In this document: positions 1-64,000 of the stretch, piece after piece
How the letters are laid out: every line of letters begins with the position of its first letter
How positions within the stretch are numbered: the first letter of the stretch is position 1
NCBI RefSeq assembly: GCF_964204645.1
Contig: NC_134027.1
Coordinates: forward strand, 22,990,485-23,054,484
Reading direction: 5' to 3'
DNA length: 64,000 nucleotides
From: Tubulanus polymorphus
Taxonomy: Eukaryota; Nemertea; Palaeonemertea; Tubulaniformes; Tubulanidae
Made by a program: the position numbers and the translations under genes
The notes under the pieces: model-generated
Told to the model about the DNA's origin: nothing
Database searches by the model: none
Seen by the model: the letters and a program-made list of their open reading frames with translations, nothing else

Positions 1-751
1 TTGTAGAATTAAACTAAATATGTAATATTGTATCTAGTGTATATAGAATAAAAAGTTTCTAAAAAATACAAGAGTAATTTTTTCAGCACTTGAAATATGA
101 AAGAATGTACAGTGTAGTCTCAAATGAAGATATGTACCAGTTGCACTAATGCTATGAGGAATTTGATCCCCTTGAGTAACGGAGTAGAATTAAAACAAAA
201 TACGGATGAAATTTGGAATAGAACTTAGAATAAAGATAGATGAATTGCTGAGAATGTTTTCCTTCGATGCGAAGTAATTATGTCCCCCGGACGCTGTCGT
301 TGTACTGTGTAACTGGTTGTTTACATTGGACATCGGTAATAAAATATCACTAATATATGGAGTAAAGATCACTTGTGAGAATACAACGACGCTTTCGTAG
401 GGCTTTTATTTGTTAACTCTAAGATGAGATAAATATCAGTTCACTATAGTCATACTGGTTTTTTTACAGCGGACATCGACGATAAAAAGTAACTGATAAA
501 TGGAGTAAAATTCCCTCGTATGAAATCATATCAGTTTTTTACAAGTTTTCTGTGACGAATTCATCATTCGTGGATTTGATTGATATACGGTCATCTGATA
601 TACACTAACTACTATGTTTTACAAAATTAAAAGATAATTTTTCATTTTATTGCCTCAGTAATCCAAGACCTCTACCGAAACGGCTACGAATACATCTGAT
701 TATTGTGCATCATCATTTATCAAGAAGATAAATCGCCTATTCAACACTTAC
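1..751 (-). other. R1 intron, left edge of window
   Basis: Matches the R4 intron 45415-46169 (reverse orientation) along its length. By that alignment the type D exon begins just past position 1. No other feature seen. Confidence 0.7.
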
Positions 752-1078
752 ACAATATAGACAACGTCATGGATGTGTTGACACCATTGACAGGTTGACT
801 GTTTTGATAAGCTGAACATCTATATTGTCTTCCATTTTTATCCTTATCAGTTGGTACTACTAGACTACTAGTAGATGCCCGTGCACTGTGAGATCCGGGT
901 TTATGATTTACTGTTGGATTGGGTGAAATATCTGTCCAAGTTGTCGTCCCAGAGCTGTACGCCCAGACAATTGTAGACACCGGGTTACTTGAGTCAGTTG
1001 TACACGTCAGAGTTTTTGATGTACCGTGAACAACTGGACCGTTTGGAATTTCAGTCAGTGTTATTGACTCTGGTGGAA
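752..1078 (-). CDS. R1 C-type Ig exon, second
   Basis: 327 nt, phase 1-1. Encodes V-P-P-E-S-I-T-L-T-E-I-P-N-G-P-V-V-H-G, L-T-C-T-T-D-S-S-N-P, V-W-A-Y and R-Q-Y-R-C. It resembles the last C exon of R4 (45088-45414), including the flanking intron. Confidence 0.87.
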
Positions 1079-4000
1079 CTGAAGATATAACATTGAAAGT
1101 CATGATTGATACTTTTTATTGGATGGTCTAATGCAACGTCAGCTCGTGTAATATCGGCTTTTTGGCACAAGGAGGTAAAACTGTACGGACAATAAACTGA
1201 TAACATTTTTCTTACTCCGCGATATTTCAAGGTCGTAGGCAGTACGACTGTGTATTGATAAGCCGGTTTTCGGTCTCTATTTTCGATTAGAAACTTGTCT
1301 AATAAGAGACCACAGAACCAGTGTAATTGAGATAGATTGGTTGCCTGTCGAACTCAGGGCAACTTGCATTTCCTGTCCGTTTGAAAAGACAAGGCATCCA
1401 GTCTATGTTCCTGATACCGATGTACCGAATCACGCATGCGCCACACCTCAGTAGGAAGTAAACACTGATGATATACACTGACATACGCAATGGTCCGTCC
1501 GTCGGCACTGTTTTATACGACGGCGTCCTAGAGACATTAATCTATTTTTTATTTTCACTTTTCCGGCCATAATTATCTGCGTGTTTAGAAAGGCGCAGAA
1601 AAGTCTCCCATGAATACGATTGCTGATCCAGGCCTTGACCGCAAAATTTCTAATGCACAAATTAAAACGGCAAAAACAGGGATTTGAGAAAATTGTCAGC
1701 TTTTCCTGACAATTTTCTCAAATCCCTTTTCAACGCGCTAGAAGAGGGATTTCTCACCCACGTTTGGGTGCCCTCACCAGAACAGGGTTCCATTCAGGCG
1801 CTCGCGCAAAAACAAGAAATTACGTTTTTTTTAATCTTAAGATAGGGATTGACACTATCTAATTTGATCGGTAGATTTCGTAAGATTTTTTTTTGTTTTG
1901 ATTTAGTGTCCCTACAAACCTACCACATCAGCCGGGAGCAAATCAGGGGTTTCGGAAATCGAAGGACATTTACAGTTGTTGGATCGGCGGTTGAATATAC
2001 GGAATATTTTGTTTGAATTGAAGTATATCTGACTCCCCGTAACCTTGATTCAAAATTATATGTTTTCTTGATTTACTTTAGCTATTCAATTTTTCTAACA
2101 CGCAGAGAAATCCGGCGGACTTTTCTGCACCTTTCTAAACGCGCAGATAATTATGGCCGGAAAAGTGAAAATAAATTAATGTCCCTAGGACGCCGTCGTA
2201 TTTTTAAGTCAGAATTGATTTATTTTTATAGACAAGATTACATCCAGATTCCATGAACTATGTAGACTCGACCAGAGCGGGAAGGCTGTAACTGTGTACA
2301 GAATTTATTCTAACTGCGCATGTCAGTTCTTCTATCGAAACATACAATGAGGAATAGAGTCCGAACCCCGTAATCGTGCATAGATTCGCCCCTCTTAGTT
2401 GCAGAGTACGTATTTCTTAATACGTCGTTGCGGGGATGATTAACGTGAACATTATATGCCCCGTTAGTGAGGAGGAAGGTCATAAAAAACTACTGTATTC
2501 CTATAACCTCAAAAATCGTACATTCAAAAGTCCTGAGTGAAGGGCATGAATTTTGCGAGAAAATTTAAGAAAAGTGTACAATTTCCTACGACAAGCGACC
2601 TTGATAATATCGCAAAGCAGGAAAAATACGGTAAACATAACATACGTACACTATCGTCCCCTTGTGTAAAACAGCCGACATTACACGATTTGACGTAACA
2701 TTTAGCTGATGTTTTAACGGTAGACTATAGTATTTATCAATGTAAAGGCTAATCAATGAAACACTGATTCAGTAAAACCAGGGAGGTGGCCAACTCCCTG
2801 GTTTTACACTCAATCTGTTGACTATAATTGTTTACTAATACATAATCGGCGCGTTTCTTCACTTAAGCATAATTTGTTTTCAATATTGTCTAAATCTAGG
2901 TATGTTGGACTGGAAGATAATTTGTTTCAATGAAGTGACATTTATTGTAAATACAGCGCATTTGTTGGTTTTCCGACTCAAATCGATGAATGTATAACCG
3001 TTAAACACATCACAAGCGCTATTCTACACTTACACAATACAGACAATGTCGTGGAGTTGGTGACACCATTAACAGGATGACTGTTTTGATAAGCTGTACA
3101 TCTATATTGTCTTCCATTCTTATCCTTATCAGTTGATACTACTAGACTACTTGTAGATGTCTGTCCACTGTGAGATCCGGGTTTATGATTTACTGCTGGG
3201 TTGGGTGAAATATCTGTCCATGTTGTCGTCCCAGATCTGTACGCCCAAACAATTGTAGACACCGGGTTACTGGAGTCAGTTGTACACGTCAGAGTTTTTG
3301 ATGTACCTTGAACAACTGGACCGTTTGGAATATCAGTCAGTGTAATTGATTCTGGTGGAACTATAAATAAATATTCAAATTCACGCTCCTTCATTAGCCA
3401 TTCAGGGAAAGCGCATTTATATGAACAACAATCTACAACACTTCATTTGATATCTGTAATATAGTGTTTCATACTTACAGTTAACGGTAATTGTTGTATC
3501 TTTGTAAAGATTTCCAGTTTGACATCTGTATTGAGCCTGATTCATAGTTTTAGTTGCAGTAATAAATAATGTACTAGTAGCCACAGACCCGTGATAGGCT
3601 GCACTAGTTTGATTCGTAGCTGGTTGAGAGACAAGTGGTGTCCATGATGCAGAGGAATATTTGAACCACTGAATCTGTACAGCCGGGTTTGACGAGTCAG
3701 TTTTACACTCCATCTGTTGATTATTGTTAAATAATACACGATCTGCCGGTTTCTTCACCATTGTCAGTGATGTTGCTTGAACTAGAAATAATTTGTTTCA
3801 ATATTGTCAAATCCGAGGATGTTGACGAAACAAAACCACGTCAAAAATAGAACCACATTAACTTCACGAGGTTACGAGTAATTTGTAAACAATGTATAGT
3901 ACTTACAGTTGACAGTTAATACGAATTTATTAGAAATCATTGGTGTTGATATACCAGCCCCTGTAGCTGTACATTGATATTCTGCCTGGTTATCTGTTTT

Positions 4001-7000
4001 AGTGACGGATGTTGAATATGTTAGAGGACTAACTCCCTGTTTTACAGTGCTGCCCCCTGGTGTTCTAGATATGAGCAGGTTCGGTACCGGGTTACCCCCT
4101 GTAGCTGTACACGTGAAGTCAACGGAAGTGGAATCCCGAACTGTTGACGTCGGTCCTTGTAATGCAACACTGCTTGGCGGGTCTGGAATGGACGAGAAAA
4201 ATATTTTGCTAGCGGAAAAAAACTGAAGAATTGAAGCCGAAACGACATGATTCAAAATCGAATGAATTTCATATAAATTCTCAATTCACTCTCATTAATG
4301 AGCCTCTACGTGTAGTTTAGAAACAGGTTTCCTTTGGTAATTAATCCGGTGCGAAATATTTTCGAATGATCTGAAATGATATATTTTAGAACTAATGTAT
4401 TTTAAACTTACAGTAAACGGTAATCGTTGTATCTTTGTAAAGATTTCCAGTTTGACATCTGTATCGAGCTTGATTCATGGTTTTAGTCGCAGTAATAGAT
4501 AATGTGCTAGTAGCCACAAACCCGTGATTGGCTGCACTAGTTCGACTCGTAGCTGGTTGAGAGACAAGTGGTGTCCATGTTGTAGAGGAATATGTGAACC
4601 ACTGAATCTGTACAGCCGGGTTTGACGAGTCAGTTCTACACTCTATCTGTTGATTATCGTTTACTAATACATAATCTGCCGGTTTCTTCATCATCGTCAG
4701 CGTTGTTGCTTGAACTAGAAATCATTTGTTCTCGATATTGTCAAAATCCGTGTGTGTTGACGAAACAAAATTATGTCAAAAACAGAACCGCAGTTACTTC
4801 ATGGGAATAACGAGTAATTTGTAAAATATCTGCAGTACTTACAGTAGACAGTTAATCTAACTTTATTTGAAATCATTGGTGTTGGTATACCAGCCCCAGT
4901 AGCTGTACATTGATATTCTGCCTGGTTATCTGTTTTATTGGCGGATGTTGAATATGTTAGAGGGCTTATTCCCTGTTTGACAGTGCTGCCACCTGGTGTT
5001 CTAGTTATGGCGAGGTTCGGTACCGGGTTACCCCCAGTAGCTGTACACGTTAAGTCAACGGATACGGATTCCTGAACGGGTGACTTCGGTCCTTGTAATG
5101 TAACATTACCTGGCGGGTCTGAAATTAAAAGTGTTAAAAAGCGATTATCTTGATCGATGAGTTATATGTACAACAGCAACAGTTTATTCTGTACAATTTC
5201 ATATTTAAGATTACCGGCCCAGATTCTTTTGAAATGCATTAAAAACTCATATTTATTCCAAGCATAAGCTTTTGCATGAAGCTTTTTACGGAGTTATTTC
5301 TCTCATTCAAATAGATATAAAATATGAAGTATCGAGTCAAATCCAACAATGCATTCGCATGAATAAATTTCTCGTACGTTATTGATGATGTTTTAATTGT
5401 TCCGGTTTGCTGGTAAACTGCCGCATATTTTTCAAAGCCGCGTCTCACCCGATCACAATCGTGACGAATAGACTTCATGTAGAGAAAATATGGTGAATAT
5501 CGATTGATGGGAAGATTCATTTGAATGAAATATGTATATCTGTTATAATTAATGGGACATAAGGGGTCTAGAACACACCCGAATGAATATGGTAAGATAC
5601 GCCTCAGAAGAGTCCGCGGTAAAAGGGTAAACGCGTTTAGATTCATATTTTGTGGTAATCTGACGATATCTTCTTGCCTACTTCATTATTCTAGATAATT
5701 GCTTTATCGCGATGTGACAAAATGTCATTTGATGAGGATAGAATCTGAAACTTTAACATAATTCAGCCTCATAAATGCACTTAATAATAAACTCCGTTAA
5801 GGAGTCGCGTGCGTTTTCCTCAGCATTCGACGCAGATATAGGTAGGTAAGGTACCTATAAATATTTCGTTTCTTTATCGAAATCGATGAATCACAGATTT
5901 GAACAACGAACTCCTTTGAATCCATTGACTGGGTTATTTCCAACAAATTTCTGTTACAAATTGCCTAATATGAATACTAGGTAAATCACGTGTGTTCATC
6001 TATCTTAACGTAATACTTACATAGTACTTTGATAGTAATACTACCAGTAACTGATCCTGCTACATTCGATACTGTACATGTATAAACATTTGAATCAGTT
6101 TTACTGATTCGTGTAAAACTGAGTTTATTATTAGACTGTCCTGATAGATTGACACCACTCCATTTATACGTCAGTCCTGTAGCTCCAGGCTGTGAACCGT
6201 CACATGTGATTGTTAATTGTGAATTCTCCTGTACTGTGACGACGTTGTTGGTGGCGGTGTTTGGTTGAGATGTTAGGACTGGTCCATTCGGGGGTGCTGT
6301 AAATATGAAACTATATTGAAAACCACGGGGGTTTCGGTGGTTCATTTTCAATGCGTCTGCTACATTATAGATTTTGGTAATTTAAAAGAAGCCATCCATT
6401 TCAGAATTAATAAATCAACATGAATCAGTTGTAGATCACAAAATATCCGTGATAAAACGATAAGAGTAAAATCCCGCAATAAATGAATTGATAGCTAAAA
6501 AGTTTACTTCGAATGTAAGAAATATTAACCTCCTTCAGTCTAAAATGACTTGCAAAATAAAACACAGCGCATGTACATAAATACATTGTATATGCATGAA
6601 ATAAGATACGAATTACTGCACATTAAGTAATGGGGACAGGAGTACTGACATATTTTGAAAAATAGATGTAATGGGGGCTGAAACCTTTATTAAGGTTGAC
6701 AGAGCGGTCGGAATGAGTACAAATCAAAAGCGGATTCTTACTATGTGGTGTCTATAGTGAGATTGCTGTTTGGAAAAGCAATATTGGCTCCAGGAAATTC
6801 AAAAGTATGCCCGATTTGCAAAGAATAGAGACTACCCCACCTATCTAATTTCACCCTATTTAAAGCATCCCGTTTATGTTCATTGATTCTTCCCTGTTTC
6901 CCCAATATAAAAAGGTTACAATCAGGACAGTGAAAACAAAACAGAGAAAGATACTTTATTAGTATTAGCTTTGTGAAGTGCTTTCTCTAAAACTTTGTCC

Positions 7001-9949
7001 GGGTATGCAATTTTTTTCAAAAAAAGGTTGATTATGTTACTAAAATGTCAGCGTTGTGCACAAATAAAGTGAAATTGACCATGATTCTGGGGCATTTTCC
7101 TGGGGCCATAGCCCCTTAATGCCCCAACTAAAAATGCACTTTAATTACCCGATAATTCATTTGGAAATACTGAAATTTGCCATCAAACCTTTTGTACGCT
7201 AAAATGGAATTGAAACCCACCTTTGAGCTCTCCTTCCATCTAAAATATCATTGCCTAAAAAGTTTTTATCAGAAATCCTTAGAAGCTCCAAGGGAAAGAC
7301 CCTGAACAACCACCACTTTAAGGTAAGCTTGAGTAAATGGAAAGAAATTCAGGTAAGATTCACAGCTAGTAGGTTTACGAAAAACAGAGAAACCTATAAT
7401 CCCGAATTAAGATTTTGTATGAGAACATCAAAAAATGGGTTTTTTTTCATCGAATTCCCACTCGAAGGTAAACTTCTAGGAAGGATAAATAAAGGGAATT
7501 AAGAAATGTCAAAAGATGTCAAGGATGAGATCAGTTGACACTAAACATAAAGTATAATCGACGTAACTGCGCCATAGAAGAGGCGCGAATATAGGGTAAA
7601 ATTTCAGATTCAATGTGTTCTATGAAAAGGTTAGCTAGAGTAGGCGATAGATGCCCGTAGCGAAATCATATTGCGCAAAGAAAATGCCATCATATTGAAA
7701 ATAGGCTCTTCTAGCGCATAATTCTAAAAGATCAACGAGACAGTTAACTGAGGCAGGATAATTCAAATTACAGGACGGGAGTGTACGTTTGATAAAATCT
7801 GAAGTGAGTTCCAGAGGGATGTTAGTGATATCTCTATCACTAACAACATTGACTACATCAAACGAAATGAACTTGTTGCCATTAAGGGTAACATGACGTC
7901 TTGTAGTAAATCCATATCTTGTTTGTTATGAGAACCAGAGAACGAACCAAGAAAGGAGAAAGCGTTTTTTCAATCGAGGATCCAGAAAGATGTCATGAGG
8001 GAGAGCCCCTTCTTGAGATGACAAGATGCGTAAAGGGACATTACTTTTTACGAATCTTAGGGGGGCTGTAAGGATAAGTCGGTAAGCTGGGTAATCGGCT
8101 GGTCAATTTCATTATAAATGTATCATCAGTAGGATGTTTACGTATACTGTGTATTTATTTGGGCAGTCATTTTAGACTGAAGAAGGGTGGCAGCAACCAC
8201 CCGAAATGTTTCTAATATTTCAAATATTAAGTTATCATTCGTAACTCGCAGTCAGTGAATTGTTCAAACCCAGATCACATGGTGAATACAATTTCATAGT
8301 CACTCTTCGTTACTGAACGCGATAAGAGAAATGATATATTATTCAATTCTTACCCACTACAGTTATTTCCTTTTTACTATTTGCATTAGTTGAGAACATG
8401 TTCATGTAGTCGCATGACCATGATGAGAGAAATGAGATATAATTCAATTGCTAATTATTCTTACCTACTACAGTAACTACTTTTCTACTTTCTGAAAACA
8501 TGTTCATGTATTGACATGCCCATCCTCCAGCATCAGACATCTGTACATTAGTTATACGTAAACCGTAACGTCCAGCTGTGACGTCACACTGTCCAGTGTA
8601 CCGAGGTTCAGTAATAGCTCCACGAGGACAGTTTGTCTTATCAAACGAATAATGTACAGTAGGGGTACTGAATGTCATACTGTAACCGCAGAAATCTTTA
8701 CTGGGTGGTGAAACCTGACACTGTACGTCGGTGGTGCCACCTAGTTTTACAACTGCTGGTGTTACAACTGTCGTGATTGTCGTGTCCGCTGCATCTATAC
8801 AATTCTGCTGCTGTCCTAGAATTATTCAATCACCTTAAAACATTTAAAATCGTTCATGTCATCGTGTTCGTATTAATCTAGTCTTTTACAAGTAATTTGT
8901 ACTACATTTGGCCGGGACATACGAAAATCAACGCTATACCGCGAGGTTCGTATTAAGCCATTTCGTATTAACGAGGTTCCAATGTATATGTACCAAACGA
9001 TGATCTCTAGCGAGAGTCCGAAACTTGGTGCATTTTCATCTTGATTCTTGAAAAATTAATATTCGATTTTAAAGTTTTAATTTGTGTATTTACGTAGTGC
9101 GTCTCAAACTCATTAAAGACTGAAAAACAATAGCTAAATACTAAGTAAGCGACGAACTAAGGGTAATGATACAAGTAGAAGAAAATTAACAACCATTGGT
9201 GAAACAATATCTGATTGGTTTAAACGATATTTAGAACATCTTTCACTCATATAACGGTAGATCAAGTCTGAAAAGTTTCTTTTAAGCTATGAATTTATTC
9301 GTCCAACGTTTCGACTATACCCCAATAGGAATCCCCATCTTCAGGAATAACGAGTGAAAAAAAATATGACACATAATGCCATCGAGAACAAAGGAACCGT
9401 GTTTCTCATCACCGCGCACGTCCGAAGAATCAGTGACGAAAATCTGGTAAAAATAGCGCTCGAATAATTTAATAATTTCTGTTGGTTTCTTTTCAATGCA
9501 AAAAAATGGAATACCCCCTGCTCAATAGAATCCTTGTTTATTATTATTTCTTTTTCGTACTTGGAATTATGTAATGTGCATTATCAGCAATGGATCAGGT
9601 TATTGATGCGATGTAGATAGATCGGGATTTAAAACTGTCATTTGCCCTGACATTGGAGATTTCGGTAAGCACAATCCAAAAGTAAAGACTCGGTTCCCTC
9701 ATGCCATCTTCAGTGCATTTTCTACCTAAATCAAAATAAGGAAGTTGACTCCCTCAGGCTCCTCTTCAATCCCCCTTTCATTACAAGGACTAAGTAGAAA
9801 TGTATGCCCCCCGCGTCACTTTGGAGAAGCCAGTGCACAATGAGAAACACGGTATGTATTTTGAATGGCGTTATGTGGTAGTATTTACCTGCTGTAGATC
9901 TCACGCAGAGAAGAACAATCACAAACACACACCAGACTACCGGTACATT
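752..9949 (-). CDS. Receptor gene R1 (IgSF, partial, leaves window at left)
   Basis: Multi-exon gene read right to left. Exons in order: signal 9889-9949, V-like Ig 8465-8815, N-type Ig 6021-6296, then A 4843-5118, B 4412-4714, A 3907-4182, B 3479-3781, C 3034-3360 and C 752-1078. Each Ig exon has AG/GT borders, phase 1-1 and an open frame. The next exon expected from R4 (type D) would begin within a few bases beyond position 1, because bases 1-30 match the intron end just before the D exon of R4. FN3, membrane and tail exons should therefore lie outside the window. The gene is an inverted copy of the R2/R4 block and lacks one A-B pair seen in R2. The initiator exon was not found; it should lie between about 9,950 and 10,900. 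Role inferred: cell-surface receptor of an immune or self-recognition type. Confidence 0.8.
1516..2200. mobile_element. Foldback/MITE-like element with nested insertion
   Basis: Terminal inverted repeats start TACGACGGCGTCCTAG and end CTAGGACGCCGTCGTA, with conserved subterminal sequence including ggccataattatctgcg. It is the counterpart of the 289-bp element at 19193-19481, but about 430 bases of other sequence (about 1662-2090) are inserted. No coding capacity seen. Confidence 0.65.
1679..1726. repeat. Perfect short inverted repeat
   Basis: Two 21-base arms (1679-1699 and 1706-1726) pair perfectly around a 6-base loop. It lies in the sequence nested inside the foldback element; possibly the end of another small transposon. 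Confidence 0.7.
2801..2862 (-). pseudogene. Relic of a B-type Ig exon in R1
   Basis: The minus strand reads V-K-K-R-A-D-Y-V-L, then a small insertion, then Q-Q-I-E-C-K-T, the start of a B-type Ig exon. The exon is cut off soon after the first cysteine and lacks its acceptor. The same relic lies in R2 at 18661-18724, so it predates the block duplication. Confidence 0.6.
3034..3360 (-). CDS. R1 C-type Ig exon, first
   Basis: 327 nt, phase 1-1. Encodes P-P-E-S-I-T-L-T-D-I-P-N-G-P-V-V, K-T-L-T-C-T-T-D-S-S-N-P, I-V-W-A-Y and G-R-Q-Y-R-C-T-A-Y. Canonical GT donor, unlike its R2 counterpart. Confidence 0.87.
3479..3781 (-). CDS. R1 B-type Ig exon, second
   Basis: 303 nt, phase 1-1. Encodes V-K-K-P-A-D-R-V-L-F-N-N-N-Q-Q-M-E-C, Q-W-F-K-Y-S-S and Q-A-Q-Y-R-C. 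Open frame; acceptor tttctag, donor GTAAGTATG. Confidence 0.87.
3907..4182 (-). CDS. R1 A-type Ig exon, second
   Basis: 276 nt, phase 1-1. Starts D-P-P-S-S-V-A-L-Q-G-P-T-S after a tttccag-like acceptor; Cys pair in D-F-T-C-T-A-T-G and A-E-Y-Q-C. Partner of the R2 exon at 17344-17622. Confidence 0.87.
4412..4714 (-). CDS. R1 B-type Ig exon, first
   Basis: 303 nt, phase 1-1. Encodes M-M-K-K-P-A-D-Y-V-L-V-N-D-N-Q-Q-I-E-C, then V-Q-I-Q-W-F and M-N-Q-A-R-Y-R-C. Cys, Trp and Tyr-x-Cys are all in place for a C2-type Ig fold. Confidence 0.87.
4843..5118 (-). CDS. R1 A-type Ig exon, first
   Basis: 276 nt, phase 1-1. Reverse translation gives P-P-G-N-V-T-L-Q-G-P-K-S-P-V-Q-E-S, D-L-T-C-T-A-T-G-G-N-P, and T-D-N-Q-A-E-Y-Q-C-T-A-T-G. 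C2-like Ig in which the core Trp is replaced. Open frame with good splice sites. Confidence 0.85.
5119..6020 (-). other. R1 intron between N and first A exon
   Basis: Intron conserved with the matching introns of R2 (15521-16407) and R4 (42535-43421). A 135-codon open frame (5239-5646, minus) is interrupted in both other copies, so I do not call it a gene. Confidence 0.7.
6021..6296 (-). CDS. R1 N-type Ig exon
   Basis: 276 nt, phase 1-1, bounded by tttacag and GTAAGTATT. Encodes A-P-P-N-G-P-V-L-T-S-Q-P-N-T-A then an I-set-like Ig: L-T-I-T-C, Y-K-W-S-G, and K-T-D-S-N-V-Y-T-C. Same position and near-identical sequence to the N exons of R2, R3 and R4. Confidence 0.88.
6450..8235 (-). mobile_element. 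Decayed Penelope-like element in R1 V-N intron
   Basis: Diverged copy of the relic also present in R2 (13302-15090) and R4 (40328-42095). The minus strand of about 7600-7860 matches the RT region of a Penelope-like protein (F-I-K-R-x-L-P-S motif, then an E-L-C-A-R-R-A-F-F-Q-F-like block). The end near 8174-8212 carries a hammerhead-like core: CTGAAGA, a GGGTGG/CCACCC stem and GAAA. Reading frames are broken. It was present before the receptor block was duplicated. Confidence 0.65.
8351..8420 (-). pseudogene. Duplicated 3' end of the R1 V exon
   Basis: Read on the minus strand this stretch encodes C-D-Y-M-N-M-F-S-T-N-A-N-S-K-K-E-I-T-V-V-G followed by GTAAGAAT. It repeats the last ~70 bases and donor site of the neighbouring V exon (8465-8815), without the 5' part or an acceptor I can recognise. 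It looks like a partial tandem duplication and offers a second, decoy donor site. Confidence 0.6.
8465..8815 (-). CDS. R1 V-like Ig exon
   Basis: 351 nt, phase 1-1. Begins G-Q-Q-Q-N-C and holds an Ig core: V-Q-C-Q-V for the B-strand cysteine, an extra F-C-G, a C-P-R-G and G-Q-C-D-V-T-A-G pair, and the F-strand signature D-A-G-G-W-A-C. The usual Tyr before the last Cys is replaced by Trp, as in all V exons here. The extra cysteines suggest additional disulfides. Confidence 0.8.
8816..9888 (-). other. R1 intron between signal and V exons
   Basis: Non-coding. Bases 9301-9350 resemble a Penelope-type terminal repeat fragment (minus strand: CTGAAGATGGGG ... GTCGAAACGTTGG). Otherwise nothing recognised. 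Confidence 0.5.
9889..9949 (-). CDS. R1 signal-peptide exon
   Basis: 61-nt exon between an AG acceptor (ending tatattcag) and the donor GTAAATAC. It encodes N-V-P-V-V-W-C-V-F-V-I-V-L-L-C-V-R-S-T-A-G, a typical hydrophobic signal core ending in a small-residue cleavage region (S-T-A-G). It starts in phase 0 and ends in phase 1, as in R2 and R4, but its sequence is quite different from theirs. No in-frame ATG; the start codon must be in an upstream exon. Confidence 0.65.
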
Positions 9950-11768
9950 CTGAATATATATTAGAACAATAAATTACATGTGTTTGTCATAAATAAAGTT
10001 TTCATTTCTAAATCAATTTAATCGACGTCTTGTTCGTGGACTTAAAACGATTTAACTATTTATAACCATACGTACATATATTTGTAATCGCAAACAGCAA
10101 TCTATGTAAGATCTATTGACGAATAAGCCACCATAATTGATTTACGTATCTAAACTCGAAATTTTTTGGATCATTTCATTAATGGCCTTTGCTTTGATGT
10201 TGGAGAGCCTAAACAATTCTAAAGCCGTGCTTAAATAAAGTCAAGTCGTGTAAAAATTAATTTGAGTAACTTATGAATCTGAATATGTAGGCCTATAACC
10301 TTTTTTTATTCAACAAATCCATGTACGCAACTAACATATTTTTGGAACTAACACAATTTTCTTGCAGTTGTGAAGTGACTGTGGTGGCTATAAGTAAGAA
10401 GCCAGTGGCCTATACGCGTGTTTTATCACGATTTTACTGCATTATATAGGCCTACATGTACTCACTTGGATGCGTTGAGTGTTCATTTTTTTCCAAATTT
10501 CCTGATGATCAACATATCGATTATTTTGAAAGAAGAAGTTATAGCAAAGTTTTCAAGTATAAACACTCGCTTCCTTTCAACGTCGCAATCAAACACGTAT
10601 GTCAAAACTAAGCCTAACGATTGTGAGGTAATAGAATCACGTAGACGAACACAAACCGGTAATCCAAATTTAGAAAACGTCTAATCAAAGAGAAACTTCG
10701 AAACTGAAAACGTCTGGTCGATTTTCACTTCCTGGTCGCATTATACACACTAGATTTATATCTACACATACCAACATACAATGTAGACCTACCCGCGGCG
10801 TATGTGCCTAGTTGACAGCAGTACCAGTTACTTGACGACATTCTTCTGATTTATAATGCCTACACTCTATGCATAAACAGCTATCATAGTCATATATTCT
10901 TGAAGGTTATTGATTAAGTAGCTTTGTTCATTGTGGGAAAACCCACGCAGTATAGGTCTTGTATTTTCGTGTAAACATCGGCATTCAACACTGAATATCG
11001 ATGATGAACACGATTCTTGTCGGTATCATTCGCTATATTTACCTAACTTCCTGGTCGGAATAGAAATACGTCTTTTTAAAATATTCATTCGACAGAAATT
11101 CTAAGCGCTCTTCATCCTGTCAATACGTAGATCAGCAATTTGCTTGAATGTTGTAAGTTAATCGTTTTACTATGAAGTCTAAATTAAAAAAAAAATCTTC
11201 CTTTCGCTTTGCTCTTGTTTTTTATTTACGTAACGAAGGTCACAAAACTCAATTGCTTAAGGTCAGAAAAACATTTTATTTTTTTTTCAGTGTTATCACA
11301 TTCGATTTTAGTTACAGTTTCTTTATTTGTTATGATATTTGTCTAAAGTATGTGTTATGTTATGATATTTGTATACTATTTTCTTATTGAAGGTATTCTG
11401 TTGTTCTTTGAAAAGCATATAGAGCATGTATGGAAAGGTAAGGACGAGAGCTACCACGTATTTCATCCAAATTCATTTTTGTAGATTAAATCTATGCAGT
11501 TCCATTGATTAACTGAACCTTGTGACTGATAAGTGCGTGGTAAATCATTATCTATCGAGATCCAAACGAAAACCGATTTCGAAGCCGATATCACACGTGA
11601 CAAATTAGTAATGCACACATTAATTTTCGGTCCCGGTTTGACAGTGTTATTTATCAACAAAATTTTTTGATTAACAAATTCACATCTAGCGCAGACAGAC
11701 ACCCCTGATATTCTAACATCGAGCAGATTGTGAAATCACGCTGCTTCAGTACATTATCTTCATTACAG
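9950..11768. other. Divergent intergenic region between R1 and R2
   Basis: Holds the unseen first exons and presumably the promoters of both head-to-head genes. The duplicated block shared with R4 starts near 10894 (matching 37941). The 88-codon frame at 10418-10684 has no recognisable domain. I see no clear promoter motif. Confidence 0.5.
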
Positions 11769-11820
11769 AAGTGTTTGGTAGGGATTGTGGTATCATTTCT
11801 AATGTGGACAGGAATAAACG
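11769..11820 (+). CDS. R2 signal-peptide exon
   Basis: 52 nt after ttcattacag and before GTAATA. Encodes K-C-L-V-G-I-V-V-S-F-L-M-W-T-G-I-N-G, a hydrophobic signal core. The exon ends in phase 1. The only internal ATG is too far downstream to leave a signal, so the start is in an unseen upstream exon. Confidence 0.65.
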
Positions 11821-14800
11821 GTAATATACAGTACAGATTTCTACTTGCAAAGCCGACCACAAGTGACATGATTAATTCATTTTGCATTGTGAATGTAACA
11901 AAAATCATTAGAAGACATGCAATCATCGGCTTTTCATGATATTTGACATCAGGATAAAAGTTCCTTAATCCATTAGTAAGAACGCCCTAATCTGTGTACG
12001 CTGTAGATGATTGAAGAAATCCCGCAATTCGAATTTGAATGAAAAATTTATTTCTTTATCGTAAAAAAATTGAATTGTGGGATTTCTTCAATTAATTCCT
12101 TAATCCACTTAGTATCCATAATGACAAAATATTTAATGCACCACAGGCGATCCTGTCCTTTTTCAAAACAAATTTGACTATGGGAAGTTTTGTACATCCT
12201 CTACCCGACCACCATTACGATTTCCACAAATTTCCACTCGGACTCACTTCAGCATATCAAGGCTTGACAACTAATAGATTGACGCAGTTTATACTCAAAA
12301 CAGATGACCTGATACGCTTCGTAATTCAAATACATATTCTTACAACGATTACTCGGACGCAATTTCATAAACGTTTTTCCTGATAAAAGTTTATACCAAA
12401 GAAATGCACTGTTAATGATATCTTGAGCAAATACAATCTGTGAGCAACGTTGCTAGAATGTTTTGACATCATATGAATGATTTCATGCGAAATATGTAAT
12501 GAATAAATCATGTTTCTAAAATCATGTTGATTCAGTTTATAATCAGCCTTGCGTAAGTAGAAATCTGACTAATTCCACGTTTTTGTCACGAATTAATAAT
12601 TATTTGTGGATAGTTTCTCAACACCCTCCTCTGCATTTATAGAATTAGGCTTCGTATATTGGCTTCAACTCGAGTTATGATGGACCAGTTGATATCTGTC
12701 TAAAATCGACTATAAACAAACTTTCATTTCCATTGAAAATTTCAGGTCAGCAACAGAACTGTATCGACGCAGCGGATACGACAATCACGACAGTTGTAAC
12801 ACCGGCAGTTGTAATACTAGGTGGCGCCACTGTCGTACAATGTCAGGTTTCACCACCCGGTAAACATTTCTGCGGTCTCAAAATAACAATGTCTGGCCAA
12901 TCGGGACAGTTTGCATTTGACGAGATTAACTGTCCTAGGGGAACTATCACTGGGTACACTGGACAATGTGACGTCACAGCTGGGCGATATGGTATACGTA
13001 TCACTAATGTACGGATGGTTGATTCTGGAATGTGGTGGTGTGATTACATGAACTCTTTTCCAAATAGTAACACAATAATTATGTAAGAGGTAACAATGAT
13101 AAAAAGTTCTTTCTCTTATCGTGTTCAGTGATGAAGAGTAACTGTGAAATCGCATTCACCATGTGATCTGGGTTTGAACAATTCACTGACTGCGAGTTAA
13201 AAAATGTGACGAATAATAACGTTAAAGCTTTATTAATCAAATTAACGTGAGTAAAACGTGTAACATTTTACACGTACTCTTATCATTTGTAGCATGTTGA
13301 TTTATAAAAGTAAGATCCCGCGATAAAAGAATTGATTGCTAACTTGTTTAATATTTGAAATATAAGAAACATTTCGGGTGGTTGCTGCCACCCTTCTTCA
13401 GTCTAAAATGACTGCTCAAATAAATACACAGTATATGTAAACATCCTACTGATGATAAATTTATTATGAAATTGACCAGCCGATTACCCAGCTTACCGAC
13501 TTATCCTTACGCCCCCCCCCCCCCCTAAGATTCGTAAAAGTAATGTCACTTAACGTATCTTATCATCTCAAGAAGGGGCTCTCCCTATTGATATCTTTCT
13601 GGATCCTCGATTGAAAAAACGCTTTCTCCTTTGTTGGTTCGTTCTGTTGTTCTCATGTCATACACGAAATGGATTTACTACAAGACGTCACGTTACCCGC
13701 AATGGAAACAAGTTCATTTCGTTTGATGCAGTCTCTCTATTCACAGCATAGATCTCTCTGCAACTCTCTTCAGATTTTATTAAACGTAAACTCCCGTCCT
13801 GTAATTTGAATTATCCTGCCTCAGTTAACTGTCTCGTTGATCTTTTAGAATTATGCGCTAGAAGAGCCTTTTTTCAATTTGATGGCATTTTCTTTGCGCA
13901 ATATGATTTCGCTACGGGCCTCTATCGCCTATTCTTGACTAGCTAACCTTTTCTTAGAACACATTGAATCTGAAATTTTACCCTATATACGCGCCTCTTC
14001 TATGGCGCAGTTATGTCGATTATATTTTATGTTTAGTGTCAACTGATCTCATCCTTGACATCTTTTAACATTTCTTGATTCCCTTTATTTATCCTTCCTA
14101 GAAGTTAACCTTCGAGTGGGAGTTCGATGGAAAAAACCCTTTTTTGGATGTTCTCATACAAAATCTTAATTCGAGATTAGGTTTCTCTGTTTTTCGTAAA
14201 GTTACTAGCTGTGAATCCTACCTGAATTTCTTTAACTTACCTTAAAGCGGTGGTTGTTCAGGGTCTTTCCCTTGGGCCTTGGATTTGTGATAAAAACTTT
14301 TTAGGCCATGAGATTTTACATAGTATGGGAGCTCAAAGGTAGGTTTCAATTCCATTTTAGCGTACAAAAGTTTTGATGGAAAATTTCAATATTTCCAAAT
14401 AAATGATTGGGTAAAAGTGCTTTCTTGCATTTTTGGTTGGGGCATTAAGGGGCAATGGCCGCTCAAAAATGCCCCAGAATCATGGTCAATTTCACTTTAT
14501 TTGTGTACAACGCTGAAATTTTAGTAACATAATCAACCTTTTTTTTAAAAAAAAACTTGCATACCCGGACAAAGTTTTAAAAGTATCTTTCTCTGTTCTG
14601 TTTTCACTGTCCTGATTGTAACCTTTTTATATTGGGGAAACTGGGAAGAATCAAGGAACATAAACGGGATGCTTTTAAGAGGGTGAAATTAGAAAGTTGG
14701 GGTAGTCCTCCATTCTTTGCAAATCGGGCATACTTTTGAATTCCCTGGAGTCAATATTGCTTTTCCAAACAACAATCTCACTATAGACAACACATAGTAA

Positions 14801-17800
14801 GAATCCGCTTTTGATTTGTACTCATTCCGACCGCTCTGTCAAACTTAATAAAGGTTTCAGCCCCCATTACATCTGTTTTTCAAAATATGTCAGTACTCCA
14901 GTCCCCATTACTTAATGTGGAGTGATTCGTATCTTATTTCATGCATAGACAATGTATTTATGTACATGCGCTGTGTTTTATTTTGCAAGTCATTTTAGAC
15001 TGAAGGAGGGTAATATTTCATACATTCGAAGTCAACTTTTTAGCTATCAATTCATTTATTGTGGGATTATACTCTTATCGTTTTATCACGGTTATTTTGT
15101 GATCTACAACGGATTCATGTTAATGTATTAATTTTGATGTGGATGATTTCTTTTAAATTGCCAAAATCTATAATGTAGCAGACGCCGCATTGAAAATGAA
15201 CGACCGAAACCCCCGTGGTTTTCAATATAGTTTCATATTTACAGCACCCCCGAGTGGACCAGACCTAACATCTCAACCAAACACCGCCATCAACAACATC
15301 GTCACAGTACAGGAGAATTCACCATTAACAATCACATGTGACGGTTCACAGTCTGGAGCTACAGGACTGACGTATAAATGGAGTGGTGCCAATCTATCAG
15401 GACAGTCTAATAATAAACTCAGTTTTACACGAATCAGTAAAACTGATTCAGGTGTTTATACATGTAACGTATCGAATATAGCGGGATCAGTTGCTGGTAA
15501 TATTACTATCATAGTTCTATGTAAGTATTACGTTAAGATAGATGAACACACGTGATTTACCTAGTATTCATATTAGGCAATTTGTAACAGAAATTTGTTG
15601 GAAATAACCCAGTCAATGGATTCAAAGGAGTTCGTTTTTCAAATCTGTGTTTCGTCGATTTCGTTAAAGAAACGAAATATGTATAGGTACCTACCTATAT
15701 CTGCGTCGAATGCTGAGGAAAATGCGCGTGACTCCTTTACGGATTTTATTATGAAGTGTATTTAGTAGGCTGAATTATGTTAAAGTTTCTATCCTTATCA
15801 AATGACATTTTGTCACATCGGGATAAAGCAATTATCTAGAATAATGAGATAGGCAAGAAAATATCAGATTACCACAAAATATTAATCTAAACGCGTTTAT
15901 CCTTTAACCACGGACTCTTCTCAGGCATATATTACCCTATTCAATCGGGTGTGTTCTAGACCCCTTATGTCCCATTAATAATAACAGATATACATATTTC
16001 ATTCAAATGAATCTTCCCATCGATCGATATTCACCATATTTTCTCTCTACATGAAGTCTATTCGATACGATTGTAATCGGGTGAGACGCGGCTTTGAAAA
16101 ATATGCGGCAGTTTACCAGCGAACCGGAACAATTAAAATATCAATAACGTACGAGAAATTTAAATCATGCGAATGCATTGTTGGACTTGACTCGATACTT
16201 CATATTTTATATGTATTTGAATGAGAGAAATAACTCCGTAAAAAGCTTCATGCAAAAGCTTATGCTTGGAATAAATATGATTTTTTAATGCATTTCAAAA
16301 GAATCTGGGCCGGTAATTTTAATATGAAATTGTACAGAATAATCTGTTGCTGTTGTACATATAACTCATCGATCGAGATAATCGCTTTTTGACCCTTTTA
16401 ATTTCAGATCCGCCAAGTAGTCTTATATTACAAGGACCGACGTCACCCGTTCAGGAATCTGCATCTGTTAACGTAAAGTGTACAGCTACAGGGGGTAACC
16501 CGGTACCGAACCTCGCCATTACTAGAATACCAGGGGGCAGCACTGTCAAACAGGGAATAAGCCCTCTAACATATTCAACATCCGCCACTAAAACAGATAA
16601 CCAGGCAGAATATCAATGTACAGCTACTGGGGCTGGTTTACCAACACCAATGATTTCAAATAAAGTTAGATTAACTGTCAACTGTAAGTACTGCAGATAT
16701 TTTACAAATTACTCGTTATTCCCATGAAGTAACTGCGGTTCTATTTTTGACATAATTTTGTTTCGTCAACACACACGGATTTTGACAATATCGAGAACAA
16801 ATGATTTCTAGTTCAAGCAACAACGCTGACGATGATGAAGAAACCGGCAGATAATGTATTAGTAAACGATAATCAACAGATAGAGTGTAGAACTGACTCG
16901 TCAAACCCGGCTGTACAGATTCAGTGGTTCACATATTCCTTTACAACATGGAAACCACTTGTCTCTCAACCAGCTACGAGTCAAACTAGTGCAGCCAATC
17001 ACGGGTTTGTGGCTACTAGCGCATTATCTATTACTGCAACTAAATCTATAAATCAAGCTCGATACAGATGTCAAACTGGAAATCTTTACAAGGATACAAC
17101 GATTACCGTTTACTGTAAGTTTAAAATACATTAGTTCTAAAATATATTATTTCAGATCATTCGAAAATATTTTGCACCGAATTAATTACCAAATGAAACC
17201 TGTTTCTAAACTACACGTAGAGGTTCATTAATGAGAGTGAATTGAGAATTTATATGAAATTCGTTCTATTTTGAATCATGACGTTTCGGCTTCAATTCTT
17301 CAATTTTTTTCCGCTAGCAAAATATTTTTCTCGTCCATTTCAGATCCGCCAAGCAGTGTTGCATTACAAGGACCGACGTCACCAGTTCGGGATTCCACTT
17401 CCGTTGACTTCACGTGTACAGCTACAGGGGGTAACCCGGTACCGAACCTGCTAATATCTAGAACACCAGTTGATGGCAGCACTGTGAAACAGGGAGTTAG
17501 TCCTCTAACATATTCAACATCCGTCACTAAAACAGATAACCAGGCAAAATATCAATGTACAGCTACTGGGGCTGGTATACCAACACCAATGATTTCTAAT
17601 AAATTCGTATTAACTGTCAACTGTAAGTACTGTACATTGTTTACAAATTACTCGTAACCTCGTGAAGTTAATTTGGTTCTATTTTTGTCATGATTTTGTT
17701 TCGTCAACATCCTTGGATTTTGATAATATTGAAACAAATTATTTCTAGTTCAAGCAACATCACTGACAATGGTGAAGAAACCGGCAGATCGTGTATTATT

Positions 17801-20800
17801 TAACAATAATCAACAGATGGAGTGTAAAACTGACTCGTCAAACCCGGCTGTACAGATTCAGTGGTTCATATATTCCTCCACCACATGGACAGCACTTGTC
17901 TCTCAACCAACTACGAGTCAAACTAGTGCAGCCTATCACGGGTTTATGGCTACTAGCGCATTATCTATTACTGCAACTAAATCTATGAATCAGGCTCAAT
18001 ACAGATGTCAAACTGGAAATCTGTACAAAGATACAACAATTACCGTTCACTGTAAGTATGAAACGCTATTTCAGATATCAAATGAAGTGTTGTAGATTGT
18101 TGTTCATATAAATGCCCTTTCCCTGAATGGCTAATGAAGGAGCGTGAATTTAAATATTTGTTTATAGTTCCACCAGAATCAATGACACTGACTGAAATTC
18201 CAAACGGTCCAGTTGTTGAAGGAACATCTAAAACTCTGACGTGTACAACTGACTCCAGTAACCCGGTGTCGACAATTTTGTGGGCGTACAGCTCTGGGGC
18301 GACAACATGGATAAATATTTCACCCAACCCAGCAGTAAATCATAAACCCGGATCTCACAGTGGACAGATATCTACTAGTAGTCTAGTAGTATCAACTGAT
18401 AAGGATAAGAATGGAAGACAATATAGATGTACAGCTTATCAGAACAGTCATCCCGTTAATGGTGTCGACAACTCCACGACATTGTCTGTATTGTGCAAGT
18501 GTAGAATAGCGCTTGTGATGTGTTTTAACGGTTATACATTCATTTGAGTCGGAAAACCAACAAATGCGCTGTATTTACAATAAACGTCACTTCATTGAAA
18601 CAAATTATCTTCCAGTCCAACATACCAAGATTTAGACAATATTGAAAACAAATTATGCTTAAGTGAAGAAACGCGCCGATTATGTATTATTAAACAATAG
18701 TCAACAGATCGAGTGTAAAACCAGACTTTACTGAATCAGTGTTTCATTGATTAGCCTTTACTTTGATAAATACTTAGTCTTACGTTGAAACATCAGCTAA
18801 ATGTTACGTCAAATCGTGTAATGTCGGCTGTAAATAATTCATGCCCTTCACTCAGGACTCAGTGAATGTACAGTTTTGAGGTTATAGGAATACAGTAGTT
18901 TTTTATGACCTTCCTCCTCACTAACGGGGCATATAATGTTCACGTTAATCATTTGATCCCCGCAACGACCTATTAAGAAATACGAATTCCGCAACTAAGA
19001 GGGGCGAATCTATGCACGATTACGGGGTTCCGACTCTATTCCTCATTGTATGTTACGATAGAAGAACTGACATGCGCAGTTAGAATAAATTCTGTACACA
19101 GTTACAGCCTTCCCGCTCTGGGCGAGTCTACATAGTTCATGCAATCTGGATGTAATCATGGCTATGAAAATGAATCAATTCTGACTTAAAAATACGACGG
19201 CGTCCTAGGGACATTAATTTATTTTTTATTTTCACTTTTCCGGCCATAATTATCTGCGCGTTTAGAAAGGCGCAGAAAAGTCCGTCATATTTATCTGCGC
19301 GTTTACAAAGAAGCAGAAAATACGAAATATTTATCTGCGCGTTTAGAAAGCCGCAATATTTATCTGCGCGTTTACATGTATAAATATTTCGAACTTTTCA
19401 GCGCTTTTGTAAACACGCAAATAATTATGGCCGGAAAAGTGAAAATAAAAAATAGATTAATGTCTCTAGGACGCCGTCGTATAAAACAGTGCCGACGGAC
19501 GGACCATTGCGTATGTCAGTGTATATCAGCAGTGTTTACTTCCTACTGAGGTGTGGCGCATGCGTGATTCGGTACATCGGTATCAGGAACATAGACTGGA
19601 TGCCTTGTCTTTTCAAACGGACTGCAAATGCAAGTTGCCCTGATTCGACAGGCAACCAATCTATCGGGGAAAAGCGATTACACTGGTTCTGTGGTCTCTT
19701 ATTAGACAAGTTTCTAATCGAAAATAGAGACCGAAAACCAGCTTATCAATACACAGTCGTACTGCCTACGACCTTGAAATATGGCGTAGTAAGAAAAAAT
19801 GTTGTTAGTATATCCGTACAGTTTTTCCCTCTTGTGTCAAAAAGCCGATATTACACGAGCTGACGTTGCATTAAGACATTTTGACGATAGACTATTTCAT
19901 TTTATCAAAGTACAGACAGATAGACGAAACGCTGATTTTTGGCAGATATGACCGCTCACATAAATGTGTGTAAATTCGAGATAATTTTTCCCTTCATTTC
20001 AGACCCGCCAAGTAATGTTACATTACTAGGACCGACGTCACCCGTTCAGGAATCCGCACCCGTTTCCTTAACGTGTACAGCTACAGGGAGTAACCCGGTA
20101 CCGAACCTGGCCATAACTAGAACACCAGGGGGCAGCACTGTGAAACAGGGAGTTACTCCTCTAACATATTCAACATCCGTCACTAAAACAGATAACCAGG
20201 CAGAATATCAATGTACAGCTACTGGGGCTAGTATACCAACACCAATGATTTCAAATAAAGTCATATTAACTGTCAACTGTAAGTACCCGGATTGTTTTTA
20301 ATCTAAATCACTCGTTATTCTCATGCAGTAAATTAAAATACTATTTGGTTCCAAACAACCGTTACGTCCTCAGGAATTTGTATTTATCTATGTCAATTCA
20401 AAATTTAGTTCAAGCAACAGCACTGACAATGGCGAAGAAACCGAAAGATTATGTATCAGTAAACAATAATCAACATACAGAGTGTAAAACTGACTCGTCA
20501 AACCCGGCTGTACAGATTCAGTGGTTCATATATTTCTCTACAACATGGACATTACTTGTCTCCCAACCAGCTACGAGTCAAACTACTGCAGACAATCACG
20601 GGTTGGTGGCTACTAGTACATTATCTATTACTGCGACTAAAACCATGAATCAGGCTCGATACAGGTGTCAAACTGGAAATCTTTACAAAGATACAACAAT
20701 TACTGTTTACTGTAAGAGAAAAGCACTTTTTCTTTCAATGACCGTCAATTAGATAACAATAAATAAATAGCTTTATTATCATATCTGTAGTTCCACCAGA

Positions 20801-23800
20801 GTCAATAACATTGACTGAAATTCCAAACGGTCCAGTTGTTCAAGGTACATCAAAAACTCTGACGTGTACAACTGACTCCAGTAACCCGGTGTCTACAATT
20901 ATGTGGGCGTACAGCTCTGGGACGACAACGTGGACAGATATTTCACCCAACCCAGCAGTACATCATAAACCCGGATCTCACAGTGGACAGACATCTACTT
21001 GTAATCTAGTAGTATCAACTGATAAGGATAAGAATGGAAGACAATACAGATGTACAGCTTATCAGAACAGTCAACCTGTTAACGGTGTCACCAAATCCAC
21101 GACATTGTCTATATTGTGTAAGTGTCAAATTGTGTAAAAGTCAATTTGTTTTCTTTAAACATCTATTGTGCAGAAATGAGATGTAATCGAACCCGCTTCG
21201 TCCGAGGTCTCTGATTATTGAGGCAATGAAATGAAAAATTATCTTTTAACTATGTTAAACATAGAAGTTAGTGTATATCAAATGGTTGGATATCGATCGA
21301 ATCCACGAATGATCATTTCTCACAGAAACATTATCAAAAACTGATTGCAGTAAAAACTGAAATGATTATATACAAGTGAATTTTACTTCATCTATCTGTG
21401 ATATCTTATTGCCGATGTCCGCTGTAAACAACCAGCATATACCCTTTTACGAGAGCGTATTGGGGACATTATTACTTTACATACATCGCAGGAAAACATT
21501 TTCAATAAGTGATCTATATTTTCTAAAATTCTATTCCAAGTTAGTTACTAAATGGAATGAAATTCCTTATAGTTTTAGTACAACTGGTATAACTTCATTT
21601 GAATTATTACATTCTTTCATATCTAAAGTGCTGATAAAAATTACTCTTGTAGCAACAAGAAAATATCTATTTTGTATACACTAGACACAACATAACATAT
21701 TTAGTTCAATTCTATAATAGATGCACCACAGCTTTCTTCACAAGTCGGACCAATTGCCGCAAATATAGGAGAAAGTGCTAGGTTTACGATAAACTACAAT
21801 GCGAATCCGCGAGCGACAACTTTATATTGCAGTCCCGATTCAAGAAATGGCAGACGTTTAATGAAAAATACCGGTTTAACGCAGTGGGATGTCATCATAC
21901 AATCAGTTCAGGCGTCTGATTATGGATCTTATTCGTGTAGACTCAATAATTCAGTTGGTAGCGCAGAAATAACACTGAAACTGACGGAAACTGGTAAGTA
22001 GGCCTACGATGTGCTTTTTCGGATATGACATTTTTTAGAGATTCACGGTCACTTGCACTATTTGCTAACCTAGAAATCTAATGAGATCTGCGGATATCGA
22101 TTGCAGCCTAAAACCTGTTTTCAAAGAAAGTTCTCTTAGTCCTTCATCAACTTCATTCAACGCCACATGCCCATCATCATACGTATATTTTTGCTTCTTT
22201 TTATTCCAGGAACTCCACAAACACCGTCAAATCTGTCAGTTATTGCAAAAACTGCGGTATCTGTGACGCTGAGTTGGGTGTCTGAATTTGAGGGTGCCGC
22301 CAAACAAACGTTCACCGTCAGAAGTAGGGCTTCGGATTCCACACAATTCGTGAACAAAGCTGAAATACCCGACCCAGGTTATAGAAAACTTGTACAAACA
22401 AAAATAACCGGATTAAAACCAGCAACTGATTATCAGTTCAAAGTGAAAAGTGTCAACTCAAATCCTGGTGATAATACGAGTCCTTTTACTGATATAGTTA
22501 CAACTAGAACAAATGGTAAGATTTGTAGCTAACGTCAATTGGTCAGCTTTCTAAGACACGCATGAGTCTATCTATCCTTAAGCGCGGTAGATTTCTTAAA
22601 TGTAAATTTCTCAATTCGTTAAGAAATTCTGTTTATTATCGTCACTGGAGAAAACGCACGTCCTTGATCCTGATCGCTAGAGTCCTTCCTCAACCTTTAG
22701 TTTTCAAAATAACGGCTTTTCCTTCTTATTTATTTAATTGACGGATTGATTTTGTTCTGATTTGAATTTCGTATCCGTTGTCGACTCACCACGTCTACGG
22801 AGAACGAACAGGGTGTTTAATTTCGAAATCGGAATCGAAGTACACAAAAGTCGGCGAATCGGTCGATTTACATGATTTCTTTTAAATCAAAGTACGCAAT
22901 TTCGGTTCAAGTTAGTTGTTCGAACAATCTTCCAATCCGCAGCCTAAACCAGCAAGCTAATACTGGTTAGCGTCAATCTCAATCGCGGGCTCAATATTTG
23001 AAAATAACCATACCATATAGGGCTGACGATCAAATTTCTCAGTTTTTAGTTTTAGCGGCTAGTGGGATGGGCAGCTTTAAACGCGTTCCTGATAAGACAG
23101 CAGTGATATATGCATGTGCATTTTCTATTTACACGAATGTTTTAAAGAAAGAAAAAGAAATCTGAAATAAATTTCTCATTTTCAGCAATTCCAAGTGCTA
23201 TGAACCTTATATTGAAACAAGCCACCATAACACGAGATGGAAATCTTGTCTTGATAAGATTACCGTCGTTTCCGTCAAAGAAGTACCGCGTCTACGTGGA
23301 ATACTGTATCGAAAATACAAACCGATGTAATTCTACGAAACCGATAGAAATTACCGATGGTTTCATTAGTATAACAATTAACATCGATTCTGCCCGTGCG
23401 TACAGTTACAAACTGATGGTAACTGAAAGTAATGACGTCATTGCGAGCCATGAGGTTAAATTGGAAGAAGGTACCGGTGCGATTAATGATTAATTTTATT
23501 AATGTTAATGATATTCGGTGGTTTTTTACGTTCTGCCTAATTCACCATATCAGTTAATTTCTGGTTTTTTACCATTTGGAGAAGCAATGGAAATTATCAC
23601 TGTGTCAGATTATGGTGGCTGATTCGGGCCATGTAATAAAGAAATCACAAACGTTACAAATTTTTTTTTTGCAGACGCTTAAAAGTCGTTTCATTGCGCA
23701 ATAAAACGAAAATTACCACGTTAAAACGAGAAATTACCGCGATAAAACAAGAAAAAGTCGTTTTATCGCGCGAAAAAACGACTTTTTCTCGTTTTAACGC

Positions 23801-25376
23801 GGTAATTTTCGTTTTATCGCGCTATTTTTCGTTTTAACGTGGCAATAAAACGAAAAAGTTCGTTTTATCGCGCAATGAAGTGACTTTTTCTCGTTTTAAC
23901 GCGGTAATTTTCGTTTTAACATGGTAAATTTTGTTTTATTGCACGCCATAAAACGACTTTTAGGCGTCTATAAAAAAAAAAGAAATTGCACAATTTGTGA
24001 TATCAGCCACCTTAGTCAGATGCTGGTAGTTATTTTGTTTATGCGCAATGTTTCAGTTAATCAATTACTTTAGCTTGTCAGCATTATTCAAATGTTCTTA
24101 ATACTTCGGTACATCATCTTTACAGATGATGGCAAGTGGACTGTCGCTTCGTTAGTTCCGCTGATGATTGCTGGTGTTATTCTTGGTAGCATTGCGTTTT
24201 CTCTGGTGTTAATCTTAATGATCGTACTTCAAATAAATCTACTCAGAAATAGAGGTTGCTCCTTCATTAACAAATCAAGAGAACCGTGAGTTGTTTTTAA
24301 GCTATTTCCTAACTGTGTGTGTCCTACCCGTACAATATGCCATCTTTTTGAATGATCTAGGTAGAATGGCAATGCCACCCAATGCTTTAGAATTTGTACA
24401 AAACATCAAAAGCGATGCAGTTTTAAAAATAAATGTCATTAAATCCATTGACGAACTTATAGATTTTGAAAATAATTTGATTTTCTTAATTAAATAAAAC
24501 GCCAAATTCAAGATACTTAAAAAACCAGGATGTCATGAATAGACTCGAAACTAGCGGTACATGTCACACCACGACGAGATTCGAATCCCATAATCTCCTT
24601 GAACCGAACATCCCGGCATCGGCGAAAGTTACAAGTTTATTTTCGGAAGTTGGAATTGATATGTCACTAATGCTTTGAAATCCTTTCATTTCAGAGAGAC
24701 TGGAGAATCGACAGTTGGTAAATGATAGCTTAAAGTAGAACTAGAGTTATATATAATTCAAGGAAAAATAAATCATAATCAAAATTATAATTATCAGTAG
24801 AATAACAGGGTTGGTAAAGATGTTATCCATTTTGAAAATACACTATTAAAAAAGCAGATTACAATCTAATATATGTTTTATCTTATTGATTATATCATTA
24901 TTGCTGAAATGATTTTGTATCATTTCAGTTTATTCTAACAGTAATGAAGCCCGCCGTGACACAGACTCGCGTATGTATATTCGATGCATTTTACTCATAC
25001 CTTCCCATCTCCCAGTGAAATTGATTTACCATTAAGATAATTCGTCTTTCAGACTCTTACGCCGCGGCAACGCCGTACGTGAATGTGGCTTTTAGCGGTA
25101 AGTCAATTGTTATTATTTTATCAATTTACTCATACATACGTGAATGACTCATACATAAGTGAATGACAACATTCGAAACGGAATACTAAGAGACTTCATT
25201 ACATAAGGCTTAGATGTTATCGACATTTGTTTCAACTATATTTCCTACCTTAGCTCCGTGGCCGCCATATCTTTTCGGGATAAGAATAATTTTTATCATC
25301 TGTGTTCATTTCTTTTCCTTCATTGTAAGCAGAGTCAATAGATGATCCGAATCCATATGAAGAAGTCAGGAACTAG
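11769..25376 (+). CDS. Receptor gene R2 (Ig/FN3 receptor with ITSM-like tail)
   Basis: Exons: signal 11769-11820; V 12746-13089 (frameshifted); N 15245-15520; A 16408-16683; B 16812-17114; A 17344-17622; B 17749-18051; C 18168-18494; A 20003-20278; B 20409-20711; C 20791-21117; D 21721-21993; F1 22210-22515; F2 23186-23470; TM 24126-24285; tail exons 24695-24717, 24929-24970, 25053-25097, 25333-25376 (stop TAG). Extracellular introns are phase 1; TM to t1 is phase 2, then phase 1 again. The product would be a type I membrane protein with up to 11 Ig and two FN3-like domains. The tail holds V-V-Y-S-N-S, A-T-P-Y-V-N-V (fits the ITSM consensus TxYxxV and the Grb2-SH2 consensus YxN) and P-N-P-Y-E-E-V. 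The V exon is broken but its phase symmetry would let it be skipped. Function as an inhibitory or switch receptor is inferred from the tail. Confidence 0.8.
12010..12092. repeat. Short inverted-repeat element in R2 first intron
   Basis: Arms ATTGAAGAAATCCCGCAATT and AATTGTGGGATTTCTTCAAT flank about 30 bases. The arm core (GAAATCCCRCAAT) resembles the end of the young Penelope-like terminal repeat at 54833. Also present in R4 at 39042-39119. Confidence 0.55.
12746..13089 (+). pseudogene. R2 V-like Ig exon, frameshifted
   Basis: 344 nt versus 345 in R4. One base is missing near 13080, so the frame reaches TAA at 13084 just before the donor, which is also changed from GTAAGA to GTAACA. The Ig core itself (V-V-Q-C-Q-V, C-P-R-G-T-I-T, D-S-G-M-W-W-C-D-Y-M-N) is intact. 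An upstream GTAAGA at 13083 could serve as a donor but would not restore frame. Skipping the exon would. Confidence 0.75.
13302..15090 (+). mobile_element. Decayed Penelope-like element in R2 V-N intron
   Basis: Broken frames around 13775-14000 read D-F-I-K-R-K-L-P-S-C-N-L-N-Y, E-L-C-A-R-R-A-F-F-Q-F and F-L-E-H-I-E-S-E-I-L-P, matching the RT of the young element's protein (D-F-L-K-R-K-L-P-S, F-L-E-H-V-E-T-E-L-L-P). Near 14630 Y-I-G-E-T-G and, in a shifted frame, I-K-E-H-K-R-D-A-F-K match its GIY-YIG domain. Ends at about 13302-13352 and 15035-15085 are inverted copies of each other. 13367-13404 carries a degenerate hammerhead-like core on the minus strand. Confidence 0.75.
15245..15520 (+). 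CDS. R2 N-type Ig exon
   Basis: 276 nt, phase 1-1. Encodes A-P-P-S-G-P-D-L-T-S-Q-P-N-T-A, L-T-I-T-C-D-G-S, Y-K-W-S-G and D-S-G-V-Y-T-C-N-V. A classic I-set-like signature. Confidence 0.88.
15521..16407 (+). other. R2 intron between N and first A exon
   Basis: Closely matches R1 (5119-6020, reversed) and R4 (42535-43421). No gene seen. Confidence 0.7.
16408..16683 (+). CDS. R2 A-type Ig exon, first
   Basis: 276 nt, phase 1-1. Encodes P-P-S-S-L-I-L-Q-G-P-T-S-P-V-Q-E-S, K-C-T-A-T-G-G-N-P and A-E-Y-Q-C-T-A-T-G. Acceptor atttcag, donor GTAAGTACTG. Confidence 0.87.
16812..17114 (+). CDS. R2 B-type Ig exon, first
   Basis: 303 nt, phase 1-1. Encodes M-M-K-K-P-A-D-N-V-L-V-N-D-N-Q-Q-I-E-C, I-Q-W-F-T-Y and N-Q-A-R-Y-R-C. 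Acceptor tttctag. Confidence 0.87.
17344..17622 (+). CDS. R2 A-type Ig exon, second
   Basis: 279 nt, one codon longer than other A exons (V-D-G-S-T instead of G-G-S-T in the loop). Phase 1-1; D-F-T-C-T-A-T-G and A-K-Y-Q-C cysteines present. Confidence 0.87.
17749..18051 (+). CDS. R2 B-type Ig exon, second
   Basis: 303 nt, phase 1-1. Encodes V-K-K-P-A-D-R-V-L-F-N-N-N-Q-Q-M-E-C, I-Q-W-F-I-Y and Q-A-Q-Y-R-C. Confidence 0.87.
18168..18494 (+). CDS. R2 C-type Ig exon, first, with GC donor
   Basis: 327 nt, phase 1-1. Encodes P-P-E-S-M-T-L-T-E-I-P-N-G-P-V-V-E-G, L-T-C-T-T-D-S-S-N-P, L-W-A-Y and R-Q-Y-R-C. The donor reads TTGT|GCAAGT where other C exons have GTAAGT or GTGAGT. This is a GC-AG intron if used. 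Confidence 0.83.
18661..18724 (+). pseudogene. Relic of a B-type Ig exon in R2
   Basis: Reads V-K-K-R-A-D-Y-V-L-L-N-N-S-Q-Q-I-E-C-K-T and then loses similarity. The preceding ~45 bases resemble the intron normally found before B exons, but the acceptor is gone. Shared with R1 (2801-2862). Confidence 0.65.
19193..19481. mobile_element. Foldback/MITE-like element, 289 bp
   Basis: Long terminal inverted repeats (start TACGACGGCGTCCTAGGG, end CTAGGACGCCGTCGTA) of about 70 bases. The centre holds four or five repeats of tatttatctgcgcgttta. Non-coding, in the intron between C and A exons; an interrupted copy sits in R1 at 1516-2200. Confidence 0.7.
20003..20278 (+). CDS. R2 A-type Ig exon, third
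   Basis: 276 nt, phase 1-1. Encodes P-P-S-N-V-T-L-L-G-P-T-S-P-V-Q-E-S, L-T-C-T-A-T-G-S-N-P and A-E-Y-Q-C. Its 3' end and donor (GTAAGTACCCGG) match the 3' half of the R4 exon 44304-44579. Confidence 0.87.
20409..20711 (+). CDS. R2 B-type Ig exon, third
   Basis: 303 nt, phase 1-1. Encodes A-K-K-P-K-D-Y-V-S-V-N-N-N-Q-H-T-E-C, I-Q-W-F-I-Y and Q-A-R-Y-R-C. Donor GTAAGAG. Confidence 0.87.
20791..21117 (+). CDS. R2 C-type Ig exon, second
   Basis: 327 nt, phase 1-1. Encodes P-P-E-S-I-T-L-T-E-I-P-N-G-P-V-V-Q-G, L-T-C-T-T-D-S-S, M-W-A-Y and R-Q-Y-R-C. Standard GTAAGT donor. Confidence 0.87.
21118..21720 (+). other. R2 intron between C and D exons
   Basis: Similar to the R4 intron 45415-46169 and the reverse of 1-751. 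The 102-codon frame 21376-21684 is not kept in the copies, so I do not call it a gene. Confidence 0.6.
21721..21993 (+). CDS. R2 D-type Ig exon
   Basis: 273 nt, phase 1-1. Begins A-P-Q-L-S-S-Q-V-G-P-I-A-A-N-I-G-E-S; second half has A-S-D-Y-G-S-Y-S-C-R-L-N-N-S-V-G-S. First cysteine in T-T-L-Y-C-S; no canonical core Trp. Membrane-proximal Ig shared by R2, R3, R4 and R5. Confidence 0.85.
22210..22515 (+). CDS. R2 FN3 exon F1
   Basis: 306 nt, phase 1-1. A single FN3 domain: T-P-Q-T-P-S-N-L-S-V, V-T-L-S-W-V-S, I-T-G-L-K-P-A-T-D-Y-Q-F-K-V-K-S-V and N-T-S-P-F-T-D-I-V-T-T. Trp, L-x-P-x-T-x-Y and S-P-x-T blocks are all present. Confidence 0.92.
23186..23470 (+). CDS. R2 FN3-like exon F2
   Basis: 285 nt, phase 1-1. 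Diverged FN3-like fold: V-L-I-R-L-P-S-F-P, Y-R-V-Y-V-E-Y-C-I-E-N-T, A-Y-S-Y-K-L-M-V-T-E. Two cysteines close together (C-I-E-N-T-N-R-C) are shared with R3 and R4. Donor GTACCG is weak compared with GTAAAG/GTAAAT in R3/R4. Confidence 0.8.
23673..23969. mobile_element. Foldback element in R2 F2-TM intron
   Basis: Ends AGACGCTTAAAAGTCGTTT and AAACGACTTTTAGGCGTCT are near-perfect inverted repeats. Inside are many alternating copies of cgttttatcgcg and cgttttaacgcggtaatttt in both orientations. Non-coding; likely a non-autonomous DNA transposon. Confidence 0.75.
24126..24285 (+). CDS. R2 transmembrane exon
   Basis: 160 nt, phase 1 to 2. Short stalk D-D-G-K-W-T, then one hydrophobic span L-V-P-L-M-I-A-G-V-I-L-G-S-I-A-F, continuing S-L-V-L-I-L-M-I-V-L, and a basic stop-transfer L-R-N-R. 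Orientation: extracellular Ig/FN3, cytoplasmic tail. Confidence 0.85.
24695..24717 (+). CDS. R2 tail micro-exon t1
   Basis: 23 nt (phase 2 to 1), encoding E-T-G-E-S-T-V. Bounded by tttcag and GTAAATG. R4 has an almost identical exon (48696-48718). Confidence 0.7.
24929..24970 (+). CDS. R2 tail exon t2
   Basis: 42 nt, phase 1-1, encoding V-Y-S-N-S-N-E-A-R-R-D-T-D-S. V-Y-S-N fits the YxN pattern bound by Grb2-type SH2 domains. Acceptor atttcag, donor GTATGT. Confidence 0.72.
25053..25097 (+). CDS. R2 tail exon t3 with T-P-Y-V-N-V motif
   Basis: 45 nt, phase 1-1, encoding S-Y-A-A-A-T-P-Y-V-N-V-A-F. T-P-Y-V-N-V fits the immunoreceptor tyrosine switch consensus TxYxxV/I, and Y-V-N also fits YxN. 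Confidence 0.75.
25333..25376 (+). CDS. R2 terminal tail exon t4
   Basis: 44 nt: E-S-I-D-D-P-N-P-Y-E-E-V-R-N then TAG. The C-terminal Y-E-E-V is kept in R3 (Y-E-E-I) and R4 (Y-E-E-V). Confidence 0.72.
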
Positions 25377-28300
25377 CAAAACAGAATACTAATGACCAGC
25401 CGGAACTTCTTATTGGGGCAGATACAGCACGTGCTTTCACCGACAATACATGACCTTTGTATGCTGGGAATGGATTCCAGTTTGCTCCGCCAAGTTAACT
25501 GCTGAAGGAGTTTGTCTTGTCTCCAGAATCCCATCGAATATATTACAAAACGACTACGAAAAGTTAATTAACAAGCTAAACTAGACCCGGTGCAACGAGG
25601 AATAGGTCTTGTTGGTGATGCCGATTCCGATGGTTCGTTGATGCAACGAAGTTCGAATTCCTGCGAGTGAAGTTCAATTTTTTTTTTTCAAATTGCGAGC
25701 GAAATCCGTGAAAATATCTGACGATTGTGTCCTCGTTTATTATCGTGCTAACTTTAACAAGTATTATTTAAGATGTAGTTTACTACTATCTATATGTAAT
25801 GCGTACAAGTAAATGATTTGATCAATTTTTTCAGCCGCTTCTTTTTTTATGATATCATGATCAATGTGATTTTATTTCAATTCATGTAATTCTTACAATA
25901 TTTGACAAATCAACCGTATATTATATGATATAACTTAATACTCTGCGTAAACATAGTCCCATAGATAATGTAAGCATATTAGATGAAAATTGGCTTTGGG
26001 GCAATAGTAGCGTGTACAAATGGAAACAGCTGTTAGAAAAAGAAAGAAAATATGAGGCCAGAAATTGATACCTTGTTTCTCCGCTCTGCTTAACTTCAAA
26101 GTTGACCCGGCCGGCCGCCTATTTGCCCTGTAAATTACTTTTTTAAATCATGATCAATTTTAGCTATAAATGCGCTGATAACGAATTTAATTGCATTTTA
26201 CAAAATGACCCGGCCGATTAAGAGAATCAAGGTATGATTTCTGTTTAGCCTCAGGAAATACGGGGATTTTTCGTTAAACGTAAAATTAAGAGGGATGTAT
26301 CTTATTTTTAGAATTTGACATTCAACTAACCATGATTTGACAAATAAGAAGTGAACATTTGATTGAAGCTTAAATGTTTAAGAGAAAAGAAAGGGAATTT
26401 ACGTTATTTGTTATTCTGAATTGACAGGTTTTTTTTCTGTAAATCATCTATTTATTTTTTTCAACGAATTGAATCATGTTTTTTGCTTGTATCTCTTTAT
26501 ACTGTTGATATCGCATTGCTATATAACCCATGTTAGTCGCATATCTAAGCGGAAATTGGGATGATTATAATCATTTTAGCAAATGGATGAGTTAATTAAA
26601 AGCAATCGCCACGCAATTTATACCAAATTGTATTTTTTTCTAATCATTTTCTTTATGGATGTTATACTTTGTAGAATATATATTGTCTAGAAAAGAAAAC
26701 CAATGCGTTGTCTTCATGTCATTCATTTTGGCGCCTCCGCTTAAACGACGAAAAACGTCCACTTTTTTCGGAAAATACCTCATTTTCGTGCGTCGACACA
26801 GATTTCTAGAGAAAATTCGACGTCTTTGCTTTCGTTTTGGTGTTTTATTCGCATTCAGGCATTTTATTGTCCTAATTTGCATGGGAATCATACGTATTAT
26901 GTCCCCACATTGAAAATGCCTCTGTTTACAACAAAAATGCCTCCGGTGGAGCTGTGGATAAAAGTATGGCGAGGATCGGGATCGCAAATTAAACGAATGG
27001 CAATAAAGTGTCAAATGGTAGTGACAGCGGTTGTGTTTGACTAAAATATATCAGGTGAGGTTATTTACTTATGCGACGTTCCGGATAAATGGTGGCAGCA
27101 GATATAGATGCCAATGTGTATTTGTTCAAACATTCATTTTTGATTTATAGCCTCGATAATTCCTATTTTGTCAATCCAATTCCCAGGCACGAATCAAAAC
27201 ATGCTTTCAAGTTCCGGAATTCTCTATTGCTATAAATACCAATCGCTTTAGTGTAACTTGCATAATACTTTGAAGTCACTCTTTTTTAATATATGTACAT
27301 ATCTATGTGACGAAATCTTGAAGTCGCTGAGTGAAAACTGTGCTTGCTTGATTTATGAGTTTTCTTTAGCAATCTCCATGTTTCTGGTGAGTTGAGAATC
27401 AGACCACCGTCTTTATTTTTGCCTCTACATTTTTTTTCTATCTATAAAGGTAAAAAAACACATTCATTTTCAAACGTTTGCCGCCATTTTGAATTAGTTG
27501 TAGCCCAAGTGTTAAAAAACGTAAGAAAGAACTAACATTGATCACTTTGCTTTGCAATAAATAACGCGCATGTTGGACGTAGTCCGAATTTGAAATTTGG
27601 TTTTGTAATTTTTAACGGATAGGATCTGATGGATTCCGCGTCTAGGATGCCTAAGTAGAGCGGCCTAAGTGGAGCTTTCCATTGTCCAAAATCTGACTAA
27701 TGACTGGAAACTATTGATGATCGATACCGTTGACAAACAACATTCATCAAGTGTGTTATTCCGATTAAAGGAGTCCTGTGTCTAATAACAACATGTATAG
27801 AAACTAAGTTTAAGTCCATTAATTCGCATTTTATCCAAAACTTCATTTCATATCGACAAATCATTATTTGTTTAGAATATTATCTACATTGAATTTCGCT
27901 TTTACTTGTTAATTAATTTCTTAAGCAGGCCCATGCCGAGGGGCGGGTGTCTTTTGGCGATAGCGAACGAAACCCCGAACGATTTTAAAGTGCCCTTTAA
28001 AAAGTCAATGTCAAGAAAAATGTGGCTCAAGACATTTTAACACGTTTTTGTAAAATGAAAAGTAATTCGAAATATATCTTGGGTGTTAGAGGGACGTTTG
28101 TCTGTCTTATAATTCGATATCACCAGGCTCTAGACTACATTACGTCACTATAGTGATCAGGTGTATCCGACTTGCAAACATCGCAGCAGTTGAACAGCTA
28201 GAAATTTACTAGGAATTTATTTAGTGAATTCATCCTCGGAAATAACCCGTGCTTTAGATTCCATTTTCTTTGATTTTAAATCTCCGTAGAAGCTTGATGA

Positions 28301-28380
28301 AATCTGGTTAACATTGGTATGATTTTTGAGTAAATTTTGAAATTAAATTGGAGGCAATCTTTATTGTCCTTCATTTTAGA

Positions 28381-28576
<196 letters not shown>

Positions 28577-28762
28577 TTATTGACACAACAGTGTGAAAAC
28601 ACCCTTTTTGAAATAGAACTGTCCCTTGAAATTAAAGTTCGGCACGGCCCTGTAGAGAAATACATCTTGTAGTAAGAAGCAATAATTCTCAGTGTCTTGC
28701 GAGATGTATAACAGCTGTTGTTTGGTTTCAAAACAATATTTTTGTATTTTTCTTTGTTGAAG

Positions 28763-28814
28763 TATTTGGTCGTGACTGTGGTGTTATATCTAATGAGATG
28801 TGGAGGAATAAATG
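28763..28814 (+). CDS. R3 signal-peptide exon
   Basis: 52 nt, as in R2 and R4. Encodes Y-L-V-V-T-V-V-L-Y-L-M-R-C-G-G-I-N-G. Acceptor ttgaag, donor GTAAGTG. No usable ATG of its own. Confidence 0.65.
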
Positions 28815-31800
28815 GTAAGTGAACATTGATACAATTACAGAAACAATAGTAAATACCGCCAGGTTCGTACGTACATGTATATTCAAACGTGAAGAGTGTG
28901 ACCTAACGCCCAATTGATTGAGCCGATAACCATGATAAATGATGCATGGCGATATTGAGACGATCTTAGTTAACAATCAATAAGTTAACTCTGGTATGAC
29001 AAGCTAATTATTCTAATTAACGAAATATAGGTATTATCTATTGAGTTCAACACTTTGATTTAATGTTTACTTTGCTGTTAATAGTTACCTGAATCATTAC
29101 CCTATGGCATATCACTGATCGTGTTTTAGTACATGGCGTTATTTCTTGTTACGAATTCTATGTATTTTTTTTGTAATTGAATATTTCTAGGACAGCAGCA
29201 GAACTGTATACACGCAGCGGATACGACAATCACGACAGTTGCAACACCAGCAGTTGTAAAACTAGGTGGCACCACTGTCGTACAATGTCAGGTTTCACCA
29301 CCCAGTAAAGATTTCTGTGGACTCAGAATAGAATTGGGTGGCCCTTCAGGACAGTTTGCGTTTGATAAGACAAAATGTCCTCGTGGAACTATCACTGAAC
29401 CCTGGTACACTGCACAATGTGACGTCACAGCTGGACGTTATGGTTTTCGTATCACTAATGTACAGATGACTGATACTGGAGTATGGGCATGTAACTACAT
29501 GAACTCTTTCCCAAATAGTAAAACATTAATTACAATATTAGGTGAGAATGGCGTTCAATAGAATAATATCTCTTATCTCATTAGTAACTTGTACTCAACA
29601 CTTGATCTGAATTATCTTCAATCATGAAGTATAAGAAAACTTCACGCATGATTTAACTACTAGTTTTATCCATTGATAAGATAAAAAGTGTCATCGTCCG
29701 GATATGATCATTGTGGCAATCAGACGGATGCAAATCAGAAGGTCATCCAATCCCTCGGTTTTGTGTGGTTTTACATTTACAGTGCCCCCGAGTGGACCAG
29801 TTCTAACATCTCAACCAAACACCGCCATCAACAACATCGTCGCAGTACAGGAGAATTCACCATTAACAATCGCATGCGACGGTTCACAGTCTGGAGCTAC
29901 GGGACTGACGTATAGATGGAGTGGTGTCAATCTATCAGCACAGTCTAATAATAAACTCAGTTTTACACGAATCAGTAAAACTGATTCAGGTGTTTATACA
30001 TGTAACGTATCGAATATAGCAGGAACGGTTACTGGTAGTATTACTATTAATGTGCTATGTAAGTATTTTCTTAACATGAACACGCGTATTTTTACTCATA
30101 TCTTTAATCTTATTCATTCACATTGAAAGCTAATTTAAAACAATCGCGCTTGTTTAACTTGTGTGAATAGATAGTTGTACAAAATCGTTGCATGCTGATG
30201 AAAGCACATGCGTTCTAGCAGTACGTAATATATAGTGCATGATCTCAAAGGGCAGGATGAATATGTTCAAGTTCCGAATTCTATCCTTGTCAAAAGATGT
30301 TTCTCTGACGTAGAAATAAGGGGGTGATCCCGTATCGTGCACAGCGAGAATGATATTATCGTGAGACTTCCTCAAAATATGAATTTAAATGACCCCAGTG
30401 AAGTTCATTACTTGTTCATTATTCCTTATATCGTTACTTATTCAGAATTCATCTCCCAATAAGGAACAAGTAACTTTTTACTTGTTCCTTGTTCCTTATT
30501 CAGATTTTCTTGTTACTTATTGAGAATTCATCTCCCAATGAGGAACAAGTAACATGTTACTTGTTCCTTATTGGGAGATGAATTCTCAATAAGTAACGAA
30601 AATTGAACCGGTAAAGACGAAACTCTGAATAAGGAACAAGTAACAAGTTACTTGTTCCTTATTGGGAGATGAATTCTCAATACGTAAGTTACGGAATAAG
30701 GAATAAGGAACAAGTAATGAACTTCACTGGGGTCATTTAAATGTGTGTTTGCCTGATACGACTGCGATAGGTTCTGTGATCGAATAACATGCAAAAATTG
30801 CATGCAATGAATTTATCCCCGGAAATAACCCATGCTTTAGATTTAATTTTCTTTGATTTTAAATCTCCGTAGAAGCTTAATGAAATCTTGTTAACGTTGG
30901 TATGTTTTTTGAGTAAATTCTGAAATTAAATTGGATGGAATCTTTATTGTCCTTCATTTTAGACCCACCAAGTAGTATTACATTGCAAGGACCGACGTCC
31001 CCAGTTCAGGAATCCACTACTGTTGTCTTAACATGCTCAGCTATAGGGGGTAACCCGGCACCGAACCTCGCCATAACTAGAACACCAGGGGGCAGCGCTG
31101 TAAAACAAGGAGGAAGTCCTCTTACATATTCAACATCCGTCACTAAAACAGATAACCAGGCAGTATACCGATGTACAGTTACTGGGGCTGGTATACCAAC
31201 ACCAATGATTTCTAATCAAGTTAAATTGACCGTAAACTGTAAGTTATACTGATAGTAAAAAAGAGGCGAATCTACAAAATTACCCATACTGTGTATGTGA
31301 GGAAAAGTAACGTGATTTAATTTCAATTCAAAACGCCTTCAACAACAGAAGGGATATTTAAAATTGCATTTCCGAGATACATAAAAGCAATTTTATATAC
31401 TAGATTCTAAGTAAAAGAGCGAATTGAAAAAAAAAACAGTTTCTTATTTTACAGATGCTGCTGATTCTGTTTGGCTGACTCCAGTAAAGTCTGTAATTGT
31501 AAAAGGCACTTCAATTCGGTTTAGGTGCGCAGCAACTGGTGGAAACCTGATAGTTACATCTACAACTGGCAATTCTCAACAGCACCGGGCGTCTGGAAAC
31601 CTATCACATCTAGAAATGCGAACTATGTAATAGATAATTCATCTAGATCCGACTCGGGACAATACAGATGTAGAGCGACAAATATAGGAGGTGTTACCAT
31701 CAGTAACATCGCTACCGTCGATGTTCAATGTGAGTGTTGATGTTCAAGTGCTTATAGTGAAAAAAAAAACTAAATTGTATTGGATTATATATGAGACAAT

Positions 31801-34800
31801 TTTACGATTTTAATGATCAGATAGAGATAATCTATCGAAAAAGTGCTAATAGTGAAAGAAAGAAAACAAAGAAATTGTGAAATCTGATTATCTGAACATA
31901 AGAATGCTTTCTCTACGCAACAAAGAAACACCATCAGAAAAGTATTTGTTCCATTTCGTATAGATGCGCCAATTCTCATCGGACAAGTCAACCCCATTGC
32001 CGCTAATAAGGGAGATGTAGCTAAATTCACCATAAACTACGATGCGAATCCATCGGCAACAACTTTGACCTGCAATCGAAATCTAACAGATGATGGAACT
32101 GTCCCGATAAAAACTGGTTTAACGCAATGGCACGTCATTATTATATCGGTCCGAACGTCTGATTATGAATCTTATTCGTGTAGTCTCAATAATTCAGTCG
32201 GTAGCATAATTATTGATTTGAAACTCATAGAGACTGGTAAGTACTGCAGCAGGCTCGAGTTTTCATTTCGAGAAAACTTGGCGTCTTTAAAATCTGCAGC
32301 CACGAACCACGCTCTACATATCAGTCACGTATCAACCATTGATCGTGGTTTTGGTGATGATACTAGTTCGAAACTATGGGGATTATGAATCTAATTGCAA
32401 ATGTTTGAATTTCCTTTTTGTTACAATTTCAATTAAAAATGGCTGATATGTGATTTCTGAAATGCGTCGAGGCTCCAGATTGATAGTCAAGAAAGTTTGT
32501 TTCACCCAACTATAGTGCAGTCGATTCTCTACCACAAATTCAAAACTGAACCCAATCAACCTTATTGAACTTTCATCTTCTTGTTTATCTCTATTCCAGG
32601 GCCTCCTCAAACCCCGTCATATCTGGCAGTTATTGCAAAAACAGCTGTATCCGTGACTCTGAGTTGGGTGTCTGAATTTGCGGGTGGCTCCGAACAAACG
32701 TTCACCGTCAGTTACATGGCATCGGATTCCACACAAATTGTCGATACGGCTGGAATACCCGACCCCGGTTATAGAAAACTGGCGCAAACAAAAATAACCG
32801 GACTAAAACCAGCAACTGATTATCAGTTCAAAGTGAAAAGTGTCAACTTAAATCCTACTGATAATACGAGTCCGTTTTCTAATATAGTAACAACTAAAAC
32901 AAATGGTAAGATATTAGAAGGCATATTATAACTACATTAAATTGTACATTAAAAAACATGCCTGTCCTATTTATCCACCCTCCCAACATTGCATTGGCTC
33001 ATTCCTTCAAGAACTTTCTCGAAAAAAATGAGAGGATGTATTTCATTCAAGAATGATGCAAAAACTTCCCCAATTTTACATTAAGTCTTGGAGAGTGGAA
33101 GCTCAAAAAAGAGAAACAGTCGTAGGCAAGTGGGTCGTGAGAATAATAACACGACTATTTGTGCTAGTGGGGTTTGTGATGGTTTCATGGATTAAAGTAT
33201 ACGCACATATAATGATACGTTTAAATCCAATAAGAAATCGCATTTTAACCCAGCCAAAGCACTTCTTAAAAAGTGTAAGCATATTTCGAATAACGATTAT
33301 ATATATTTCAGCTATTCCGAACGCTGTAAACTTTGTATTGAAGCGAGCTACTATTAAAAGAGAAGGAAATCTTGTCCAGATAAAATCATTGCCTTTTCCC
33401 TCGAAATACAGCTTCTACGTGGAATACTGTATCGAAAATACGAAGCAATGTCGATCTACCAAACCGATGGAAAGTACCGATGTCCCAATAAATATCATGG
33501 TTACTATCGACCCCGATCAAGCATACAGTTACGAGCTGATTGTAACTGAGGGCGGCGACGTCATTGTGAGCCAGCAGATCCAAATACATGAAGGTAAAGC
33601 GTACTTGTACGCGGTGGGACGTCTTTATGTGCCTTTTGATCTTCCTGATGTACATTTACGGCGGTTGGCAATTCAAGAAATCATTCGAGAAATTATACAT
33701 GATCAATATATTCTTGATTCTAGAATGAATGTACCATCAACTATTTTTAGTTAAAAGAATTCAATGAACCTATACCTTGTCTCAAACAATACGTACAAAA
33801 TTGTACGCCATTTTTTAGATGATGACAAGACAAGCGAGACATCTTTAATCCCAGCGATTATTGCTGGTGTTGTTCTTGGTAGCATAGCGTGTACTCTGAT
33901 GGTGATCTTATTGGTTGTCCTTTTGATAAGGCTGATCAGAAACGGAGGTCTCGTCTTCCTGGACAAATCAAGTGGAATGTAATTAGTTCTTTTTACATTT
34001 GTTGCTCCTATTTTATCTCACCTTCTGGTTGCGACAGCGTTTCGAACAATACCACCACCTGGTGGGTTGATTTAGAAAAAGAATCTTCCTGATAAGAGTT
34101 CGCCGATGATTATTAATACTATTTTAGATCTCTCGGTTACAAAACAACTATGAATAATATAGATCTCAATCTTCTAATCCACAAAATCATTTTAAAGAAA
34201 ATTGATCACTTTTTTATTTCAGGAAAACTAAAGCTAACGATTCAACCACAGGTAGATTTTATAGATAGAACAGATATGATACAGTGCTTTTATTTGTGCA
34301 TGTTTTTCGGGCTTTTTAGTGTTGAATATTTCGTACAATGTGATCGACGAATATCATTGATAATATTGTTAACATTCCTGAACGGATTTTGTTTGTATCA
34401 TTACAGTTTATTCTAACAGCAATGAAAATGAAATTGAAACCAATGACACACATTCACGTACGTAGCATTTGAAACTAATATCATATCTGTCATGTGTACC
34501 TTTAATACCTGTTGTATATTTCAGGGCCATACGCTGCGGCAACTCCGTATATGAATGTGGCTTTTGGCGGTAAGTACGGTACTCCCAAAATTTGTTCCCT
34601 CCTGCGATCGTAACAGTTGGTTTAGGTATTTTACGTATGGTTTTCGAGGGCCCTCGAGGGAATCAAAAAATGTATTCTTTTTTGTGAATCTTTGATCTTA
34701 TGATTATTTTTCGTTCTCAAATTTGATATAGTGGTTTTTAATCACTTCCCCTGATATCCTTGTGTATACGTTTTTATGAAAGCGTGCTGAAACTCACCGC

Positions 34801-34991
34801 ATCTGGTTTCAAAATGTTCTTAGTCCCTTAATCTCATCGTTGTCAAGAAAATAGCAATTCCTTTACTGATGACCTGGAACCTGATTGCGAAACCTGCATT
34901 CATTGGTTCATTTATTCCAAGAAATATCTTTTCTTCATTTAAAGCGGAGCTTGAAATCGATCCAAACTGTTACGAAGAAATCAAGAACTAG
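28763..34991 (+). CDS. Receptor gene R3 (short Ig/FN3 receptor with ITSM-like tail)
   Basis: Exons: signal 28763-28814; V 29191-29541; N 29783-30058; A 30963-31238; Ig 31455-31729 (frameshifted); D 31964-32236; F1 32600-32905; F2 33312-33593; TM 33819-33978; tail 34223-34251, 34407-34457, 34525-34569, 34945-34991 (TAG). It has only five Ig exons and lacks B and C types; the fourth is a unique Ig not found in R1, R2 or R4. The tail has V-Y-S-N-S, A-T-P-Y-M-N-V (ITSM-like; Y-M-N-V also fits YxN) and N-C-Y-E-E-I at the end. Y-E-E-I is the known preferred ligand of Src-family SH2 domains. The fourth Ig exon misses one base; exon skipping would restore frame. A foldback element sits in the N-A intron. 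More diverged than R2 and R4 are from each other. Confidence 0.8.
29191..29541 (+). CDS. R3 V-like Ig exon
   Basis: 351 nt, phase 1-1, intact. G-Q-Q-Q-N-C, V-V-Q-C-Q-V, F-C-G-L-R-I, C-P-R-G-T-I-T, Q-C-D-V-T-A-G and D-T-G-V-W-A-C-N-Y-M-N. Donor GTGAGA. Confidence 0.87.
29783..30058 (+). CDS. R3 N-type Ig exon
   Basis: 276 nt, phase 1-1. V-P-P-S-G-P-V-L-T-S-Q-P-N-T-A, L-T-I-A-C-D-G-S, Y-R-W-S-G and D-S-G-V-Y-T-C-N-V. Confidence 0.88.
30383..30742. mobile_element. Foldback element with TTAA ends in R3 intron
   Basis: Terminal inverted repeats of at least 32 bases (left ATTTAAATGACCCCAGTGAA, right its reverse complement). TTAA at both ends fits a piggyBac-like target duplication, though it may be part of the repeat. 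Inside, ggaacaagtaac and gggagatgaattctcaat recur in both orientations. Non-coding. Confidence 0.75.
30963..31238 (+). CDS. R3 A-type Ig exon
   Basis: 276 nt, phase 1-1. P-P-S-S-I-T-L-Q-G-P-T-S-P-V-Q-E-S, L-T-C-S-A-I-G-G-N-P-A-P and A-V-Y-R-C-T-V-T-G. The only A exon in R3. Confidence 0.87.
31455..31729 (+). pseudogene. R3 unique Ig exon with 1-base deletion
   Basis: 275 nt where a phase 1-1 exon needs a multiple of three. The first half reads A-A-D-S-V-W-L-T-P-V-K-S and F-R-C-A-A-T-G-G-N; near 31548 the frame shifts to P-D-S-Y-I-Y-N-W-Q-F and later S-D-S-G-Q-Y-R-C-R-A-T-N. Read straight through it stops at TAA 31628. Ig signatures are otherwise good, so the loss is recent, or a sequencing error. 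Confidence 0.7.
31964..32236 (+). CDS. R3 D-type Ig exon
   Basis: 273 nt, phase 1-1. A-P-I-L-I-G-Q-V-N-P-I-A-A-N-K-G-D, T-T-L-T-C-N and S-D-Y-E-S-Y-S-C-S-L-N-N-S-V-G. Confidence 0.85.
32600..32905 (+). CDS. R3 FN3 exon F1
   Basis: 306 nt, phase 1-1. P-P-Q-T-P-S-Y-L-A-V, V-T-L-S-W-V-S-E-F-A-G-G, I-T-G-L-K-P-A-T-D-Y-Q-F, N-T-S-P-F-S-N-I-V-T-T. Confidence 0.92.
33312..33593 (+). CDS. R3 FN3-like exon F2
   Basis: 282 nt, phase 1-1. A-I-P-N-A-V-N-F-V-L-K-R-A-T-I, Y-S-F-Y-V-E-Y-C-I-E-N-T-K-Q-C, A-Y-S-Y-E-L-I-V-T-E. Donor GTAAAG. Confidence 0.8.
33819..33978 (+). CDS. R3 transmembrane exon
   Basis: 160 nt, same length and phases as R2. Acidic stalk D-D-D-K-T-S-E-T, hydrophobic span from L-I-P-A-I-I-A-G-V-V-L-G-S-I-A-C on to L-L-V-V-L-L-I, then R-L-I-R-N. 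Confidence 0.85.
34223..34251 (+). CDS. R3 tail micro-exon t1
   Basis: 29 nt (phase 2 to 1): K-T-K-A-N-D-S-T-T. Two codons longer than t1 of R2/R4. Confidence 0.65.
34407..34457 (+). CDS. R3 tail exon t2
   Basis: 51 nt, phase 1-1: V-Y-S-N-S-N-E-N-E-I-E-T-N-D-T-H-S. Retains the Y-S-N motif; donor GTACGT. Confidence 0.7.
34525..34569 (+). CDS. R3 tail exon t3 with T-P-Y-M-N-V motif
   Basis: 45 nt, phase 1-1: P-Y-A-A-A-T-P-Y-M-N-V-A-F-G. Matches TxYxxV and the YxN pattern. Confidence 0.75.
34945..34991 (+). CDS. R3 terminal tail exon t4
   Basis: 47 nt: A-E-L-E-I-D-P-N-C-Y-E-E-I-K-N then TAG. Carries the Src-SH2-type Y-E-E-I. Confidence 0.72.
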
Positions 34992-35199
34992 CAGACGTTC
35001 AATCATAGGACGATATGCACTGACCAACAATACATCGAGCTCCTTTGTCGCAGTAAGCAAATCTTATAACAGTTGGTTTTGTTCGATGCATTGAGGATCG
35101 AATCTCGAGAAGGAAGCTTCTTGAAACATTTACGAAAGTTATCGGGATGTCTGCTTGTTAGTTAACTTGTGCACAAATGATTCATATAATTCAGCTTAA

Positions 35200-35408
35200 C
35201 GAGAGAAATCCCACAATAACGAAGCGAAGATTGAAAAATTCTATATCAGAGTTAGCGACATTACGGCTATAACAACTGTACTGGCTAACACCAGTACGCC
35301 CGATGATGGCTAACAGTTGTTAGCCGAAACGTCGCTCCTCAAATAAAATCACTCTGATATAGAATTTTTCAATCTTCGCTTCGTTATTGTGGGATTTCTC
35401 TCGTTATC
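35200..35408. mobile_element. Penelope-type terminal-repeat hairpin with hammerhead-like core
   Basis: Outer arms (35200-35255 and 35353-35408) are almost perfect inverted repeats beginning AACGAGAGAAATCCCACAAT, the same end sequence as the young element at 54833. Between them on the plus strand lie GCGAC, hairpin GTACTGG/CCAGTAC, CGATGA, hairpin GGCTAAC/GTTAGCC, GAAA and GTCGC. This is the order of a hammerhead ribozyme with one core change (CTGATGA to CCGATGA) and extra bases before the first hairpin. Confidence 0.65.
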
Positions 35409-35622
35409 ATCATACACGGATATTGTCTATCTTCTCGTCTAATAATTCAGCTTGTTTATAAGTTGCATAGACGCAGCGATGTATTGGTGATAGCGAATTA
35501 AGAAATCTTTTCTGTTAATCATCTATTGTTTGTATGAATTGAATTGAATGAATTGAATTATAACTTTTATAACATATTTATATATCTATCTAATTATGTA
35601 TAAAACTGAGTGTTATATTATG

Positions 35623-35645
35623 AATAAAAGAAATATATCAATAAA
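35623..35645 (+). promoter_or_regulatory. Candidate poly(A) signals downstream of R3
   Basis: AATAAA occurs at 35623 and 35640, about 630-650 bases after the R3 stop. Motif match only; AT-rich sequence makes chance hits likely. Confidence 0.3.
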
Positions 35646-37289
35646 AGAATTCCATCCAAAACTCGGCGGTCTTATTTTCATGAAGAATCTTCATCTCCAT
35701 GTATTGATTTATTCATTGTCAATTTAATATTCCTCAGGTGACGCCTGGAAAATGTGAAGCGTAGACTATCGTTTTAAGAATGTAATACTGATTAAATCTC
35801 CAATTTCTGGTGTTAATTTAATCTTAATTGAGAGCGTAAAGCCCTAAACATGTATGAAGTGTGGACTTTTTGAGTGTGCCAAAAACGTCTAATGTCTGGT
35901 GTTCTGTAGTTCATTTTCAAATAGAAGTGTCTCTGGTGAAGTTCCCAAATGAAAGTGAAGTGAGGATTGAGAAATAAATTGCTAATCTCCATCTCCTATT
36001 CTGTTGTTTTGTAACCTTAGATTTCATGAATCATTTGTGAATAGTGAAATGAATATTTAAACGATGGTTCCATTCTATTGTTTTTGAAAAGGTATTAATT
36101 TCATCGTCTTTGAAAAGAGGATTTTTCTTTGATTTATGTTTGATAAGTTTCGAAGGAAAACTCGTGAGACTCGAACGTTATACTTAAGTATGGTTCTTTC
36201 AATTAAATGTAGATAAGAGAGTCGACATTTAGAAACAAATTCAAGGTGATCTTGAGCCATTAAACATAGACGATTCCGGTATTTCTTCTGAAGTCTGGGT
36301 TGTTAATATAACCGCCAACGCGGTGCCTAGAAATTGGGAACTTCTTTATTTTGGCAGTGTATATCATTGTATTATTCGAAGTCTATTGATGATATAACTT
36401 CGAAAATTCTAGACTGTGAACAATTCCCAGGCATGAATTTGAACTCGCTTTCGCAAGCATTCTTTATGACTGTAAATACATAGCACGTAACGTAGTATCT
36501 CCTACATAATACTTCTTGGTTGGAATCGGTTTTTTTACATATCCAATCTTAGTCATTGTTTGAAACGTGTGCCTACATTATTAGTAGTTTTCTTCAGAAA
36601 TCACCATTATTCTGGTAAGTAAAATCGGTCACAGATACTTTTTCCTGCAAGTTGTTTTCAATCATGACATTCGTTTTCGGAGTTTTTACAGCGACGCCAT
36701 ATTTTGGCTTGTTCTAAGCGAAGGAACTTAAGAAGGAAATATCAATCATACGTGATTTTGTTTTGAAAATCGAAAGTGCGTACGTTGTGCGTGGTCAAAG
36801 TTTTTCTAATTTAGTTGGGTTTGTCATTTTTGATGTATAGGGGCCTATGGGTTTTATGAGATTGTAAAGCGGCTATTGCCGGAGATCAAGCGTTGGTATA
36901 CAGTCAAATTCAAAGAGGATAAATATCCCTCTCGCGCATAATCTGCCTCATGACGAGGCCAAATTTTGGAAATGGCACCTTCTTCGATCGCTTGAGCGAA
37001 TATTATCATCTTTTTCTAGATACAAGACAAGTGAAGTGTGTTATTTTGATTCAAAGAGTTCTCTGTCTATACACAGCATGTATAGAAACGTAAGAATGAA
37101 TATTGATATTCCAACTGAAAACCTATCAATACCTAATTAAATGAAACAATATTCATATTGTATTGCGGTTTATGGACAACATCATCGATCGTGTAATAAA
37201 TGGAAATATCTCCCTGGAACTTGTGGGATATATCTCAGTCTTTTTTCAATTCATGTTAAAGTGACGTTTTTCTCATTAAGAAACAGAAG

Positions 37290-37341
37290 TGTTCGTTCGT
37301 GACCCTGGTGCTATGCCTAATGATGTATAAGGCAATTAACG
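37290..37341 (+). pseudogene. Orphan signal-peptide exon
   Basis: 52 nt: C-S-F-V-T-L-V-L-C-L-M-M-Y-K-A-I-N-G, with acceptor gaag and donor GTGAGT. No V exon follows before the R4 block begins at 37941. It could be the remnant of a lost receptor or an alternative leader spliced onto R4. Confidence 0.55.
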
Positions 37342-38800
37342 GTGAGTGACCGTCGATCTGTAGCTCCCTGAACCATGATTGTGTCCTTTTTTGTACGCCT
37401 TATTATTGAAATCTAATACGTAGGTTATATAATAACTGGAATAACTTATGGTAAATGTAGTGATGATGAAACGCTCAATAAACCAATACGTAACTATAAG
37501 TTATTCTAACTAACGAAATATAAGAAAAAACTTTTGAATTGTATTCATTGGTTCGATGGTTAAAGTTTATTTTGTAGTCAAAATTGACCTACTTCTTTGT
37601 GATAATTTCGTGACGTTCATTGAAGTGTCAACGATGTTTCAGACTTGTAGGATTGAAATTTAAAGAATTGCTACGTAGGTTATCTGATATGATGTCATAA
37701 GTGGTCACGGTTGAAAATCATCAGATTGGATACTTTCAGGCCGGCGGGAAATTTGTCCTATCATTCCCGCGGTTGGCAAAACGGGGGCAAATGCTGTGGG
37801 AAACTGGCCCCCGAACGGAAGTAAGTGAAAAATACAGTCTTGAGATATTCACAAAAAGCGATTTTTGCCAGGGGGCCGGGTTTCTCTCGTGAGAAAGATA
37901 CAGGTCGAACCATTGAATTGAATAGTTTTTAAACTGTCCTATATTCTTGAAGGTTATTGATTAAGTATCTTTGTTCATTGCGGGAAAACCCACTCAGTAT
38001 AGGTCTTGTATTTTCGTGTAAACATCGGCATTCAACACTGAATATCGATGATGAACACGATTCTTGTCTGTATTATTCGTTTTTACCTAACTTCCTACGT
38101 CTTTTTTAAATATTCATTCGACAGAAATTCTAAGCGCTCTTCATCCTGGTTATACGTAGATCAGCAATTTGCTTGAATACTGTAAGTTAATCGTTTTACT
38201 ATGAAGTCTAAATTTAAAAAAAAAATCTTCCTTTCGCTTTGCTCTTGTTTTTTATTTACGTAACGAAGGTCACAAAACTCAATTGCTTAAGGTCAGAAAA
38301 ACACTTTATTTTTTTTCAGTGTTATCACATTCGATTAATGTTACAGTTTCTTTATTTGTTATGATATTTGTCTAAAGTATTTGTTATGTTATATTTGCAT
38401 ACTATTTTCTTATTGAAGGTATTCTGTGGTTCTTTGAAAAGCATATAGAGCATGCATGGAAAGGTAAGGACGAGAGCTACCACGTATTTCATCCAAATTC
38501 ATTTTTGTAGATTAAATCTATGCAGTTCCATTGATTAACTAAACCTTGTGACTGATAAGTGCGTGGTAAATCATTATCTAACGAGATCCAAACGAAAACC
38601 GATTTCGAAGCCGATATCACACGTGACAAATTAGTAATGCACACATTAATTTTCGGTCCCGGTTTGACAGTGTTATTTATCGAAACAGTCCAAAGGGTTT
38701 GATTTACAAATTCACATCTAGCGCAGACAGCCACCCCTGATATTCTAACATCGAGCAGATTGTGAAATCATGCTGCTTCAGTACATTATCTTCATTACAG

Positions 38801-38852
38801 AAGTGTTTGGCAGGGATTGTGGTATCATTTCTAATGTGGACAGGAATAAACG
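38801..38852 (+). CDS. R4 signal-peptide exon
   Basis: 52 nt: K-C-L-A-G-I-V-V-S-F-L-M-W-T-G-I-N-G, one residue different from R2. Initiator exon not seen upstream. Confidence 0.65.
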
Positions 38853-41800
38853 GTAATATACAGTACAGATTTCTACTTGCAAAGCCGACCACAAGTGACA
38901 TGATTAATTCATTTTGCATTGTGAATGTAACAAAAATTATTAGAAGACATGCAGTCATCGGCTTTTCATGAGATTTGACATCAGGATAAAAGTTCTTTGG
39001 TCCATTAGTAAGAATGCCCTAATCCGCGTACGCTGTAGATGATTGAAGAAATCCCGCAATTCGAATTTGTATGAAAAATTTATTTCTTTATCGTATAAAA
39101 TAAATGGGATTTCTTCAATTAATTCCTTAATCCACATAATGACAAAATATTTAATGCGCCATAGGCAATCCTGTCCTTTTTCAAAGCAAATTTGACTATG
39201 AGAAGTTTTGTACATCCTCTACCCGACCACCATTACGATTTCCACAAATTTCCACTCGGACTCACTTCAGCATATCAAGGCCTGACAACTAATAGATTGA
39301 CGCAGTTTATACTCAACACAAATGACCTTTACACGTTTCGTAATTCAAATATATATTCTTGCAACGATTACTCGGACGCAATTTTATAAACGTTTTTCCT
39401 GATAAAAGTATACCAAGGGAATGCACTGTTAATGATATCTTGAGGAAATACAATCTGTGAGCAACGTTGCTAGAATGTTTTGACATCATATGATTGATTT
39501 CATGCGAAATATGTAATGAATAAATCATGTTTCTAAAATCACGTTGATCCAGTTGATAATCAGCCTTGCGTAAGTAAACATCTGACTAATTACACGTTTT
39601 TGTCACGAATTAATAATTCTTTCTGGATAGTTTCTCAACAACCTCCTCTGCATTTATAGAATTTATAGGCTTCGTATAGTGACTTCAACTCGAGTTATTA
39701 TGGACCAGTTGATATCTGTCTAAAGTCGACTATAAACAAACTTTCATTTCCTTCCATTGAAAATTTCAGGTCAGCAACAGAACTGTATCGACGGAGCGGA
39801 TACGACACTCACGACAGTTGCAACACCAGCAGTTGTAATACTAGGTGGCACCACTGTCGTACAATGTCAGGTTTCACCACCCGGTAAACATTTCTGCGGT
39901 CTCAGAATAACAATGTCTGGCCAATCGGGACATTTTGCATTTGACGAGATTAACTGTCCTAGGGGAACTATCACTGGGTACACTGGACAATGTGACGTCA
40001 CAGCTGGACGCTATGGTATACGTATCACTAATGTACGGATGATTGATTCTGGAATGTGGAAGTGTGATTACATGAACTCTTTTCCGAATAGTAACACAAT
40101 GATTACTGTAATAGGTAAGAATGATAAAAAGGTCAATAATATCTCATTTCTCTTATCGTGTTCAGTGATGAAGAGTGACTGTGAAATTGCATTCACCATT
40201 TGATCTAGGTTTGAACAATTCACTGACTGCGAGTGTGACGAGTAATAACGTTAAAGCTTTATTAATTAAATTAACGTGAGTAAAACGTGTAACATTTTAC
40301 ACGTACTCTAATCATTTGTAGCATGTTGATCTATAAGAGTAAAATCTCGCAATAAATGAATTGATTGCTAACTTGTTTAATATTTGAAATATTAGAAATA
40401 TTTCGGGTGGTTGCTACCACCCTTCTTCAGTCTAAAATGACTGCCCAAATAAATACACAATATATGTAAACATCCTACTGATGATAAATTTATTATGAAA
40501 TTGACCAGCCGATTACCCAGCTTATCGACTTATCCTTACGCCCCCCCCTAAGATTCGTAAAAGTAATGTCCCTTTACGCATCTTATCATCTCAAGAAGGG
40601 GCTCTCCCTCATCTCTCTGGATCCTCGATTGAAAAAAACGCTTTCTCCTTTGTTGGTTCGTTCTCTGGTTCTCATATCAAACAAGATATGGATTTACTAC
40701 AAGACGTCACGTTACCCTTAATGGCAACAAGTTCATTTCGCTTGATGCAGTCTCTCTGTTCACAGCATCTCTCTGGAACTCACTTCAGATTTTATCAAAC
40801 GTTAACTCCCGTCCTGTAATTTGAAGTTTCCTGCCTCAGTTAACTGTCTCGTTGATCTTTTAGAACTAGCGCTAGAAGAGCCTATTTTCAATTTGATGGC
40901 ATTTTCTTTGCGCAATATGATTTCGCTACGGGACTCTATCGCCTATTCTAGCTAACCTTTTCTTAGAACACATTGAATCTGAAATTTTACCCTTTATTCG
41001 CGCCTCTTCTATGGCGCAGTTATGTCGATTATATTTTGTGTTTAGTGTCAACTGATCTCATCCTTGACATCTTTTGACATTTCTTAATTCCCTTTATTTA
41101 TCCTTCCTAGAAGTTTACCTTCGAGTGGGAGTTCGATGAAAAAAAACACTTTTTTGGATGTTCTCATACAAAATCTTAATTCGAGATTAGGTTTCTCTGT
41201 TTTTCGTAAACTTACTAGCTGTGAATCCTACCTGAATTTCTTTAACTTAACTTAAAGCGGTGGTTGTTCAGGGTCTTTCCCTTGGGCCTTGGATTTGTGA
41301 TAAAAACTTTTTAGGCCATGAGATTTTACATAGTAGGGGAGCTCAAATGTGGGTTTCAATTCCATTTTAGCGTACAAAAGTTTTGATGGAAAATTTCAAT
41401 ATTTCCAAATAAATGATTGGGTAAAAGTGCTTTCTTGCATTTTTGGTTTGGGCATTAAGGGGCTATGGCCGCTCAAAAATGCCCAAGAATCATGGTCAAT
41501 TTCACTTTATTTGTGTACAACGCTGAAATTTTAGTAACATAATCAACCTTTTTTTTTAAAAAAACTTGCATACCCGGACAAAGTTTTAAAAGTATCTTCC
41601 TCTGTTCTGTTCTCACTGTCCTGATTGTAACCTTTTTATATTGGGGAAACTGGGAAGAATCAAGGAACATAAACGAGATGCTTTTAAGAGGGTGAAATTA
41701 GAAAGTGTGGGGTAGTCCACCATTTTTTGCAAATCGGAGATACTTTTGAATTTCCTGGAGCCAATATTGCTTTTCCAAACAGCAATCTCACTATAGACAA

Positions 41801-44800
41801 CACATAGTAAGAATCCGCTTTTGATTTGTACTCATTCTGACCGCTCTGTCAACCTCAATAAAGGTTTTAGCCCCCATTACATCTGTTTTTCAAAATATGT
41901 CAGTACTCCTGTCCCCATTACTTAATGTGCAGTAATTCGTATCTTATTTCATGCATAGACCATGTATTTATGTACATGCGCTGCATTTAATTTTGCAAGT
42001 CATTTTAGACTCAAGGAGAGTAATATTTCTTACATTCGAAGTAAACTTTTTAGCTATCAATTCATTTATTGTGGGATTATACTCTCATCGTTTTATCACG
42101 GATATTTTGTGATCTACAACTGATTCATGTTGATTTATTAATTTTGAAGTGGATGATTTCTTTTAAATTGCCAAAATCTATAATATATAATGTAGCAGAC
42201 GCATTGAAAATGAACCATCGAAGACCCCGTGGTTTTCAATATAGTTTCATATTTACAGTGCCCCCGAGTGGACCAGTTCTAACATCTCAACCAAACACCG
42301 CCGACAAAAACATCGTCGCAGTACAGGAGAATTCACAATTAACAATCACATGTGACGGTTCACAGCCTGGAGCTACAGGACTGACGTATAAATGGAGTGG
42401 TGTCAATCTATCAGGACAGTCTAATAATAAACTCAGTTTTACACGAATCAGTAAAACTGATTCAGGTGTTTATACATGTAACGCATCGAATATAGCAGGA
42501 ACAGTTGCTGGTAATATTACTATCAAAGTTCTATGTAAGTATAACGTTAAGATAGATGAACACACGTGATTTACCTAGTATTCATATTAGGCAATTTGTA
42601 ACAGAAATTTGTTGGAAATAACCCAGTCAATGGATTCAAAGGAGTTCGTTTTTCAAATCTGTGTTTCATCGATTTCGATAAAGGAACGAAATATTTATAG
42701 GGACCTACTTATATCTGCGTTGAATGCTGGGGAAAACGCGCGCTACTTCTTTACGGAGTTTATTATGAAGTGCATTTATGAGGCTGAATTATTTTAAAGT
42801 TTCAGATTCTATCCTTATCAAATGACATTTTGTTACATCGGGATAAAGCAATTATCTAGAATAATGAAGTAGGCAAGAAAATATCGTCAGATTACCACAA
42901 AATATTAATCTAAGCGCGTTAATCCTTTAAACGCGGACTCTTCTGAGGCATATTTTACCCTATTCAATCGGGTGTGTTCTAGACCCCTTATGTCCCATTA
43001 ATTAAAGCAGATATACATATTTCATTCAAATGAATCTTCCCATCGATCGATATTCACGATATTTCCTCTGAAGTATATTCGTCACGATTGTAATCGGGTG
43101 AGTTGCGGCTTTGAAAAATATGCGGCAGTTTACCAGCGAACCGTAACGATTAAAACATCAATAACGTACGAGAAATTTATTCATGCGAATGCATTGTTGG
43201 ACTTGACTCGATACTTCATATTTCATATCTATTTGAATGAGAGAAATAACTCAAAAAAGCTTCATGCAAAGGCTTATGTTTGTAATAAATATGATTTTTA
43301 ATGCATTTCAAATGAATTTGGGCCGGTAATCTGAAATATGAAATTGTACAGAATAATCTGTTGCTGTTGTACATATAACTCATCGATAAAGATAATCGCT
43401 TTTTAACACTTTTAATTTCAGACCCGCCAAGTAGTGTTACATTACAAGGACCGACGTCACCCGTTCAGGAATCCGTATCTGTTAACGTAAAGTGTACAGC
43501 TACAGGGGGTAACCCAGTACCGAACCTCGCCATAACTAGAACACCAGGGGGCAGCACGATAAAACAGGGAATAAGCCCTCTAACATATTCAACATCCGTC
43601 ATTAAAACAGATAACCAGGCAGAATATCAATGTAGAGCTACTGGCGCTGGTATATCAACACCAATGATTTCTAATAAAGTTCAATTAAATGTCACCTGTA
43701 AGTACTGCATTTAGTTTACAAATTACTTGTTATTCCCATGAAGTAATTGCGGTTCTATTTTTGATATAATTCTGTTTCGTCAACACACCCGGATTTTGAC
43801 AATATCGAGAACAAATGATTTCTAGTTCAAGCAACAACGCTGAAAATGGTGAAGAAACCAGCAGATTATGTATTAGTAAACAATAATCAACAGATAGAGT
43901 GTAGAACTGACTCGTCAAACCCGGCTGTACAGATTCAGTGGTTCACAAATTCCTCTACAACATGGACAGTACTTGCCTCTCAATCAGCTACGAGTCAAAC
44001 TAGTGCAGCCTATCACGGGTTTATGGCTACTAGCAAATTATCTATTACTGCGACTAAAACCATGAATCAGGCTCGATACAAATGTCAAACTGGAAATCTT
44101 TACAAGGATACAAAGATTACCGTTTACTGTAAGTTTAAAATACATTAGTTCTAAAATATATCATTTCAGATCATTCGAAAATATTTCGCACCGGATTAAT
44201 AACCAAATGAAACCTGTTTCTAAACTACACGTAGAGGTTCATTAATGACAGTGAATTGAGAATTTATATGAAATTCGTTCTATTTTGAATTCGTCCATTT
44301 CAGACCCGCCAAGCAGTGTTGCATTACAAGGACCGACGTCACCAGTTCGGGATTCTACTTCCGTTGACTTCACGTGTACAGCTACAGGGGGTAACCCGGT
44401 ACCAAACCTCACCATTACTAGAACACCAGGGGGCAGCACTGTGAAACAGGGAGTTAGTCCTCTAACATATTCAACATCCGTCAATAAAACAGATAACCAG
44501 GCAGAATATCAATGTACAGCTACTGGGGCTGGTATACCAACACCAATGATTTCTAATAAAGTCATATTAACGGTCAACTGTAAGTACCCGGATTGTTTTA
44601 ACTTCAAATTATTGGTTAATCTCATGCAGTCAATTCAAATACACCTTGGTTGCAAACAATGTCCTCGGGAATTTGTATTTACTTGCGACAATCCAAAATT
44701 TAGTTCTAGCAACAACACTGACAATGGTGAAGAAACCGGCAGATTATGTATTAGTAAACAATAATCAACAGATAGAGTGTAAAACTGACTCGTCAAACCC

Positions 44801-47800
44801 GGCTGTACAGATTCAGTGGTTCACAAATTCCTCTACAACATGGGCAGTACTTGTTTCTCAACCAGCTACGAGTCAAACTAGTGCAGCCAATCACGGGTTT
44901 GTGGCTACTAGTACATTATCTATCACTGCAACTAAAACCATGAATCAGGCTCGATACCGATGTCAAACTGGAAATCTTTACAAAGATACAACGATAACCG
45001 TTCACTGTAAGAGAAAATCACATGTTCGCATCTTTGAATGACCATCTAATAAAGTATCAATCATGACTTTCAATGTTATATCTTCAGTTCCACCAGAGTC
45101 AATAACACTGACTGAAATCCCAAACGGTCCAGTTGTTGAAGGTACATCAAAAACTTTGACGTGTACAACTAAATCAAGTAACCCGCTGTCTACAATTTTC
45201 TGGGCGTACAGCTCTGGGACGACAATATGGACTGATATTTCACCCAGTCCAGCAGTAAATCATAAACCCGGATCTCAAAGTGCACGGGCATCTACTAGTA
45301 GTCTAGCAGTACCAACTGATAAGGATAAAAATGGTAGACAATATAGATGTACAGCTTATCAAAACAGTCAACCTGTCAATGGTGTCAACACATCCATGAC
45401 GTTGTCTATATTGTGTGAGTGTTGAATAGGCGATTTATCTTCTTGATAAATGAAAATGCACAATAAATAGATGTATTCGTAGCTGTTCGGTAGAGGTCTT
45501 GGATTACTGAGGCAATGAAATGAAAAATTATCTTTTAATTTTGTAAAACATAGTAGTTAGTGTATATCAATTAGTGTATCAATCAAATCCACGAATGATT
45601 AATTCGTCACAGAAAACTTGTAAAAAACTGATATGATTTCATATGAGGGAATTTTACTCCATTTATCAGTTACTTTTTATAGCCGATGTCCGCTGTAAAA
45701 AAAACCAGTATGACTATAGTGAACTGATATTTATCTCAGCGTAGAATTAACAAATAAAAACCCTACGAAAGCGTCGTTGTGTTCTTACAAGTGAACTTTA
45801 CTCCATGTATTAGTGATATTTTATCACCGATGTCCGATGTAAACAACCAGTATATACACAGTACAACGACAGCGTCCGGGGGACATAATTACTTTGCATC
45901 GAAGGAAAACATTCTAAAACAATTCATCTATCTTTATTCTAAGTTCTATTCCGAATTTCATCCGTATTTTGTTTTAATTCTACTCCGTTACTCAACGGGA
46001 TCAAATTCCTGATAGCATTAGTGCAACTGGTACATATCCTCATTTGAGACTACACTGTACATTCTTTCATATTTCAAGTGCTGGAAAAATTACTCTTGTA
46101 TTTTCTAGAAACTTTTTATTCTATATACACTGGATACAATATTACATATTTAGTTCAATTCTACAATAGATGCACCGCAGCTTTCTTCACAAGTTGAACC
46201 CGTTGCCGCAAATATAGGAGAAAGTGTTAGATTTACGATAAACTACGATGCGAATCCGCAAGCGACAACTCTCAACTGTAGACACAATTCAACAAATGAC
46301 CGACGGAAAATGAAAAATACTAGTTTAACGCAGTGGAATGTCATCATACAATCAGTTCAGGCGGCTGATTTTGGATCTTATTCGTGTAGACTCAATAACT
46401 CAGTTGGTAGCATAGATTTAACACTGAAACTCACTGAGACTGGTAAGAATCATGTGCTATTTCGAATTATATGTTTTTTTTAGAAATTCGCAGTCATTTG
46501 CACTATAGCACTATTTACCACTTATCAATACTAATAAAACCTGCAAATATCGATTGCAGCCTGAAACCTATTTTCAATGATAACTCTTCTGTTAGTCGTT
46601 CATCAATTGATAATATTTGAGTTGTCGGATGTCTGGAGGGATGCTGGGCCCAGGGTTCAGAGTAATACCGGAGTAACACTCTGAATAACACGAGACTGCA
46701 TTTTGCTGAACTGGGATCCCAATAAATTAGTGCAGCGCGCGAACTATAAAACGAATTTCTTTTTTTTTCTTATTGTTTCAGGACCTCCCAAAACACCGTC
46801 AAATCTGTCAGTTATTGCAAAAACAGCCATTTCTGTGACGCTGAGTTGGGTGTCTGAATTTGAGGGTGGTACCAAACAAACGTTCGCTGTCAGTTACAGG
46901 GCTTGGAATTCCATACAATTCGTGAATAAAGCTGAAATACCCGATCCCGGTTATAGAAAACTGGTGCAAACGAAAATAACCGGTTTAAAACCGGCAACTG
47001 ATTACCAGTTCAAAGTGAAAAGTGTCAACTTAAATCCTGGTGATAATACAAGTCCATTTACTGATATAGTTACAACTAATACAAATGGTAAGATTGAAGG
47101 CTTGTTAGATATGTAGGTTTTATAAGATATAAATACAGGCCTATTTTTAAGTCCGTTGGAATAATTAAACGTAAATTCCTCATTTCTTTAAGTTTCTGAT
47201 TAGGATAATTTTGTTTGAGTTGAATTCCTCATTCTCGGAAAATCCTCATTGCGTGTCATCGAAGAAATTCAAACAAAAAGCTGCTTCGGATTATTTTACC
47301 AGTAAACTTTGCCGATGTCATTCACATTCGACGTCGCATCATTTCCGGTCAAATTCAGAATCAAGGAGCTTCCCGTTGATACGAATATAGGAATCGGAAT
47401 ACGTAGCGACATACGTGCCTCCTCGATCCCCGATCTTGAGAATTCGGCTGTTAGTTCCAGCTAGTGGGATTGGCTGCAGGTGCTTCATTCTGGATGATTG
47501 TGTTGATGATATAATTTTTTCTGCTCTTTTTTTTAAATCGAATTCATGGTTTCTAATTTTCTAGCTATTCCAAGCGCTATAACCACCGTATTGAAGCAAG
47601 CGACAGTAACACAGCAAGGAAATAGTGTCCTGATAAAAATGTCGTCGTTTCCGTCGAAGTACAGCGTCTACGTGAAATACTGTATCAAACATACAAACGA
47701 ATGTTTTAATTCTACGAAACAAGAAAGTACTGGCGGTTCGATTAGTATTGAGATTAAAATCGATCCCGATCAAGCATACAGTTACCAACTGATTGTAACT

Positions 47801-50736
47801 GAGAGTAGTGACGTGATTCTGAGCCATCAGGTTGAAATTCCAGGTAAATATTTGCTGGTTAGTGTCGGTAAACCAAGATCCAAACGTTGAAAAGAGAAAG
47901 ATAAACAAACAAATAAATGCATAGATATCCCAACCACGCCTATAGTCATTTTGCTAGTTCGCTTTTAATGAAAAATATCTCTGGTGAAATCCAGGCCCAT
48001 CGATACTTCCTTGTCATAATTTGCACATTTTATTTTCCCATTTTTCGATCCTCTCAGTTACTACCAATGTTGCGTTGATCGGAGGTGTTGTTGCTGGTGT
48101 ATTGTTGGTCGCCATCATCGTTATTGTGTTCGTGTTTCTATTCGTGAAAGGTCGTCGAGACGGTCAATGGATCTGGACAAAATACTGCACGAAAAGGTTT
48201 ATGTTTCTTTTTGTTTATACGTTACTAGAAGTTTCCTCTTCTATTCGCTAAGCTTAATCGAATGTCAATAGATTAATTTCCATGCTGAGCAATAGACTCT
48301 TATTTTGTCTTTAAGGTATGTCCTACCCGTTTGTGTCCTATTCCCTTTTTAGATGGGCCAAAGAAAAAAGCAATGCCGTCCTTTGATTTGTACGAGCCAT
48401 AAAAAACGATAGTCCTTTTTTCAACAATAAGTGTCATTAATTCCACCAATGACTTCATTAATTTTGACGATAAGGACATATTTCGTGATGTAAAAGTGGG
48501 CAATTTTCGGTGATATATTTCAAAAATCAGAATATTATAAATGGTCTCGAAACTGGTTGTACACGTTAGTTACACCACGAGAAGATTCGAATCCCAATAT
48601 TCCATTTAACCGATCCCTTTCACTAGCGACAATTATATTTTCAAAATGTGTAATCGACGTGTAAATAATGCAGCGAAATCATTCTTTCATTTCAGAAAAA
48701 CTGGAGAATCACAAGTTGGTAAATGAAGTAGAAATAGATTTGTTATTCGATGGGAAATATAATATAATGATAATATTATCAGTAATTTCATCATTATTTG
48801 AATTACAGGCCTTCTAGGGTTTCATCGGTTTTCCATACACTGAATATTTTTAAAACGAATACGTAACATCAATTCTATGATATTTTTGATAATAGCGTCA
48901 TTCTTGAACAGAATTGTTCTTATAATTTCAGTTTATTCGAACACGAAGGAATCCCCGTGTATGTATATTCGATGCATTTTCTGCCTTCGTGTCTCACTGT
49001 GAATTGAGTTTACTATCGAAAAATATGATATTTCAGACTCTTACGCCACGGTAACACCGAACGTAAATGCGGCTTTTGAAGGTGGTAAGTCAATTATCAT
49101 TAAATCACTTTTTCAATTTAACTTATTATACGTACATTTCTATGAAAACATCTATGAGAAAGTTTACAAAATTTTAGTCTCACCAGTGGCAAGATGTCGT
49201 CGACATCTGTACCAACTATTTTTGTTCCAAATCCTCACAGCCGCTATTCCAAAGTGCCACCTTATCATTTTAGGGATACGAATCATTTTTCTTATCTCAT
49301 AGAATTTCAGGGCTTTTAAAGATTTTATCAGTTTTTACGAAACCCCACAAGGTGAAAACTCATTTTTCCGTGGCCACTGAGTAGAGACAATAGCTTGATG
49401 TAAGTGCTTAATGACCTCACCATCTTCTAACCAGTCTCACTGCTTCTATTCTACCCCCTCCTGAACGGCGCTAGCTATCCTTTACATGTCCCTATATTCT
49501 ATTATAGCAACTAAATGCTCTTCTATCTTTCCAACAAACTCCCACCTTGTAATCTGAGCCATTTGCCATCAGTGTGCACACTGCACACTCTACTCATATA
49601 TACATTTAACTATTGAATCTACACCAAAAAATAATCTTCCGTTCGAACGGAAAGGTTTGTGGCCTCGAAAAAAATATGTATTTCTCAGCATGTTACCATA
49701 GGTTTTCTATTTACTTACACTGAATATTATATTTTTTCAATCTTGGAATAATTTTCATCATTTCAGTCTATTCAACCAGTAATCAAGCCCATGGCACAGA
49801 TCTGTGTATGTTTATTCGTTGCATTTGATACTTTCTCATTTCACTGCGAATTTAGTTTACAATTTATGGAATATGACATTTCAGACTCTTACGCCGCGGC
49901 CACAAGGAGCGTAAACAAGGCTTTTAACGGTAGGTCAATTATCATTGAATTAAGTCACACATTTCTATGAGAAAATCTAGAAAATCTAGGAGACAATATA
50001 GAAAAATTCTAACGAAGGGCTAGCTATCGTAGACATTTTGTTTCAATCATCCTTGACCTAGCCTCCGCGCCTGCCTTGTCATTTTCGGGAAAGTGAGCAT
50101 TTCATTAATCCGCTTGCATTCTTAGTTTTCCTTCGTTAAAATCTGGCTTCTGAAGATATTTTACTGTTTTCTAAAAACACTGAATATGTGATATTAGGAA
50201 ATTCATACATATCATCTATGTTTTTCTGGATATAATTGATTTTATATTTATTCCTTGAACCGAATTTCCACCATTGCAGTTTAATCAAACAGTAATGAAG
50301 CATATGACAAAGACTCGCGTATGGATTATATTCGTTTCATCTGAAACCGTCTTATCTCCCTGTGAAATGCGTTTACTATTGATAAAATCATATTTCAGAC
50401 TCTTACGCTGAGGAATCACTGTATGTAAATGTAGCTTTTGGCGGTATGCAAGTCATCATTAAATCACTTCATCGATTATCATTAACCCATACCATAAAAT
50501 TCATCGATAGACATCATTCTAAGCAAACAATTTAGAATCTTCACAAAAGACTTAGATATCGTCGGGTTTTTCAACTACTCGTCACCTAAGCTCCGCGGCC
50601 GCTTTATCATTTTTTTTGGGATAGTGATAACTATGTGTTTTGTTTGTTTCCTTCATTAGAAGCAGACTCTGTAACTGGTGACCAGAACCATTATGAAGAA
50701 GTTATTATGGAACTTTTTACTGACTCGAAAAACTAG
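38801..50736 (+). CDS. Receptor gene R4 (Ig/FN3 receptor with ITIM-like tail)
   Basis: Exons: signal 38801-38852; V 39770-40114; N 42259-42534; A 43422-43697; B 43826-44128; chimeric A 44304-44579; B 44704-45006; C 45088-45414; D 46170-46442; F1 46782-47087; F2 47565-47843; TM 48058-48196; t1 48696-48718; t2a 48932-48958; t3a 49037-49084; t2b 49767-49805; t3b 49885-49929; t2c 50280-50318 (contains TAA); t3c 50399-50443; t4 50666-50736 (TAG). This is the most intact gene: all extracellular exons are open and in phase. The t2-t3 pair is present three times. The first two t3 copies have lost the key tyrosine; the third has S-L-Y-V-N-V, an ITIM fit (S/I/V/LxYxxV). Because t2c has an in-frame stop, the ITIM is reachable only if t2c is skipped. 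Inferred role: inhibitory-type cell-surface receptor. Confidence 0.82.
39042..39119. repeat. Short inverted-repeat element in R4 first intron
   Basis: Counterpart of 12010-12092, with a few bases lost from the second arm. Confidence 0.5.
39770..40114 (+). CDS. R4 V-like Ig exon
   Basis: 345 nt, phase 1-1, intact. G-Q-Q-Q-N-C, V-V-Q-C-Q-V, C-P-R-G-T-I-T-G-Y-T-G-Q-C and D-S-G-M-W-K-C-D-Y-M-N, then I-T-V-I-G|GTAAGA. Serves as the reference for the broken R2 copy. Confidence 0.88.
40328..42095 (+). mobile_element. Decayed Penelope-like element in R4 V-N intron
   Basis: Same insertion as in R2 (13302-15090) and R1, with inverted terminal segments near 40331-40375 and 42040-42090. Broken RT (about 40780-41000) and GIY-YIG (about 41640) remnants are on the plus strand. 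Confidence 0.72.
42259..42534 (+). CDS. R4 N-type Ig exon
   Basis: 276 nt, phase 1-1. V-P-P-S-G-P-V-L-T-S-Q-P-N-T-A, L-T-I-T-C-D-G-S-Q-P-G, Y-K-W-S-G, D-S-G-V-Y-T-C-N-A-S. Confidence 0.88.
42535..43421 (+). other. R4 intron between N and A exons
   Basis: Aligned with the R1 and R2 introns. Short frames (42609-43301) are not kept between copies. Confidence 0.7.
43422..43697 (+). CDS. R4 A-type Ig exon
   Basis: 276 nt, phase 1-1; read in the frame fixed by its splice phases. P-P-S-S-V-T-L-Q-G-P-T-S-P-V-Q-E-S, V-K-C-T-A-T-G-G-N-P, A-E-Y-Q-C-R-A-T-G. Donor GTAAGTACTG. Confidence 0.85.
43826..44128 (+). CDS. R4 B-type Ig exon, first
   Basis: 303 nt, phase 1-1. V-K-K-P-A-D-Y-V-L-V-N-N-N-Q-Q-I-E-C, I-Q-W-F-T-N-S-S, Q-A-R-Y-K-C. 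Confidence 0.87.
44304..44579 (+). CDS. R4 chimeric A-type Ig exon
   Basis: 276 nt, phase 1-1. P-P-S-S-V-A-L-Q-G-P-T-S-P-V-R-D-S-T-S matches the second A exon of R2 (17344), as does the intron before it. The end (K-V-I-L-T-V-N) and the following intron (GTAAGTACCCGG...) match the third A exon of R2 (20003-20278). It therefore looks like a fusion of two ancestral A exons. Confidence 0.85.
44704..45006 (+). CDS. R4 B-type Ig exon, second
   Basis: 303 nt, phase 1-1. Starts L-A-T-T-L-T-M-V-K-K-P-A-D-Y-V-L-V-N; I-Q-W-F-T-N, Q-A-R-Y-R-C. Flanking introns match the third B exon of R2. Confidence 0.87.
45088..45414 (+). CDS. R4 C-type Ig exon
   Basis: 327 nt, phase 1-1. P-P-E-S-I-T-L-T-E-I-P-N-G-P-V-V-E-G, L-T-C-T-T-K-S-S-N-P, F-W-A-Y, R-Q-Y-R-C. 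Donor GTGAGT. Confidence 0.87.
45415..46169 (+). other. R4 intron between C and D exons
   Basis: Matches 1-751 (reversed) and partly 21118-21720. A 77-codon frame (45779-46012) shows no domain. Confidence 0.65.
46170..46442 (+). CDS. R4 D-type Ig exon
   Basis: 273 nt, phase 1-1. A-P-Q-L-S-S-Q-V-E-P-V-A-A-N-I-G-E-S, T-T-L-N-C-R, A-D-F-G-S-Y-S-C-R-L-N-N-S-V-G. Confidence 0.85.
46782..47087 (+). CDS. R4 FN3 exon F1
   Basis: 306 nt, phase 1-1. P-P-K-T-P-S-N-L-S-V-I, V-T-L-S-W-V-S-E-F-E-G-G, I-T-G-L-K-P-A-T-D-Y-Q-F-K-V, N-T-S-P-F-T-D-I-V-T-T. Confidence 0.92.
47565..47843 (+). CDS. R4 FN3-like exon F2
   Basis: 279 nt, phase 1-1. A-I-P-S-A-I-T-T-V-L-K-Q-A-T-V, Y-S-V-Y-V-K-Y-C-I-K-H-T-N-E-C, A-Y-S-Y-Q-L-I-V-T-E-S. 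Donor GTAAAT. Confidence 0.8.
48058..48196 (+). CDS. R4 transmembrane exon
   Basis: 139 nt, phase 1 to 2. T-T-N-V-A then hydrophobic span L-I-G-G-V-V-A-G-V-L-L-V-A-I-I-V-I-V-F-V, F-L-F-V and stop-transfer K-G-R-R. The membrane segment differs clearly from R2/R3, so this exon has a different history. Weak donor GTTTAT. Confidence 0.8.
48696..48718 (+). CDS. R4 tail micro-exon t1
   Basis: 23 nt (phase 2 to 1): K-T-G-E-S-Q-V. Same length and borders as t1 of R2. Confidence 0.68.
48932..48958 (+). CDS. R4 tail exon t2a
   Basis: 27 nt, phase 1-1: V-Y-S-N-T-K-E-S-P. Keeps Y-S-N; shortened relative to R2. Confidence 0.65.
49037..49084 (+). CDS. R4 tail exon t3a (tyrosine motif lost)
   Basis: 48 nt with donor GTAAGT (45 if the weaker GTGGTA is used): S-Y-A-T-V-T-P-N-V-N-A-A-F-E-G. 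The motif tyrosine is Asn (TAC to AAC). Confidence 0.65.
49767..49805 (+). CDS. R4 tail exon t2b
   Basis: 39 nt, phase 1-1: V-Y-S-T-S-N-Q-A-H-G-T-D-L. Second copy of t2; Y-S-T replaces Y-S-N, so the YxN pattern is lost. Confidence 0.62.
49885..49929 (+). CDS. R4 tail exon t3b (tyrosine motif lost)
   Basis: 45 nt, phase 1-1: S-Y-A-A-A-T-R-S-V-N-K-A-F-N. T-P-Y is T-R-S, so no phosphorylatable ITSM tyrosine. Confidence 0.62.
50280..50318 (+). CDS. R4 tail exon t2c with in-frame stop
   Basis: 39 nt with intact acceptor (attgcag) and a GTATGG donor. In phase it reads V then TAA (TAT-TCT became TAA-TCA). If spliced in, the tail ends before the ITIM; if skipped, frame is kept. Confidence 0.6.
50399..50443 (+). 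CDS. R4 tail exon t3c with S-L-Y-V-N-V motif
   Basis: 45 nt, phase 1-1: S-Y-A-E-E-S-L-Y-V-N-V-A-F-G. Matches the ITIM consensus and YxN. Acceptor atttcag, donor GTATGC. Confidence 0.7.
50666..50736 (+). CDS. R4 terminal tail exon t4
   Basis: 71 nt: D-S-V-T-G-D-Q-N-H-Y-E-E-V-I-M-E-L-F-T-D, S-K-N, then TAG. Y-E-E-V conserved; nine residues longer than t4 of R2. Confidence 0.7.
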
Positions 50737-50959
50737 CACGATGTGCTTGTAACATCGAAAATAAATTATACGACCCTTCTACTCCGTGGATGGATTCAAA
50801 GTTATTTGCAGCGTCATATGTACTTTGAAATGATTCCTGAAGAAACAATGTTACGATTTCGTTTTGTTTTCGCTTTCTCGTCGAACAAACACAAAATATA
50901 CGTAAATTGATAAACAAGTTGAACGGGTGCAATTAGAAATAGGTCTAGTTGTTGATGCC

Positions 50960-51482
50960 GTTAGACTATGCAACAAGTTCGAATTCCTACGAGTGACGGT
51001 CTATTCTGAAAAATCTGTCGAAAGTAACTGTAATTTCTGCTTGTTTCCTCATTCACACTTATTCATTACCTACGTAAATTACCATTTCATTGTAACGGAA
51101 TATAATGAATTATTTGATAAATGTGAATGTATTGTTAGAATAAGAAATAAAAACAGATCTTGCTGTGAGTGGTATATTTCCCCAGACCTTTCGAAAGCGT
51201 TCGACATTCCAAATCATGACATTATATGTCATGATTTGGAATATCATTATATGAAGGTTTCCTAGGGATAGTAAACGATTGGTATTCTTCTCATCTTCCC
51301 AATCAACAACAAAATACGTCTCACACAAATGCTCCATTTCTTCCACACTATCCGCTAAGATCTGAGTATGCCGTGGTTTCTATCCTAGGTCCACTTCTTT
51401 TTCTTATTCACATGCATTATATTTATTCTTCTACGGAAAAGCTTAAGTACATACTATTCGCTGTTGATACGCCACTGCATTA
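50960..51482 (+). mobile_element. Relic of a LINE reverse transcriptase
   Basis: Reads D-L-S-K-A-F-D-I-P-N-H-D-I (about 51184-51222) and, in another frame from 51376, V-S-I-L-G-P-L-L-F-L-I-H-M-H-Y-I then L-K-Y-I-L-F-A-V-D-T. These match RT blocks of CR1/Jockey-group LINEs (D-L-S-K-A-F-D-x-V-N-H; S-I-L-G-P-L-L-F-L-I-Y; F-A-D-D-T) with the catalytic FADD changed to FAVD. Frameshifted and dead. Includes a 37-base palindrome (51206-51242). Confidence 0.7.
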
Positions 51483-53039
51483 GTTCACATATACATCTCT
51501 GTACAAACATACATACATAATGATTTAGATTTGACGATGATGACTGCAGTCTCTAAAATAAAAAAAAAGCGCCTACAAATATCTTATCGTGCACGAAGTC
51601 ATAGTGAAATATTTTTGAAACCCCCATTTCAGCCATCCATCATACTTTATACTTTTTGTTATCATTGGATCATTTATGTTAATCATATGATCATTTATGT
51701 TTACATTGGGCTTCACCTTACTTGATCTAATGCCGATCAGTTTCTGTATGAGATTTTTTAACAAAATATAATAAGAATTTATTCAAACTACAACGTAAGT
51801 CTCATTTTATGCAATTTCTGAAGAATCTCTATCTCGAGTCATTTGTGGGTTCATTGACAATTCACAATGGCTTAGGTTATCTCAGGTGGTACAACACCGT
51901 GTGAAGTACGAAAGGCAGATTTCCAGGGCAAACTTCGGCTTTCGTAGCTAGTGGTTGGAAGAAATAACCGAACGCACTATGTTTGGTCGTAAGGCATTTC
52001 GCTGCGTCGTCCATCTTGGAAATAGACACGAACTACAGCGACCGTGCCCAATCTCGTGGTCGACCGTTTTCGGTTCATAGTTCGGACAAACTGACATTCG
52101 GTTTCACTTAGTTCGACTATAGTCAAATAACTCCCATAACGAAGTTCGCCCAGTGTGCTGATAAAAATATCTAATGCCTTGCATCATTCACAACCAATGA
52201 TGTCTTGGGTGTCGAAGTTCTGATTACAACGAAAAATGGCGATTAAGTGTCGAATGATGGTTCGATTAAAGATATTTTAGGTCAAGTTCCGCAGTTCACG
52301 AAATGGCCGAATGGTGGCAGCAGATGTAGAAATGAATACATGTCGTTCAAACATTAATTTTTGAATGTCTCAGGTATGAATTGAAACTCGCTCTGTCTAT
52401 AGCTGTAAAAACCGAGCACCTCAGTTTCATATTCTACTTCCTGGTTGGAATTTCTACGAACACATATTGAGATATTCACGCAAAAAAGTGTGAAAACAGT
52501 GTTATAAGTAGTTTCTTGTAAGCGATCTCTTTTCTTCTAGAAAGTAAATTCGGCCACTGTATTTATTCTCGCCTCTGCGTCCTATCTGTTGAAAGGCCTT
52601 TTAAGTCTTAGGGATGCTTATCGAACATGTAATTCGTTATAATTTTGAGTACTAAGTACAGAAGAAACAGTCATTTCCTACTTATACGACGAGCGTTGAG
52701 CCGCCTAAACAGAACGAAATATAAGCCGCGGACTCAGGTTTACACGTATACGCTCAACCTTCTTCAATGTCATGCGACTATTCCCCCTCTTGTTTGCTAT
52801 GATCATGTTCATATTCTTGTTAAATAGGAGCAATACTTCCTCGTCTCTATTGCGTCGCATATTACTGGAGATCGGGATTTGGCAGTAGCAACGAAAGAAG
52901 AAAACATTCCACTCGCTCATCTGACTCGTGACTGGAAAAACGTTGATGAATGATTCCAAGGTTTTTGTTTGGAAATTAATCCGATTTTTGAACACATTTT
53001 TATCGAATTTGGGGAATTCTTTAGTTTTCTTCATTTAAG
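51483..53039. other. Region between R4 and R5
   Basis: From about 52300 to 52600 it resembles the upstream flank of R3 (27080 onwards). No signal, V or N exon was found before the R5 A exon. Short frames lack domains. Confidence 0.45.
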
Positions 53040-54156
53040 ATCTACCAATCAATGTAACATTACAAGGACCGACGTCACCCGTACAGGAATCCACATCTTT
53101 TGACTTAACGTGTACAGCTACAGGGGGCAACCCGGTACCGAACCTCGCCATAACTAGAATACCAGGGGGCAGCACTGTGAAACAGGGAGTTAGTCCTCTA
53201 ACATATTCAACATCCGTCACTAAAACAGATAACCATGCAGAATATCAATGTACAGCTACTGGGGCTGGTATACCAACACCAATGATTTCTAATCAAGTTA
53301 AATTATTTGTTTACTGTAAGTACTACACATATTTCTCAATCTACTCCATTTCTAAATGAATGTTGCACAATAAAGAATATCAGGGTTGATAAAGATGCCG
53401 TACATGCAATGTTCCCAATCATTTTTTCCATTTTCCACAGATGCACCAAAGCTCTCGGAAAAACTCAAACCCGTCGTAGATTTACGATAAACTACGACGC
53501 GAATCCGCGAGCAACAACTTTGAATTGCAGCCACACGTTTGAATACAGGGCTACTCCGGCAACCATGTTCTGGATCGTAACTGTAAAATCAGTTCAGGCG
53601 TCTGATTACGGATCTCATTTGTGTCAACTGAAGCGTAGAAATTACATTGAATATCCTAGAAATTGGTAAGTGCTGCATCGTGCGGAACTTTATTCCAGAA
53701 ACGAAGCTTCATTACGGTTGCTGCAGTCCACATGTGGAAAAATCCCTAGAAATTCTAATGAAAACTGCTTTAGATTCTATAGTCTCATTATTGTTCATTT
53801 GTCATCAATTGCAAAATACAACTTTTGCAACCTTCATCTTGGTCATTTTGTTCATTGTAGGGCTTCGAAATCTGACAATCGTCGCAAAAACGGCCGTATC
53901 TGTGACTCTGAGTTGGATATCGGAATTTGCGGGTGGCTCCATAAAAACATTCACAGTCACTCACAAGGCATTGGAATCTACAAAGTCCGCGGATAAAACT
54001 GGAATACCCGATCCTGGTTATGGGAAAATGGTGCAAACGAATTAATAACCGGATTGAAACCAGCAACTGCTTATCAGTTCAAAGTGATAAGTGTCAACTT
54101 AAATCCTGGTGATAAAACGAGGCCATTTACTGATATAGTTACAACTCGAACAAATG
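53040..54156 (+). pseudogene. Receptor fragment R5 (A, D, F1 exons)
   Basis: A exon 53040-53315 is open (I-N-V-T-L-Q-G-P-T-S, L-T-C-T-A-T-G-G-N-P, A-E-Y-Q-C). The D exon 53441-53666 lost about 25 bases near its start, breaking frame, though S-D-Y-G-S-H-L-C is still seen. The F1 exon 53861-54156 has a 12-base loss at the start and a frameshift giving TAA near 54043 (V-Q-T-N then stop), with T-A-Y-Q-F-K-V-I-S-V beyond. No F2, TM or tail exon follows before the transposons. Remnant of a fifth receptor. Confidence 0.75.
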
Positions 54157-54832
54157 GTAAGTGTGAATCATGTAGAGATTTCGAATAGAACCATACAGGT
54201 CTCTTCCCCTATATTCACTGCGCATTGATTCATGGTCCATTCCTCCTTTCGGTGTAATGAACTAAATACCGGTTTCTTGAATACTGTTGCGTATATTTCT
54301 CATCACTAAACTTCGAGAATGTTTCATACGTTTCTACTATCGGTTCTTGTTTTATAAGTTTTCCCGACAGGCGTCACCTCTACGCATGCGTATAACCCAA
54401 CGGTCAACTTAGCCAAATTCATCGGCTTAGATGTATATAGATCCCTCCAATAGTATATATAGTATTGTAAATAGTTGATGTATATATATATTTTGTTACG
54501 TTTTCATTCTCTAAATTTTAATCACTTCAGTGTTGTTTTGTAAATATTTGTATATAAATGTGTAATAGTTTTCCTCCATATACCATGGAAATGGTTGGAG
54601 TGTAAATAAATCGTAATCGTGATATTGTATCGTGTATGAGTTACACGTTCCGTTCAGCCTTTCAAAGTCTGAATCGACAGAACTTTAGGGTAGATATCAG
54701 ATCCTAAAACCGACTTGTTGCGCGTGCGCAGTGACTGGCATTGACTTCGAAAACTTGTAAAATAGAAGTTCGTGACCACGGTATATTCGTGACCACGGGA
54801 CTTCTGATAACAGCACTACTGGTTGAATTATC
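54157..54832. other. Flank between R5 and the Penelope-like element
   Basis: AT-rich, no coding signal. 54440-54630 ends in gtgtaaataaatcg-type sequence that could be the 3' end of an older retroelement, but I cannot assign it. Confidence 0.4.
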
Positions 54833-55253
54833 ATAACAAGAGAAATCCCACAATAAGTTCAGCCAAAACGAGAAACTTGAATAGAAGAGTTATATATATT
54901 TGCGCAACGTTTCGGCTAAAGACTATTAGCCATCATCAGGCGTACTGAGTACAGGAGAATATTACAAGATATTTATACAAGACCAAAACAATAGAAGCAG
55001 AGTGAGTGATTAAAATATTGAAAGGGGAATAGATTAAAGTAATGACATAACAACTAGAAAACAATGCTAAAGTAAGCAAGGCAAACTAGGGGCAATGTAG
55101 ATTAAAGTAATTAATAAACAAAGACACAAGCTAAAGTGATTAAAACGGGAGGACAAGCTAAGGGGTAATCAAATAAAACAAAGAGAAGGAACATGAAAGG
55201 CGATAATCAGTGAGTGAGTGGAAACAAGCAAACTATGATAAAGGCAAAACAAT
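54833..55253 (-). repeat. Terminal repeat (pLTR), 3' copy in element sense
   Basis: 421 bp, starts ATAACAAGAGAAATCCCACA and ends GGCAAAACAAT. Contains the hammerhead-like core at 54908-54940. Confidence 0.92.
54908..54940 (-). ncRNA. Hammerhead-ribozyme-like core in pLTR
   Basis: Minus strand reads CCTGATGATGGCTAA, a 6-base loop, then TTAGCCGAAACG: the CUGAUGA box, a six-pair stem II (GGCUAA/UUAGCC) and the GAAA box. A GTACT-C-AGTAC hairpin lies just upstream. Penelope-like elements are known to carry hammerhead motifs in their terminal repeats. I could not complete stem III and the cleavage site by eye. Confidence 0.65.
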
Positions 55254-55261
55254 GGAGGGAA

Positions 55262-57652
55262 TTAGTATAACGGGGGTACAAGAGAAGCGAGAAATTTGGA
55301 GATCAAAATGTTGTGGGGGGAAAAACCGTTATTCAAATTAACACAATTTTCCAAGTTTTCAATAATCAGGGCCGATTCCATAATGTGTCGTTTAATCTTT
55401 TCTGAACAGGGGAAAATCATGGAGGCATTTTCAAAATCAAAATTGTGGCTGGTTTCGTATACGTGATTAGCAACACCGCTTTCAGGCTTAAAATTCTTTA
55501 CATCATTCTTATGTTCACGAATGCGCTTGTGTAAATCGCGTCCGGTTTCGCCGATATATATTTTGTTACAAACTTTACAGGGAATTTTATATACACCAAT
55601 GTTCAGGGGTTCAATTTTGGGGGAGTTATGAGTAAGATTACGACTAAGTTTGTTGTTATAAGTAAAAATGAGTTGTTTGTTTAAGAGATGGAGGGGAGTT
55701 TTAGATTTTTCCAGAAAAGGAACAAAAGGTACAATAATAGGCTGTTTACGCGCGCGGGTCCCTTGAGAGTGACTGAAATGTGAACGACGGGCTCTCAAGA
55801 GAGCTTTATTCAAAATGTCGTCGGGGTAAGCTAATTTATTAAGAGAGGTCTTGATCTGGGTTAGTTCATCATCCAAGAAAAGGGGGTCACAAATCCTTAA
55901 TGCGCGAAGGAATAAGCTTTGGGCAACACTAAGTTTAATGTTATGAGCGGTGAAGGAGAAATAATGTAGGTATGTTCCAGAGTGGGTAGGTTTCCTATAA
56001 ACCGAGAATTTTAGACAAGACAAACAATTGTGTATACAAACATCAAGGAAAGGGATTTTCCCATCAACTTCCAATTCAAATGTGAAGTTCAAGGAGGGAT
56101 AAAAAGAGTTAATAAATGTGAGAAATTGATCAATATCAAAGTCAAAAGGTATAAGGGCAAGAATATCATCAACGTATCGTAACCAAAGTTTAGGGAGAGT
56201 ATCTGTGTAAAGAGGTAGTAATTCGGTTTCAACGTGTTCCAGGAAAAGATTTGCTAGAATGGGACTAAGCGGGTTCCCCATAGCCATGCCAAAAACCTGT
56301 TCGAAATATGAATTGTTGAAACTAAAAAAGGAGTTCTGGGTGCAAAGTTCAATTAATTCGATAATACAATCAGTAGGAATGTCAAAATTGAAATCCAACG
56401 AAGGAAGTTTCCGTTTAAGAAAATCAAGGGTAGGCCTAAGAGGAACATTGGTAAAAAGAGAACTAGCATCAAACGAAATGAATCTATCGTTACCAGGAAT
56501 AATGTTTTTTAACCGTTCTAATAAATCTTGGTTGTGTCGTAAATGCGAGGCGGAGAAAGAACCAAGAGCCGGTGATAATTGTTTAGCCAGAAATTTGGAT
56601 AAACGATAAGAGGGCGAATTACAATTGGATACAATGGGGCGCAGCGGAACATCTTTCTTATGGATTTTGGGGAGCCCATAGATATAAGGTAGGGAGGGTA
56701 GACGTGATTGAAATTTCGAAAGAATATCTTTAGAGTCCGGAAACCGTTGGATAATACCAGACAGATTCTTATTGAATGAAGCTTGCATACGTGAGAGAGG
56801 GTTGGATTTCAATGGTTTATAAACATTAGAGTCACCAAGAAGGGAGAACATTTTTTGATTATAATCACAGATATCTAAGAGAACAATTTTGCCACCTTTA
56901 TCAGCTTTTGAAATACGAACAGAGTCTAGTTTTCTGAGTTCAGAGAGGGCAATCCTGAAACGACGAGGTAAAAATTCTGAGTAATTATAACGGAGGTTAT
57001 CACAAATAGTTTGTAAGTTCATAAACATAAAATTGTATTCAAAATTCGAGGAAGATGTCTTACGCTGTTCTAATTCCGACATAAAATCCAGGATGTTCGT
57101 CTTGCGGTGAGGTAAAGAAAAGTTCAAACCGAAGCCAAGGAGTTGAAGTTGATACAACGTGAGCGAAACGGAGGAGAGATTCACAATAATGTCCGTGTTG
57201 CTAAACTTAGTCCAAGGACTAAGAATAATGAGCTGTTGAAGTTTCGAATTAAGTTTACAAGAATTGTCAGAAAAATGACGGTTACCGGAGTCCATAACGA
57301 TAGAGCTGAGTAAGTTGAAGAGATGCGGGTCCGGAAGTTGAGATCTGAGGTAATTGTGCGCTTGCCGAGATCTGAAGAATTGATAATCGCAATCATCTTT
57401 AGCTTTGCCGATCGCTGATCTTAGATGAGAATTTGCTTGCTTCGGAAATGGTGAATGCGAATCGAATTTCTTGATCCAGTTCATGGAGCGAGGAATCACC
57501 TTTTCGCTGAGGCAGTCTTGCAGAAATTTCACTTTGGTTTTTGCTGTTTTCGCTTGGATGTACCGCTTTTCATAAGTCCGAAAGCAAGAGATGAGATGTG
57601 GAAAGGTTATAAAGAAGAATTGAAGAACGATTTTTCGATCCGTGGGAAGCAT
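55262..57652 (-). CDS. Penelope-like reverse transcriptase with GIY-YIG endonuclease
   Basis: Intact 796-residue protein from ATG at 57652. It copies the element's RNA into DNA at a nicked target. RT blocks in order: A-D-K-G-G-K-I-V-L-L-D, Y-G-L-P-K-I-H-K, R-P-I-V-S-N, F-D-A-S-S-L-F-T-N-V-P-L, G-M-A-M-G-N-P-L-S-P-I-L, and the catalytic R-Y-V-D-D-I-L (about residue 492). The C-terminal GIY-YIG nuclease begins near residue 685: G-V-Y-K-I-P-C-K-V-C, Y-I-G-E-T-G-R-D-L-H-K-R, R-E-H-K. Telomerase-like RT plus GIY-YIG is diagnostic of canonical Penelope-like elements. All catalytic positions I can see are present, so it may be active. It lies just downstream of the broken R5. Confidence 0.93.
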   Translation of the reverse strand: MLPTDRKIVLQFFFITFPHLISCFRTYEKRYIQAKTAKTKVKFLQDCLSEKVIPRSMNWIKKFDSHSPFPKQANSHLRSAIGKAKDDCDYQFFRSRQAHNYLRSQLPDPHLFNLLSSIVMDSGNRHFSDNSCKLNSKLQQLIILSPWTKFSNTDIIVNLSSVSLTLYQLQLLGFGLNFSLPHRKTNILDFMSELEQRKTSSSNFEYNFMFMNLQTICDNLRYNYSEFLPRRFRIALSELRKLDSVRISKADKGGKIVLLDICDYNQKMFSLLGDSNVYKPLKSNPLSRMQASFNKNLSGIIQRFPDSKDILSKFQSRLPSLPYIYGLPKIHKKDVPLRPIVSNCNSPSYRLSKFLAKQLSPALGSFSASHLRHNQDLLERLKNIIPGNDRFISFDASSLFTNVPLRPTLDFLKRKLPSLDFNFDIPTDCIIELIELCTQNSFFSFNNSYFEQVFGMAMGNPLSPILANLFLEHVETELLPLYTDTLPKLWLRYVDDILALIPFDFDIDQFLTFINSFYPSLNFTFELEVDGKIPFLDVCIHNCLSCLKFSVYRKPTHSGTYLHYFSFTAHNIKLSVAQSLFLRALRICDPLFLDDELTQIKTSLNKLAYPDDILNKALLRARRSHFSHSQGTRARKQPIIVPFVPFLEKSKTPLHLLNKQLIFTYNNKLSRNLTHNSPKIEPLNIGVYKIPCKVCNKIYIGETGRDLHKRIREHKNDVKNFKPESGVANHVYETSHNFDFENASMIFPCSEKIKRHIMESALIIENLENCVNLNNGFSPHNILISKFLASLVPPLY

Positions 57653-57689
57653 GATGAGACGAGAAGATACACAATATCCGTGTAAGAAG

Positions 57690-58110
57690 ATAACAAGAGA
57701 AATCCCACAATAAGTTCAGCCAAAACGAGAAACTTGAATAGAAGAGTTATATATATTTGCGCAACGTTTCGGCTAAAGACTATTAGCCATCATCAGGCGT
57801 ACTGAGTACAGGAGAATATTACAAGATATTTATACAAGACCAAAACAATAGAAGCAGAGTGAGTGATTAAAATATTGAAAGGGGAATAGATTAAAGTAAT
57901 GACATAACAACTAGAAAACAATGCTAAAGTAAGCAAGGCAAACTAGGGGCAATGTAGATTAAAGTAATTAATAAACAAAGACACAAGCTAAAGTGATTAA
58001 AACGGGAGGACAAGCTAAGGGGTAATCAAATAAAACAAAGAGAAGGAACATGAAAGGCGATAATCAGTGAGTGAGTGGAAACAAGCAAACTATGATAAAG
58101 GCAAAACAAT
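57690..58110 (-). repeat. Terminal repeat (pLTR), 5' copy in element sense
   Basis: Second 421-bp copy, offset 2857 bp from the first. Its hammerhead-like core is at 57765-57797. In element orientation it precedes the ORF by about 37 bp and is the likely promoter. Confidence 0.92.
57765..57797 (-). ncRNA. Hammerhead-ribozyme-like core in second pLTR
   Basis: Identical to 54908-54940: CTGATGA, GGCTAA/TTAGCC stem, GAAA. Having one in each repeat could allow release of unit-length RNA. Confidence 0.65.
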
Positions 58111-59052
58111 ATTATTTATATTTTCGTGGTGTCCTGTGTGGGAGAACGCACTTGGCACGCAGCAAAGTTCGGGTAAAAACCTCAACTTGGTTGTAAAAAT
58201 TGTTTAAACTGCGCGTAGGTGCTGTAGATTAGGTATTTTTACTGTTGCTCTACGTAATTTGGTGAAAGGTGATTTCTCCTTATCCTAAGATCGAAGATCG
58301 TATCAACAGGTTTCGCGACAAGAACATTCCCTGGGTCTAGTTAGGCAGTTTCGTAAGTCCTTCCTTTGATCCAGTTCATCTTCATTTCATATCATTTTCA
58401 TCCCATCACGACACATTTCCACAACTAAACACCCAGTCTTAGGTCAGAGAGATCAGAGTTGCACGTCCTGAGGAGCTAACTGAGTCCTCCCAGGGCATAC
58501 TTTGACGGTCACACAATAGAGGCTTGCTCTCTTTTAAATAGGTTTAGGTTAGGTTTAGGACTAAAACCACACATATCATTCCATATATTACACACATTAT
58601 TATTCATATTACTATCCGTATATACTGCAAGTTATCGTCGTAACAGTATACAGTATACGTTAGAGAATTAGTTCGGAATACAAATAGTCTTTCGTCTAGA
58701 TTACGTGCGTTGCGGAAATTCGAGTACGCACACACGTATACATTATCCATACGTATTTCGTCGATTCAAAATTCGTCACGCTCCGTTACATTTTCTTTTG
58801 TTCGTAGCCATAGTTACAACAAAGCGCACTGGTCTTGACTCGTCACGCTCTATTGCGTTACTATTATCTACTTTCTATCGAGCTGACACGACACCGAGAT
58901 TCGTTCTAATCCGGCAAGCTCTGCCAAATTCGTCATCGGTTACTCTGAAAAGATTGAAACCGTACAACCTGTAGTTCTATATAAACACGAACATATATTT
59001 ACATTTATATATACCCGTTAAATTATTTACCCTTTTCAATCTGCGTTTGAAT
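58111..59052 (+). other. Flank and probable 5' UTR of the LINE
   Basis: No ORF of note. The 5' end of the LINE is somewhere here, but no target duplication could be matched to the 3' end. The 89-codon frame 58705-58974 has no domain. Confidence 0.45.
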
Positions 59053-60579
59053 ATGTCTGTTTTACGATCACCTCCAGCCGGACGTGATCCGGAACCATCG
59101 ACCTCGTCGCCGGTGGTCCTTGAAAAATCCAGCAAGCGAATATCTCCTAGTGAACATTTCGTTGAATTCGTTCGAGAAAAACTCTCTAGAACACCTACAA
59201 AAAGACAAGATGCATTAGCGTCTCCGATTCTAAGAGAACCATCCACTACATACGCCGAGGTCGTTGCAGTAACCCCGGCAGTGAACACAAACATAGAAAA
59301 TACAATCGTACCAGTAAAAGTTAACGCAGAACCGACTTCGAAAAAACGGCCAGCGTGCGAGTCACCGTCGGACGACGGACAGAGACGAAGTAAGGTTCGG
59401 TCGACGGATGACGGTATTTGTCGCCCGATTATTGTAACCAGAGTAGCTAAATATATGAGCGAACCAGTATTCATCAGAACCTTAGTCAAAGAAATTCCAA
59501 ACGTTAAAATCAAGTCTATCAAACGTCTCATGTCCGGCGATTACCGAGTTAATCCGGAAACGTACCGCGATATGAAACTGATCCTAAATTCTCAAAATAC
59601 CACTTTCGAAAAATATGATATATCTTTTTACAAGCTCGAAAAACAAATAGATTACATCGTCGTTATTAACAATGTCGCTGAGTACAGCGAAAGAGACATA
59701 GATATCGCTCTTAAAGACCACCAAATCACTCCAAAATACACGACAAAAATGAAATCGGCAGCAACGAACAGAACAACAGATAAGATTAAAGTCGCTCTAT
59801 CAGAAAAAACAGACTACGATTTTCTGTTAAGCAATGGACTCGAGATTTTCGCCGGTGTGAGGAAGAAATGCGTAGCTTATAGACGCAGCCCAACACTACT
59901 CCAATGTAGGAAATGCCAGATGTTTGGGCATAATCAATATAACTGCACAGAAGACAAAGCAATTTGCGCGAAGTGCGCCCACTTTCACCAAACCTATGAG
60001 TGTAAAATAAAAGAAAATTACGTTTGTTCGAACTGCGGTGGAGAACACCGCAGTTTCGACAAAGCCTGCACATTTGTGCAGGAAGAAATTAAAAAGAAAC
60101 AACGAGAGAGATCTAGGTCGAGGTCGAGGTCGAAATCCAACTCTAGACCGATTGAAACAAAAGAGCGTAGGAAACCGATACCAACACCACGAAAGAAAAA
60201 AACAGTATCTGAGAAAAAACAATCTGTATCCGAAAAACCCTTTTCATCGGAACAAAATAAAAACCAAAGACCTATACCGAAACGTAGAAGTTCACTAGAT
60301 AAACCGAAAGAAAGCCCTCCACCGAATAATATCATTATACTAAACGAAACATCATTTCTATCGCTAATTGCAGACATAATTTACAGAGTACGTATGAACA
60401 AAGAAAATAGCCTATCCGACATCTGTGCGAGGATAAGCGAAAGCACATTAGATCATACTAACTTAAAAATCAGCGGTAAAGATATATACGAACATACAGT
60501 CGGGAAAAACTCACACCGGCTGAGTAAGATAAAAATAACGAGACCGTTATCTGCTAGCGACACAAATCTAGCTAAATAA
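59053..60579 (+). CDS. LINE ORF1 (Gag-like zinc-knuckle protein)
   Basis: 508 residues from ATG 59053. RNA-binding, nucleocapsid-like protein of a Jockey-type LINE. An RRM/PRE-like segment lies around residues 130-280. It is followed by three zinc knuckles: C-R-K-C-Q-M-F-G-H-N-Q-Y-N-C (about 284, CX2CX4HX4C), C-A-K-C-A-H-F-H-Q-T-Y-E-C and C-S-N-C-G-G-E-H-R-S-F-D-K-A-C. An R-S-R-S-R-S-K-S stretch (about 351-366) and a Lys/Pro-rich linker follow. No frameshift. ORF2 begins 71 bp after the stop. Confidence 0.88.
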   Translation: MSVLRSPPAGRDPEPSTSSPVVLEKSSKRISPSEHFVEFVREKLSRTPTKRQDALASPILREPSTTYAEVVAVTPAVNTNIENTIVPVKVNAEPTSKKRPACESPSDDGQRRSKVRSTDDGICRPIIVTRVAKYMSEPVFIRTLVKEIPNVKIKSIKRLMSGDYRVNPETYRDMKLILNSQNTTFEKYDISFYKLEKQIDYIVVINNVAEYSERDIDIALKDHQITPKYTTKMKSAATNRTTDKIKVALSEKTDYDFLLSNGLEIFAGVRKKCVAYRRSPTLLQCRKCQMFGHNQYNCTEDKAICAKCAHFHQTYECKIKENYVCSNCGGEHRSFDKACTFVQEEIKKKQRERSRSRSRSKSNSRPIETKERRKPIPTPRKKKTVSEKKQSVSEKPFSSEQNKNQRPIPKRRSSLDKPKESPPPNNIIILNETSFLSLIADIIYRVRMNKENSLSDICARISESTLDHTNLKISGKDIYEHTVGKNSHRLSKIKITRPLSASDTNLAK

Positions 60580-60650
60580 AATCGTAAGCGATGTACTGAT
60601 TTTAATCTAACACATTAACTTTCTTTTAGACAATTATCTAACTTTTCCTC

Positions 60651-63404
60651 ATGGCTAAGTCTACTCTGAATATATGTTATTTAAACATAAACGGCGTGAA
60701 ACAAAAATTGCCAGAAGTAACTGAATTACTTTTGAATAAAAATATCGATATTCTTTTCGTAGCAGAAACTAAATGCAAAACGATAAATTTTAATCCGAAA
60801 AATTATAAGAAAATCCATAAGCCGAGGACAGGGAAATCCGGAGGGGGTTTAATGGCTCTGTACAACCGTGACCTGTTTATCGAGCAACTGACTCTTAATT
60901 TTAACAGCGACTCAACTGAATATATAGCTTTATCGGTGAAAAATAACGATAACAGTACTTTCAATGTCATAGGGGTTTATTGCCCACCTGCGAAAATTCT
61001 CGAACAACAATTTGTAGAAGTCATTGAACGATCGAATCAAAATTTTTTCATTTTGGGTGATTTGAACGCTAAACACCCGATACTCGATAACCGTACGACT
61101 AATACAGCCGGAATTAATCTAACGAACATTATTAATACGCACGGTCTCATTTCATTAAATACAAAAGACCATACCTATTATGATTACCGCGTAAGAGGAC
61201 ACACTGATATTCTAGATAGAGCGCTTTGTAGTTCGCACATATTCCCTAAAGTAAACTTTTTTCATGTTTGCGATAGCGTCGATAGTGATCACCGACCAAT
61301 TTTAATAAATATTTCTACGCGTCCGAAAGTCATCGAACGCGAACTATATACCGACTTACTGTCTACGAGAAATATCGACTGGTCAAAATTCCACGACAAC
61401 GTATCTGACAAGCTCTCAACGATCGATACAACAAATCTAACTACCAACGAGCAGGTGGAAAATATTTACAGCAAAATAGAATTAGAAATAATTAACGAAA
61501 TTAAAAGACAAAATAGCACGGAAAATAATAAAAGATCGAAACGAGTTGACCGCTTACCTCGTAATATAGAATTAATAATTAAACGACGACGTTATTTAAA
61601 ACGAGAATACGTTAAAACGCGTCATCCTTATTTAAAATCACAATATAATAGATTAACTCTTGAAATTAGAAAACTTATGCGAGACCACAAAAATAACAAG
61701 ACTAAAAAACTACTAGATGACATAAATACATCGAATCCGAACTCGAGTAAATTCTGGCGAGGTATTAAAAATATTAACGGTAACGTTGATAAAAAGAACA
61801 TTATTTCGAATTTAGCTTATAACGATCGAACCGCGAGTAACGATAAAGATATCGTCGAACTATACGCCGACTTTTTATTCGACGTTTTTCAAACGCCTAC
61901 TGATCCAAACTTCAGCGATCAACATAAACGTTTCGTAGAAGAATCCAATAGAAACTTCGTATACGAAAATACTGAAGAAGACACGGGTCATATATTAAAC
62001 GAAACAATTACTGAACTAGACATAAAACGCTATATCAAACGGTTGAAACTTAATAAAGCACCCGGAGAAAATAGAATCACGAACGCGATTATTAAAAATT
62101 GTCCTTCGATATTTTTAACCCACCTATGTCACATTTTTAACTACTGCCAAAGAAATGGCTACTATATATCATTCTGGAAGTCTGCGAAAATTACTATGAT
62201 TCAAAAAGCCGGCAAAGATGCTACACTTTGCAAAAATTTGCGTCCTATCAGTTTAACCAACTCGATCGGCAAAATTTTCGAAAAAATCATGAACAATAAA
62301 TTAACAGATTACTTAGAAAATACCAACTTCTTTACCGAAATACAAGCTGGTTTTCGAAAAGGACATTCGACCATAGATCAAATATTAAAAATGTCTCATG
62401 ATATCGCTAAAGGCCTAAAACGTCGGCAATGCACGCGTGCTACATTTTTCGACCTAGAGAAAGCGTTCGATAAACTTTGGCACGACGGAATTATCTACAA
62501 AATTAATCATTTATCTATTCCAACCAACTTTAAGCTCTTACTTAAAAACTATCTACAGGGTCGAACTTTTAAAGTCGCTAATGAAGGGTGTATTAGCCAG
62601 CCAAGGCAAATAAACGCTGGAGTCCCTCAAGGAGGGATTTTCTCGCCGACACTTTTTATCATCTACATAAACGATTTTCCCTCGGATACAATTAAAGCTA
62701 GTCATTATAGTCAATCGTCATTGTTCGCAGACGATATGAGTCTATGGAACACGCACAATGTAAAAACTAAAACAATCGAAAATCTCCATCAAAAATCGAT
62801 AGACAAACTAACTCAATGGAGTGACATGTGGAGGCTAAAAGTAAACGCGCTTAAATGTGTTAGTATACACTTTAGTCGCCTAATAAATACCGACCCATAC
62901 ACTGAGCACACTGTTCACGGCCAACAAATACCGCTATCAAATTCTACCAAATTCCTCGGAATTACTTTTTCGTCTAATTTACGCTGGAATCTGGAAATAA
63001 CAGAGAGATTAATTAAGGCAAATAAAAGAATTGGAATACTAGCTATTTTGAAACGAAACCGCGTAAATATGGAATACATACTCACTGCTTTTAAATTACT
63101 CATTCGATCAATCTATGAATACGGAGCTCCGATACTGGTAACTTGCCCATGTAGTCAGTTAGACCGCCTTCAAATACACCAAAATAAATGCTTACGAATC
63201 ATTCTAGGCCAACCGCGCTATACAAGAACGGCAGACCTACATAAGCAAGCTCGAATAGAAACTGTGGAACAGCGCTTTAAACTCTTAACGAAAAATTACC
63301 TGAATTCCAACCGAAATAACCCGATACTAAGGAGTGTCTTTTACGATATTTCGAGTCCATGGCCGTCTTCAGACATCGTGGAAGCGTTTAAGTCAATTCT
63401 ATAA
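60651..63404 (+). CDS. LINE ORF2 (APE endonuclease and reverse transcriptase, Jockey-type)
   Basis: Intact 917-residue polyprotein. N-terminal apurinic-type endonuclease: L-N-I-N-G (start), V-A-E-T-K (about 38), L-G-D-L-N-A-K-H (about 135) and the catalytic S-D-H-R-P-I (about 212). RT blocks: L-K-L-N-K-A-P-G, N-L-R-P-I-S-L-T-N, G-F-R-K-G-H-S-T, F-F-D-L-E-K-A-F-D-K-L-W-H, G-V-P-Q-G-G-I-F-S-P-T-L, and catalytic L-F-A-D-D-M (about 691). It nicks target DNA and primes reverse transcription there. Sequence style and ORF1 knuckles place it in the Jockey group. All catalytic residues present. Confidence 0.92.
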   Translation: MAKSTLNICYLNINGVKQKLPEVTELLLNKNIDILFVAETKCKTINFNPKNYKKIHKPRTGKSGGGLMALYNRDLFIEQLTLNFNSDSTEYIALSVKNNDNSTFNVIGVYCPPAKILEQQFVEVIERSNQNFFILGDLNAKHPILDNRTTNTAGINLTNIINTHGLISLNTKDHTYYDYRVRGHTDILDRALCSSHIFPKVNFFHVCDSVDSDHRPILINISTRPKVIERELYTDLLSTRNIDWSKFHDNVSDKLSTIDTTNLTTNEQVENIYSKIELEIINEIKRQNSTENNKRSKRVDRLPRNIELIIKRRRYLKREYVKTRHPYLKSQYNRLTLEIRKLMRDHKNNKTKKLLDDINTSNPNSSKFWRGIKNINGNVDKKNIISNLAYNDRTASNDKDIVELYADFLFDVFQTPTDPNFSDQHKRFVEESNRNFVYENTEEDTGHILNETITELDIKRYIKRLKLNKAPGENRITNAIIKNCPSIFLTHLCHIFNYCQRNGYYISFWKSAKITMIQKAGKDATLCKNLRPISLTNSIGKIFEKIMNNKLTDYLENTNFFTEIQAGFRKGHSTIDQILKMSHDIAKGLKRRQCTRATFFDLEKAFDKLWHDGIIYKINHLSIPTNFKLLLKNYLQGRTFKVANEGCISQPRQINAGVPQGGIFSPTLFIIYINDFPSDTIKASHYSQSSLFADDMSLWNTHNVKTKTIENLHQKSIDKLTQWSDMWRLKVNALKCVSIHFSRLINTDPYTEHTVHGQQIPLSNSTKFLGITFSSNLRWNLEITERLIKANKRIGILAILKRNRVNMEYILTAFKLLIRSIYEYGAPILVTCPCSQLDRLQIHQNKCLRIILGQPRYTRTADLHKQARIETVEQRFKLLTKNYLNSNRNNPILRSVFYDISSPWPSSDIVEAFKSIL

Positions 63405-63753
63405 CTCTATAGCGTGTACTCTACTACGAACCGACACCCGCGTAGTCGGAGAATTGAATGGAAGATTTCTTTGTGTTACAAGAACTATATAGGTAGCCCG
63501 TATCTAGGTCGCTACTCCTTACACAACACGTCACGTGAACCGAACTATATGCAGTAGAACTATATACTCTTATTAACATTTCTAAGAAATTATAAGTTTT
63601 GTATATAGTAATTGACAAAGTATTCTAACTATATCGCGACTCCCCTTAACGGAGGAAAATCACTATTTTTGTGTATCATATTATATACATATATATCTAC
63701 CATATATTATATCATAGACTCTTGTGATATATACGTATTATATTAATCACTAT

Positions 63754-63786
<33 letters not shown>
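63405..63786 (+). other. LINE 3' UTR ending in poly(A)
   Basis: About 350 bases without ORF, rich in TATA near the end, finishing in a run of 29 A (63758-63786). This fits a LINE 3' end. A 64-codon antisense frame (63424-63618) is ignored. Confidence 0.7.
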
Positions 63787-63789
<3 letters not shown>

Positions 63790-64000
63790 TATAACTAATC
63801 ACTAACAAACTCCTGATAAGGACCGAACCAAACAAAAACGCCTAAATAATAAAAACTGTCCGTTCCGTATGTACCTTTGTTTGAATCCTTCACACTCACA
63901 CAAATATCACACCACCCACATCCCCCTTAGTTCATCTCATAATAGTTCAACTCATATACCTATCATCACATCAAGCAAATAATCATGCACCTACGCGTCC
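63787..64000. other. Right edge, unassigned
   Basis: No gene seen. Could be genomic flank or further retroelement sequence. The bases after the A-run (tattataactaatcact) were not found at the LINE 5' side. Confidence 0.4.

What the first reader, a model, noticed from the sequence alone, without database searches (positions are those of the whole stretch)
752..50736. Invertebrate cluster of modular Ig/FN3 receptors with ITIM/ITSM-like tails
Four large paralogues and one fragment combine a V-like Ig, arrays of C2-like Igs, FN3 domains, one membrane span and short tails with TxYxxV or SxYxxV motifs. Seen: exons, membrane span and motifs. Known: in vertebrates TxYxxV/I (ITSM) and S/I/V/LxYxxV/L/I (ITIM) recruit SH2 proteins in immune receptors; cnidarian allorecognition Ig-like proteins also have such motifs. 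Inferred: this is an immune or allorecognition receptor family, possibly independently evolved. I do not know of a description of this exact architecture.
Basis: partly seen in the sequence, partly recalled or inferred. Interest (0 to 1): 0.85.

Follow-up and report, generated by a model that had tools for sequence, protein, structure and literature searches.

The report
Paired two-tail immunoglobulin receptor cluster
A spiralian invertebrate carries a large cluster of duplicated cell-surface receptors, some in back-to-back pairs with similar outer parts but two different signalling tails, an organisation like that of vertebrate and sea-squirt recognition receptors.

Summary
The exons are real. 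The window holds four paralogues (A minus; B, C, D plus) and a broken V-less fragment. Each paralogue combines a V-set-like Ig, I/C2-type Igs, one FN3, an unrecognised membrane-proximal domain, a membrane span and tyrosine-motif tail exons. They belong to a family with 30 near-full V exons: 28 on chromosome C3 and a pair on C9.

Short tails carry YSN, [TS]xY[VM]NV and YEE[VI]. Long tails carry nine or ten Yxx[ILV] motifs and a conserved C-terminus. Seven head-to-head V pairs exist: all seven minus partners lead to a long tail, and six of seven plus partners lead clearly to a short tail, including the C9 pair. Ectodomain exons show no significant sorting by tail class. That is the layout of paired receptors.

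"ITIM/ITSM" is only one reading: YVNV and YEE[VI] are published Grb2 and Src SH2 ligands. Signal polarity is unresolved and positive selection is not shown. B, C and the fragment carry broken frames; D has a stop-bearing tail exon that must be skipped. Expression, ligand, polymorphism and species are unknown; Hox genes indicate Spiralia. An immune or allorecognition role is plausible but unproven.

The parts
752..8815 (-). Gene A (minus), part in window: V 8465-8815; IgA 6021-6296; IgB 4843-5118 and 3907-4182; IgC 4412-4708 and 3479-3775; IgD 3034-3360; IgC remnant 2763-2861; IgD 752-1078. Continues left of the window with IgE, FN, FN2, TM and LONG tail (last exon match C3:22985147-22985353).
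   Evidence: exon map and splice phases; long tail
8816..12744 (.). 3.9-kb head-to-head interval between the V exons of A and B; candidate shared promoter region (function inferred).
   Evidence: V exon positions and strands; no repeats of 30 bases or more in 8900-12700
12745..25376 (+). Gene B: V 12745-13080 (frame broken at its end), IgA 15245-15520, (IgB, IgC)x2 16408-18051, IgD from 18168, IgC remnant 18663, IgB 20003, IgC 20415, IgD 20791-21117, IgE 21721-21993, FN 22210-22515, FN2 23186, TM 24126-24285, SHORT tail to stop 25376.
24695..25376 (+). Gene B short-tail exons: 24695-24717; YSN 24929-24970; TPYVNV 25053-25097; YEEV plus stop 25333-25376.
   Evidence: AG/GT and phase checked
29191..34991 (+). 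Gene C: V 29191-29541, IgA 29783-30058, IgB 30963-31238, IgF from 31455 (frame broken inside), IgE 31964-32236, FN 32600-32905, FN2 33312-33593, TM 33819-33978, tail 34223-34251, YSN 34407-34457, TPYMNV 34525-34569, YEEI plus stop 34945-34991.
39770..50736 (+). Gene D: V 39770-40114, IgA 42259-42534, IgB 43422, IgC 43832, IgB 44304, IgC 44710, IgD 45088-45414, IgE 46170-46442, FN 46782-47087, FN2 47565-47843, TM 48058-48196, tail exons 48696-50736.
48696..50736 (+). Gene D tail exons: 48696-48718; YSN 48932-48958; 49037-49084; 49767-49805; 49885-49929; stop-bearing YSN exon 50280-50324 (must be skipped to reach the rest); SLYVNV 50399-50443; YEEV plus stop 50660-50736.
   Evidence: the same stop is in sister genes P1 and P2
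53039..54155 (+). Fragment E: V-less paralogue (IgB, IgE piece, frame-broken FN). An FN2 (C3:23054765) and a YVNV tail exon (C3:23056397) assigned to it by order lie right of the window.

Best explanation
This is part of a lineage-specific, clustered family of type I IgSF receptors in a spiralian animal, built as paired receptors. A recurrent unit is a head-to-head gene pair: a minus-strand gene with a long tail (nine or ten Yxx[ILV] motifs, NPxY-like motifs and a conserved C-terminus) and a plus-strand gene with a short tail (YSN, [TS]xY[VM]NV, YEE[VI]). Shown: exons, splice phases, family size, pairing, two tail classes, no significant sorting of ectodomain exons by class, constraint on tails. 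Inferred: duplication and exon exchange keep the ectodomains of the two classes alike; engagement by a cell-surface or microbial ligand leads to Src-family phosphorylation; the short tail recruits Grb2-, Src- and perhaps SHP-2/SAP-type SH2 proteins and the long tail a different SH2/PTB set, so one recognition gives two outputs. Which tail activates and which inhibits is not known.
For: 30 of 42 V matches cover at least 112 of 118 residues with no stop counted inside: 28 on C3, 2 on C9. Seven divergent V pairs lie 3.6-10.7 kb apart. The next tail downstream of the minus partner is long in 7 of 7; of the plus partner, short in 6 of 7 with an FN exon between. The C9 pair, whose tails were looked up only after the idea was formed, fits. 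Long-tail last exon: 11 of 11 genome matches on minus. YVNVAF pattern: 32 hits against 16 for the reversed control; 14 are in family loci, 12 plus and 2 minus. Nearest-paralogue test, class set by strand: V 7 of 13, IgA 7 of 14, IgB 14 of 24, IgC 9 of 22, IgD 11 of 18, IgE 8 of 14, FN 7 of 11, FN2 7 of 12 on the same strand (P 0.2-0.8); TM1 7 of 7 (P 0.029). IgC exons of minus genes M2 and M1 are 99.7% and 99.3% identical to one of plus gene B. Tail pN/pS 0.29-0.53. Published ligands: pYVNV with Grb2; pYEEI 0.5 uM and pYEEV 1.1 uM (IC50) with Src SH2 (PMC2888578).
Against: No transcripts, ligand, tissue or polymorphism data. No domain has omega above 1 on a tree. No charged residue was seen in the middle of the membrane spans read, so the vertebrate activating-chain arrangement is not seen. 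B, C and E have broken frames, and D needs an exon skip. A first exon with start codon and signal peptide was not identified with confidence. 16 of 30 near-full V exons are not in a head-to-head pair. Two short-tail genes lie on the minus strand outside pairs, and the plus partner of one pair has no FN exon before the next tail. The sorting test has low power, and not every exon in it belongs to a gene whose tail was found.
Confidence: 0.6

Rival explanations
1. A neural or epithelial adhesion family: expanded adhesion molecules giving cells surface identity codes, with tails used for junction or cytoskeletal signalling, not immunity.
For: The best non-cluster FN match, C6:2228152 (39% identity), lies in a gene with four Ig exons, fn3, a further exon and a membrane span in the 6 kb fetched. 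Its Ig region matches SYG-2, an adhesion molecule, at E 5e-12. C2-set_2 passes its Pfam cut-off in one of ten gene-D stretches and two C6 exons. Grb2 and Src motifs also fit adhesion signalling.
Against: The same C6 Ig region matches Fc receptor-like 5 better (E 9e-18), and CD22 is also matched, so the PDB does not single out adhesion molecules. V-set N-terminal domain, head-to-head pairs, two tail classes with similar ectodomains and many broken copies are more usual in recognition or immune families (general knowledge).
Confidence: 0.25
2. The two pair partners are two chains of one heterodimeric receptor, co-expressed from a divergent promoter, with the short and long tails acting together rather than in opposition.
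For: Head-to-head spacing of 3.6-4.0 kb in five of seven pairs, kept on two chromosomes. In Botryllus, fester-family/FcoR neighbours are co-expressed and thought to heterodimerise (PMC12065747, section 11 read).
Against: Similar ectodomains suit shared ligands as well as dimerisation. 16 of 30 near-full V exons are unpaired.
Confidence: 0.25
3. A decaying repeat of receptor genes, mostly pseudogenes, whose tails carry tyrosines by descent with no present function.
For: Broken frames in B, C and E, a shared stop-bearing tail exon in D, P1 and P2, gene remnants.
Against: Of the near-full exons that passed the coverage filter, only one (B's V) has a stop; frame-split exons were dropped by that filter. 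Tail pN/pS 0.29-0.53, FN omega 0.29.
Confidence: 0.1
4. Simple ITIM/ITSM inhibitory receptors, signalling through SHP-type phosphatases.
For: TPYVNV and TPYMNV fit TxYxx[VI], above shuffling (165 and 203 of 5000 shuffles reach it); SLYVNV and STYSEL fit the ITIM pattern. pYVNV is also compatible with SHP-2 (recalled, not tested).
Against: YVNV and YEE[VI] are published Grb2 and Src ligands; B and C have ITAM-like spacing; the ITIM matches in D and the long tail are not above shuffling (1375 and 1706 of 5000), and only one of 12 long-tail tyrosines fits.
Confidence: 0.25

Closest known systems
Vertebrate paired receptors (KIR/LILR, FcR-like, Xenopus XFL)
   Same: IgSF family, modular Ig domain subtypes, two signalling classes, birth-and-death evolution (PMC2413239, passages read).
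   Different: Spiralian, with FN3 and an unrecognised membrane-proximal domain; both classes carry their own tyrosine tails and no mid-membrane charged residue was seen; head-to-head pairs.
Botryllus fester family / fester co-receptors (FF/FcoR)
   Same: Neighbouring gene pairs on two chromosomes, V-type Ig, tails with ITIM or Yxx[ILV] core motifs (PMC12065747, section 11 read).
   Different: Sushi domains there; none among the Pfam matches printed here. Here both partners have Ig/FN3 ectodomains of one family. A chordate, so independent origin is likely (inference).
Oyster CgIgIT2
   Same: Molluscan IgSF membrane receptor with immunoreceptor tyrosine motif: five Igs, TM and an ITAM (review PMC11999971, section 15 read).
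   Different: No pairs, two tail classes or FN3 mentioned in the section read. A primary paper on it is not held.
Hydractinia Alr allorecognition proteins
   Same: Invertebrate IgSF receptors in a genomic complex with tyrosine motifs in the tail (recalled).
   Different: Cnidarian, other ectodomain layout (recalled); not compared by sequence.
Nephrin / SYG-2 type adhesion molecules
   Same: C2-set_2 Ig arrays followed by membrane-proximal FN3 and one membrane span (layout recalled); the C6 relative matches SYG-2, though Fc receptor-like 5 better.
   Different: Here a V-set N-terminal domain, a tandem family and short tyrosine cassettes in two tail classes.

Membership tests
Paired receptors (as a mode of organisation) | Homologous ectodomains shared between two signalling classes | tested here: met
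   same exon types in both classes; V, IgA-IgE, FN and FN2 show no significant sorting by strand/tail class, the tails do; low power
Paired receptors (as a mode of organisation) | Genomic clustering | tested here: met
   28 of 30 near-full V exons on C3, 21 of them at 22.80-23.21 Mb
Paired receptors (as a mode of organisation) | One class activates, the other inhibits | not testable with these tools
   needs signalling assay; motifs are ambiguous
Vertebrate KIR/FcR-type paired receptors | Activating members with charged membrane residue pairing with an ITAM adaptor | tested here: not met
   no charged residue in the middle of the membrane spans read; both classes carry tyrosine tails
ITIM receptors | [SIVL]xYxx[ILV] in the tail | tested here: inconclusive
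   one in D (SLYVNV) and one in the long tail (STYSEL), neither above shuffling; none in B or C, which have TxYxx[VI]
ITIM receptors | Recruits SHP-type phosphatases when phosphorylated | not testable with these tools
   needs binding assay
ITAM receptors | Yxx[LI]x6-12Yxx[LI] | tested here: inconclusive
   ITAM-like spacing in B, C and the long tail (71, 74 and 53 of 5000 shuffles reach it), none in D; V often replaces L/I at +3
Botryllus FcoR | V-Ig, sushi, two C2 Igs, TM, long tail | tested here: not met
   no sushi among Pfam matches of ten gene-D stretches; FN3 instead
V-set IgSF | V-set domain at the N-terminus | tested here: met
   16 of 16 match V-set at E<=0.01; one sister passes the curated cut-off, two window copies do not. 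N-terminal place assumed: first exon not found
Allorecognition / immune receptor | Polymorphism, immune-cell or contact-zone expression, functional effect | not testable with these tools
   one genome, no reads or transcripts
Hydractinia Alr | Sequence or domain homology | not tested
   no Alr sequence searched

The most novel reading that the evidence does not exclude
A spiralian animal has independently evolved a self/non-self or pathogen recognition complex built from head-to-head paired IgSF receptors. One partner has a Grb2/Src-type short tail and the other a poly-tyrosine long tail, and exon exchange keeps their recognition faces matched across the two signalling outputs. It would parallel, without common descent, vertebrate paired receptors and the Botryllus FF/FcoR pairs.
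Probability: 0.35. Interest if true: 0.85.

Novelty: new variant of a known kind. Interest (0 to 1): 0.62.

Why it matters
If true, it adds Spiralia to the lineages in which a clustered family of paired immunoglobulin receptors arose, and it offers a compact natural test of how one kind of ectodomain is coupled to two signalling outputs. It makes a testable question of whether divergent gene pairs with matched ectodomains are a repeated solution to recognition.

Tried and rejected
Positive selection: pairwise counts suggested dN above dS in the second Ig (IgA: median 1.12, 49 of the 87 pairs with dS above 0.02), but a tree-based count gave omega 0.95, not above neutral (P 0.66). V is 0.64. I do not claim diversifying selection.

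Species: mitochondrial COX1 found nothing. Hox homeoboxes show an ordered cluster with Lox5, Lox2, Lox4 and Post2 types (naming recalled), hence Spiralia. Molluscan haemocyanin gave no match, but no control rang, so it says nothing. rRNA and a model I recalled as an annelid linker did not complete.

Signal peptide exon: two similar hydrophobic exons upstream of C and D (seeds) have no start codon in frame as I read, and the scan gave no common candidate; left open.

The idea that tail class follows strand by artefact was rejected: two short-tail family members are on minus.

The further exon of the C6 relative sits where FN2 does, but a profile comparison was not significant (E 0.15, 23% identity); I do not call it homologous.

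Structure prediction of the V domain was not possible. No repeats of 30 bases or more at window 8900-12700. No Rfam match at gathering score and no tRNA in the window.

Not in print: nine library searches on such receptors or genomes (one search was on SH2 ligands) listed no spiralian family of this architecture by title or abstract start. Three lists were partial (20 of 216, 15 of 24, 10 of 82) and most subscription papers are not held, so this is weak.

Full report
WHERE IT LIES. The window is C3:22990485-23054484 of a 267.8-Mb, 77-contig genome. Ten homeobox exons on C6, all on plus, form an ordered run of Post2, Lox4, Lox2, Antp, Lox5 (KLNGP parapeptide), Scr, Hox4, Hox3, Hox2 and Hox1 types (gene names by recall). 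That points to a spiralian; the species is unknown.

THE OBSERVATION. Ten gene-D stretches were scanned with Pfam: V-set 20.8 bits (below its cut-off of 26), at least one Ig model above cut-off for each of the six other Igs scanned, fn3 39.1 bits. The next exon ('FN2') has no match reaching a cut-off, and a 12-sequence profile of it found nothing better than E 0.8 in the PDB. A 264-kb stretch (200 kb upstream plus the window) was mapped by tblastn with exon seeds and splice borders were chosen by phase. The Ig and FN exons placed there have AG/GT borders at phase 1-1, which the script required. TM exons are phase 1-2 and the first tail exon 2-1; the other internal short-tail exons of B, C and D are again 1-1, and five long-tail exons of gene A can be read 1-1. 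So Ig modules and tail cassettes can be lost, gained or exchanged without a frame change. Of the exons aligned nearly end to end, one has a stop, the V exon of gene B (frame-split exons were dropped by that filter).

STATE OF EACH GENE. A (minus): its window exons are open, with an IgC remnant; its IgE, FN, FN2, TM and tail lie left of the window. B has a frame break at the end of V. C has a frame break in its fourth Ig exon. D is open, but one tail exon (50280-50324) begins V-stop, as in sister genes P1 and P2; skipping it keeps the frame. E is a V-less fragment with a broken FN; the FN2 and YVNV exon that follow in order lie right of the window, beyond a Penelope-like element and a LINE.

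SIZE OF THE FAMILY. A V-exon search gave 42 matches from 45 candidates; 30 cover at least 112 of 118 residues with no stop counted, 28 on C3 (21 at 22.80-23.21 Mb, one at 24.34 Mb, six at 24.90-24.93 Mb) and two on C9. The FN exon gave 33 matches; 25 cover at least 95 of 102 residues: 24 family copies at 69-100% identity, one with a stop, and the C6 relative at 39%. FN2 gave 26 matches. In the 264 kb, units of about 41 kb repeat as minus gene, plus gene, V-less fragment; in the third, genes C and D stand between B and the fragment. Of the six V exons near 24.90 Mb I read three (L046, L047): each is followed by IgA, and no FN or FN2 seed matched in the 20 kb. In L046 a hydrophobic exon follows and a YEEI-like reading lies further on (splicing not checked).

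TWO TAIL CLASSES. Short: YSN, then [TS]xY[VM]NV, then YEE[VI] before the stop. Long: PPPN(Y)NDI, DVYARV, DPYSSI, EPIYAQV, DPIYSNV, EPLYSQV, ENPYQTI...NPYQDV, DNPAF/Y, KEPIYLHV, STYSEL and a charged C-terminus. For the PPPN and IYSNV exons the script found no borders; for PPPN I read them from the sequence, and the IYSNV exon remains unverified. In the 264 kb all 7 long-tail last-exon matches are on minus and all 9 short-tail loci on plus. Genome-wide, the long-tail last exon has 11 matches, all on minus. The degenerate YVNVAF pattern has 32 exact hits against 16 for its reversed control; 14 lie in family loci, 12 on plus and 2 on minus.

PAIRS. Taking adjacent divergent near-full V exons less than 15 kb apart gives 7 pairs (14 of 30), spaced 3.6, 3.6, 3.8, 3.9, 4.0, 6.5 and 10.7 kb (computed; a partial V lies inside the 6.5-kb one). 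Following each strand to the next tail: 7 of 7 minus partners reach a long tail (in one of them FN is broken), and 6 of 7 plus partners reach a short tail with an FN exon between. The seventh has its next short tail 19 kb on and no FN exon found in between. The tails of the C9 pair were looked up after the idea was formed and fit it.

ECTODOMAINS AND TAILS. For each exon type in the 264 kb I asked whether the nearest paralogue is on the same strand, which there matches tail class wherever a tail was found: V 7 of 13 (P 0.40), IgA 7 of 14 (0.52), IgB 14 of 24 (0.27), IgC 9 of 22 (0.78), IgD 11 of 18 (0.25), IgE 8 of 14 (0.33), FN 7 of 11 (0.20), FN2 7 of 12 (0.33), TM1 7 of 7 (0.029). IgC exons of minus genes M2 and M1 are 99.7% and 99.3% identical to one of plus gene B. 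Exon exchange or gene conversion between the classes is the simplest reading; small numbers, shared ancestry and exons of genes without a found tail limit the test.

SELECTION. Tree-based counts give omega V 0.64, IgA 0.95, IgB 0.53, IgC 0.59, IgD 0.59, IgE 0.56, FN 0.29, FN2 0.46. None is above neutral; FN is the most constrained. Pairwise IgA ratios above 1 do not survive the tree. Tail pN/pS, summed over all pairs: long last exon 0.48, NPYQ part 0.40, PLYSQV 0.29, DVYA 0.39, YVNV exon 0.31, YEE exon 0.53. Gene conversion can distort all of these.

MOTIFS AGAINST CHANCE. Each tail was shuffled 5000 times; the number of shuffles that reached the observed count was: TxYxx[VI] B 165, C 203 (none in D or long); YEE[IVL] B 31, C 24, D 38 (none in long); YxN B 201, C 439, D 950, long 1352; ITAM-like spacing B 71, C 74, long 53 (none in D); Yxx[ILV] B 297, C 247, D 520, long 0 (9 motifs in 12 Tyr). 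Strict ITIM: none in B and C; D 1375, long 1706, so not above chance in a single tail.

HOW IT MAY WORK. Shown: the motifs and their conservation. From the literature: pYEEI and pYEEV compete for Src SH2 with IC50 0.5 and 1.1 uM, and pYVNV binds Grb2 SH2 tightly and Src weakly (7.9 uM) (PMC2888578, passages read); Grb2 prefers pYxNV, and CD22 uses such a site for inhibition alongside ITIMs (PMC5302901, passages read). So a Grb2 site does not fix the sign of the signal. Inferred: two different adaptor sets recruited by a shared kind of recognition face.

RELATIVES. The best non-cluster FN match is C6:2228152 (39%): in the 6 kb fetched, four Ig exons, fn3, a further exon at the FN2 position (similarity to FN2 not significant, E 0.15) and a membrane span. 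In the PDB its FN region matches titin best; its Ig region matches Fc receptor-like 5 (E 9e-18), then SYG-2 (5e-12), DSCAM and CD22 among others. This is too general to name the ancestor.

COMPARISON. Paired vertebrate receptors (PMC2413239, passages) share modular Igs, two signalling classes and turnover. Botryllus FF/FcoR genes form neighbouring pairs on two chromosomes with V-type Igs and Yxx[ILV] tails (PMC12065747, section 11). Oyster CgIgIT2 has five Igs, TM and an ITAM (PMC11999971, section 15). In what I read, none has the FN3-containing, two-tailed, head-to-head layout seen here. I conclude that it works like a paired-receptor family by organisation; membership in a named family was not met or not testable.

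LIMITS. No RNA, reads, second individual or second species was available. Near-identical tandem copies could in part be assembly duplicates, but the C9 pair and diverged copies could not. The first exon is not identified.

Noticed in passing
window 55262-57715 (-): Penelope-like element with an 817-codon open frame (stop to stop) holding reverse transcriptase and a GIY-YIG domain, between fragment E and the FN2/tail that follow it.
   Followed up: partly
window 58975-63404 (+): Non-LTR retroelement: a 534-codon frame without Pfam match at E<=0.001 and a 920-codon frame with endonuclease and reverse transcriptase, in the same gap.
   Followed up: partly
C3:24896082-24932844 (part in L046, L047): Six near-full V exons; the three read have V plus one Ig and no FN seed match, and in L046 a hydrophobic exon follows: a possible third, short class of the family.
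   Followed up: partly
C3:23059904-23098580: Two tandem long-tail genes about 22.6 kb apart with identical scores for V, FN and FN2 exons but different long-tail scores: a recent duplication, or partly an assembly copy.
   Followed up: no
C6:5318180-5634747: Ordered spiralian-type Hox cluster, ten homeoboxes on one strand.
   Followed up: partly
window 28378-28545: TA-type microsatellite directly after what looks like the first bases of an IgB exon, upstream of gene C's V exon: probably an exon remnant (read).
   Followed up: no
C1:8389034-8477077: Dense array of FN3 exons over about 88 kb, probably a titin-like giant gene; identity not checked.
   Followed up: no
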